Made by a program: the position numbers and the translations under genes. A DNA stretch of 42,212 nt from an uncultured Pelagibacteraceae bacterium (GTDB lineage Bacteria; Pseudomonadota; Alphaproteobacteria; Pelagibacterales; Pelagibacteraceae), in NCBI GenBank assembly GCA_902579215.1, contig CACHGH010000008.1, forward strand, positions 1 to 42,212, in the 5' to 3' direction. Below are positions 1 through 42,212 of the stretch, one piece after another. Position 1 is the first letter of the stretch; every line of letters starts with the position of its first letter. The notes beneath the pieces were generated by a model. It worked only from the letters and a program-made list of their open reading frames with translations, searched no databases and was not told where the DNA came from.

Positions 1-780
1 GCATTCTTTAGAATTTTTTTTGGGGCAATACCAGTTATTTTTCTTTGTTTATATAAAAAAATTAAAATCGAAGCTTTTACCAAAGACTGGTTTTGGTTTG
101 CATCAATTGGTGTAATAAATTTAGTAATTCCTTTTTTTTTGATTGCTTACGGTGTGCAAAAAGTACAAAGTAACTTAGCAGCAATTTTAATGGCATCTAC
201 ACCACTCAGTGCAACAATTCTTGCTCACTTTTTTACAAAATATGAAAAGATAAATTTTACAAAAGTTATTGGAGTTCTTATCGGTTTTTTTGGCATCATT
301 GTACTATTTTCAGACAATATACTTATAGATAATGAAAACTTTTTTTATGCATTAATGATTTTATTAGGATCTACTTTTTATGTAATCGGAGGGCTTTTAA
401 CTTTAAAAATTAGCAAAAAACGAAACGAAAATGTAACAGCTTCAATTTTAATATGGGGTACAATTGTTGTCTTTCCTATCGCCATGCTTCTTGAACAACC
501 TTGGAACTTTAACCTAAGATTAGATTCGACAATTTCCTTAATTTATCTCGGTATTTTCCCAACAGGTGTTGCTTGGTTATTAAGGTTTCATATTTTAAAA
601 AAAAATGGGTTAGTATTTCAGGCCCAGGTAGCATATTTAATTCCTATATTTGGAGTTATTCTTGGATATATATTTTTAAAAGAAATAATTACTTTAAAAG
701 TTTTAATTGCTCTTGTAACTGTAATAATTGGTTTTTATTTTGTAAGGCGTTCAATTAAGCAAAATCTTACTTCAGTTTAG
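1..780 (+). CDS. EamA/DMT-family membrane transporter, 5' truncated by window edge
   Basis: The reading frame is open from base 1, so the gene starts left of the window; 259 residues are visible and perhaps 30-40 are missing compared with the usual 280-300. It is almost entirely hydrophobic, with alternating membrane helices and short Lys-rich turns, ending in a helix followed by a basic tail. The pattern, including a second-half repeat with a helix-turn of the GVAWLLRF type, fits the ten-helix drug/metabolite transporter superfamily, inner membrane. Substrate cannot be read from sequence. Its last 14 bases overlap the convergent methyltransferase gene. A TTG at 139 is sometimes picked as start, but the frame and the hydrophobic pattern clearly continue upstream of it. 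Confidence 0.85.
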   Translation, partial: AFFRIFFGAIPVIFLCLYKKIKIEAFTKDWFWFASIGVINLVIPFFLIAYGVQKVQSNLAAILMASTPLSATILAHFFTKYEKINFTKVIGVLIGFFGIIVLFSDNILIDNENFFYALMILLGSTFYVIGGLLTLKISKKRNENVTASILIWGTIVVFPIAMLLEQPWNFNLRLDSTISLIYLGIFPTGVAWLLRFHILKKNGLVFQAQVAYLIPIFGVILGYIFLKEIITLKVLIALVTVIIGFYFVRRSIKQNLTSV

Positions 781-1684
781 CAATTTCTTTAATATGCTCA
801 GGTTTTGTTTCACAACAACCACCAATAATTGTTGCACCATCATCAACAATTTTTTTAGCGAAGCTGCATAATATTTTCCCTGTTACACCCTCTCTAGTTC
901 CAAGAGAAATATTTGGGTTTTTTCCAATCTCATCAAACTTTGCTGTATTGAACTGATGAACAGGAAGAGGTTCATCTACACCCCATAAATTAACTTTAAA
1001 ACCAAAGGGAATATTTAAATTTTTCATTTCAAACGAAGATTCTTCAACTATTTCCATGGAAACGCATGCTGAAATTAAACCCAGCCAATTGGTATTTTTA
1101 TACTTTTTTACTATTTCAGTTACTGTTTCCCCAGAAGGTAATCTACAATTTTTCTTTATATGTAAACCAACTAACACTGGAATATTAAGTTTTTCTGTAA
1201 TTTCAAGCGCAGCTTCAATCTCTCTACCACTAGAAATAACATCAAGATAAAAAAAATCTACATATGGTTTAATTAAACTTGCCTGATCATTAAAATTTTT
1301 TTTTATTATATTTAAATCTCTTGTATCAGCTACATAAGTATCGTTTTGTCCTGGTAGGCATCCTGCAATAAGAATATTTTTTTTAGAGACATCTCTAGCC
1401 TTAACAGCAAGTTCGCAAGCTTTTATATTTACATAATCAAATCTATCTTCAATTTTGTTTTGTATTAATCTTTGTTTTCTACTACTAAAGTTGTTAGTTA
1501 CAATTACATCTGAACCAGAGTCAATAAAGGATATGTGAGTATCTATCACTAACTGATGATCTTTCTCATCTAGAAGAGCAGTTGTAGACCATAAAGTTCC
1601 TTTAGTAATTAAACCATTAGCAAGAAGTTCTTGACCCATGCCACCATCTAAAATTCGTAATTTATTAAAATAGTTTAAATCCAT
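767..1684 (-). CDS. Homocysteine S-methyltransferase family protein
   Basis: A 305-residue protein of the zinc-dependent homocysteine/betaine methyltransferase fold (TIM barrel). The N-terminus has the family LDGGMGQEL signature (about residues 12-20), and three cysteines sit where the family binds zinc: Cys207 (in SAC) and the pair Cys290-Cys291 in GGCCETKPEHI. Known members move a methyl group from S-methylmethionine, betaine or a similar donor to homocysteine; the donor here is unknown. Length is normal. The gene starts 1 base after the end of the upstream TSUP exporter gene, so the two are probably co-transcribed. The ATG at 1684 is well placed. Confidence 0.85.
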   Translation of the reverse strand: MDLNYFNKLRILDGGMGQELLANGLITKGTLWSTTALLDEKDHQLVIDTHISFIDSGSDVIVTNNFSSRKQRLIQNKIEDRFDYVNIKACELAVKARDVSKKNILIAGCLPGQNDTYVADTRDLNIIKKNFNDQASLIKPYVDFFYLDVISSGREIEAALEITEKLNIPVLVGLHIKKNCRLPSGETVTEIVKKYKNTNWLGLISACVSMEIVEESSFEMKNLNIPFGFKVNLWGVDEPLPVHQFNTAKFDEIGKNPNISLGTREGVTGKILCSFAKKIVDDGATIIGGCCETKPEHIKEIAKLK

Positions 1685-1685
1685 A

Positions 1686-2432
1686 TTAAATAAATATTTT
1701 AATTCCCATTCTTAAGGCAACAAATAAAACTAGTATAGCTGTTATCAAAGCAAGTATACGTGTTGGAAATATTTTTAAATTTAAAAAATTTCCAATCTGT
1801 CCTCCAATTATTACAGCTAGAATTAAATACCAATATTTTGATATTTCCATTAAAACATAGTTTTTAGTTAATTGTCCAATTATTCCAGAAGTAGAATTAA
1901 TTAATATAAATAAAGAAGCTGCTGTAACTATATGTTTAGGCTTACCTGCTTTTAGTAAAAAAAGTATTGGACTTAAAAATATACCTCCACCTATCCCAAC
2001 TATACCTGAGATGAAACCTAATACTGCTCCAATTAATATAGAAATAAAAAATGGAAGATTTTTATAACTTTCCTCATTATCATCATAATTTTTAAAATTT
2101 GATAACAAGACAATCCCTGCAACTGTCAAAATAAAAAAAAGTATAATCTCAAATAAATTTTTGCTTATTATTAAGGAACCACCAATAAAAGCTAGTGGTA
2201 TTGAGCCAATTAAATAAGGAGTTAGTAATTTTAAATTTAAATTACCTGCTCTTATGTAGTTATAACTATTACCCGAGACAACAAAAATATTGCAGATTAG
2301 TGCTAGCGCGGGAAATACATAATAGGGAACCCCCGTAATTAATAGTATTGCTAAATATGTTGACCCACCACCAAATCCTACACTAGAGTAAAATATAGCT
2401 GTTACAAAAAATAAAATTGATAATATAATCAT
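1686..2432 (-). CDS. TSUP (TauE/SafE) family membrane exporter
   Basis: A 248-residue polytopic membrane protein with the two TSUP glycine-rich signatures, SSVGFGGGS near the N-terminus and SGIVGIGGG about halfway. Family members export sulfite, sulfoacetate and related organic anions; the substrate here is not determined. The open frame extends to an ATG at 2534, but that would overlap moaB by 83 bases and add 34 residues that do not look like the family. The ATG at 2432 begins directly at the first helix, so I chose it. It is divergent from moaB with only 19 bases between the start codons, and runs into the homocysteine methyltransferase gene. Confidence 0.82.
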   Translation of the reverse strand: MIILSILFFVTAIFYSSVGFGGGSTYLAILLITGVPYYVFPALALICNIFVVSGNSYNYIRAGNLNLKLLTPYLIGSIPLAFIGGSLIISKNLFEIILFFILTVAGIVLLSNFKNYDDNEESYKNLPFFISILIGAVLGFISGIVGIGGGIFLSPILFLLKAGKPKHIVTAASLFILINSTSGIIGQLTKNYVLMEISKYWYLILAVIIGGQIGNFLNLKIFPTRILALITAILVLFVALRMGIKIFI

Positions 2433-2451
2433 ATTAGAAATAAATTTTTTT

Positions 2452-2952
2452 ATGGGTGTAAATATAGCATTATTAACAGTAACTGATACCAGAACTTTAG
2501 AAACAGATAAGTCAGGCAATATTCTTGTAGACAAAATAAAAAAAGCACTTCATCAACTTATTGATAGAAAAATATGCAAAGATAATAAAGAAGATATTAA
2601 GAAAATTTTGGTTGAATGGAGTAAATTAAAAGATATTGACGTTATTATAACAACTGGTGGAACTGGATTAACTGGAAGAGACATCACACCGGAGGCTCTA
2701 GATGAAATTGCGGATAAACATATCCCAGGTTTTGGAGAGGTTTTTAGAACAATAAGTTTAAAAACGGTTGGAACTTCTTCTATACAATCTAGAGCATGTG
2801 CAGTGTTAGCAAATGGTAAATATATTTTTGCTCTCCCAGGATCTTCAGGGGGTGTTACAGATGCATGGGATCAAATTTTAATTCATCAGCTTGATATAAA
2901 TCACAAACCCTGTAATTTTGTAGAATTATTTCCAAGATTAAACGAAAAATAA
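2452..2952 (+). CDS. moaB: Molybdenum cofactor biosynthesis protein B
   Basis: A 166-residue protein of the MoaB/MogA molybdopterin-binding fold. It starts with the typical IALLTVTDTRT strand and contains TTGGTGLTGRDITPEA (about residues 64-79), the pterin-binding signature, followed by an ALPGSSGGV loop. MoaB/MogA proteins adenylate molybdopterin before molybdenum insertion. It stands apart from the moaACDE operon by about 8 kb but serves the same pathway, and both molybdoenzymes of this window need it. Start at ATG 2452 gives the family-typical N-terminus. Confidence 0.93.
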   Translation: MGVNIALLTVTDTRTLETDKSGNILVDKIKKALHQLIDRKICKDNKEDIKKILVEWSKLKDIDVIITTGGTGLTGRDITPEALDEIADKHIPGFGEVFRTISLKTVGTSSIQSRACAVLANGKYIFALPGSSGGVTDAWDQILIHQLDINHKPCNFVELFPRLNEK

Positions 2953-2959
2953 ATATAAG

Positions 2960-3808
2960 TTATTTTCTTGTAGCAATATAAACGCCTAATGTTGCTATAA
3001 ATAAACCAATTAAATCAATTGTTGTCAGGCTTTCATTTATAAAGATGTAAGCCATTATAGCAGAAGTAGGAGGAACCAAAAAGAATAAGGTTGTTGTTTT
3101 GCTTACAGAGCCAGCTTTAATTAAAAACATTAAAATTGTAAAAGCGCCAAAAGACACTAATAAAATTTGGTGCGTCATACCCAAAACAAAACTGGTTGTA
3201 AAATTAATAAAAGGATCTTCGAAGAAATAAATTAAAATCAAATTGAAAACACATCCCCCAAAAGCTTGATAGCCATTACTTACTGATAAAGATAATTTTC
3301 CACCTAATTTTTTTTGCCAAAGTGTTCCTATTGTTATTGCAGCTAGAGCAACAATTGAAATTAATATACCTTCTAAAGGTAATTCATTTTCAAAATCAAT
3401 ACCTAAAACTAATAAAGAACCTAAGAAACCTAAGCTTATACCTAGCCACTGCTTCCAAGTAATTTTCTCGTTAAACAAGGGACCTGATAAAATATTTGTT
3501 AATATTGGTTGCAAAGTTACAATTAAAGCTACAATAGCGGCAGGCATTCCTATAGAAAAAGCATACCAACAACCACCCAAATAAATTCCATGAAATAATA
3601 CGCCTGTTGAAAAACTTTCAAATAAATATTTAAATGGAGCTATAATTTTTTCTTTCTTAAATAAAGAGTATAAAAAAAAACCTAATGTAACTAATGCAAA
3701 CCTAAAAGATAAAGCTGCAAAAGGAGACGCATCTTCGACAATAACTTTCCCAGAAATAAAAGCTGACGACCAAAGTAAAATAAAAAAAAGAGGAAAAAAT
3801 TTAATCAT
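2960..3808 (-). CDS. EamA/DMT-family membrane transporter
   Basis: A 282-residue, ten-helix inner-membrane protein of the drug/metabolite transporter superfamily. The N-terminus has the LLWSSAFISGK motif common in EamA proteins, and the two halves resemble each other, each ending in a helix plus short basic turn (final IATLGVYIATRK). Substrate unknown: family members export amino acids, nucleosides or other small metabolites. It is convergent with moaB with 7 bases between stop codons, and the DUF1244 gene lies 15 bases upstream on the same strand, so the two may form a transcript. Confidence 0.85.
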   Translation of the reverse strand: MIKFFPLFFILLWSSAFISGKVIVEDASPFAALSFRFALVTLGFFLYSLFKKEKIIAPFKYLFESFSTGVLFHGIYLGGCWYAFSIGMPAAIVALIVTLQPILTNILSGPLFNEKITWKQWLGISLGFLGSLLVLGIDFENELPLEGILISIVALAAITIGTLWQKKLGGKLSLSVSNGYQAFGGCVFNLILIYFFEDPFINFTTSFVLGMTHQILLVSFGAFTILMFLIKAGSVSKTTTLFFLVPPTSAIMAYIFINESLTTIDLIGLFIATLGVYIATRK

Positions 3809-3823
3809 TTAGACGAAAAATAT

Positions 3824-4069
3824 CTATTTTTGATATTTTTCTTTCCATTCTGAGTAAGGCATTCCATAAACATGCTCTCTAGCTTCAGGATCTGATATTT
3901 TAATACCTTTTTTTTCTGCTTCTTCTCTATACCACTTTGATAAACAATTTCTGCAGAAACCAGCTAAATTCATTAAGTCAAGATTTTGTACATCTTTTCT
4001 TTCTCTAAGATGTTTAACCAGTCTATCGAAAGCTGCAGATTGTAATTCCTTTTTGATGTTATCATCCAT
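3824..4069 (-). CDS. DUF1244 family small protein
   Basis: An 81-residue soluble protein whose whole length matches the DUF1244 family as I recall it, with the invariant-looking NLAGFCRNCLSKWY core (about residues 33-48) and an EAREHVYGMPYSEWK tail. The CxxC in that core might bind a metal, but the family function is unknown. These short proteins are widespread in Alpha- and Gammaproteobacteria. The gene lies 30 bases from the divergent coxG start, and 15 bases upstream of the DMT exporter on its own strand. Confidence 0.85.
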   Translation of the reverse strand: MDDNIKKELQSAAFDRLVKHLRERKDVQNLDLMNLAGFCRNCLSKWYREEAEKKGIKISDPEAREHVYGMPYSEWKEKYQK

Positions 4070-4099
4070 AATAATTTATGTTAAAGTTTTGTTATATTA

Positions 4100-4654
4100 A
4101 TGAAACTATCAGGATCATATCAAATAAAGTTAGAAAAACAAAAGGTTTGGGAAGCTTTAAATAATCCTGAAATTCTTCAAAAATCTATTCCTGGATGTGA
4201 AGAATTTAAAAAAAATTCTGATACTGAATTTTCAGCAACTGCAAAAAATAAAATTGGTCCTTTTAATGCTACCTTTACAGGAGAGATAGAGCTTAAAGAT
4301 TTAAATCCACCTCATAGCTATAAAATTGTTGGATCAGGCAATTCTCCAGTTGGTTTTGCTAATGGAGAGGCTTCTGTAACTTTAGAGGATTTTGAGAATG
4401 GAACAAAGCTTAACTACACTGTTGAAGCTAATGTGGGAGGAAAAATTGCTCAAGTTGGATCACGTCTAATAGACATGACTGCAAAAAAAATGGCAGATAT
4501 TTTTTTTGGAAAATTTTCTGAGTTGGTTTCTTCTAAAGATGAAAAACCAGTTGTTGAAGTTAAAGAAAGTTCACAAACACTAATTCCACGTGAAAAAAAA
4601 ATCTCACAAAAAATCATTTATATATTTATCTATAATAATCATAATAATAACTAG
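4100..4654 (+). CDS. coxG: CoxG-like SRPBCC protein, probable C-terminal frameshift
   Basis: 184 residues as read. Residues 1-145 form a CoxG/SRPBCC domain, with the typical QKVWEALNNPEIL and SIPGCEEF motifs near the start. CoxG proteins lie beside CO-dehydrogenase-like genes and are implicated in attaching the enzyme to the membrane, usually through a C-terminal hydrophobic helix. As read, the C-terminus is a polar Asn-rich tail. If one A is removed from the nine-A run at 4593-4601, translation instead continues to a TGA at 4671-4673 and gives 190 residues ending in a basic stretch plus a strong membrane helix (FIYLSIIIIIITSIYLIS). I think this is the true tail. The structural genes begin about 90 bases further on. 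Confidence 0.85.
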   Translation: MKLSGSYQIKLEKQKVWEALNNPEILQKSIPGCEEFKKNSDTEFSATAKNKIGPFNATFTGEIELKDLNPPHSYKIVGSGNSPVGFANGEASVTLEDFENGTKLNYTVEANVGGKIAQVGSRLIDMTAKKMADIFFGKFSELVSSKDEKPVVEVKESSQTLIPREKKISQKIIYIFIYNNHNNN

Positions 4655-4702
4655 TATTTATCTTATAAGTTGAATCGCGTTAAAGTAGAATCTATTATAT
4701 TT

Positions 4703-4722
4703 TATTGTTGAGTACGACAATA
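4703..4722. promoter_or_regulatory. Inverted repeat upstream of coxS, possible operator
   Basis: Arms TATTGTTG (4703-4710) and CGACAATA (4715-4722) pair at 7 of 8 positions around a 4-base centre. It lies 42 bases before the coxS ATG in the only spacer of this cluster long enough for a promoter. The size and symmetry suit a dimeric regulator site; no particular regulator is recognised. It could also be chance in AT-rich DNA. Confidence 0.35.
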
Positions 4723-4764
4723 TTGTGTGTTTAAATTAACAAATACTAGGGGGGTAAAACTAAT

Positions 4765-5226
4765 ATGACAAAGGTGTCATTAGAAGTTAACGGAAAGAAA
4801 GTTGTTAAAGAAATTCCTGACCACACTACCTTATCAGTTTTTTTAAGAGAAATTTTAAACTTAACGGGAACACACGTCGGTTGCGACACAAGTCAATGCG
4901 GAGCATGTGTGGTACACGTTGATGGAAAATCAATAAAAAGTTGTACCGCTTTAGCTGCTGACCTTAATGGTTCAAAAATTACAACTATAGAGGGACTTGT
5001 ATCAAATGGAAAAATGCACCCTATGCAAGAGGCTTTTAAAAAAACCCATGGTCTACAATGTGGTTTTTGTACGCCAGGGATGGTGATGAGCGCGATTGAT
5101 TTACTAAACAATAAAAAAAATCCTAGTGATAAAGAAATCAGAGATTGGTTAGAGGGCAATATTTGTAGATGCACAGGTTATCAAAATATAATTGCAGCGG
5201 TTAAAGAAGCTGCAACAAAAATGTAA
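4765..5226 (+). CDS. coxS: Molybdenum hydroxylase small subunit, two [2Fe-2S] clusters (CoxS-like)
   Basis: A 153-residue iron-sulfur subunit of the xanthine oxidase/CO dehydrogenase family. It has the plant-ferredoxin-type cluster ligands Cys40, Cys45, Cys48 and Cys60, then the second cluster ligands Cys99, Cys102, Cys134 and Cys136 (CGFCTPGM and GNICRCTGY). It passes electrons from the molybdenum centre to the FAD subunit. Length is standard. A purine-rich AGGGGGG at 4748-4754 sits 10 bases before the ATG as a somewhat unusual ribosome binding site. It heads the S-L-M order typical of form II enzymes, and the large-subunit gene follows 15 bases later. Confidence 0.93.
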
Positions 5227-5241
5227 AAAGGAGATATTAAT

Positions 5242-7617
5242 ATGGCAAGTTTGGTTGGATCTAGAGTTGAAAGAAAAGAAGACAAAAAACTTTTAACTGG
5301 TAGAGGTAAGTATACAGCAGATGTAACTTTTGCTCACCAAACATATGCATATTTTGTACGATCTCCACACGCAAGAGCACAAATTAAAAATGTAGATATT
5401 TCAAAAGCTGTAAAAGCTTCGGGCGTTGTATCAGTTCTTACAGGTAAAGATATTGTTAATGATAAAATTGGAGGACTAATAGCGGGTTGGAGAATTAAGA
5501 GTGAAGATGGTTCTGATATGAAAGTTCCCCCTCATCCACCTTTAGCGAGTGAAAGTGTAAATTACGTTGGTGATCATGTGGCTGTAGTAATTGCAGAAAG
5601 TCTTGACGAAGCTAGAAATGCAGCAGAATTAGTTAAAGTAGACTATAAAGTTTTAAAAGCAGTAGTTAAAACAGATGAAGCAATGAAATCTGATAATATT
5701 TATAAAGATATTCCGAAAAATTTATGTTTCGATTGGCTTTTAGGGGATAGAGCAAAAGTTAAAGAAGCTTTTGATAAAGCTGATAAAATAATAAAAATTG
5801 ATTTAATTAATAATAGACTAATTCCAAATGCTATGGAGCCTAGAGCAGCAAATGCAGATTATAATCCATCAACGGAAGAAATAACTTTATATACTACAAG
5901 TCAAAATCCTCATTTAGCTAGAATAATAATTTCTGCATTTAATGGTGTTGCACCAGAAAATAAATTAAGAGTTATAGCTCCAGATGTTGGTGGTGGTTTT
6001 GGTTCAAAGATTTATCCATATGCGGAAGAAGTTGTTTGTAGTTGGGCGGCAAAGAAAATCGAAAGACCTGTGAAATGGGTTGCAGATAGAACAGAGTCTT
6101 TTTTATCTGATTGTCATGGCAGGGATCATGTTACTCATGCTGAACTTGCAGTTAAGAATGATGGAACTTTTTTAGGTTTTAAAAATGAAACTATAGCAAA
6201 TCTTGGAGCATATGCTTCAGTTTTTGGAACTGTTACACCAACTTATTTATTTGGTCCTTGTGCGACTGGAGTTTATAAAATGCCTGCAGCCTACTCAAAT
6301 GTAAAAGCAGTTTATACTAATACTGCACCAGTTGATGCATATAGAGGAGCAGGAAGACCGGAAGCAACATATACAATTGAAACTCTTGTAGAAAAAGCAG
6401 CAAGGGAGCTAGGTATGGATCCTGCTGAAATTCGTATGAAAAATTTTCCTACTCAGTTTCCATTTCAACAAACTTTAGTTCATTCAGTAGACTCAGGAGA
6501 TTATGTTGGAGGTTTGAAAAAAGCAATGGAAGTTGCTGACTATAAAGGATTTGAAAAACGAAAGAGAGATTCAGCTTCAAAAGGTAAGTTAAGAGGAATA
6601 GGACTATGTTCATACTTTGAAGCATGCGGGATAGCGCCATCGCCTGTTGTTATGATGTTAGGTTGTGGAATAGGTTTATGGGAGTCTGCTGAAGTAAGAT
6701 TTAATCCTACTGGCAATGTTACTGTTTTTACAGGTTCACATAGTCATGGACAAGGACACGATACTACATTTGCCCAAATAGCAGCAGATCAGCTAGGAGT
6801 TCCAATTGAAAATATTGAAATTTCACATGGAGATACTGATAAAGGACCTTTTGGATATGGAACTTATGGATCAAGATCTTTAACTGTTGGTGGTACTGCA
6901 ATTGTAAAAGCTTGCGATAAAATAGTAGCTAAAGGAAAAAAAGTTGCAGCTAAAATGCTAGAAGTAAGTGAGAGCGATGTAGAGTTTAAAGATGGAGAAT
7001 TTATAGTTGCAAAATCTAATAAAAAGAAAACTATTGGTGAGATAGCTTTCGCTTGTTATTTACCTGGAACTTATGGTGAAGTTAAGTCACCACTTCCTGA
7101 AGGTGAAGAGCCAGGTTTAAAAGAAACTTCTTTCTTTGACCCAGTTAATTTTTCTTTCCCAGCAGGCTCTCATATTTGTGAAGTTGAAGTAGATCCTGAT
7201 ACAGGAAAAGTAGAATTAGTTAAATATACAGCTGTCGATGATTTTGGTACAATAATAAATCCTTTAGTAGTTGAAGGACAAGTCCACGGAGGTTTAGCGC
7301 AAGGAATAGGACAAGCTCTTCATGAAAATTGTCATTACGATGATTCAGGCCAACTTGTAACAGCATCTTATATGGATTATACGATGCCTAGAGCTGATAA
7401 CTTCCCTAACTTTGAATTAGGTTTTACTTGTACACCAGCTACATCAAATCCATTAGGAACTAAAGGATGTGGTGAAGCAGGAGCAATTGCAGCACCACCA
7501 ACTGTAATGAATGCGGTAATGAATGCAATTGGAACAGAAATATCGATGCCCGCAACTGCCGAAAAAGTTTGGAAAGCATGTCAAAAAATGAAAAAAGCAA
7601 ATTCAGAGGCGGCCTAA
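5242..7617 (+). CDS. coxL: Molybdenum hydroxylase large subunit, form II CoxL-like
   Basis: A 791-residue molybdopterin-cytosine-dinucleotide-type catalytic subunit. It opens with GSRVERKEDKKLLTGRG, the family N-terminus, and carries GGGFGSK (about residue 250). The active-site loop is AYRGAGR at residues 366-372, the form II version; true form I CO dehydrogenases have AYxCSFR with a copper-binding cysteine, which is absent here. Glu745 in GCGEAGAI matches the catalytic glutamate of the family. The enzyme therefore probably hydroxylates some substrate, but CO oxidation is not assured. Length is normal, there is no signal peptide, so a cytoplasmic or membrane-attached enzyme is expected. RBS AAGGAG precedes the ATG. 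Confidence 0.92.
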   Translation: MASLVGSRVERKEDKKLLTGRGKYTADVTFAHQTYAYFVRSPHARAQIKNVDISKAVKASGVVSVLTGKDIVNDKIGGLIAGWRIKSEDGSDMKVPPHPPLASESVNYVGDHVAVVIAESLDEARNAAELVKVDYKVLKAVVKTDEAMKSDNIYKDIPKNLCFDWLLGDRAKVKEAFDKADKIIKIDLINNRLIPNAMEPRAANADYNPSTEEITLYTTSQNPHLARIIISAFNGVAPENKLRVIAPDVGGGFGSKIYPYAEEVVCSWAAKKIERPVKWVADRTESFLSDCHGRDHVTHAELAVKNDGTFLGFKNETIANLGAYASVFGTVTPTYLFGPCATGVYKMPAAYSNVKAVYTNTAPVDAYRGAGRPEATYTIETLVEKAARELGMDPAEIRMKNFPTQFPFQQTLVHSVDSGDYVGGLKKAMEVADYKGFEKRKRDSASKGKLRGIGLCSYFEACGIAPSPVVMMLGCGIGLWESAEVRFNPTGNVTVFTGSHSHGQGHDTTFAQIAADQLGVPIENIEISHGDTDKGPFGYGTYGSRSLTVGGTAIVKACDKIVAKGKKVAAKMLEVSESDVEFKDGEFIVAKSNKKKTIGEIAFACYLPGTYGEVKSPLPEGEEPGLKETSFFDPVNFSFPAGSHICEVEVDPDTGKVELVKYTAVDDFGTIINPLVVEGQVHGGLAQGIGQALHENCHYDDSGQLVTASYMDYTMPRADNFPNFELGFTCTPATSNPLGTKGCGEAGAIAAPPTVMNAVMNAIGTEISMPATAEKVWKACQKMKKANSEAA

Positions 7618-7629
7618 CAGGATTTTTTT

Positions 7630-8415
7630 ATGAAAACATTCAATTATCATTCAACAAAAGATGTTAAGGAAGCAACTAAATTAGCTTCTTCAAGTTCAGC
7701 ATTTTTAGCAGGAGGAATGACTACTATCCCTTCTATGAAATTAGGTTTAGCCTCTTATAAAGATATTATAGATATAAAAAGGATAAAAAAATTATCTGGC
7801 ATAAAAGTAAGCGCTAAGTCGGTTACAATAGGTTCTACAACAAAACATGTTGAGGTTGCGAATTCTAAAGAAGTAAAAAAAGCTTTACCTTCTTTATCTG
7901 CGTTAGCTGAAGGTATAGGCGACCCTCAAGTTAGAAATAGAGGCACTATTGGGGGGTCAATAGCAAATAACGATCCATCAGCAGACTATCCATCAGCTTG
8001 TATAGCTTTAAACGCAACTATTCACACAAATAATAGAAAAATAAGTGCTGATAAATTTTTTACAGGAATGTTTGAAACATCGCTTAAAAAAGGAGAGTTG
8101 ATAGAAGCAATTGAGTTTCAAATTCCAGAAAAGTCTTGTTATCAAAAATATCCAAACCCAGCATCAAGATATGCTATAGTTGGTGTATATGTTGCAAAAC
8201 ATAAATCTGGAGTAAATGTTGCAGTGACTGGAGCTAAATCATGCGTTTATAATGAAAAAAATATTTCAAATGCACTTTCAAAAAATTTTTCAGCTTCTTC
8301 AATAGACAATGTTGTAGTTTCATCTAGCGGTATAAATTCTGATATCCACGCGTCAGCAGAATATAGAGCAAATATGGTTAAAGTATTTGCAAAAAAAGCT
8401 GTTGAAGCTTGCTAA
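7630..8415 (+). CDS. coxM: Molybdenum hydroxylase medium subunit, FAD-binding (CoxM-like)
   Basis: A 261-residue FAD subunit of the xanthine dehydrogenase/CO dehydrogenase family. The two FAD-binding glycine motifs are present: LAGGMTT near residues 26-32 and TIGGSIANNDPSADYP from residue 106. It takes electrons from the CoxS iron-sulfur subunit and hands them to an acceptor. It follows the large subunit by 12 bases. It is slightly shorter than the usual 270-290 residues, mainly in the C-terminal domain, with no sign of a break. Position third (S-L-M) is as in form II clusters. Confidence 0.92.
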   Translation: MKTFNYHSTKDVKEATKLASSSSAFLAGGMTTIPSMKLGLASYKDIIDIKRIKKLSGIKVSAKSVTIGSTTKHVEVANSKEVKKALPSLSALAEGIGDPQVRNRGTIGGSIANNDPSADYPSACIALNATIHTNNRKISADKFFTGMFETSLKKGELIEAIEFQIPEKSCYQKYPNPASRYAIVGVYVAKHKSGVNVAVTGAKSCVYNEKNISNALSKNFSASSIDNVVVSSSGINSDIHASAEYRANMVKVFAKKAVEAC

Positions 8416-8445
8416 TTAAATCATTCAGTATTAACTTAAAATCAA

Positions 8446-8775
8446 ATGAAAAATTCATTTGATGAAAAAATTTTAGAAGAAGCAAACGATTGGATAAATA
8501 CTAATCAAAGAGTTGTTCTTGCAACTGTCATTCAAACATGGGGATCATCACCACGACAAGTTGGAAGTAGAATGATCGTTAATGAAAAGGGAGATTTTTC
8601 TGGCTCTGTTTCTGGCGGTTGCGTTGAGTCTGCAGTAGTAAGAGAATGTATTGATTTAATTAAAGATAATAAACCATGTAAAAAAATTGAATTCAAAGTT
8701 TCCAACGAAAGTGCCTGGGAAGTAGGACTTGCTTGTGGAGGAGAAATTGCAGTCTATTTAGAACAGATAATTTAA
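8446..8775 (+). CDS. XdhC/CoxI-family maturation factor, N-terminal domain as separate protein
   Basis: A 109-residue protein covering only the first domain of XdhC/CoxI, with the signature VIQTWGSSPRQVGSRM and SGSVSGGCVE (about residues 29-67). XdhC-type proteins bind molybdenum cofactor and help insert the sulfurated cofactor into molybdenum hydroxylases. In many bacteria this domain is fused to a Rossmann domain; here that half is the next gene, whose ATG follows directly on this TAA (8773-8775/8776). The two are presumably translationally coupled and act together on the enzyme encoded just upstream. Confidence 0.88.
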   Translation: MKNSFDEKILEEANDWINTNQRVVLATVIQTWGSSPRQVGSRMIVNEKGDFSGSVSGGCVESAVVRECIDLIKDNKPCKKIEFKVSNESAWEVGLACGGEIAVYLEQII

Positions 8776-9456
8776 ATGAAGCATTCTCAACTTAAGGAAA
8801 TAATTAAAAAAAAAGCTTCAAAGACAGAATTTGCAATCGTAACCAATCTTGCAAACGGTTTAAGTGAAATATATGAGCCTGGAAAATCATTAAGCAAAGA
8901 ATTTGAAACCCACAAAGAACAAATTGATAATTTTTTTAAATTAAAAAAAAATGGAGTAATAGAAAAAACAGAAATATTTGTTGAAACATATATTAGACCT
9001 ATAAAAGTTATTATTGTAGGTGCAGTTCATATAGCTCAATATCTTGTAGATTTTGCAAAAAGCTTAAATTTTGAAATTTCTATTATAGATCCACGCGGTT
9101 ATTTTGCATCGGAACAAAGATTTCCAGATTTAAAAATTATTAATAAATGGCCAGATGAAGCTTTCAAAGAAGTAGAAACAAATGAAAACTCAGCTTTAAT
9201 TGCGCTAACCCATGACCCCAAAATAGACGATCCAGCATTACAACATGCTATTAATAAAAAATTTTACTACATAGGAGCGTTAGGTAGTAAAAAAACTCAT
9301 GAAAACAGATGTAAAAGATTAAAAGATGCAGGATTTAAAACAGAACAAATTAATTTAATACATGGTCCTATTGGTATTAAACTAGGTGGAAGATCAGCTC
9401 CTGAAATAGCACTATCTATTATTGCTCAATTGGTTTCCGAAACTTATAAAAAATGA
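8776..9456 (+). CDS. XdhC/CoxI-family maturation factor, C-terminal Rossmann domain protein
   Basis: A 226-residue partner of the preceding gene. Residues 1-75 are a variable region; from about residue 77 it has the XdhC Rossmann fold, with VIIVGAVHIAQYL, a second-strand DPRGYFA motif, ALTHDPKIDDPAL, and YIGALGSKKTHENR, ending in the conserved HGPIGIKLGGRSAPEIALSI segment. The glycine loop reads GAVHIA where many homologues have GAGHVA. The role is insertion or sulfuration of molybdenum cofactor in the upstream enzyme (family knowledge). It overlaps the next gene by 4 bases (ATGA at 9453-9456), showing tight operon structure. Confidence 0.88.
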   Translation: MKHSQLKEIIKKKASKTEFAIVTNLANGLSEIYEPGKSLSKEFETHKEQIDNFFKLKKNGVIEKTEIFVETYIRPIKVIIVGAVHIAQYLVDFAKSLNFEISIIDPRGYFASEQRFPDLKIINKWPDEAFKEVETNENSALIALTHDPKIDDPALQHAINKKFYYIGALGSKKTHENRCKRLKDAGFKTEQINLIHGPIGIKLGGRSAPEIALSIIAQLVSETYKK

Positions 9457-10025
9457 TCAAAGCAATTCTTCTTGCTGCGGGACAGTCTACGAGATTAAAA
9501 AATGAAAATAAATTAATAAAAAAATTTAAAAATAAGTCATTAATAAGTTATCCGCTTAATTCATTAATAAAAAGCAATGTTAATAAAATTATAATCGTTT
9601 TAGGTCATGAAAGTGTAAAAATAAAAAGAATTATAAAAAAAAATAAAAAAATTAACTTTGTTATTAACAAAAAATATAAATCTGGAATATCTTCATCAAT
9701 TAAAACTGGACTTAAAAAAATATCAAAAAAAGATAGTGGCTTTATCATTGTTCAATCTGATATGCCATTCATCAAAACCACAATTATAAATAAGATTTGC
9801 ACTTCAATTACAAAAAAAAAATATCTTATTCATGCGCCTAAATTTAAAAAAAAAATAGGAAATCCAATAGGTTTTGATATTTCTTTAATAAATAAATTTA
9901 AAAAAATAAAGGGCAACATTGGAGCTAAGTTTATGGTTAAAAGACTTAAAAAAAGTACAAATTTTATAAAAGTCTCATCAGGCAAATTCTTTAAAGATTT
10001 TGATTTATCTAAAGACTTTAATTAA
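9453..10025 (+). CDS. MobA-like NTP transferase (molybdopterin cytidylyltransferase type)
   Basis: A 190-residue nucleotidyltransferase with the N-terminal LLAAGQSTRLKNENKLI loop that binds the nucleotide and VQSDMPFI (about residues 99-106), corresponding to the family GDMP metal-binding motif. In this context it most likely attaches CMP to molybdopterin (MocA-type) to make the dinucleotide cofactor used by xanthine-dehydrogenase-family enzymes. The usual G-x-x-K in the loop is replaced by N-E-N-K, and the protein is unusually Lys/Ile/Asn-rich, with two uninterrupted ten-A runs that keep the frame. It closes the cox cluster, and its stop codon interlocks with that of the convergent gene (10022-10025). 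Confidence 0.82.
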   Translation: MIKAILLAAGQSTRLKNENKLIKKFKNKSLISYPLNSLIKSNVNKIIIVLGHESVKIKRIIKKNKKINFVINKKYKSGISSSIKTGLKKISKKDSGFIIVQSDMPFIKTTIINKICTSITKKKYLIHAPKFKKKIGNPIGFDISLINKFKKIKGNIGAKFMVKRLKKSTNFIKVSSGKFFKDFDLSKDFN

Positions 10026-10801
10026 CCGTTAAACTTAAATAAAAGGTCTGTATAATTTATCTTTATAGTTAGGCTTTTAGATATATTCGAATAATTAATT
10101 TTAGGATTATTCAGGTTATTTCTCTTAAATACTAATTTGTAATTGTATTTTTCCAATAATTGTAAAAAATATTTATATTGAAAGAAAAAACAGTAATTAA
10201 TTTGAGGCCAAACATTAACTTGCCTTACTACAAAACGATTTTTTTTTAAATTTTTATAAAGAGAAGTCCCAGAAAAAAATATAAATTTTGGTTTTTTTTT
10301 TGAAATAAGATTTATAACTTCATTATAATCATGCATATATTGAATAACGCTACCAAAATATACAAAATTGATTTTGTGTTTTTTAATATCTTGAATTTTT
10401 ATTAATGATTTAAATCTCTTAAGCTTTTTAATTTTTGAAAATTTATCTACGATTTTGTTGTTAATCTTTTGATCAAAATAAATATATTCTAGATTCTTAT
10501 TTTTTTTAGATAAAAATAAATAGTTATCAATAAATTGCGCACCTATATCTAAGAAATAAATTTTCTGTTTTTTTTTAAATATTTTTTTTAATAAAATATC
10601 TATTTTAGGGTAGCTAATATTTGGTATTAATTCAGGGTTAGCAATATACTTTTTACAAGTATCTTCTAGTATTTTTTTATTTAATCCAAAAGGATAATTA
10701 TTTTTAGGTAATTTATCTAATTCAGTTTTAATAAAAAAAAGTCTTCTTTTTTTTATTATTTTTTTTATTATTTTTTTTTTAAAATAATCAATTATTTTCA
10801 T
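10022..10801 (-). CDS. Putative SAM-dependent methyltransferase (TIGR04325/LIC12133-like)
   Basis: 259 residues, very basic and low-complexity (Lys, Ile, Asn, Phe). A motif-I-like YFLDIGAQFIDNYLF around residue 79 and FVYFGSVIQYMHDY around residue 147 resemble a family of putative methyltransferases usually found in surface-polysaccharide clusters. I recognise the family only moderately, and SAM binding is inferred. Its start overlaps the moaE stop by 14 bases, so it is the last gene of moaACDE. A role in molybdenum cofactor chemistry is not known for this family. The extreme AT-rich coding suggests weak constraint or a different history from its neighbours. Confidence 0.6.
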   Translation of the reverse strand: MKIIDYFKKKIIKKIIKKRRLFFIKTELDKLPKNNYPFGLNKKILEDTCKKYIANPELIPNISYPKIDILLKKIFKKKQKIYFLDIGAQFIDNYLFLSKKNKNLEYIYFDQKINNKIVDKFSKIKKLKRFKSLIKIQDIKKHKINFVYFGSVIQYMHDYNEVINLISKKKPKFIFFSGTSLYKNLKKNRFVVRQVNVWPQINYCFFFQYKYFLQLLEKYNYKLVFKRNNLNNPKINYSNISKSLTIKINYTDLLFKFNG

Positions 10802-11243
10802 TTACATTAATAGGATTTCCTTTTAACCATTGACTATCTTTATTTTTGTAATGTTCTTTTTTCCAAATAGGTGATCTTTTTTTTATTTCTTCAATAATAT
10901 ATCTGGACAAATCATATGCCTCAGATCTGTGTGGACAGGCTACAGCAATTATAATGCTTATCTCTCCAAGTCCCACATATCCTTTGACATGTTCAATAAA
11001 CACAGACTTTTCTTTAATATTTAGTTTTTTATCAGCCTCATCATATATTTCTTTAAAGCTTTTAATTACAAGCTCGTCATGACTATCATAAGTAATTCCA
11101 GTTACTTTTTTTTCTTCATTATCTTCTCTTACAGTTCCATAAAATACTATTGAAGCTCCAAATTTAGACGAAGAGATGAAACTTTCTGCTTTTTCTAAAT
11201 TAATTTTTTCTTTTGAAAGATCTATAATTTTTGCATGAAGCAT
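10788..11243 (-). CDS. moaE: Molybdopterin synthase catalytic subunit
   Basis: A 151-residue large subunit of molybdopterin synthase, which adds two sulfurs to cyclic pyranopterin monophosphate using thiocarboxylated MoaD. Visible family motifs are ASIVFYGTVRED near the N-terminus, ACPHRSEAYDLSRY, and KKRSPIWKKE with the catalytic lysines near the C-terminus. Length is standard. Its ATG shares one base with the moaD stop codon (TAATG at 11241-11245), so the two subunits are translationally coupled. Confidence 0.93.
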   Translation of the reverse strand: MLHAKIIDLSKEKINLEKAESFISSSKFGASIVFYGTVREDNEEKKVTGITYDSHDELVIKSFKEIYDEADKKLNIKEKSVFIEHVKGYVGLGEISIIIAVACPHRSEAYDLSRYIIEEIKKRSPIWKKEHYKNKDSQWLKGNPINVNENN

Positions 11244-11512
11244 TAACCACCTCCGATAGGAGGGATAATTCCAATTTTTTGATCTTTAGTAATCTTATAA
11301 CTATCTGAAACAATATTATTGTTCTCAGAGCAAAATGCAGATGTTTCAATTATTTTTTTAAAATCTTTATTTCCTTTAAAATTTTTATCAACATAATTTA
11401 TTATTTCATTTCTAAGATCGCTTATCGAGCTATTACTACTCAATTTAAGTTCTAAAAAATCTTTATCACTTAAATCTTTACTCGCACCAAATAATTCAAG
11501 TTTTATTTTCAT
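11243..11512 (-). CDS. moaD: Molybdopterin synthase sulfur-carrier subunit
   Basis: An 89-residue ubiquitin-fold protein ending in PPIGGG; the terminal Gly-Gly is the site that is adenylated and thiocarboxylated. It begins MKIKLELFG, as the family does. The open frame extends further upstream to 11578, but that would overlap moaC by 65 bases and add a non-homologous leader, so I chose the ATG at 11512, which lies one base after the moaC stop. It works as a heterotetramer with MoaE. The adenylating enzyme (MoeB) is not encoded in this window. Confidence 0.9.
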   Translation of the reverse strand: MKIKLELFGASKDLSDKDFLELKLSSNSSISDLRNEIINYVDKNFKGNKDFKKIIETSAFCSENNNIVSDSYKITKDQKIGIIPPIGGG

Positions 11513-11513
11513 T

Positions 11514-12059
11514 TTAAAAAACGTTTTCAAGAAATTGTGGTAAACCATCTGGGTTGGTCCATAAGCCACTTTTTCCACCTTCTTTGATTAGCAACTTAAT
11601 ATTATCTATCTTTAAATGAGGATTAACAATTTTGCTTAAATCATAAATTGTTATTAATGCTGCGTTAACTCCCATAATTGCTTCCATCTCAACTCCAGTT
11701 TTAGCAACAGCAGATACTACACAAAAAACCTCTAAAGAGTTATCAGACTCATTCATTAAAATTTTTGTTGCCGTATGATCAATTGGTAATGGATGGCACA
11801 AAGGTATCAGTTCACTTGTTTTTTTTACACCTAATACAGCTGATACTTCAGCTAAACTTACAGGATCTCCTTTTGGCATTTTGTTATTTTTTATTAAATT
11901 AAAAACTTCTTTACCCACATAAATTTTTCCTGACGCCAGAGCCCTTCTGAATGTTTCTTTTTTTGAAGAAACATCAACCATATTAAATGAATTTTTCTTA
12001 AAAATTTCTTTAGCCCAATCTTTTAATTCATCTTGGTTCACTATTTTTAATTTAGTCAA
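11514..12059 (-). CDS. moaC: Cyclic pyranopterin monophosphate synthase
   Basis: A 181-residue MoaC, which with MoaA converts GTP to cyclic pyranopterin monophosphate. Conserved segments are NMVDVSSKKETFR (residues 26-38), ELIPLCHPLPID, KTGVEMEAIMGVNAALITIYD and the final GGKSG. It starts at a TTG directly adjoining the moaA stop (TAATTG), preceded by GGAGG, which supports this rare start. That gives about 12 more residues before MVDVS than E. coli MoaC has; no better in-frame start is visible. Confidence 0.92.
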   Translation of the reverse strand: MTKLKIVNQDELKDWAKEIFKKNSFNMVDVSSKKETFRRALASGKIYVGKEVFNLIKNNKMPKGDPVSLAEVSAVLGVKKTSELIPLCHPLPIDHTATKILMNESDNSLEVFCVVSAVAKTGVEMEAIMGVNAALITIYDLSKIVNPHLKIDNIKLLIKEGGKSGLWTNPDGLPQFLENVF

Positions 12060-13052
12060 TTATCCTCCTGTTTTAGATAAATTTTTAGTAGAACCTGTAT
12101 CTCCAAGTTCTAAATAATGTGATTCTTTTTTAAATTTCATCTGACCTAATATAAGATCTTTTAATTCACTAAGTTGATCATCTTTTTGCAACAAATGTCT
12201 AACACTGATTCCAGTATTTCCAAATAAACAAAGTCTTAAATCGCCTCTAGATGTAATTCTTAATCGGTTGCATGATTTACAAAAATCTTTTGAATATGGA
12301 GCAATTATCCCAAACTTTCCTTTATAATCAGGTTTAATGTAATTTAAAGAAGGCCCTGCATCTTTTCCTAATGTTTGGTAAATCCATTTATTTTTATTTA
12401 AATAATCCTTAAATATCTTTGATGAAACATGATACTTTTTAAAATAGTTTAAATTATCACCTGTTTGCATTAATTCTATATATCGGAAATCAATTTTATT
12501 ATTTTGAATAAATTTTGACCACTCATCAAAATCTTTTTCTGAGGAGTTAACTCCATTTAATAAAACACCGTTAATTTTTATATTTTCAAATCCTAGTTCT
12601 TGTAAATTTTTAATTCCTTGTAAAATTTCTGGCAATCTGTCATGACCTGTAACATTTTTAAAAGTTTCTGGATTAAGGCTATCTATACTTATGTTTATTG
12701 CATTTAAACCGCTATCTACTAATTGCTTTGCTTTTTTATCTAAATGATAACCATTCGTCGTAATAGCGACTTTTTTTATTCCAGTTTCAAATTTTAAAAC
12801 TTTAATAATTTCAAAAAAATCTTTTCTTACAGTTGGCTCTCCGCCTGTAATTCTAATTTTACACACACCTAATTCAGTGAAACATTTTGCAAGGCGTTTA
12901 ATTTCTTCCAGATGAAGGAATTTTCTATTATCACTTTTATCAACCTGATAACCATTTGGTAAACAATAACCACATTTAAAATTACAAACATCAGTAATTG
13001 ACATCCTAATATACGGGAATGTTCTTCCAAAACTATCTTGAAGATGCTGCAT
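12060..13052 (-). CDS. moaA: GTP 3',8-cyclase (radical SAM)
   Basis: A 330-residue radical SAM enzyme for the first step of molybdenum cofactor synthesis. The SAM-binding [4Fe-4S] cluster ligands are Cys23, Cys27 and Cys30 (CNFKCGYC), and the substrate-binding cluster ligands are Cys258, Cys261 and Cys275. ITGGEPTVRKDFF is the conserved SAM-contact region, and the protein ends in the Gly-Gly tail required in this family. It leads the operon moaA-moaC-moaD-moaE-methyltransferase, all joined by overlaps or 0-1 base gaps. Its promoter must lie in the 195-base spacer shared with the sulfite dehydrogenase operon. Confidence 0.95.
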   Translation of the reverse strand: MQHLQDSFGRTFPYIRMSITDVCNFKCGYCLPNGYQVDKSDNRKFLHLEEIKRLAKCFTELGVCKIRITGGEPTVRKDFFEIIKVLKFETGIKKVAITTNGYHLDKKAKQLVDSGLNAINISIDSLNPETFKNVTGHDRLPEILQGIKNLQELGFENIKINGVLLNGVNSSEKDFDEWSKFIQNNKIDFRYIELMQTGDNLNYFKKYHVSSKIFKDYLNKNKWIYQTLGKDAGPSLNYIKPDYKGKFGIIAPYSKDFCKSCNRLRITSRGDLRLCLFGNTGISVRHLLQKDDQLSELKDLILGQMKFKKESHYLELGDTGSTKNLSKTGG

Positions 13053-13247
13053 AAAATAAATCTATACTAGAAAAATTAATTAATAAATTTAAAATTAATT
13101 GCAAAACAAACATAATTGTATTTTTATACAACTTTAAATTGTAAAACTATTAATTGAATATATTTTTCTTTTTTTATTTTTCCTGTTTATTTTTTTTGGT
13201 AAATTAACATTAATTTAGAATGTTAGTAATTTGATAAGGAGGCTTAT
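13053..13247. promoter_or_regulatory. Divergent promoter region between moa operon and sulfite dehydrogenase operon
   Basis: The longest gene-free stretch of the window (195 bases) separates two divergent molybdenum-related operons. It is very AT-rich with several T runs. It contains a perfect inverted repeat, TAACATT (13205-13211) and AATGTTA (13219-13225) with a 7-base spacer, ending 22 bases before the soxC ATG, then a strong AAGGAGG ribosome binding site at 13236-13242. I see no molybdenum-cofactor riboswitch: the needed G+C-rich helices are absent. Confidence 0.45.
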
Positions 13248-14465
13248 ATGAAAAAAAGAAGACAAAAATTAAATTTGAATAGAAGGAATTTTTTATCAGG
13301 CACAGCAACGTTAGCAGGTTTAGCTGCTACTGCTTCAGTTGTTCCTATTAATATATCAAACGCAAATCATAAAGATGGTTCAAAAGGACTGCCTGATTTT
13401 ATAAGCTGGAAAGATAGAAATGCATTAATTGTACATTCAGATAAAGGAATTGAAACACACAGAAGTGCTATTGGAGAAAGCCTTATAACCCCAAATAGAA
13501 ATGTATATATAAGGAATAATATGCCAACAATGTCTGACAAACAGATTGGCGACAGAAATAATTGGAAAGTATCTATTCAGGGTGTGAAGAATCCTAAGAC
13601 TTTTACATTAGCTCAATTAAAAAAAATGGGACACACAACAATGGCTACAATTTTACAGTGTTCTGGAAATGGAAGAGGTTTTTTCGAACATAAAGTAAGA
13701 GGTTCTCAATGGAAAACAGGAGCAGCTGCATGTGTACTCTGGACTGGTGTGCCACTTATGAAAGTGGTTGATGCGTGTGGTGGAATAGATGGAAGTGCAG
13801 TGTTTATGACATCTGCAGGAGTTGATCACGAACCAACTGGCTTAGATCCAAAAAAAGCTATGGTTGAAAGATCTGTTCCTAAAAAAGTTTACAAAGATGC
13901 AATGTTGGCTTGGGAGATGAACGGTGTTCCATTACCAAACGCTCATGGAGGACCTTTAAGAATGGTTACTCCAGGATATTTTGGAATTAACAATGTTAAG
14001 CATCTTGGAAAAGTTGCTTTTACAACTAAAGAGTCATCTGTAAAATATATGAAATCTAGTTATAGGATTTCACCAATTGGAAAAAAAGGATCTCAATATC
14101 CTTCTTGTTGGGAAATGCCAGTTAAATCTTGGATTACTAGGCCTACTGATGAAACAGGAACTGTTAAAGCTGGAAAAGTTCAAATTGTTGGAGTTGCAAT
14201 GGGCGGCACAAGAAAAGTAAGAAGTGTCAAAGTATCTGTTGATGGTGGAAAAAGCTGGAAGAGAGCAAGATTTGTTGGTCCTGATCTTGGGAAATATGCA
14301 TGGAGGCAATTTGTTTTAGAAACGACTTTAACTTCAGGCACATATAATATTGCTAGCTTAGCATCCAACGGTTCTGATAAGCAACCAGAGTTAAGAATGG
14401 AAAACAGAAGAGGTTATGCTCATAACGGTTGGAAAGATCATAGCGTAAATATTACTGTAGTATAA
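13248..14465 (+). CDS. Sulfite-oxidase-family molybdoenzyme (SoxC/SorA-like sulfite dehydrogenase)
   Basis: A 405-residue precursor with a twin-arginine signal (Arg12-Arg13 in NRRNFLSG followed by an Ala-rich helix), so it is folded with its cofactor and exported to the periplasm. Cys138 in LQCSGNGRGF is the molybdenum ligand; a C-terminal Ig-like dimerisation domain follows from about residue 285. The family oxidises sulfite to sulfate, or sulfur intermediates in the Sox system. No other sox gene is near, and a small c-type cytochrome follows, which favours a stand-alone sulfite dehydrogenase. It uses non-dinucleotide molybdopterin, made by the adjacent moa operon. Confidence 0.85.
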   Translation: MKKRRQKLNLNRRNFLSGTATLAGLAATASVVPINISNANHKDGSKGLPDFISWKDRNALIVHSDKGIETHRSAIGESLITPNRNVYIRNNMPTMSDKQIGDRNNWKVSIQGVKNPKTFTLAQLKKMGHTTMATILQCSGNGRGFFEHKVRGSQWKTGAAACVLWTGVPLMKVVDACGGIDGSAVFMTSAGVDHEPTGLDPKKAMVERSVPKKVYKDAMLAWEMNGVPLPNAHGGPLRMVTPGYFGINNVKHLGKVAFTTKESSVKYMKSSYRISPIGKKGSQYPSCWEMPVKSWITRPTDETGTVKAGKVQIVGVAMGGTRKVRSVKVSVDGGKSWKRARFVGPDLGKYAWRQFVLETTLTSGTYNIASLASNGSDKQPELRMENRRGYAHNGWKDHSVNITVV

Positions 14466-14492
14466 TAGTTTAAAAAGTTTTAAAATTAATTA

Positions 14493-14819
14493 ATGAAAAT
14501 TAGTAAATTTTTATTAATTCTATTCTTTATATTTAGCGCAAACATTCAAAAATCATTTTCTGACGATGACAAAATGATTAAAGGGCTTGAAATCTTTAAT
14601 GAGATAGCTGGTTGTGCAGGATGTCATATATTGAAGGCAGCAGGTTCCGAGGGTAATGTTGGACCAAATTTAGATACAGTAAGTCTTACAGAAGACTCAG
14701 TTAAAGAAATGGTAACTTACGGACTTGGTGTTATGCCTGCATATGGAGAAGAAAATATTTTAACAAAAGAACAAATAGATATTGTATCTTTTTATGTGGC
14801 CAATACTGCTGGCAAATGA
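14493..14819 (+). CDS. Periplasmic monoheme cytochrome c, electron acceptor of the sulfite dehydrogenase
   Basis: A 108-residue protein with an N-terminal signal peptide (about residues 1-23, hydrophobic core FLLILFFIF) and one heme c site, CAGCH at 41-45. A methionine in GLGVMPAYGE is the likely axial ligand. Its size is like the SorB or SoxD-type single-heme partner of sulfite dehydrogenases, and it follows the molybdoenzyme by 27 bases. It would take electrons from the molybdenum centre and pass them to the respiratory chain. Heme attachment needs the cytochrome c maturation system; a CcdA gene lies 3.7 kb downstream. The stop overlaps the next ATG (ATGA at 14816-14819). Confidence 0.85.
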   Translation: MKISKFLLILFFIFSANIQKSFSDDDKMIKGLEIFNEIAGCAGCHILKAAGSEGNVGPNLDTVSLTEDSVKEMVTYGLGVMPAYGEENILTKEQIDIVSFYVANTAGK

Positions 14820-15652
14820 AAAATATTTTAACTGAAACTGAAATAAACAATTTCAAAAAAGATGGAGCTGTTTTTTTAAAAGGCAAATTTGATGTTAGTT
14901 GGATAAAAAAACTTCAAACCGGAATAGAAAAAGACATAAAAAATCCAAGTCCAAGATTTAAATCTCATACTTTGGAAAAAGGTGTTCCTGCTTATTTAGA
15001 AGATTATTGGACTTGGCATTTAGTTCCAGAATTTAAAGATTTTGTATTCAATTCACCTTATGCAAAAATAGCATCAGAATTAATGTCTGCTAAAAAAATA
15101 AATCTTGTTATGGACAACTGGTTTTTAAGAGAAGGTGGATCTAAATCTAAAACCCCTTTTCACCATGATGTAAGTTATTTTGATATGGAAGGCACAATGT
15201 GTGTACTTTGGTTACCACTCCAACCAAGCAAAAAAGACGAAGGTGTAGCTTGGGTTAAAGGATCACATTTATGGAATAAGTTATTTTTAAGAGTACTTTT
15301 TAAAGATGGACATAAAATTGAGGGTGATGAATGTGTAATCAATGGAAAGAAATATGAAACACCCCCAGATATTTTGGGAAATAAAGATAAATATGAATTT
15401 TTAAATTGGGATTGTGATTTAGGTGATTGTGTAATTTTTGACATGAGAACATTGCACGGCGCACTTAGCGCATCTATACCAGATAAAACTTTAAGTCGTT
15501 ATACTTTAAGAGTCGCAAAAGAAGATGCAAAAATAAGTTATATTGGCGATTGGACAAGTTACAACTATAGAAAAGCAATGCAAGAAGCTGGATATAAAAA
15601 TGGAGATCCGTTAGGTGGCGACATGTTTCCAACTTTATATGAAGCCATCTAA
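14816..15652 (+). CDS. Phytanoyl-CoA dioxygenase (PhyH) family Fe(II)/2-oxoglutarate oxygenase
   Basis: A 278-residue cytoplasmic protein of the PhyH family. The iron-binding triad is visible as His116-x-Asp118 (in PFHHDVSYF, with His117 adjacent) and His214 in RTLHGALS. A jelly-roll core surrounds these. Family members hydroxylate many small molecules, so the substrate is unknown. Its ATG overlaps the cytochrome stop codon, so it is translationally coupled to the sulfite dehydrogenase genes. That pairing is unexpected and may point to a substrate whose breakdown releases sulfite, though this is only a guess. A perfect hairpin begins at its stop codon. Confidence 0.82.
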   Translation: MKNILTETEINNFKKDGAVFLKGKFDVSWIKKLQTGIEKDIKNPSPRFKSHTLEKGVPAYLEDYWTWHLVPEFKDFVFNSPYAKIASELMSAKKINLVMDNWFLREGGSKSKTPFHHDVSYFDMEGTMCVLWLPLQPSKKDEGVAWVKGSHLWNKLFLRVLFKDGHKIEGDECVINGKKYETPPDILGNKDKYEFLNWDCDLGDCVIFDMRTLHGALSASIPDKTLSRYTLRVAKEDAKISYIGDWTSYNYRKAMQEAGYKNGDPLGGDMFPTLYEAI

Positions 15653-15679
15653 CTTCCAGTTTAAAAAAACTGGAAGTTA
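15650..15679. terminator. Perfect 13-bp hairpin between convergent genes
   Basis: TAACTTCCAGTTT (15650-15662) pairs perfectly with AAACTGGAAGTTA (15667-15679) around an AAAA loop. It begins within the stop codon of the PhyH gene and ends 12 bases before the stop of the convergent GYD gene. There is no long T tract on either side, so it is a non-canonical intrinsic terminator or an RNA 3'-end protecting structure, usable from both directions. Confidence 0.75.
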
Positions 15680-15691
15680 AGAATTTGGTCT

Positions 15692-16015
15692 TTATTTACC
15701 TGGTTCTTTATATCCTGAAGCCATTTTTTTGGCAGTTTCTGCAATTTTATTTAGATCTACATCTTCCAAAATTGTAAAATCAGAAACAGCTCCACTTCCT
15801 ACTGCAGTCATTGCAGCGGCAGCACATTGTTCAAAAGTACCCTCTATCTCTGCCATAAAATCATACTTACCTCTTAGTCCAGCATAACGAGTCACTTTTG
15901 CTCCAACAGAAGCAGCAAGTGCAGATGTAGCAGCTTTTCTATCTGTATTTGGATTACTTATGAATCCAGCTAGACCTTTTGCTGTGTAACATCCTAATGT
16001 TATAAATTTAGCCAT
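15692..16015 (-). CDS. GYD domain protein
   Basis: A 107-residue soluble protein matching the GYD-domain family: an N-terminal beta strand AKFITLGCYTAKGLAGF, then ALAASVGAKVTRYAGLRGKYDFMAEIEG, where the GKYDF segment corresponds to the GxYD motif that names the family. Function is unknown; the ferredoxin-like fold suggests an oligomer. The frame extends 11 codons further up, but AAGGAGG lies just before the ATG at 16015, so that start is preferred. It has its own promoter region shared with the divergent aldehyde dehydrogenase operon. Confidence 0.85.
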   Translation of the reverse strand: MAKFITLGCYTAKGLAGFISNPNTDRKAATSALAASVGAKVTRYAGLRGKYDFMAEIEGTFEQCAAAAMTAVGSGAVSDFTILEDVDLNKIAETAKKMASGYKEPGK

Positions 16016-16118
16016 AAAAACCTCCTTTCTTAAATATGAAAATAACATTATTAATTAAAATATGATAATGCATAAATTGCATAGTGGACACAACTTATAG
16101 TAATGTTAAATTAAATTT
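16016..16118. promoter_or_regulatory. Divergent spacer with separated TAACATTA / TAATGTTA repeats
   Basis: The 103-base AT-rich spacer between the GYD gene and the aldehyde dehydrogenase operon holds TAACATTA at 16043-16050 and its exact reverse complement TAATGTTA at 16101-16108, 50 bases apart. The same half-site occurs as a close inverted repeat before the sulfite dehydrogenase gene. A short ATGCA-N5-TGCAT dyad lies at 16068-16082. Shared regulation is possible, but such AT-rich octamers can occur by chance. Confidence 0.3.
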
Positions 16119-17561
16119 ATGTACGAAAAATTTGGTCAATTTATTGATGGCAAATGGCAACAGTCAGCAGACAAAGGAACTTACGAAGTAATTAATCCAG
16201 CAACAGAGGAAGTAATTGGAAAAGCATCGAAAGCAACACCAAAAGATGTTGATGAAGCATTAAAATCTGCAGAAAAAGGTTTAATAGTTTGGAAAAAAAC
16301 AGCACCTTGGCAAAGATCATATATTTTAAGAAAGATCGCTGACAAAATGAGAGAAAAACAAGATGTGTTAGCAAAATGGATGACATTAGAAGTTGGTAAA
16401 CCTTTTGCTGAAGCTAAAGGTGAAGTTGGTGGGGCAGCAGATATTTTTGAATGGAATGCCGAAGAAACAAAAAGAATTTATGGACAGACTGTAGAGAGTA
16501 GATTTCCAGATACAAGAGTTCATGTTTATTATCAACCAGTAGGTGTTGTTGCTGCTTTATCTCCATGGAACTTTCCATTAGTTTTATCTTCTAGAAAAAT
16601 TTCAACCGCACTTGCTGCAGGATGTTCAGTTATAATTAAACCAGATGTAATAACCCCAGGAACAGTAATGGAGTTAGTTGATATTTGTAGGGAATGTGGA
16701 GTGCCACCTGGTGTAGTTAATTTACTCTCAGGAGATCCACCAAGTATAGCATCACAATTAATTGCATCAGATATAGTAAAGAAAATTTCAATTACTGGTT
16801 CATCAAGAGTAGGTAAATTAATATTAAAGCAAGCTGCTGATAAAGTTCAAAGAGTTACAATGGAATTAAGTGGTCATTCACCTTTTATAGTATTTGATGA
16901 TGCAGATATTAAAAAAGCAGCTGATATGGCAGTAGCCTCTAAGTTTAGAAATAATGGTCAAGTTTGTATTTCTCCTAACAGATTTTATATTCAAGAAAGT
17001 AAAAAAGATGAGTTTGTGAATTTATTTGTCGAAAAAACAAAAAAATTAAAAATAGGAAATGGAATGGATCCAGATGTTCAGCTAGGACCAATTACAACAA
17101 AGAAAAGATTAAACGAGATAGAGGACCTAGTAGAAACTACAAAAAAAGAAGGAGCTAAAGTATTATTAGGTGGAAAAAGACCTTCTGGATTTAATAAAGG
17201 TTATTTTTACGAACCAACAATATTTGATGATGTGAAAGATAATTTTACAATAATGAAAATAGAACCTTTTGGTCCATTGGTACCTATGTTGTCCTTTAAA
17301 TCATTTGATGAAGTAGTAGAAAGAGCTAATAATCATGAATTAGGTCTTGCAAGCTATATATGTACAAACTCTATGGAAAGAGCTCACAAGGCTTCTGAGT
17401 TAATGGAAACTGGTACAGTAGCAGTAAACACGCCAGTAGTTGCGATAGCTGAAGCACCTTTTGGAGGAATTAAACAAGCTGGATATGGAAGAGAGGGTGG
17501 TTCTATGGCAATAAAAGATTATCTAAATGTTAAATATACTCATCTAGGTTTAAAAGGATAA
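16119..17561 (+). CDS. NAD(P)-dependent aldehyde dehydrogenase (succinate-semialdehyde dehydrogenase-like)
   Basis: A 480-residue aldehyde dehydrogenase of normal length. The catalytic nucleophile is Cys283 in NNGQVCISPNR, and the general base is Glu249 in MELSGHSP. The cofactor-binding stretch LSPWNFPLVLSSRKISTALAAG is present near residue 150, and GSSRVG is the nucleotide loop. Overall similarity in motif form is to the succinate-/glutarate-semialdehyde dehydrogenase group, but the true substrate is open. Its stop shares a base with the ATG of a 39-codon gene, and an FAH-family hydrolase and CcdA follow in the same direction. Confidence 0.9.
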   Translation: MYEKFGQFIDGKWQQSADKGTYEVINPATEEVIGKASKATPKDVDEALKSAEKGLIVWKKTAPWQRSYILRKIADKMREKQDVLAKWMTLEVGKPFAEAKGEVGGAADIFEWNAEETKRIYGQTVESRFPDTRVHVYYQPVGVVAALSPWNFPLVLSSRKISTALAAGCSVIIKPDVITPGTVMELVDICRECGVPPGVVNLLSGDPPSIASQLIASDIVKKISITGSSRVGKLILKQAADKVQRVTMELSGHSPFIVFDDADIKKAADMAVASKFRNNGQVCISPNRFYIQESKKDEFVNLFVEKTKKLKIGNGMDPDVQLGPITTKKRLNEIEDLVETTKKEGAKVLLGGKRPSGFNKGYFYEPTIFDDVKDNFTIMKIEPFGPLVPMLSFKSFDEVVERANNHELGLASYICTNSMERAHKASELMETGTVAVNTPVVAIAEAPFGGIKQAGYGREGGSMAIKDYLNVKYTHLGLKG

Positions 17562-17680
17562 TGGCTAAGAAGAAATCAAATAACAATTCCATATCGTCAG
17601 CATTTGCTAGAATAGGAATATTTTACTATTACACATTTTTTTGGGTGTTGATTTTATTATATTTATTTTTCAAAGGTTAA
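17561..17680 (+). CDS. 39-residue single-pass membrane peptide, hypothetical
   Basis: A short frame in the gap between the aldehyde dehydrogenase and the FAH-family gene. It starts with ATG sharing the last A of the upstream stop (TAATG) and ends with TAA 4 bases before the next ATG, so it fits the operon exactly. The peptide has a basic/polar start (MAKKKSNNNS), then from about residue 18 one aromatic-rich membrane segment (FYYYTFFWVLILLYLFF) and a short basic end. This is the expected shape of an inner-membrane small protein with its N-terminus inside. Function unknown; it could accompany CcdA or be an accessory of a membrane complex. Not a recognised family. Confidence 0.6.
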   Translation: MAKKKSNNNSISSAFARIGIFYYYTFFWVLILLYLFFKG

Positions 17681-17684
17681 TTAA

Positions 17685-18527
17685 ATGAAATTTTTAAGAG
17701 TAGGGAACCTGGGAAAAGAAATACCCGCGATTTTAGATAATAAAAATAAAATAAGAGATCTTACATCTATAATTAAAGACTTAACTCCAGATACGATAAA
17801 TTTTAAAATTTTGGAAAAAATTAAGGAAATAAATATAGAAAGTCTGCCAGAAATAAAAAATATAGGGCGTATTGGAGCATGTATTTCAAAACCTGGAAAT
17901 TTTTTTGCAGTTGGTTTAAATTATAGCGAGCATGCAAAAGAAACTGGTGCAGAAACTCCAAAACATCCAGTGCTTTTTAATAAATCAGTTCATTCCATTG
18001 TAGGACCAAATGACGATGTAATTATTCCAAAAAATTCTCAACAGTTAGATCATGAAGTAGAAATAGCTTTCGTTGTAGGTAAAAAAGCTAAATTAGTTTC
18101 AGAAAGCAACGCTCAAGATTATATTTTTGGTTATTGCATATGTAATGATATCAGCGAAAGGCAATGGCAAAAGGAAAAAGGAGGTCAGTGGGTTAAAGGA
18201 AAATCTGGAGATACCTTTGGGCCAATTGGACCTTATTTGGTTACAAGCGATGAAATTAAAAATTTAAACGATATCAATCTTTCTCTTGAAGTTAACGGAA
18301 AAAAACATCAAACAGGAAATACTAGCGATATGATATTTAATTTTAATTTTTTACTTTCACATATTAGTAACTTTATTACACTAATGCCTGGTGATATCGT
18401 TACAACTGGAACACCTCCTGGTGTAGGTATGGGAATGAGTCCTCCTGTTTTTTTAAAAAATGGGGATATAATGAAACTTTCTGTAGATAACTTAGGTGAA
18501 CAAATTACAAAAGTAATAAAAGAATAA
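17685..18527 (+). CDS. Fumarylacetoacetate hydrolase (FAH) family protein
   Basis: A 280-residue enzyme of the FAH superfamily, which cleaves or decarboxylates 2-oxo/acylpyruvate compounds at a Mg/Mn centre. The metal ligands fit Glu124 and Glu126 (LDHEVEIAFVVG) and Asp155 (CNDISERQWQ). FAVGLNYSEHAKETG and KGKSGDTFGPIGPYLV are the usual active-site segments, and TTGTPPGVGMG is near the C-terminus. The N-terminal 60 residues form the small family domain. Together with the upstream aldehyde dehydrogenase it suggests a catabolic operon, perhaps for an aromatic or sugar-acid derived compound, but the substrate is not readable. Confidence 0.88.
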   Translation: MKFLRVGNLGKEIPAILDNKNKIRDLTSIIKDLTPDTINFKILEKIKEINIESLPEIKNIGRIGACISKPGNFFAVGLNYSEHAKETGAETPKHPVLFNKSVHSIVGPNDDVIIPKNSQQLDHEVEIAFVVGKKAKLVSESNAQDYIFGYCICNDISERQWQKEKGGQWVKGKSGDTFGPIGPYLVTSDEIKNLNDINLSLEVNGKKHQTGNTSDMIFNFNFLLSHISNFITLMPGDIVTTGTPPGVGMGMSPPVFLKNGDIMKLSVDNLGEQITKVIKE

Positions 18528-18532
18528 ATATT

Positions 18533-19240
18533 ATGATTGAAATATTTATTGCTTTTGGCGCAGGCTTACTAAGTTTCTTATCTCCTTGTGTTTTACCATT
18601 AATTCCAGGTTATATTTCTTATGTATCAGGCAGTTCGTTAAATGAATTATTAGAAAAAAAGGAAATTAATTTAATTCCAACTATTTTGTTTGTATTTGGA
18701 TTTTCTCTTATATTTATATTTTTTGGTGCTACAGCAACTACAATAGGAAAGTTACTGTTAAAAAATTCAAATGAATTAAGAATAGTTGCTGGTACAGTTA
18801 TAATTATTTTATCTCTTCATATTTTAAAGGTAATTAATATAAAATTTCTCAACTACGAAAAAAGAGTTCACTCTGAAATTAACCAAGGATTTTTTGCACC
18901 TATATTAATCGGAATGGCTTTTGCTTTTGGCTGGACTCCTTGTATCGGTCCAATGCTTGGATCAATTTTAATTTTAGCATCAACCACAGAAAGTATAAGT
19001 CAAGGCGTTATATTGCTATCTTTTTACTCTTTAGGTCTTGGCATTCCTTTTATTTTATCTGGATATTTGATTCAAAAATTTATTTTGATTTCAAAAAATT
19101 TAAAACAAAAAATGAATGTAATAGAAAAAACTGGAGGAACTTTACTTCTTTTAACAGGGTTTTTAATTATTACAGATCAACTTCAAATTTTAGGATTTTA
19201 CCTTCTTGAATATTTACCTTTTTTAGGAAAAATTGGTTAA
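18533..19240 (+). CDS. ccdA: Cytochrome c biogenesis protein CcdA (DsbD-like thiol transporter)
   Basis: A 235-residue membrane protein of the CcdA/short DsbD type with about six helices. It has the two cysteine-proline motifs that carry electrons across the membrane, Cys19 in LSPCVLPLIPGY and Cys137 in GWTPCIGPMLG. CcdA moves reducing power to the periplasm, keeping apocytochrome CxxCH cysteines reduced for heme attachment. That links it in function to the monoheme cytochrome at 14493. It lies 5 bases after the FAH-family gene and converges with a DMT exporter gene with no gap. Confidence 0.9.
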   Translation: MIEIFIAFGAGLLSFLSPCVLPLIPGYISYVSGSSLNELLEKKEINLIPTILFVFGFSLIFIFFGATATTIGKLLLKNSNELRIVAGTVIIILSLHILKVINIKFLNYEKRVHSEINQGFFAPILIGMAFAFGWTPCIGPMLGSILILASTTESISQGVILLSFYSLGLGIPFILSGYLIQKFILISKNLKQKMNVIEKTGGTLLLLTGFLIITDQLQILGFYLLEYLPFLGKIG

Positions 19241-20101
19241 TTATTTTTTTTCAGGTTTATTAAATACTATTAACATTACTCCAATGATGATTATAGCTCC
19301 TCCAATAAATAATTCTTTAGTTGGTTCTTCTCCTAGCAGAAAAATTGCAGCTAAAAGACCAGTAGGAGGTATCCCCATAGTAACTATGGGAAGCACTTTG
19401 TATAAAGGATTATTTTTTAAAACATAATAGAAACAACCATATGTTATGGGCTGCATAATAAATCCTAAATAAATTGCAATCATCCATACTTCAAAAGTTG
19501 CTGCCTTAAAGTAATCAATTGTATTTCCATCAAATACAGCCGAAAGTCCTATTAATATTGGCCCAGAAAACAAACCTAACCAAGCAACAAGTGCAAGCGG
19601 ATGTATTTTTTTACTTAATGGTTTTACCAATACTTGTCCTAAAGCCCAAACAGCAGATCCAATAATTGTTAATGTTACACCAAAAATTTTACCATCTAAA
19701 TTTGGCGAGCCAGTTAAAATATACACTCCAACAAACGCTATACTTATTCCAATTAGACTTCTTACAGTCGGTTTTTCTTTAAGCATAAAATATGCAAAAA
19801 CAACACCAAAAGGAACTTCAGTTTGAACTAGCAATACAGCTGCTGATGCATCTATTAAACTTAAACCTGTGTATGTAATGCTATACTGAAGAGTGTTAGC
19901 TATAAGAGAAGCAAAAAAAATTTTTTTTAGATAACTTTTTGGTATTGGAAACCACCAAATTAGAAGTAGTGCTACAAAAGTAAACCTTAAACCCATCAAT
20001 AAAAAAGGAGGCAGGTACTCCATTGCAGGTTTAGCAATAACAAAGCCAAATCCTAAAAAGATTGGAACTATTGCAGCTATTAAAGAATCACGAAGCGTCA
20101 A
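19241..20101 (-). CDS. EamA/DMT-family membrane transporter
   Basis: A 286-residue ten-helix transporter of the drug/metabolite superfamily, with the internal duplication of EamA domains (first about residues 5-130, second about 145-280). It begins at a TTG whose TTGA overlaps the TGA stop of the upstream dioxygenase gene (20098-20101), so the two are translationally coupled. Substrate unknown; the coupling suggests the precursor or product of the dioxygenase, for example a betaine. It ends in a basic FNKPEKK tail. Confidence 0.85.
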   Translation of the reverse strand: MTLRDSLIAAIVPIFLGFGFVIAKPAMEYLPPFLLMGLRFTFVALLLIWWFPIPKSYLKKIFFASLIANTLQYSITYTGLSLIDASAAVLLVQTEVPFGVVFAYFMLKEKPTVRSLIGISIAFVGVYILTGSPNLDGKIFGVTLTIIGSAVWALGQVLVKPLSKKIHPLALVAWLGLFSGPILIGLSAVFDGNTIDYFKAATFEVWMIAIYLGFIMQPITYGCFYYVLKNNPLYKVLPIVTMGIPPTGLLAAIFLLGEEPTKELFIGGAIIIIGVMLIVFNKPEKK

Positions 20102-21201
20102 AGATTAAATTTTCTTTTTAGATGCCTCAATTTACCCTCAGTACTATCAAAATCTATATAGCAACCTTGTAAAAATCTTTTTCCTTCTTTAGGGTCAAAT
20201 TTAGTTCTACCATGTAAAATTCTATAATTATCCATCATCATAAGATCTTTAGGTTCTAATTTAAATTCTATTCTATACTTTTCTGAATTATACAAATCAG
20301 ATAACTTCTTTCTTGATTTATAATATAAATCAAGTTTATTTTTTTCTAACATTGGAACATAATCTAATCTAGGGCTAAATCTTACTTGTTTAAATTCTTT
20401 ATTTTCATCTAAATGAATTAGTTCTGACCAATCTTCTAAAACAACACTTTTATCAGTAAATTTAAATCTAACTTTAACCTCTGAAAGAATTTTGTAAGCA
20501 TCAGGATCTTCTTTTTTAAGATTTTCTGTAACTGTAAAACCATCAACTAGTGTTGAAAACCCTCCTTTAACTTCATTTTCAATACAATGCAGTAACTGTA
20601 TACAAGGTACTGGATTTCGATAAGGGTTATCCGTATGAGGACTTAGTGGTAAAGTAGTGTAAGCTAAATCATTTGGATCATTTTTAGACTTAACGTCAAA
20701 ATATTCCCCAAAATTTGTTCTTCTTACACTTCCAACCGAATTAGCAAAATCAACAATAAAATTATTTTTTGTAGGTACATTTTTTATAATAACAAAACCA
20801 AATTCGTAAAAAGAAATTAATAAATCATACATTTCTTTTGATTCATGAAAGTTATCATTATATTTAAATTTTTTTACATCTTTTAAAGTTGAGTCCCACA
20901 TTTTTTTAGGAATTGATTTTACAACTGTATCTTTATTTAAAAATTCTATTTCAAGTTTATTAATATTTATTCTGGAATTAACACCATCATTAAAACCTAC
21001 TTCAAGAAAACCATTTTTAATTTGAGCTTTTTCAATAATTATTTTTCTATCCATTATTGACGGATCAAATAATCTTTGTTGAGTACCTTTATCTAAAAAT
21101 TTATCACCATCTACTCTTTCTCTTAACCAAAAAGGATGAATTTCTTGAACTGAATTACCATTATTTAAGAAAACTTTGTTATCATTTAGTTCAATTTTCA
21201 T
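20098..21201 (-). CDS. Gamma-butyrobetaine dioxygenase-like Fe(II)/2-oxoglutarate oxygenase
   Basis: A 367-residue enzyme with the two-part layout of gamma-butyrobetaine/trimethyllysine hydroxylases: an N-terminal DUF971-type domain (residues 1-95, with EIHPFWLRERV) and a TauD-type catalytic domain. Iron ligands are His189, Asp191 (HTDNPYRNP) and His330 (YRILHGRTKF). The family hydroxylates trimethylated amines at an unactivated carbon. SAR11-type bacteria are known to use methylated amines and betaines, which fits. It could act on another betaine rather than make carnitine. It is followed by a coupled DMT transporter gene. Confidence 0.82.
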   Translation of the reverse strand: MKIELNDNKVFLNNGNSVQEIHPFWLRERVDGDKFLDKGTQQRLFDPSIMDRKIIIEKAQIKNGFLEVGFNDGVNSRININKLEIEFLNKDTVVKSIPKKMWDSTLKDVKKFKYNDNFHESKEMYDLLISFYEFGFVIIKNVPTKNNFIVDFANSVGSVRRTNFGEYFDVKSKNDPNDLAYTTLPLSPHTDNPYRNPVPCIQLLHCIENEVKGGFSTLVDGFTVTENLKKEDPDAYKILSEVKVRFKFTDKSVVLEDWSELIHLDENKEFKQVRFSPRLDYVPMLEKNKLDLYYKSRKKLSDLYNSEKYRIEFKLEPKDLMMMDNYRILHGRTKFDPKEGKRFLQGCYIDFDSTEGKLRHLKRKFNL

Positions 21202-21269
21202 AAGTTTTTCAAAGGATTATTTAAAATTTAGCTTTAATCAAGATAAATAAAATAGTATGTGATCAATTA

Positions 21270-22073
21270 ATGACCAAATTAAATTCAAAAAATATGAGAG
21301 TTTTTGCTAGATTTTTAAATAGCTTGGCAAGAGATATGACAAAGTTTTATTATTCCAAGCTTAACAAACCTTTTAAAGTAGATAATAAACTAAGAGGAAA
21401 AGGTTATGATCCTGTCACCTCAGCTGATAGAGCTTTTGAAAAATTTATACGATCGAAAATTCATAAGAAGTTTCCGATGCACACAATTATAGGAGAGGAA
21501 TTTGGTTCAAAAAAAACAAAAAGTGATTTTTCTTGGGTAATTGACCCTATAGATGGAACAAGATCATTTGTAATCGGCAATCCTACTTGGAGTAATTTAA
21601 TTTCCTTAAACTACAAAGGTGAACCCCAATGTGGTTTGGCAAATTTTCCAATGTTAAAGAAGTATTATTTTAATACATCAAAAAAAAATGCTTATGTTGT
21701 TAGCAATGGAAAAAAAAGAAAAATATTAGTAAATAAAAAAGCAACTTTTAAAAATGTTAAAGTATCTGCAGCATTTCATGGGTGGCTTCCATTGCAAAAG
21801 CAAAAAAAAATTCCTAAAATTCTAAAACTTATGCAATTTCCATGCTCTGACGCATTAAGTTATGCCCATCTTTGTGAAGGAAAAATTGATGTGGTCATAC
21901 AATGTCAAAATAAAATATGGGACATACATGCATTGATTCCAATAATTTCAGCTGCAGGGGGCACTGTAACTAATTGGAAAAATCAAGATGCAACTCGTGG
22001 AGGAAATATATTAGTTAGTGCTAATAGATCTATACATAAAAAAATGTTAAAACTTTTAAAGCCTGTGCTTTAA
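21270..22073 (+). CDS. Inositol-monophosphatase-family phosphatase, probable histidinol-phosphatase
   Basis: A 267-residue Mg-dependent phosphatase. The metal site residues are Glu76-Glu77 (IIGEEFG), Asp92 and Asp95 (DPIDGTRSF) and Asp218 (IWDIHALIPIISAAGG). The motif spacing and the SADRAFEKFIR segment resemble the HisN histidinol-phosphatase branch more than classic inositol monophosphatases, but I cannot separate them with certainty. Length is normal. One base separates its stop from the next gene, the broken amidotransferase, so they likely share a transcript. Confidence 0.8.
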   Translation: MTKLNSKNMRVFARFLNSLARDMTKFYYSKLNKPFKVDNKLRGKGYDPVTSADRAFEKFIRSKIHKKFPMHTIIGEEFGSKKTKSDFSWVIDPIDGTRSFVIGNPTWSNLISLNYKGEPQCGLANFPMLKKYYFNTSKKNAYVVSNGKKRKILVNKKATFKNVKVSAAFHGWLPLQKQKKIPKILKLMQFPCSDALSYAHLCEGKIDVVIQCQNKIWDIHALIPIISAAGGTVTNWKNQDATRGGNILVSANRSIHKKMLKLLKPVL

Positions 22074-22074
22074 A

Positions 22075-22798
22075 ATGAACGTTATTATTTTACAACATAT
22101 AAAAGTTGAAGATCCAGGATTTATTAAGGATCTAATGATTCAAGATGGAATAAAATTAACCACTATTGAATTAGATGAGGGACAAAAAATACCCTCTGAT
22201 CTATCAAAATTTGATGCAATGTTCTGTATGGGAGGGCCAATGGATACATGGATGGTAAAAGATTTTCCTTGGCTTGTTGAAGAAAAAAATAAAATAAAAC
22301 AATTTGTTATTGATTTAAAAAAACCATATTTAGGTTTTTGCCTTGGGTGTCAATTATTAGGTGAAGTAGTTGGTGGTAAAGTTGTAAGGTCTAAAAATCC
22401 AGAAATTGGAATGTTAAATATAAATTTTTCATCAAAAAAAAAAAAATGATTTATTATTTTCTTCGTTTCCAGAAAAAATTACTTCTTTACAATGGCATTC
22501 TTACGAAGTTCAAGATCTTGAAAAAAATAATGATATAACTTTAATTGCTTCTTCTCCAGAAACTAAATATCAAATTTTTAAATACCAAAATCATGCTTAT
22601 GGAATTCAATTTCATATTGAGGTAAAAAATACAACAGTTGGTGACTGGGGATGTGTACCTGAATACAAATCTGCATTAGAAAAACAATTAGGTGAAGGTG
22701 CATTAGATAAATTTGAGAAAGACTCTCATAAACATATGCCCAGTATGAACAAATATTCAAAAATTTTATACGAAAACTTCAAAAAACTAGTGGCATAA
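22075..22798 (+). pseudogene. Class I glutamine amidotransferase (GMP-synthase-like), frameshifted at an A13 run
   Basis: The frame from ATG 22075 gives 124 residues with the oxyanion GGP motif (residues 53-55) and nucleophile Cys89 in GFCLGCQLLG, then stops at 22447-22449 right after thirteen As (22434-22446). In the next frame, 22448-22798 continues with the rest of the domain, including the catalytic His-x-Glu in GIQFHIEV and a normal C-terminal region. Removing one A gives an unbroken 240-residue GMP-synthase-like GATase1 protein, the usual size. The second part has no start of its own. The rest looks well conserved, so this is either a very recent break, a sequence error, or a gene read by slippage. 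Confidence 0.85.
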
Positions 22799-22862
22799 TT
22801 CTTCTTTAGTTTCTCCAATTATTAAGTTAAATTTTTACAAAAAAAACAATTAGGAGGGGAAA

Positions 22863-24422
22863 ATGAAACCTAAAAATTTGCTAAAAATTTTGCTGACATT
22901 TTTATTTGTTTTTGCAACCACTCAATCTTTCGCAAAAACTATTAAATGGTCCATGCAAGGAGATAGTTTAACACTTGACCCGCATGCGCAAAACGAAGGT
23001 CCAACTACTCAAGTATCAAGACAAGTTTATGAAGCTTTAGTTACTAGAGGTCTAGACATGTCAATTGGTCCTCAGCTTGCAACAAAATGGAAAGCAGTAG
23101 ATCCAAACACTTGGTACTTTTTTTTAAGAGATGATGTTGAGTTCTCTAATGGACAAAAAATGACATCAGAGGATGTTGTATTTAGTATATTAAGAGCAAA
23201 ACAACCTACATCGGACTTTAAAGAGTACATTAGTACTATTTCATCAGTTAAAGCAATTGATGATTACACAGTACAAATTAAAACTAGTAAACCAAATCCT
23301 ATTCTTTTAAACCAATTATCAAATATATTTGTAATGTCTAAACAATGGTCAACAGATAATTTTGCAATTGTTCCACAGAATTGGGATGCAGGACAAGAAA
23401 CATTTTCTGCAACAAATGCAATGGGAACTGGTCCATTTAAAATTACTTTAAGAGAACCAAATACTAAAACTGTTTTTAAAAAGAATGGTAAATGGTGGGG
23501 TAATGTTGAACACAACATAACTGAGATACAGTTGCTTCCAATTAAAAATGCTGCAACAAGAGTTGCTGCTTTATTATCTGGAGAGATTGATATAGTTACA
23601 GATGCTCCCGTTCAAGACTTAGCTCGTATAAGTTCTTCTGCAGGACATAAAGTTGAAAGTACTCCTCAAATGCGTACTATTTTTCTTGGAATGGACCAAG
23701 CTGCAGATAAGCTTAGAACAGGTAATACTGGAGACAACCCATTTAAGAAAAAAGCTGTAAGACAAGCTCTATACCAAGCAATTGATATAGAGGCTATCAA
23801 GAAAAAAGTTATGAGAGGTTTAAGTGAACCAGCAGGAATTATAACTTTTCCAGGTGTAACAGGTTATACTAAAGCACTTGATAAAAGATTACCTTACGAT
23901 GTTGATGCTGCAAAAAAACTATTAGCTGACGCAGGTTATCCAAATGGTTTTGAAGTAGAACTAAGATGTCCAAATGACAGATATGTAAACGATGAAGCAA
24001 TTTGTACAGCTGTTGTTGGAATGTTAGGAAAAATAGGTGTTAAAGTAAATTTATTTGCTCAAACAAAAAGTAAACACTTTAAAGAACTTAAAGATAATCA
24101 AGGTGATTTTTATATGTTAGGTTGGGGTGTTCCAACTTTAGATAGTCACTACGTATTCCATTATCTATATGAAACTGATGCAAGCTGGAATAAAGTTAAC
24201 TTTAGCGATGCTGATGTTGATGCTGCAATTAGAGTTATGGAAGGTGAAGTTGACCTAGATAAAAGAAATGCTGCAATAGCAAATGCTTGGAAAATTGTAA
24301 GAGATAACATTGCTTATCTACCTTTACACCACCAAGTAATTTCTTGGGCATCAAAAACAAATGTTGATGTTCCTATAAGACCGAATAATGAACCATTATT
24401 CCGTTTTTCTAAGGTAAACTAA
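22863..24422 (+). CDS. ABC transporter periplasmic substrate-binding protein (SBP_bac_5, peptide/opine type)
   Basis: A 519-residue family 5 solute-binding protein. A signal peptide spans about residues 1-24 (hydrophobic core LLTFLFVFATT, cleavage probably after SFA). The mature protein begins with IKWSMQGDSLTLDPHA, the family start, followed by domain-I and domain-II segments such as WYFFLRDDVEFSNGQKMTSEDV. Members bind oligopeptides, dipeptides, opines, nickel or glutathione; the substrate here is open. AGGAGGGG at 22852-22859 is a strong ribosome binding site, expected for an abundant binding protein. Permease and ATPase genes follow after a hairpin. Confidence 0.92.
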   Translation: MKPKNLLKILLTFLFVFATTQSFAKTIKWSMQGDSLTLDPHAQNEGPTTQVSRQVYEALVTRGLDMSIGPQLATKWKAVDPNTWYFFLRDDVEFSNGQKMTSEDVVFSILRAKQPTSDFKEYISTISSVKAIDDYTVQIKTSKPNPILLNQLSNIFVMSKQWSTDNFAIVPQNWDAGQETFSATNAMGTGPFKITLREPNTKTVFKKNGKWWGNVEHNITEIQLLPIKNAATRVAALLSGEIDIVTDAPVQDLARISSSAGHKVESTPQMRTIFLGMDQAADKLRTGNTGDNPFKKKAVRQALYQAIDIEAIKKKVMRGLSEPAGIITFPGVTGYTKALDKRLPYDVDAAKKLLADAGYPNGFEVELRCPNDRYVNDEAICTAVVGMLGKIGVKVNLFAQTKSKHFKELKDNQGDFYMLGWGVPTLDSHYVFHYLYETDASWNKVNFSDADVDAAIRVMEGEVDLDKRNAAIANAWKIVRDNIAYLPLHHQVISWASKTNVDVPIRPNNEPLFRFSKVN

Positions 24423-24432
24423 ATTAATTTTT

Positions 24433-24460
24433 TACAAGCCCTTTTTAAAAAGGGCTTGTA
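24433..24460. terminator. Perfect 28-base palindrome between binding-protein and permease genes
   Basis: TACAAGCCCTTTTT (24433-24446) is followed at once by its exact reverse complement (24447-24460), giving a long hairpin with a short TTAA-centred loop 10 bases after the binding-protein stop codon. There is no long T tract after it. In ABC operons such hairpins stabilise the upstream mRNA or partly end transcription, so that binding protein is made in excess over permease. That is the likely role here. Confidence 0.75.
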
Positions 24461-24477
24461 TTTCAAGTTTTCATAAA

Positions 24478-25461
24478 TTGATAAAGTATTTTTTTAAACG
24501 TCTGTTTCAATCAGTCTTGGTGATGCTGGTTGTAGCATTTGTTTCTTTTTCACTTTTTAATTTTGTTGGTGACCCAATTAATAATATGGTTGGAGAAGAA
24601 ACTTCAGATGAGGAAAGAGCTGAACTTAGAGAAACTTTAGGCTTAACAGATCCAATACATATTCAATTTTCTAGATTTGTAGTTAATGCTTCAAAAGGAG
24701 AGTTTGGAATATCTTATCAATTAAGAAGACCAGTTTCTGAATTAATTTCTGAGAGATTGCCAGCTACAATAGAGCTGGTACTAATTTCTGCATTAATTGC
24801 ACTGGTATCTGGGACTTTATTAGGAGTTTATACAGGTATAAAAAGAAAAGGTTTTTTGAGCGATATAATATTGGCTATATCACTACTTGGCGTATCGCTC
24901 CCCACATTTGTTATTGGTATATTATTCATTTATCTTTTTGCAGTAATTTTAGGAATACTTCCATCCTTTGGCAGAGGTGAGGTTGTTGATTTAGGTTTTT
25001 GGTCTACAGGTTTTTTAACATTATCAGGATTAAAAGCTATAATTTTACCCTCGGTAACGCTTAGCCTTTTTCAAATGACTTATATTATTAGGCTTGTTCG
25101 TGCTGAAATGATGGAAATATTGCAAACTGATTATATTAAATTTGCAAGAGCAAGAGGGATAAATGAAAAAAGCATTCATTACAAACATGCGCTAAAAAAT
25201 GGTTTGATACCTGTAATTACTATTGCAGGGATAAACATTGGTACTTTAATTGCTTTTTCAATTATTACTGAAACAGTTTTTCAATGGCCAGGAATGGGTT
25301 TTTTATTTATTCAGGCAGTTCAATTTGTAGACATACCGATTATGTCTGCCTACTTAGTTTTCATTGCGTTTGTTTTCGTAATGATCAATTTCATAGTAGA
25401 CATTTTATATTATTTTATTGATCCAAGAATAAGAGTTAAAGCGGAGGCTGTAAGTGGATAA
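24478..25461 (+). CDS. ABC transporter permease, DppB/OppB type
   Basis: A 327-residue inner-membrane permease of the peptide/nickel group. It begins with the typical KYFFKRLFQSVLVMLVVAFVSF first helix, has an extended periplasmic loop with FSRFVVNASKGEFGISYQ, and carries the cytoplasmic ATPase-contact (EAA-type) loop around DYIKFARARGINEKSI (about residues 219-234). The start is a TTG at 24478, as no ATG gives the family N-terminus. It overlaps the next permease gene by 8 bases. Confidence 0.9.
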   Translation: MIKYFFKRLFQSVLVMLVVAFVSFSLFNFVGDPINNMVGEETSDEERAELRETLGLTDPIHIQFSRFVVNASKGEFGISYQLRRPVSELISERLPATIELVLISALIALVSGTLLGVYTGIKRKGFLSDIILAISLLGVSLPTFVIGILFIYLFAVILGILPSFGRGEVVDLGFWSTGFLTLSGLKAIILPSVTLSLFQMTYIIRLVRAEMMEILQTDYIKFARARGINEKSIHYKHALKNGLIPVITIAGINIGTLIAFSIITETVFQWPGMGFLFIQAVQFVDIPIMSAYLVFIAFVFVMINFIVDILYYFIDPRIRVKAEAVSG

Positions 25462-26380
25462 CAGAAACTTAACTTTGATAAATAGAATTAAAGACAGTGA
25501 TATTTATTTTAGCTTTATAAAATCACCTACTGCAATCGTATCAAGTATTCTTTTGATAATAATTTTTTTTTGTTCTTTTTTTGTAGAATTAGTTACACCG
25601 TATAATCCATTCGACCCATCCTCTTTATCATTAATGGATGCATTTACACCACCCTCTTGGACAGAAGATGGTCTTGCTAAATTTATTTTAGGAACTGACG
25701 GCCAAGGTAGGGATATGTTGGCAACAATTCTTTATGGATCAAGGATTTCTTTAATTGTAGGTTTTTCAGCAGTTATATTTGCTTTGGTGCTAGGAGTAGG
25801 ATTAGGTTTAACAGCTGGATATTTTGGTGGAAAATATGAAATGATTGTTATGAGATTTACTGATGTACAATTAACTGTACCAAGTATCTTAATGGCCCTG
25901 TTGGTTGATGGAATTGCACGTGGAATAATTTCCAGAGAGCTACATGATGAAATGGCAATTTATGTATTAATTTTTGCAATAGGAATTTCCGAATGGCCAC
26001 AGTTTGCAAGAGTATCTAGAGCCGCTACTTTAGTTGAAAAAAATAAAGATTATGTTTCTGCTTCAACAATTATTGGAGTTTCAAATTTAATTATTATGTT
26101 TAAACATATTTTACCCAATATAATGCGACCAGTTCTTGTAATTGGAACAATCGGGCTTGCGCTTGCAATAATAGCTGAAGCTACACTAAGTTTTTTAGGT
26201 GTAGGTGTTCCACCAACAACACCTTCTTTAGGAACACTGATCAGACTTGGAAATGATTTTTTATTTTCTGGTGAATGGTGGATAACTTTCTTTCCAGCAA
26301 TTTTTTTAGTTATTTTAGCATTTTCAATTAATCTATTAGGAGATTGGATGAGAGATACACTTAACCCAAAATTAAATTAA
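25454..26380 (+). CDS. ABC transporter permease, DppC/OppC type
   Basis: A 308-residue second permease of the peptide-type transporter. Typical are the first helix after a short N-terminal tail, the FILGTDGQGRDMLATILYGSRISL segment following the first helix, the EAA-type loop at DYVSASTIIGVSNLIIMFKHILP, and the LSFLGVGVPPTTPSLGTLI motif near the C-terminus. It starts with GTG inside the preceding gene's end and its TAA shares a base with the ATPase ATG, so the three transporter parts are translationally coupled. Confidence 0.9.
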   Translation: MDNRNLTLINRIKDSDIYFSFIKSPTAIVSSILLIIIFFCSFFVELVTPYNPFDPSSLSLMDAFTPPSWTEDGLAKFILGTDGQGRDMLATILYGSRISLIVGFSAVIFALVLGVGLGLTAGYFGGKYEMIVMRFTDVQLTVPSILMALLVDGIARGIISRELHDEMAIYVLIFAIGISEWPQFARVSRAATLVEKNKDYVSASTIIGVSNLIIMFKHILPNIMRPVLVIGTIGLALAIIAEATLSFLGVGVPPTTPSLGTLIRLGNDFLFSGEWWITFFPAIFLVILAFSINLLGDWMRDTLNPKLN

Positions 26381-28062
26381 TGAGTTTTTTAAAAATACAA
26401 AATTTAAGCGTTGATTATAAAATGAGAAGAGAAACAGTCTACGCGGCTAAAAAAGTAAACATAGAAGTTAGCAAGGGAGAAATTCTAGGATTAGTTGGAG
26501 AATCTGGGTCAGGTAAAAGCACAGTTGGTAATGCAATTATAAATCTTATTGATGAACCAGGAAAAGTATCTGGCGGATCAATAATACTTGATGGAACAGA
26601 TATTTATGAAAATCCTGAAAATATTCTAAAACTAAGAGGAAAAAAAATAGGTTTGATTTTTCAAGACCCCCAGACATCTCTAAATCCCATACTTACAATA
26701 GGAGAGCAATTAATTGAAACAATTCAAACTCATTTAAATTTAAATACAGAAGATGCAAAAAATAAAGCTATTAACTTGTTAAAAGAAGTTGGTATTAAAG
26801 ACGCTCAAGCTAGATTTAATAATTATCCACATCAATTTTCAGGTGGAATGAGACAAAGAGTTGTTATTTCATTAGCCCTTTGTTGTGAGCCAGAACTCCT
26901 AATAGCTGATGAACCAACTACTGCATTAGATGTTTCAATACAATCACAAATTTTAGATTTAATTAAAAGACTAACTAAAGAAAGAAATTTAGCAGTAATA
27001 TTAATTACACATGACATGGGTGTTATTTCAGAAACGACAAACAGAGTAGCTGTAATGAAAAATGGAAATCTTGTTGAGATAGGACCTACAAAAGAAATAC
27101 TAACAAAACCTAAAGAGATTTATACTAAAGCACTTGTAAGCTCAGTTCCTCCTACAAATAAAAAAATAAATAGATTCAAAATTATTGAAAAAGAAAATAA
27201 AAACCAGGGTGAAACCAATATCAAAATTTTAAACAGATGGACAAAAAAAGAAATAACTGATCAAGATTTAGTTAAAGTTAAAAATTTAAGCAAAACTTTT
27301 GATGATAGCTTTTTTGTAGAAAGCACTAAAAACTCTGTAATGGCTGTAGATGATGTGTCATTTAACATAAAAGAAGGAGAGTCTTTCGGACTAGTTGGCG
27401 AAAGTGGAAGTGGCAAATCAACAATAGCTAAAATGATTGTAAATTTATACAGCCCAAGTGCTGGAGATATAGATTTTGATAATGTTTGCATAACAAAAAT
27501 AAAAAGTAGTAAAGAAATGATGAAGTTTAGAAAGCAAATACAAATGATATTTCAAGATCCATATTCGTCTTTAAATGGAAGATTAAAAGTTAAAGATATT
27601 GTTGCAGAGCCTATAAAACTTCACAATCCTTCAATAAGCTCAAAAGATATAGACAGTTATATTTATGATTTATTAGAATCTGTTGAATTGACTCAACAAT
27701 CAGCTGAAAGATATCCTCATGAATTTTCTGGAGGTCAAAGACAAAGAATATCAATAGCAAGAGCTCTAGCTACACAACCTCGACTTCTTGTTTGTGATGA
27801 ACCAACTTCAGCTTTAGATGTTAGTATACAAGCTCAAATACTAAATCTACTAAAAGACTTACAAGAGCAATTGAATTTGACAATATTATTTATTAGTCAT
27901 GATTTACCTGTTGTAAGACAAATGTGTGATAGAATCGCTGTTTTAAAAAATGGAAAACTTTGCGAAATATCTAAAACTGAAGAGTTATTTAAAAACCCAT
28001 CACATGATTATACAAAAGAACTACTTACGTTAATGCCAAAAATAGAATCAATTTACAATTAA
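26380..28062 (+). CDS. Fused double ABC ATPase of peptide-type transporter (DppD-DppF fusion)
   Basis: A 560-residue protein with two complete ABC domains. Domain 1 (about 1-260) has Walker A GESGSGKST at 40-48 and signature FSGGMRQRV; domain 2 (about 300-560) has Walker A again at 340-348 and signature FSGGQRQRI. Each ends in the oligopeptide-type C-terminal extension (ALVSSVPP and LLTLMPKIE). A 35-45 residue charged linker joins them. The fusion replaces the usual DppD/DppF or OppD/OppF pair and energises the two permeases encoded just upstream. All catalytic motifs look intact in both halves. Confidence 0.92.
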   Translation: MSFLKIQNLSVDYKMRRETVYAAKKVNIEVSKGEILGLVGESGSGKSTVGNAIINLIDEPGKVSGGSIILDGTDIYENPENILKLRGKKIGLIFQDPQTSLNPILTIGEQLIETIQTHLNLNTEDAKNKAINLLKEVGIKDAQARFNNYPHQFSGGMRQRVVISLALCCEPELLIADEPTTALDVSIQSQILDLIKRLTKERNLAVILITHDMGVISETTNRVAVMKNGNLVEIGPTKEILTKPKEIYTKALVSSVPPTNKKINRFKIIEKENKNQGETNIKILNRWTKKEITDQDLVKVKNLSKTFDDSFFVESTKNSVMAVDDVSFNIKEGESFGLVGESGSGKSTIAKMIVNLYSPSAGDIDFDNVCITKIKSSKEMMKFRKQIQMIFQDPYSSLNGRLKVKDIVAEPIKLHNPSISSKDIDSYIYDLLESVELTQQSAERYPHEFSGGQRQRISIARALATQPRLLVCDEPTSALDVSIQAQILNLLKDLQEQLNLTILFISHDLPVVRQMCDRIAVLKNGKLCEISKTEELFKNPSHDYTKELLTLMPKIESIYN

Positions 28063-28071
28063 GGAGGAAAA

Positions 28072-28464
28072 ATGCCAATGTTTAAACCAATCTCAGAAAA
28101 TGAAGCTAAAGGAAAAGTTAAAGAAATTTTTGATGAGATAAAGAGTGCAAGAAAAATTACCGAAGTTCCAAATTTTTGGAAATATATTGCAAATAGCCCA
28201 GAAACTTTGGAAAGAACTTGGAATTCAACTTCACAAGTTATGAAACCAGGTGCATTAGATGCTGTAACGAAAGAACTAATTTATGTTGCGGTTTCAATGA
28301 CAAATAGTTGTGAGTATTGTACTAAATCTCATACAGCTGCGGCAAAGAAAAAAGGAGCAACAGATGAGATGGTTAAAGAAATGATTGATGTTATGGGTGT
28401 AGCCAATCAGAATAATAAATTAGTAGAAGCTTATGGTGTTGAAGTGGATGATTTCTTAAAGTAA
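28072..28464 (+). CDS. AhpD-like/carboxymuconolactone decarboxylase family protein
   Basis: A 130-residue all-helical protein of the AhpD/CMD family. It has the redox motif Cys80-Glu-Tyr-Cys83 followed by His87 (NSCEYCTKSHT), as in AhpD-type peroxidase partners. It probably acts as a small thiol-dependent antioxidant or dehydrogenase-linked protein; exact role unknown. AGGAGG stands before the ATG, and the gene lies 9 bases after the ATPase gene, so it is likely the last gene of the transporter operon. Its end overlaps the convergent glycosyltransferase gene by 9 bases. Confidence 0.87.
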   Translation: MPMFKPISENEAKGKVKEIFDEIKSARKITEVPNFWKYIANSPETLERTWNSTSQVMKPGALDAVTKELIYVAVSMTNSCEYCTKSHTAAAKKKGATDEMVKEMIDVMGVANQNNKLVEAYGVEVDDFLK

Positions 28465-29541
28465 TATTTTTTTATATTCTTCAATTATTTTATTCCATTC
28501 AAATTTTTTAACAAATGACTTGGCATTTTTACCAAGTTCTAAATATAAATTTCGCTCCAATAGCTTATTAATACTATAATAGATTTCATCAAGATTGTTT
28601 CCGTCACAAATAATTCCAGTTTTGCCATCATCAATAGCATCGGCCGCACCACCATCTTTGCCACCAATAGACGGTATACCATATTGCCCAGCTTCGACAA
28701 AAGCTATACCAAAACCCTCAACAGACTTTTTATGAATAATGGAAGGCATTACAAATACATTTGATTTAGATATTAAAGCATTTTTTAAATCTGTTGAAAT
28801 ATCTTTAAGAAATAAAACATGATTATTTAAATCTAATTCATCTACAAGTTTTTTAATATTTTCCTCTTCCTCTCCGTATCCTACAGAAATATAAATTATG
28901 TTTGGATATATTTGTTTAAGATTTCTTAAAGCCATTATAATTTTTTCATGATTTTTTCTTTTGTCATATCTTGAAACAGTAATTAACCTGGGTTTTTTTT
29001 CTTTAAGTAAACTTTCAGCTTCAGTTAAAGATTTTTCATCTAAATCTCTAGGTTCTTCAACGCCAGGATTGATAACGGTTATCTTTTCAGAGCTCACACC
29101 ACAGTTTATAGCTAAATCTTTTGTATAGTGCGAATTAGATACAACACAATCAACATTATTTAAAACTTTTAAAACTCTTCCATTTAACATGCTTCCTTTT
29201 TTATGATTTATTTCTTTAGAATGAATTAGACATATTTTTTTCTTATCTGTTTTAATAAGCTCTAAACTTTTCCAATGATCAGCTATAATTCCTTTTATAT
29301 TTTTATTTTTTTTAATATATTCATTTACTAAATAAGCTTTCCTATATTTTCTGAATATTTTTAATCCACCAATTCTTTCGATTGAAAAAGATACATTTTG
29401 ATCATGTTCTTTTTGATTATTATGATGATCGGCAAAAACTTTAACCATAAAATTTTTTGATATATGGGTAGTTAGACCCCACATCAAGCTTTGCATTCCT
29501 CCAACCTCTGGTGGAAATGATCTTGTAACAACTAAATACAT
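28456..29541 (-). CDS. Glycosyltransferase family 4 protein
   Basis: A 361-residue GT-B glycosyltransferase. The N-terminus RSFPPEVGGMQSLMWGL is the GT4 glycine-rich loop, VSRYDKRKNHEKIIMAL marks the start of the C-terminal domain, and EGFGIAFVE is the E-x7-E motif that contacts the sugar nucleotide. It likely adds a sugar to a lipid or surface glycan, but donor and acceptor are unknown. No other glycan genes stand next to it, though the phosphomannomutase/phosphoglucomutase at 36047 could feed sugar-nucleotide synthesis. It lies 2 bases after the thioredoxin-like gene on the same strand. Confidence 0.87.
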   Translation of the reverse strand: MYLVVTRSFPPEVGGMQSLMWGLTTHISKNFMVKVFADHHNNQKEHDQNVSFSIERIGGLKIFRKYRKAYLVNEYIKKNKNIKGIIADHWKSLELIKTDKKKICLIHSKEINHKKGSMLNGRVLKVLNNVDCVVSNSHYTKDLAINCGVSSEKITVINPGVEEPRDLDEKSLTEAESLLKEKKPRLITVSRYDKRKNHEKIIMALRNLKQIYPNIIYISVGYGEEEENIKKLVDELDLNNHVLFLKDISTDLKNALISKSNVFVMPSIIHKKSVEGFGIAFVEAGQYGIPSIGGKDGGAADAIDDGKTGIICDGNNLDEIYYSINKLLERNLYLELGKNAKSFVKKFEWNKIIEEYKKILL

Positions 29542-29543
29542 TT

Positions 29544-30098
29544 TTATTTAAACCATTTTATGTTGCAGCCCATACTAGGTATTTGATCTTTTGGACCTTT
29601 GCCAGCTTCAGCTATCATTTTCATAGCATTCATCAAATCGCTGTTACCACTTCTTACTGGTTTTAATTCTTTTAATTCTCTTATTCTTCCACGATATTGC
29701 AATTCTAAATTTTGATTGTATCCAAAAAAATCTGGAGTACATACGGCATCATATTTTTTAGCAATTTCTTGAGTTTCGTCGTAAAGATATGGAAAGTTAA
29801 AATTATTTTCTTTTGAAAACTTAGCCATATTATCAAAAGAGTCTTCAGGGTAGTTGTTTACATCGTTAGAGCTTATTGCTACAGATTTAATTCCAATTTT
29901 TTCTAACTCTATACAATCGTTTACGATATCTTCAATAACAGCTTGAACGTATGGACAATGATTGCAAATAAACATTATTAAAGTTCCTTTTTCTCCACTT
30001 ATATCTTTTAGAGAGATCATTTTGTTATCAGTTGATTTTAATTGAAAATTAATAGCTTTTTTTCCAAAATCACATATTGGAGTTTTTGTAAGTGTCAT
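29544..30098 (-). CDS. Thioredoxin-like peroxiredoxin-family protein
   Basis: A 184-residue protein with a thioredoxin/AhpC-TSA fold. The redox motif is FICNHCPYV with Cys45 and Cys48, typical of a widespread group of thioredoxin-like proteins of unsettled function. No signal peptide or lipobox is visible, so it is probably cytoplasmic. It ends in a GPKDQIPSMGCNIKW segment also typical of that group. It starts about 20 bases from the divergent gamma-carbonic-anhydrase-like gene. Confidence 0.85.
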   Translation of the reverse strand: MTLTKTPICDFGKKAINFQLKSTDNKMISLKDISGEKGTLIMFICNHCPYVQAVIEDIVNDCIELEKIGIKSVAISSNDVNNYPEDSFDNMAKFSKENNFNFPYLYDETQEIAKKYDAVCTPDFFGYNQNLELQYRGRIRELKELKPVRSGNSDLMNAMKMIAEAGKGPKDQIPSMGCNIKWFK

Positions 30099-30118
30099 GC
30101 TAGAACATTATATAATTT

Positions 30119-30631
30119 ATGTTTTACGATTTGGAAGATAAAAAACCAAAAAACTCTGGCGAAAATTGGGTAGCGCCTAATGCTGTTATAATAGGAAATG
30201 TAACTTTAGAGAAAAATACAAGCGTTTGGTTTAATGCAACTCTAAGAGGAGATATAGAAAATATCCACATAGGTGAGGGTTCTAATATACAAGATGGAAG
30301 CGTTTTACATACTGATCCAGGTTGTCCTTTAAAAGTTGGAAAGAATGTAACAGTTGGCCACCTTGTTATGCTTCATGGGTGCACAATAGGAGACAACAGT
30401 TTAATTGGAATTGGCGCTGTGATTCTTAATAATGCTAAGATTGGAAAAAATTGTATTATCGGAGCCAAAGCTCTGATTACTGAAAATAAAGTAATACCTG
30501 ACAACTCACTTGTAATTGGCTCTCCCGGTAAAGTTATCAGAGAGGTAACTGAAGAAGAAAAAAAGGATATAGCAGAAAACACTAAGCATTATCAAGATAA
30601 CTGGAAAAAATATTCCAAATCAATTTTTTAG
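30119..30631 (+). CDS. Gamma-carbonic anhydrase-like hexapeptide-repeat protein
   Basis: A 170-residue left-handed beta-helix protein made of hexapeptide repeats from about residue 17 to 135. Three histidines placed like the zinc ligands of gamma-class carbonic anhydrases are visible, His64 (VLHTD), His81 and His86 (VGHLVMLHG). It resembles the YrdA/PaaY group, in which carbonic anhydrase activity is possible but not always shown. It ends in a helix that normally packs against the trimer. Single gene on plus strand. Confidence 0.87.
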
Positions 30632-30637
30632 TTGAGT

Positions 30638-30841
30638 TTAATTAAAAAGCAAGCCATCAATTGAATAAATAATTAGCCCTAAAATTATTATAAAAAAAAT
30701 TACAAAAGCAATCTGTTCCAGCGACTTCTTTTTAAGTTTGGTTTTGCCCTGTTTGTATTGTCTTATTTGGATTATGCCAAATCTCATAGCAAACATTCCT
30801 AAAATTATTAGAGATAAATAAAAAATAAATTTTATAAACAT
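30638..30841 (-). CDS. Small two-helix membrane protein, hypothetical
   Basis: A 67-residue protein with two predicted membrane helices (about residues 3-22 and 45-63) joined by a basic loop (RQYKQGKTKLKKKSLEQ). It resembles generic small inner-membrane proteins of alphaproteobacteria; I do not recognise a specific family. It follows the PNPOx-like gene by 3 bases on the same strand, which supports it as a real gene and part of that operon. Confidence 0.65.
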   Translation of the reverse strand: MFIKFIFYLSLIILGMFAMRFGIIQIRQYKQGKTKLKKKSLEQIAFVIFFIIILGLIIYSIDGLLFN

Positions 30842-30844
30842 TAT

Positions 30845-31444
30845 TTAAGGAACTAGCCAATATTCTTTGTTGCTATCAATTTCAAATCTAGCTCTACGAT
30901 GTCCTTTAGCCGCAAGATAAAGCCACTCAATTGATTTTATTTTACATTTAATCACAGTAAAGTTTTTATAACCTTCTTCACTTTGCTCCATTGTATAATC
31001 AAAATCTTCCAGCTTAGATATCATTCCAGATGTTGGGTTATCTGAAATAGTTCCAGGCGGACTGTCAGTTAAATAACATCTTCTACTTATATGTTGAGTT
31101 TTTTTCCAAGATTCTTCTGTTATTGAATTTTGATTATTTATTTCACATTCAACTTTAGCTCTTAATTGTATCTTTTCTTCTTTATCATAAAAAAGCAATG
31201 ATGCTTTATTATTTTTTTTTAAAATACCTACCTTTGGAGATCTAAGATCAGTATGAAATTGTAATAAATTATTCGCTCTATCTGATTTTCGTAAAACAAC
31301 TATTCTACCATCAATTTCATTTTGATGTGCACACATGAAAACAGGAATTCTAAAAGGTGAGGCTCTGTTGGTAACAGCATCATCAAGCATAGACCAATAC
31401 TTATTTTGAATTTCTTCTAAATTTTCATAGTATGCTGGTTGCAT
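30845..31444 (-). CDS. Pyridoxamine 5'-phosphate oxidase-like flavin-binding protein
   Basis: A 199-residue protein of the FMN-binding split-barrel fold. Motifs like those of PNPOx are RIVVLRKSDRANNLLQFHTDLRSPK (about residues 50-75) and a C-terminal barrel end WLYLAAKGHRRARFEID. It differs from classical PdxH in its N-terminus and lacks its exact substrate residues, so vitamin B6 synthesis cannot be assumed; it may be a heme or flavin binding relative. It is the middle of a minus-strand run with the dehydrogenase gene 5 bases upstream. Confidence 0.75.
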   Translation of the reverse strand: MQPAYYENLEEIQNKYWSMLDDAVTNRASPFRIPVFMCAHQNEIDGRIVVLRKSDRANNLLQFHTDLRSPKVGILKKNNKASLLFYDKEEKIQLRAKVECEINNQNSITEESWKKTQHISRRCYLTDSPPGTISDNPTSGMISKLEDFDYTMEQSEEGYKNFTVIKCKIKSIEWLYLAAKGHRRARFEIDSNKEYWLVP

Positions 31445-31449
31445 ACGCT

Positions 31450-32319
31450 CTACTTTCTAAATCTTTTTATTAAGCTTGAGGTGTCCCAACGTTTGCCACC
31501 CATATCCTGAACTTCACCATAATATTTATCAATTATCTCAGTGATTGGTAATAATGATCCATTATTCTTAGCTTCATCCATAGCAATTTTAAGATCTTTT
31601 CTCATCCAATCAACAGCAAAACCAAATTCAAATTTATCATCAATCATAGTTTTGTATCTATTTTCCATTTGCCAAGATTGAGCAGCTCCTTTGGATATAA
31701 CCTCAATAACATCTTCCATTTTTAAACCAGCTTTAATTCCAAAATTAATTCCCTCAGATAAAGCTTGAACTAATCCGGCAATACATATTTGGTTGACCAT
31801 TTTTGCAAGTTGACCGCTGCCTGCTTTTCCTAAAAGCTTCATTTTTTTACTATAACAATCAATTTTATCTTTCGCTTTATCAAAGTCAGTTTGATCTCCA
31901 CCAATCATTACAGTTAGTGCACCATTTTCTGCACCAGCTTGACCGCCAGATATTGGAGCATCTAATGCTCCAAAGCCATTTTTTTTTGCGTAGTCATAAA
32001 TTTCTCTAGCAATTGTTGCTGAAGCTGTAGTGTTATCTATATAAACAGCACCTTTTTTAATTGTTTTAAAAGCACCCTTGTCACCAAAAGTAACTTCTCT
32101 TAAATCATTATCGTTTCCTACACAGGTAAAAATATATTCTGCATCTTTTGCTGCATCAGCAGGAGTTTCTGCTATTTTACCTTTGTATTCCTTAATCCAT
32201 TTCTCTGCTTTCGATTTTGTTCTATTAAAAACAGTTACATTGTGTCCACCTTTTGATATATATCCAGCCATTGGATAACCCATGACACCAAGACCTATAA
32301 AAGCAACGTTACAACTCAT
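31450..32319 (-). CDS. 3-hydroxyisobutyrate dehydrogenase family (beta-hydroxyacid dehydrogenase)
   Basis: A 289-residue NAD(P)-dependent beta-hydroxyacid dehydrogenase. The nucleotide loop GLGVMGYPM is at residues 9-17, the substrate-binding APISGGQAGAENG at 121-133, and the catalytic lysine is Lys173 in GQLAKMVNQ. Likely substrates are 3-hydroxyisobutyrate, tartronate semialdehyde or succinic semialdehyde. Length is normal. It is divergent from the MFS gene with only 9 bases between start codons, so their promoters must overlap the neighbouring coding regions. Confidence 0.88.
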   Translation of the reverse strand: MSCNVAFIGLGVMGYPMAGYISKGGHNVTVFNRTKSKAEKWIKEYKGKIAETPADAAKDAEYIFTCVGNDNDLREVTFGDKGAFKTIKKGAVYIDNTTASATIAREIYDYAKKNGFGALDAPISGGQAGAENGALTVMIGGDQTDFDKAKDKIDCYSKKMKLLGKAGSGQLAKMVNQICIAGLVQALSEGINFGIKAGLKMEDVIEVISKGAAQSWQMENRYKTMIDDKFEFGFAVDWMRKDLKIAMDEAKNNGSLLPITEIIDKYYGEVQDMGGKRWDTSSLIKRFRK

Positions 32320-32328
32320 ATTTAAATA

Positions 32329-33537
32329 ATGTTTAAAAGTTTAAGTACAAAAGTAATTTTATTTGGATTTATATTTACATTTTTTTCTAGTTTTGGACAG
32401 AGTTATTTTATTGGAATATTTAATCCTAGCATAAGATCAGATTTATCTATTACACATGGACAATTTGGCACAATTTATGCATCAGCAACTTTATTAAGCA
32501 GTTTAGTTTTAGTGTGGATAGGAAAAAAAATTGATGACATGGATGTTTTTAAATTTTCTTTATTTGTAATAATTTTATTATCTTTTGCTTGTTATTTTTT
32601 TTCTACTATTACAATATTACCTTTTCTATTTTTTGGAATTTTTTTATTAAGATTAGGTGGACAAGGATTAATGTCACATACCGCAACCACAACAATTTCA
32701 AGATTTTTTGAAAAAACTAGAGGCAAAGCACTTAGTGCAACATGGTTGGGTTTGTCTGCAGCAGAATTTATTTTTCCAGTTTTAATAGTTTTTCTTTTAA
32801 CAATTACTAGTTGGAGAAATATTTGGATTACCATTTCTATACTAGTTTTATTAATACTTCCTATAATTTCTTTTCTTTTAGTTAGAAAAGTCAAACTAGA
32901 TTCGAGAGAGACATTATTAAATGACCAAGGATCAAAATTAAAAATAAAAGATTGGACTAGATCAGAAGTTTTAAAAGATTATAGGTTTTATATAATCACT
33001 TTAAATATGTTGGCAATGCCTTCAATTGCTACTGGTGTTTTTGTATATCAATCATTTATACTAACATCGAAAAATTGGGGACCTTTTGTAATCGCTCAAT
33101 CATTCATGGTTTATTCAATTTTAAGCGTTGTTACATTATCAATTACTGGTTTTTTAATTGATAAATTTACAAGTAGAAAGTTGCTTATATTCATGAATAT
33201 TCCACTTCTATTGTCAGCAATAGTCTTATATTCATTTGAAAGTCCGATTTCAGCTTTCTTCTTTTTAGGATTAGTAGGTGTATGTAATGGTTTTGCAAAC
33301 GTTCTTGGCTCATCTTTTTGGGCAGAAATGTATGGAGTAAGATACATTGGTGGAATAAAAGCTTTAACAACATCTTTAATGGTTTTTGCAACAGCAGCAG
33401 GAACAGCTATGTTTGGTATTTTTATCGATGCTGGATATACTATTAATGAAATTTCAATTTTTAGCGCAAGCTATATAGCTGTTTCAATTGTACTTTTATT
33501 CATAATTAGAAAAAAACTTGAGCCAATATACTTATAA
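32329..33537 (+). CDS. Major facilitator superfamily transporter
   Basis: A 402-residue inner-membrane protein with about twelve helices in two halves, a hydrophilic central loop (around residues 188-215) and a short basic C-terminus. The ARLGG-type loop of MFS is seen in part as FLLRLGGQGLMSHTATTTISRFF. The form resembles oxalate/monocarboxylate or nitrate-type MFS groups, but no substrate can be named. A weak AT-rich hairpin follows its stop codon. Confidence 0.85.
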   Translation: MFKSLSTKVILFGFIFTFFSSFGQSYFIGIFNPSIRSDLSITHGQFGTIYASATLLSSLVLVWIGKKIDDMDVFKFSLFVIILLSFACYFFSTITILPFLFFGIFLLRLGGQGLMSHTATTTISRFFEKTRGKALSATWLGLSAAEFIFPVLIVFLLTITSWRNIWITISILVLLILPIISFLLVRKVKLDSRETLLNDQGSKLKIKDWTRSEVLKDYRFYIITLNMLAMPSIATGVFVYQSFILTSKNWGPFVIAQSFMVYSILSVVTLSITGFLIDKFTSRKLLIFMNIPLLLSAIVLYSFESPISAFFFLGLVGVCNGFANVLGSSFWAEMYGVRYIGGIKALTTSLMVFATAAGTAMFGIFIDAGYTINEISIFSASYIAVSIVLLFIIRKKLEPIYL

Positions 33538-33553
33538 AAATCACTTGATTTTT
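33536..33553 (+). terminator. Weak AT-rich hairpin followed by T run after MFS gene
   Basis: AAAAATCA (33536-33543) and TGATTTTT (33546-33553) are perfect complements with two bases between them, effectively a 7-bp stem with an ACTT loop. The T run continues to 33555. It starts at the MFS stop codon and lies just before rpoZ. Low stem G+C makes it a weak candidate intrinsic terminator. Confidence 0.4.
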
Positions 33554-33579
33554 TTATAGGGTCATTATAAACCATCGCC

Positions 33580-34107
33580 ATGGCAAGAGTTACCGTAGAA
33601 GACTGTATCGATAAAGTGAAAAGCCCATATGAACTTGTGCTTGTGGCTAAAGAAAGAGCAACGCAATTGAATTCGGGAATAGAACCTACTCTAGATAGAG
33701 ATAATGATAAAAACACAGTTATATCACTAAGAGAAATTGCTGCAGAAAATATAAAAGTTTCTGACTTAGAAGAAAGTGCAATCTATAAATTAAGAAAACA
33801 CATAGAACAAGTAGATGAAGGCTCTGAAGAAGATGAAGAAGTAGGAGATGATTTTGAAAATTTATACAAAGGTGAGATATCTAAAAGTGGTACACCAATA
33901 TTGCCATCAAAAAGAGCTAGAAAGGTACCAGAAAAAATACAAGTTTCAAAAGAAGATCTAGATGAATTAAAAGGAGCTACAAACACCCAAACTACAGACG
34001 AACCACCTCAAGAAGAAGAATCTGATGTTTCATTAGACGAAATGAAAGAAGTTGAAAATGAAACAAACGATGCAAACCCTGAAGAAACAGAACCTTCAAA
34101 CACATAA
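33580..34107 (+). CDS. rpoZ: RNA polymerase omega subunit with long acidic C-terminal extension
   Basis: 175 residues. The first 75 match omega: [26 protein letters not shown] with [14 protein letters not shown] further on. Omega is a small subunit that helps assemble RNA polymerase around beta-prime. Alphaproteobacterial omegas usually run to about 120-135 residues; here a further region of about 100 residues is strongly acidic and disordered-looking, with runs such as [15 protein letters not shown] and a Glu/Thr/Asn-rich end. A short ordered patch may lie at 110-135 ([23 protein letters not shown]). Confidence 0.9.
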
Positions 34108-34129
34108 AAAAATAATATAATAATAAATC

Positions 34130-35122
34130 ATGGATAGAAAAGTTTCAGTTGCTCCTATGATGGATTGTACTGATCGTCACGAAAGATTTTTTTTAAGATT
34201 AATTAGTAAAAATGTTTTGCTTTATACGGAAATGATAGTTTCTGAAGCAATTAATCGAGGAGATAAAAAAAAACTTTTAGAATTTAATATTGAGGAAAAA
34301 CCTGTAGCTTTACAAGTTGGAGGATCTTCCCCCAAACTACTCGCTGAAGCGGCAAAAGTAGGGGAGGAATTTGGTTATGATGAAATTAATTTGAACTTAG
34401 GTTGTCCAAGTAAAAAAGTACAAAAAAATAAATTTGGCGCTTGTTTAATTAAAGAACCAAATCTAGTAGCAGATTGTTTAAATGAAATGAGATCGGCTAC
34501 TTCAGTTCCTGTTACAGTTAAAACTAGAATTGGTTATGATCAAGTAGATGATTATGAAAGTTTATATAATTTTATAAGCACCTTAAAACAAACTGGTGTT
34601 AAAACATTTATTATACATGCTAGAAAAGCAATGCTTGGAAAGTTTACACCAAAGCAAAATTTAAATATTCCTCCTCTTAAATACGAAATGGTTTACAATT
34701 TAAAAAAAGATTTTCAAGATTTAGAGATAATTATCAATGGAGGTATCACTTCTGCACAACAAGTTATTGACCATTTAAATAAAGTAGATGGAGCAATGAT
34801 TGGTAGAGCTGTTTATCATTCTCCTTATTTACTTGCTGATATAGAAAACAAAATTTTTAAAAATACAAACGTTCCAACAAGAGAAGAAATTATTGAAAAG
34901 TTAATTTTTTACATTAAGAACGAAATAAAAAAAGGAACTAGAATAAACCAAGTAATGAGACATACACTGGGTCTGTTTCATGGACAAACGGGTGCCAGTT
35001 TTTGGAAAAAGTATTTAAGTGAAAATATGTGTGTAAGAGATGCTGATGTTAAAAAAATTGATCATATTATGGATAAGATCAAAACTAGACATACCGAAAC
35101 TTCAGTAGGTAGAATTGATTAG
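34130..35122 (+). CDS. dusA: tRNA-dihydrouridine(20/20a) synthase
   Basis: A 330-residue flavoenzyme that reduces uridine in the tRNA D-loop. The start, VSVAPMMDCTDRHERFFLRL, with the DRH motif, is typical of DusA. NLNLGCPSKKVQKNKFGACL holds the active-site region, with Cys105 as the probable catalytic cysteine. GRAVYHSPYLL and the MRHTLGLFHGQ motif in the C-terminal helical domain also match DusA. FMN is the cofactor. Length is standard. It overlaps the following TSUP gene by 8 bases. Confidence 0.93.
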   Translation: MDRKVSVAPMMDCTDRHERFFLRLISKNVLLYTEMIVSEAINRGDKKKLLEFNIEEKPVALQVGGSSPKLLAEAAKVGEEFGYDEINLNLGCPSKKVQKNKFGACLIKEPNLVADCLNEMRSATSVPVTVKTRIGYDQVDDYESLYNFISTLKQTGVKTFIIHARKAMLGKFTPKQNLNIPPLKYEMVYNLKKDFQDLEIIINGGITSAQQVIDHLNKVDGAMIGRAVYHSPYLLADIENKIFKNTNVPTREEIIEKLIFYIKNEIKKGTRINQVMRHTLGLFHGQTGASFWKKYLSENMCVRDADVKKIDHIMDKIKTRHTETSVGRID

Positions 35123-35948
35123 TTCAATTTTATCAAACGAATATTCATTTTTCATTCTTTTAATGATCTTGACAGCTTTTCCAGTTGGTTTTCTTGCTGG
35201 ATTATTTGGAATTGGAGGAGGACTTATTACTGTACCTTTTCTATTTTTTATCTTTGACAGTTTAAATGTAAACCAGGATTATTTGATGCATTTAGCGGTT
35301 GGTACTTCTTTTTCAATAATTGTACCTACCTCTATAGTTTCTTTATTAACTCACCATAAGCATGGTTCAGTTGATTTTAGTGTGATCAAAAATTATGCAA
35401 TTTTTGTTATAATAGGAGTTTTAACAGGAACTATTTTTGCAGCCTTATTGGATAGCCAATCTCTTTTGTTGTTTTTTACTATAGTTGTTTTCTTGTGTGG
35501 AGCTTACTTATTAAACATTAAGGATAAAACAGATAAATTAAAAGTGAATTTTAATCTAATTCCAAGGATATTACTTGGATTTGTTTCAGGGTTTATTTCA
35601 TCAACTATGGGCATTGGAGGGGCAATTATGAATGTTCCTATTTTAAAATATTTTGGCTATCCAATTAATAAAGCGATAGGTAGTGCAGTTGCTATTGGTT
35701 CCGTAATTTCTTCATTTGGTGCAATAGGCTTTTTAATTACAGGCTCACTTTTAAAAACCGATTTACCATTAAGCGTGGGATTTATAAATATTCCTGCTTT
35801 TTTAATATTTATACCAATCACTATGTTTATGGCCAGGATAGGAGCAAATACAGTGCATAAAATTAATAAATCAAAATTACAGAGATTTTTTGGAGTTTTT
35901 TTATATATAGTTGGAACTATCTTTTTATATAGATATTTAAATTTATAA
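35115..35948 (+). CDS. TSUP (TauE/SafE) family membrane exporter
   Basis: A 277-residue membrane protein with about eight helices and the two TSUP repeat signatures, LAGLFGIGGGLITVPF near residue 28 and ISSTMGIGGAIMNVPI near residue 160. Family members export sulfite and organosulfonate-type anions; substrate not known. It starts at a TTG inside the dusA end (overlap of 8 bases), with no ATG in a better place. It is a second TSUP protein in the window, distinct in sequence from that at 1686. Confidence 0.85.
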   Translation: MISSILSNEYSFFILLMILTAFPVGFLAGLFGIGGGLITVPFLFFIFDSLNVNQDYLMHLAVGTSFSIIVPTSIVSLLTHHKHGSVDFSVIKNYAIFVIIGVLTGTIFAALLDSQSLLLFFTIVVFLCGAYLLNIKDKTDKLKVNFNLIPRILLGFVSGFISSTMGIGGAIMNVPILKYFGYPINKAIGSAVAIGSVISSFGAIGFLITGSLLKTDLPLSVGFINIPAFLIFIPITMFMARIGANTVHKINKSKLQRFFGVFLYIVGTIFLYRYLNL

Positions 35949-35949
35949 A

Positions 35950-35985
35950 AAAAAAGAGGCGGTTTCAGTCTCCCTCTACCGCCCC
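35950..35985 (-). terminator. Intrinsic terminator on the minus strand
   Basis: Read on the minus strand, GGCGGT (35983-35978) pairs with ACCGCC (35963-35958) around a 14-base purine-rich loop, and is followed by TC and an uninterrupted T run made by the A run just after the TSUP stop. This is a canonical rho-independent terminator for transcripts from the phosphomannomutase gene, placed just before they would run into the convergent TSUP gene. It is one of the most G+C-rich short stretches in the window. Confidence 0.7.
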
Positions 35986-36046
35986 TAAATTAATTAATAT
36001 ACGATTCTCTAAATTTTGTTTAACTCTTAATAGTTGAATTTATAAT

Positions 36047-37501
36047 TTATATTTTTTGGTCGTATTCTCCAATTTTTCCAGTTTTTTGAAGCAAGCTATC
36101 TATGAATTCAAATATTTTTTTTTTTCTTATATCAGAAGTTGGACTTTCAGTTACAACAACTAATGATGGTTTATTTGATGAAGCCCTTATTAATCCCCAT
36201 GATCCATCATTAAATGAAAATCTTATACCATTTACAGTTAAAACTTCTTCTATTTCTTGATTATCTATTTTAATCTTCTTTTCCTTAATTTCTGTAACTT
36301 TTTTAACCAATTCATCTACTACTTGATATTTTTCTTCATCTTTACAATAAGGAGCCATTGTTGGAGTTTGATAAGTATTTGGTAATTCTTTTATTATTTC
36401 ACTCATCATTTTATTTTGATTATCTAATAAATGGCAAACCTGTATTGCTGAATTAATACCATCATCATAACCATATCCTAACGGTTGATTGAAAAAAAAA
36501 TGTCCGCTTTTTTCAAAACCAGCTAAAGCTTTTTCGGTATTAACTTTTCTTTTAATATGCGAATGACCAGTTTTCCAATAAATGGTTTTACATTTATTTT
36601 CTAAAAGGATTTTATCTTTTGAGTAAAGGCCAGTTGATTTTACATCAACAATAAATTTAGACTCATTATGTTTTGTAGATAAGTTTCTTGCGATTAATAA
36701 ACCTATTTTATCAGAAAAAATTTCATTACCTTTATCATCTATAACACCAACTCTGTCCCCATCACCATCAAACCCAAAACCAATATCAGCATTGTTTTCT
36801 TTTACTACTTCAGCAATTGCATGAAGCATTTTTAAATCTTCAGGATTTGGATTATACTTTGGAAAATTCCAGTCTAATTTACAATCTAGCTCAATTACAT
36901 CACAACCAATTCCTCTTAATATATCTGGAGCGAACACTCCAGCAGTCCCATTTCCACAAGCAACTACCGCTTTGATTTTTTTATTAATTTTATTTTTACC
37001 AATTAAATCGTTTTTATATATTTTTTGAAAATCCTTAATTTCTTTTTCACTACCTTTTCCAACTATAAATTTTTGATTTAATGTTATATCTTTTAATTCT
37101 TTCATTTCTTCGGGAGCATGTGTAAGCCCTTTTTTGATTCCCATTTTAACACCTGTCCAACCATTTTCATTGTGACTCGCAGTTACCATTGCAACTGCAT
37201 CAGCATCCAAATTAAATTGAGCAAAATAAACGGTAGGGGATAATGATAGACCTATATCTTCAACATAACACCCTGTTGATATTAACCCTTTTTTTAAAGC
37301 AAGTTTAATTTTTTCACTGTAAGATCTGTAGTCATGACCAACTATTATTCTTGGGTTTGCTTTATTAGTATTTTTTACAACTTGTGTTCCTAGGCCTTTG
37401 CCAAGATTCTCTATCCCTAGTAGATTTATGTCTTTTTCATAAAGCCATCTTGCGTCATATTCTCTAAAACCATAAGGGTCTATTTTTATTTCTTTAGACA
37501 T
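36047..37501 (-). CDS. Phosphomannomutase/phosphoglucomutase
   Basis: A 484-residue alpha-D-phosphohexomutase. The phosphoserine loop is TASHNENGWTGVKMG, the Mg site is FGFDGDGDRVGVID, the sugar-binding loop is GFEKSGHFFF, and the phosphate-binding C-terminal segment is RASSNKPSLVV. It interconverts hexose 1- and 6-phosphates, feeding sugar nucleotides for glycans and possibly the substrate of the glycosyltransferase at 28456. The first domain begins PYGFREYDARWLY, as in bifunctional PMM/PGM enzymes; the length is 20-30 residues longer than AlgC-type ones. Monocistronic, divergent from nrdA. Confidence 0.9.
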   Translation of the reverse strand: MSKEIKIDPYGFREYDARWLYEKDINLLGIENLGKGLGTQVVKNTNKANPRIIVGHDYRSYSEKIKLALKKGLISTGCYVEDIGLSLSPTVYFAQFNLDADAVAMVTASHNENGWTGVKMGIKKGLTHAPEEMKELKDITLNQKFIVGKGSEKEIKDFQKIYKNDLIGKNKINKKIKAVVACGNGTAGVFAPDILRGIGCDVIELDCKLDWNFPKYNPNPEDLKMLHAIAEVVKENNADIGFGFDGDGDRVGVIDDKGNEIFSDKIGLLIARNLSTKHNESKFIVDVKSTGLYSKDKILLENKCKTIYWKTGHSHIKRKVNTEKALAGFEKSGHFFFNQPLGYGYDDGINSAIQVCHLLDNQNKMMSEIIKELPNTYQTPTMAPYCKDEEKYQVVDELVKKVTEIKEKKIKIDNQEIEEVLTVNGIRFSFNDGSWGLIRASSNKPSLVVVTESPTSDIRKKKIFEFIDSLLQKTGKIGEYDQKI

Positions 37502-37578
37502 TGCCTTTATTACTTACATTTTTTTTTATTTTTTTATTGATAATTTTTTATTATGTTCTATAAATGTTCTGTTGATTT

Positions 37579-37625
37579 TTAATTTATATAGTATATCAAC
37601 ATAAATAGCACACAACATATGGTTG
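37579..37625 (+). promoter_or_regulatory. Probable pair of NrdR boxes upstream of nrdAB
   Basis: TTAATTTATATAGTAT at 37579-37594 and ACACAACATATGGTTG at 37610-37625 match the 16-base NrdR consensus (acaCwAtATaTwGtgt) at 11 and 12 positions. Their starts are exactly 31 bases apart, the spacing of about three helix turns known for tandem NrdR boxes. They lie 34-80 bases before the nrdA ATG. A possible promoter, TTGATA (37537-37542) and TATAAA (37559-37564) with a 16-base spacer, sits just upstream. NrdR is the nucleotide-sensing repressor of ribonucleotide reductase genes. The match was made by eye and is AT-rich. Confidence 0.5.
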
Positions 37626-37658
37626 TTTTGTGTTCAAGCGAAGAAAAATAACTAGATT

Positions 37659-39596
37659 ATGAATAAAATAGTATCTCAAGCAATAAAGAAAGCTGTCTCT
37701 GAATACACGCCAAACACTATAGATAACAATAAAGAAAAGAGACCAGATCTATTTTCACTAAACAATGAAACTGAACTTTTTCAGAACGAAAAAGGTATTA
37801 CGATAAAAATTGATAGATCGAAGGACTCAAATTTAACAGAATTCGGTAAGGCAACTTTAAGCGATAGATACTTGGGAGCAAATGAATCTTTTCAAGATTT
37901 ATTTGCAAGAGTTGCAAGTTATTATGCAGACGACAATCTACATGGACAAAGAATTTATAATTATATTAGCAATTTATGGTTTATGCCAGCAACACCAGTT
38001 TTATCAAATGGTGGAACAAAAAGAGGTTTGCCAATTTCATGTTTTTTGAATGAAGCAGGAGACAGTCTTAATGGAATTTTAGAACTTTGGAATGAAAATG
38101 TTTGGTTGGCTGCAAGAGGAGGTGGTATTGGAAGCTACTGGGGAAATTTAAGATCAATTGGAGAAAAAATTGGCAGAGTAGGAAAAACTTCTGGGATTAT
38201 ACCTTTTATAAAAGTTATGGACTCATTAACTATGGCAATTAGTCAAGGATCTTTAAGAAGAGGTTCAGCAGCATGTTATTTACCTATAGACCATCCCGAG
38301 ATAGAAGAATTTATTGAAATGAGAAGACCAACAGGAGGTGACCCTAATAGAAAAGCTTTAAATTTACATCATGGAGTACTAGTAACAGATTCTTTTATGA
38401 GAGCAGTTGAGCTTGATGAACAATGGGCACTAAAAAGTCCAAAAGATGGAGCTGTTCAATCAACAGTATCTGCAAGAAATTTGTGGATTAGGTTATTAAC
38501 AGCAAGAATAGAAACAGGGGAACCATATATAATTTTTATAGATACAGTTAACAGACTAATTCCCCAGCATCATAAATTAGCTGGACTAAATGTTAAAACA
38601 TCAAACTTATGTAGTGAAATCACTTTACCTACTGGCAAGGATAAAGATGGAAAAGATAGAACTGCCGTATGCTGTTTGTCATCTTTAAATATAGAGAAAT
38701 ATGATGAATGGAAAGATGATAAAAATTTTATAGGGGATATAATGAGATTCTTAGATAACGTTTTAACAGATTTTATTGAAAGAGCTCCTGAAGAATTTAG
38801 CGATGCCACCTATTCAGCGCTTCGAGAGAGAAGTGTTGGTTTGGGAGTTATGGGTTTACATTCATTCTTCCAACAAAAAAATATTCCTTTTGAGTCAGTA
38901 ATGAGCAAAGTATGGAATAAAAAAATATTCGAACATATTCAAAAAGAAGTTGATCAATCATCTAAAGACCTAGCAGAAGAAAGAGGACCTTGTCCTGACG
39001 CGTCAGACTATGGAATTAACGAAAGATTTTCTAACAAAACAGCGATCGCACCAACAGCATCTATTTCTATTATTTGTGGTGGAACTTCACCTGGCGTAGA
39101 ACCTATTGCTGCAAACAGTTACACTCACAAAACTTTATCAGGATCATTTAATGTTAGAAATAAATATCTAACTAAAATTTTAGAAAAATATGGAAAAAAT
39201 GATGATGTTACTTGGTCTAGCATTACTACAAACCAAGGCTCTGTTTCTCATTTAGATTTTTTAACAAAGGAAGAAAAGGATGTATTCAAAACAGCTTTTG
39301 AATTAGATCAAAGATGGATAGTTGATTTAGGTGCTGACAGAACCCCTCATATATCACAAGCTCAATCAATAAATATTTTTATTCCAGCGGATATTCACAA
39401 AAAAGATCTACATCAAATTCACTTTCAAGCATGGAAAAAAGGATTAAAGAGCCTTTATTACTGCAGATCTAAATCTATTCAAAGAGCTGAAAATGTTAAT
39501 GATGCCAAATCAACAGACGTTACAGCAAATGTTTATAAATCAAAAAACCAACAAACAAACGAAACAGAATATGAGGAGTGTTTATCGTGTCAGTAA
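37659..39596 (+). CDS. nrdA: Ribonucleoside-diphosphate reductase, catalytic (R1) subunit
   Basis: A 645-residue class I large subunit. The redox-active cysteines are Cys128 (LPISCFL), the thiyl radical Cys318 (SNLCSEITL) and the partner at about Cys339 (AVCCLSSLN); the C-terminal shuttle pair is CLSC at the end. It makes deoxynucleotides for DNA synthesis. It is shorter than E. coli NrdA (761) because it lacks the N-terminal ATP-cone: the catalytic ten-stranded barrel begins after only about 65 residues. Activity control through that domain must therefore be absent or replaced. The stop is overlapped by nrdB. Confidence 0.93.
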   Translation: MNKIVSQAIKKAVSEYTPNTIDNNKEKRPDLFSLNNETELFQNEKGITIKIDRSKDSNLTEFGKATLSDRYLGANESFQDLFARVASYYADDNLHGQRIYNYISNLWFMPATPVLSNGGTKRGLPISCFLNEAGDSLNGILELWNENVWLAARGGGIGSYWGNLRSIGEKIGRVGKTSGIIPFIKVMDSLTMAISQGSLRRGSAACYLPIDHPEIEEFIEMRRPTGGDPNRKALNLHHGVLVTDSFMRAVELDEQWALKSPKDGAVQSTVSARNLWIRLLTARIETGEPYIIFIDTVNRLIPQHHKLAGLNVKTSNLCSEITLPTGKDKDGKDRTAVCCLSSLNIEKYDEWKDDKNFIGDIMRFLDNVLTDFIERAPEEFSDATYSALRERSVGLGVMGLHSFFQQKNIPFESVMSKVWNKKIFEHIQKEVDQSSKDLAEERGPCPDASDYGINERFSNKTAIAPTASISIICGGTSPGVEPIAANSYTHKTLSGSFNVRNKYLTKILEKYGKNDDVTWSSITTNQGSVSHLDFLTKEEKDVFKTAFELDQRWIVDLGADRTPHISQAQSINIFIPADIHKKDLHQIHFQAWKKGLKSLYYCRSKSIQRAENVNDAKSTDVTANVYKSKNQQTNETEYEECLSCQ

Positions 39597-40594
39597 TAAA
39601 ACAAAAAAAACAAGACATTATTCAACCAAAAAAAATGGGTCTATTAGTAGAAAATCCAGTTTATAAACCTTTTAGATATCCTTGGTGCTACGATGCATGG
39701 TTAACGCAACAAAGGATTCACTGGCTACCTGAGGAAGTTCCTTTAGGAGACGATGTTAGAGATTGGCAAAAAAACTTATCTCAAGCAGAAAAAAACTTAT
39801 TAACTCAAATATTTAGATTTTTTACTCAAGCAGATGTTGAGGTTAACAATTGTTATTTACGACATTATACTACTGTTTTTAAACCAACAGAAGTATTGAT
39901 GATGATGACTGCATTTGCGGCGATGGAAACAGTTCACATTGCAGCATATTCACATCTCTTAGATACAATTGGTATGCCAGAGTCTGAATATTCAGCGTTT
40001 ATGAAATATAAAGAAATGAAAGATAAGTACGATTACATGCAAGGATTTAATGTTAATTCAAAAGAAGATATAGCAAAAACTGTTGCAGTGTTCAGCGCTT
40101 TTACTGAAGGGTTACAATTGTTTGCAAGTTTTGCAATACTATTAAATTTTCCAAGGCACAACAAAATGAAAGGTATGGGCCAAATAGTAACTTGGTCGGT
40201 TCGTGATGAAACTTTACATTGCAATTCTATGATACGATTGTTTAAAGAATTCATTAATGAGAATCCTCAAATTTGGACACCTCAACTTAAAAAAGAGCTT
40301 TATGAGGCATGCAGAACAATAATAGAGCATGAAGATGCATTTATAGATTTAGCCTTTGAAATGGGTCCAATGGAAGGTTTAACAGCACAAGAAGTTAAAG
40401 AGTATATTAGATTTATCGCAAACAGAAGATTAACTCAATTAGGTTTAGAACCTATTTACAAAGTTGATAAAAATCCTTTAACTTGGTTGGATACAATGTT
40501 GAATGCTGTGGAGCATATGAACTTCTTCGAAGGGCGTGCAACAGAATATTCAAAAGCGTCAACCCGAGGAAATTGGACAGAAGCTTTTAGCTAA
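39587..40594 (+). CDS. nrdB: Ribonucleoside-diphosphate reductase, radical-generating (R2) subunit
   Basis: A 335-residue class I small subunit that holds the di-iron or metal centre and tyrosyl radical. The motif ETVHIAAYSH gives metal ligands Glu and His and the radical Tyr four residues after His, so the radical tyrosine is present. A second E-x-x-H is in SVRDETLHCNS. The frame opens at GTG 39578, but GAGGAG at 39573-39578 positions the ribosome at GTG 39587, which I prefer; both overlap the nrdA end. Coupled to nrdA in one operon. Length is typical. Confidence 0.92.
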   Translation: MSVIKQKKQDIIQPKKMGLLVENPVYKPFRYPWCYDAWLTQQRIHWLPEEVPLGDDVRDWQKNLSQAEKNLLTQIFRFFTQADVEVNNCYLRHYTTVFKPTEVLMMMTAFAAMETVHIAAYSHLLDTIGMPESEYSAFMKYKEMKDKYDYMQGFNVNSKEDIAKTVAVFSAFTEGLQLFASFAILLNFPRHNKMKGMGQIVTWSVRDETLHCNSMIRLFKEFINENPQIWTPQLKKELYEACRTIIEHEDAFIDLAFEMGPMEGLTAQEVKEYIRFIANRRLTQLGLEPIYKVDKNPLTWLDTMLNAVEHMNFFEGRATEYSKASTRGNWTEAFS

Positions 40595-40598
40595 ACTT

Positions 40599-41723
40599 TT
40601 ACCTTTGACTTAATAACAAAACTTTTCTGTGATCAGACCCTGTGTATTTAGAAAGAGGTCTTATCAGTTTATTTGCAGTATGTTGCTCCATAACATGCGC
40701 TGACCAGCCAGTTATTCTTGAAATAACAAAAATAGGTGTGAAAAAATCTGTGTCGAAGCCCATAAGGTGATAAGTAGGACCAGTTGGGTAATCAACATTT
40801 GGATGAATATTTTTTTTTTCTATCATTACATTTTTTACAATATCATAAATTTTAACAAATTTTTTATCATGTTTTGCATTAGAAACTTTTCGAAAGTATT
40901 TTTCCATAGTAGGAACTCTAGAGTCTCCTCTTTTATAAACTCTATGACCAAATCCCATTACAACTTCTTTTTTATCTAAAGCATTATTTATCCATTTATG
41001 AGCTTTTTCTGGAGTTTTAATTTTATTCATCATGTGCATGACTTCTTCATTAGCACCTCCATGCAAGGGGCCTTTTAAACTTGCGATAGCACCAGTTATA
41101 GCACCATGAATATCTGATAAACTACTAGTTATAGTTCTTGCTGTAAATGTAGACACGTTAAAACTGTGTTCTGCGTAAAGTATTAAAGAAACATCAAAAG
41201 CTTTTACAATATCTTTAGAAGGAACTTTTCCAAAACACATATAAAAAAAGTTTTCAGAAAAGGACAGACCTTTTTTTGGTGGTATTATTTTTTTTCCTTT
41301 TCTTGCTCTAAAAAAAGCCGCAATAGCCGTAGGTGTTTTAGCAAATATTCTTATAGTTTTCTTCATATTTGCTTTAGGTGAATTATCTGTTGTTTGTTTG
41401 TCTTCTAAACCTAAAACACTAACAATGGTTCTTGCTACATCCATTGGGTGTGCTTTTTTTGGCATATGTTTAACAATTTCTCTTAAATTTATTGATATAT
41501 TTCTATTAACTTCAATTTCTTTTTTAAATTTACTGAGCTCTTTTTTATTTGGAAGATCACCGTTTAGAACAAGAAAGGCAACCTCTTCAAAAGTACATTT
41601 TTCACAAAGGTCTTGTACAGCATAGCCCCTGTAGGTTAATGAATTAATATCAGGCATAACTTGAGATATTGTTGTTTCATCAACCACAATTCCAAGTAAG
41701 CCTTTTTTTATTTCATCACTCAT
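40599..41723 (-). CDS. prpC: 2-methylcitrate synthase/citrate synthase family
   Basis: A 374-residue short-form citrate synthase. The start GLLGIVVDETTISQV and SLTYRGYAVQDLCE are typical of 2-methylcitrate synthases; active-site histidines lie in SLKGPLHGGANEEV and MGFGHRVYKRGDSR, with the aspartate in NVDYPTGPTYHLMG. It condenses propionyl-CoA with oxaloacetate, the first step of the methylcitrate cycle. The gene follows the methylisocitrate lyase gene with a 4-base overlap, which settles the choice against a housekeeping citrate synthase. Confidence 0.87.
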   Translation of the reverse strand: MSDEIKKGLLGIVVDETTISQVMPDINSLTYRGYAVQDLCEKCTFEEVAFLVLNGDLPNKKELSKFKKEIEVNRNISINLREIVKHMPKKAHPMDVARTIVSVLGLEDKQTTDNSPKANMKKTIRIFAKTPTAIAAFFRARKGKKIIPPKKGLSFSENFFYMCFGKVPSKDIVKAFDVSLILYAEHSFNVSTFTARTITSSLSDIHGAITGAIASLKGPLHGGANEEVMHMMNKIKTPEKAHKWINNALDKKEVVMGFGHRVYKRGDSRVPTMEKYFRKVSNAKHDKKFVKIYDIVKNVMIEKKNIHPNVDYPTGPTYHLMGFDTDFFTPIFVISRITGWSAHVMEQHTANKLIRPLSKYTGSDHRKVLLLSQR

Positions 41724-42212
41724 TCATGTCCTTCAGTTTTAAAATTAAAAATATTTTCATCTAACGCATTATATTTTTCATATTCGACTAATTCATATAA
41801 TCTTTTTCTAGTTTGCATTTTATCAATAATATTATTTTGATGTCCATCCACAAAAATAGCGCGTAGTCCATCTTCGACGTTTTTCATAGCTAATCTTTGT
41901 GTTGTTACGGGATAAATAACAATGTTGTAACCTAATTTTTCTAAATCTTTGAAATTAAGCAATTTTGATCTGCCAAACTCTGTCATATTAGCTAATAGAT
42001 AACAATTTAGGGATTTTCTTACTAATTCAAATTCTTTTTCATTTTCTAAAGCTTCGGGGAAAATAATTTCTGCACCAGCATCAATATAAGCTTTACAACG
42101 ATCAATCATTTTATCAATGCCTTCAACTGATCTAGCATCAGATCTAGCAATAATTTTAAAATTTTTATCTTTTTTTGCATTAACACATTCCTTAATTTTG
42201 TTTATCATTTTA
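41720..42212 (-). CDS. prpB: Methylisocitrate lyase (PrpB-like), N-terminal part beyond window edge
   Basis: 163 residues of the C-terminal half of an isocitrate lyase/PEP mutase-family enzyme; the gene begins right of the window, as the frame is open through the last base and the usual length is about 290. Visible family segments are FKIIARSDARSVEGIDKMIDR, the AYIDAGAEIIFPEAL substrate-binding strand, and LGYNIVIYPVTTQRLAMK. It cleaves 2-methylisocitrate to pyruvate and succinate, closing propionate breakdown with PrpC. Its TGA overlaps the prpC ATG. Confidence 0.88.
   Translation of the reverse strand, partial: KMINKIKECVNAKKDKNFKIIARSDARSVEGIDKMIDRCKAYIDAGAEIIFPEALENEKEFELVRKSLNCYLLANMTEFGRSKLLNFKDLEKLGYNIVIYPVTTQRLAMKNVEDGLRAIFVDGHQNNIIDKMQTRKRLYELVEYEKYNALDENIFNFKTEGHE

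Follow-up and report, generated by a model that had tools for sequence, protein, structure and literature searches.

Single-base poly(A) frameshifts in coxG and an amidotransferase gene of a draft Pelagibacter genome are probably homopolymer-length errors

The window considered here, by which we mean the entire 42,212-base stretch that was analysed, is the whole of contig C8 of a draft Pelagibacter genome (G000; 1.01 Mb, 33 contigs, 82.8% complete), and two of its genes, both on the forward strand, are interrupted at runs of A. As read, the first is a CoxG-family ORF of 184 residues (4100–4654; Pfam COXG, 2.6e-31) that ends in an out-of-frame, hydrophilic stretch. Compared with its intact relatives it has one extra base in an A9 run (4593–4601), and a frameshift-aware alignment to one intact homologue contains a single event, +1, inside this run. 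The continuation in the other frame (4602–4673) encodes a C-terminal hydrophobic anchor; the best 17-residue hydropathy of the tail is 0.39 as read and 2.71 with one base removed.

At the best 80 of 159 coxG loci the hydrophobic tail is in frame without exception (80/80, with a hydropathy of at least 1.82 in all), and by eye it is also in frame at 12 same-genus and 2 same-class loci, which overlap with the 80-locus set; locus L044 is not an ortholog. A8 runs are present in the coxG tail of several close relatives. In the named records these best 80 of 159 relatives are for the most part Pelagibacteraceae (SAR11); many carry AG- or SCGC- names, which we take to mark single-cell genomes, and some titles read MAG. 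G000 is itself probably a single-cell genome. The gene is accessory, with strong-score orthologs in 13 of the 149 other genomes searched (genus or class), or in 14 once two same-class orthologs are counted and a weak match is set aside; counting all matches, the same search returned 16 of 150 genomes, a figure that takes in the genome of the window and the weak match, and a further search gave a match in one of five genomes.

One proposal makes CoxG a membrane protein that binds quinone and passes on electrons from CO dehydrogenase (PMC13240472), and its anchor should therefore matter. We considered a designed pair of soluble and anchored CoxG products, an idea disfavoured by the anchor being in frame at every one of the best 80 of 159 loci. 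The large molybdenum hydroxylase subunit adjoining coxG (5242–7617) has AYRGAGR at residue 366; this is the form II motif, and CO oxidation by form II is described as unresolved (PMC13240472), so the cluster next to coxG may not encode CO dehydrogenase. Two adjacent ORFs (8446–8775 and 8776–9456) bear XdhC_CoxI and XdhC C-terminal domains.

The second interrupted gene encodes a class-I glutamine amidotransferase. As read, its ORF has only 124 residues (22075–22449; Pfam GATase, 1.3e-11) and runs into an A13 run with one extra base (22434–22446), beyond which a second part of approximately 120 residues (22447–22798) is found in the other frame by translation and by alignment to the protein of G012, a complete genome of the same genus. 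The frameshift-aware alignment to that protein (residues 1–239) contains a single event, one additional base within A13. An ortholog is present in 55 other genomes of the genus, and in 53 of these its frame is intact, at 239–260 residues; of the two exceptions, G063 ends at a contig end and G001 is broken elsewhere, by one extra T in a T run. In 29 related loci the longest A run at the site ranges from 4 to 9, and the two loci that reach 9 are both in frame. Ordinary decay of coxG and the amidotransferase would account for the interruption of each ORF, but each gene has a single lesion, and amidotransferase identity is normal on both sides of the break (0.68 and 0.73, over 60 residues each). 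We therefore disfavour gene decay as the main cause and regard it as scarcely credible.

An earlier note on this DNA had claimed that both breaks lie at A runs and that each has one A too many, and the alignments, together with the homologous continuation in the other frame, bear this out. Its observation that two A10 runs (9812–9821 and 9846–9855, on the forward strand) keep their frame also stands, since both lie inside an uninterrupted MobA-like NTP transferase ORF of 190 residues (9453–10025). Not every run is affected, as it had said: the window contains 26 A or T runs of at least 9, of which 23 are in listed ORFs, and two of these 23 are frame-breaking. After curation, a screen based on G012 found no further run-linked breaks in the window.

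In this screen, each G012 protein with a match was aligned to G000 by a frameshift-tolerant method; of the 890 proteins aligned, 868 were covered to more than 70%. Hand curation of the 26 events kept 12 and dropped 14: seven close to ORF ends (R0133, R0142, R0162, R0348, R1228, R1325 and the first event of R1262), R0449 (41% identity over two ORFs), R0518 (a 71-residue ORF), R0545 (two compensating events), R0690 and R0760 (+1, away from runs of at least 6) and R1260 (three in-frame stops). The coxG break was absent from the screen output and was added by hand. G000 thus has 13 curated breaks linked to runs of at least 6, and all 13 are +1. Before curation there were 14 events of +1 and four of −1 at runs of at least 6, and at runs of at least 8 all nine were +1. 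It is this shared sign that is beyond chance, not the pair of breaks itself: finding two of 13 within one 42-kb contig is not unusual (P(≥2) = 0.10).

The breaks amount to approximately 1.6 per 100 kb (13 in 799,059 nt of assessed coding sequence), and lie at one A6, two A7, four A8, one T8, four A9 and one A13 run. Set against the number of A runs available, the broken fraction rises from A6 to A9 (1/2382, 2/1433, 4/735 and 4/336, respectively), yet it is 0/138 for A10–A12, 1/3 for A13 and 0/1 for A14. Runs of at least 8 in the assessed sequence number 1213 for A and 181 for T, and we found no poly(A)-specific effect beyond composition (A:T 12:1 among breaks and 5028:1319 among runs of at least 6; Fisher P 0.49). 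The earlier note had proposed counting runs of 9 or more throughout the genome and asking how many break frames. Run-linked breaks do occur beyond the window, but although the tracts of both window genes reach 9, only 5/13 of the breaks genome-wide are at runs that long.

The genes broken in G000 include tsf (EF-Ts), nusA, tsaC/Sua5 (two events), purL, trpE, thrC and proB. Apart from coxG and the amidotransferase, ten genes are concerned. The intact G012 proteins of proB, thrC, tsf, trpE, purL and tsaC/Sua5 pass the NCBIfam curated cut-off, as does the C-terminal repeat of nusA, the only piece of that protein that was searched; among the remaining broken genes, an acyl-CoA dehydrogenase and a LysE-like protein fall below the NCBIfam cut-off and one gene is without a match. 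EF-Ts, NusA and TsaC are essential. In tsaC/Sua5 the two +1 events lie 148 bases apart (C18:5920 and 6068), at A8 and A9.

We consider it likely that both window breaks are single-base homopolymer overcounts in the draft of a Pelagibacter genome that probably came from a single cell. The extra A would have been introduced at amplification, sequencing or assembly, and both genes are probably intact in the cell, which would make an anchored CoxG and an amidotransferase of full length; we infer, that is, that the cell's own DNA lacks the extra base. Of the three explanations that the earlier note had offered, a systematic error in homopolymer length has the most support: the breaks are missing in close relatives, they share one sign, they hit essential genes too, they become more frequent from A6 to A9, other drafts show breaks of this kind, and their rate is compatible with assembly error, a benchmark of one marine single-cell workflow having reported 3.0 assembly indels per 100 kb (PMC6122165). 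Homopolymers are said in a single-cell paper to yield indel errors easily (PMC7325909), and an early Prochlorococcus single-cell study reported 0.70 gaps per kb from 454 data alone (PMC2731171). Breaks are also weakly closer to contig ends than length-matched runs (median 6.1 kb versus 12.5 kb, P 0.034), a weak signal that fits thin coverage playing a part.

Several observations pull the other way. Errors should be commonest at long runs, yet none of the 138 coding A10–A12 runs is broken, and in one benchmark single-cell assemblies of Prochlorococcus, likewise a marine cell with a small genome, tended towards the lowest indel counts (PMC5519541). Breaks are sparse in relatives: 121 further loci, approximately 377 kb aligned, contained two (+1 at A9 and −1 at A5), a rate that is biased low because the loci were picked by an intact gene and came partly from repeated genomes. 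The output of that screen had 11 rows, in which the two breaks appeared twice each; the other seven all fell at the start of a single reference ORF and were dropped. The case for error is weaker at A13 than at A9. Removal of one A from the amidotransferase site would still leave A12, a very long run even in frame, and this makes a genuine slip more credible there than in coxG.

Two of the genes broken in G000 were followed through the genus. The tsf gene is split in G000 and G044 (65 of 96 genomes had a match), and splits in purL occur in G000, G006 (two of them), G032, G072 and G089; for purL, 75 genomes had an ortholog, and a weak match brings the total to 76. All six tsf and purL events in these five relatives are +1, at A runs of 7, 8, 9, 9, 9 and 11. 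G006 and G032 each have a +1 at the same purL A run near residue 185, which is A7 in one and A8 in the other; either common descent or a slip that happened twice might account for this. In G012, by contrast, the signs are mostly opposite, with 10 events of −1 and two of +1 after curation (sign difference from G000, P 2e-5), and 14 of −1 and four of +1 at runs of at least 8 before it. Curation of the G012 events removed those that mirror G000 breaks as well as those that are paired or close to ORF ends; several of the events kept come from alignments at approximately 50% identity. The opposite sign is what a technical cause would predict, since biology should give one sign per genus whereas the data source may differ; the contrast between G000 and G012 rests on one complete genome. 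Three neighbouring genes of G012 (C1:1010490–1012664), aligned with G000 C9:34079–37104 at approximately 50% identity, have events at A9, A11, A11 and A13 runs, and this cluster of long-run breaks could reflect either error or tract variation.

The extra bases might alternatively be real and recent replication-slippage expansions in a lineage lacking MutS, with coxG and the amidotransferase accessory enough for their loss to be tolerated for a while. A MutS_I domain was found in none of the 61 genomes of the genus and order that were searched and in 11 of 14 controls, and mutS and mutL are reported missing from SAR11 subclades Ic and IIa.A (PMC12374537); with MutS not found, real poly(A) mutations are also to be expected. 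The restricted distribution of coxG (13–14 of 149 other genomes) fits such tolerance. Coding runs of at least A11 are depleted relative to synonymous shuffles (0.64 of expectation in G000 and 0.49 in G012), as if they were costly; for runs of at least A10 the values are 0.81 and 0.67. The lack of MutS and the depletion of long runs together suggest that real poly(A) mutations probably do occur, and at a cost. More generally, coding A or T runs of at least 10 in the two genomes are rarer than in shuffles, T runs more so, and runs of 7 are not depleted. Two points count against this explanation, which we regard as unlikely: genuine breaks in EF-Ts, NusA and TsaC would kill the cell unless they were rescued, and one mutational process in one genus should not give G012 the opposite sign. 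The earlier note's suggestion that tracts vary between cells is plausible in a lineage where MutS was found in 0/61 genomes, but alone it does not explain the broken EF-Ts, NusA and TsaC genes of one genome. If such variation were phase variation, with tracts switching between cells by design, the long mononucleotide runs and the failure to find MutS would be in keeping with it; the failure of relatives to preserve a long run at the amidotransferase site (4–9 in 29 loci) and the scatter of the breaks over housekeeping genes make this extremely improbable.

The remaining explanation is that the extra As are real and that slippage during transcription, or frameshifting by the ribosome, rescues part of the product to full length, in which case CoxG would exist in soluble and anchored forms. 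The earlier note had pointed to endosymbionts with AT-rich genomes, and there such rescue has indeed been reported or proposed, essential genes included: a review gives corrected transcripts of 12–50% in two endosymbionts (PMC5009743), and in Blochmannia vafer correction was proposed for eight tract frameshifts, some of them in essential genes (dnaX, dnaG, pth) (PMC3017870). By length alone, slippage is feasible at A9 and A13. Its extension to the present genome finds less support. Eight of the 13 breaks are at runs of 6–8; the shifted frame is unconserved in the best 80 of 159 coxG loci; and the window frameshifts are not kept in the relatives examined, which are different species. In a survey of Buchnera transcripts, homopolymer tracts held 151 of 157 insertions and 16 of 57 deletions, and that report describes no frame restoration as detected (PMC5574713); this weighs against rescue, because the loss of an A that would be needed here is the minority kind of change inside runs. 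Our searches of a limited literature collection found no paper on SAR11 and transcriptional slippage, and none on SAR11, frameshifts and single amplified genomes. On balance, the short runs, sign, privacy and number of the breaks weigh against rescue, even though rescue of essential genes has itself a precedent elsewhere, and we judge it decidedly improbable. Taken to its full extent it would require a free-living SAR11 without detectable MutS to bear a dozen or more private expansions per genome, in EF-Ts and NusA too, to stay alive by slippage in transcription or translation, and to make both soluble and anchored CoxG, a combination that we hold to be very improbable indeed.

Homopolymer-length error thus remains our preferred reading, and as a biological feature the pair of breaks is most likely not real. 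If the cause is technical, single draft SAR11 genomes are unfit for calling pseudogenes or isoforms at A runs: CoxG would be misread as a soluble protein, and purL, trpE and thrC as lost. If instead the breaks were real, an abundant free-living lineage would be tolerating broken essential frames, which would be very surprising.

Three known systems offer points of comparison. The slippage-corrected frameshifts of Buchnera and Blochmannia (PMC5009743, PMC3017870) likewise consist of single A- or T-tract indels in otherwise intact genes of AT-rich, reduced genomes, but the G000 breaks are private, lie mostly at runs shorter than 9, and would need a deletion to be corrected. The homopolymer under-counting described for 454 data (discrepancies noted in PMC2731171) resembles the present case in being an error of A-run length, and G012 is mostly one base short at A9–A13 runs, whereas G000 differs from it in sign. 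The assembly indels of single-cell genomes (PMC6122165) differ in that the benchmark, in its available text, carries no breakdown by homopolymer or sign, and G000 may come from another workflow; they are like the G000 breaks in the order of their rate (approximately 1.6 versus 3.0 per 100 kb), in being private to a genome, and in falling on either strand.
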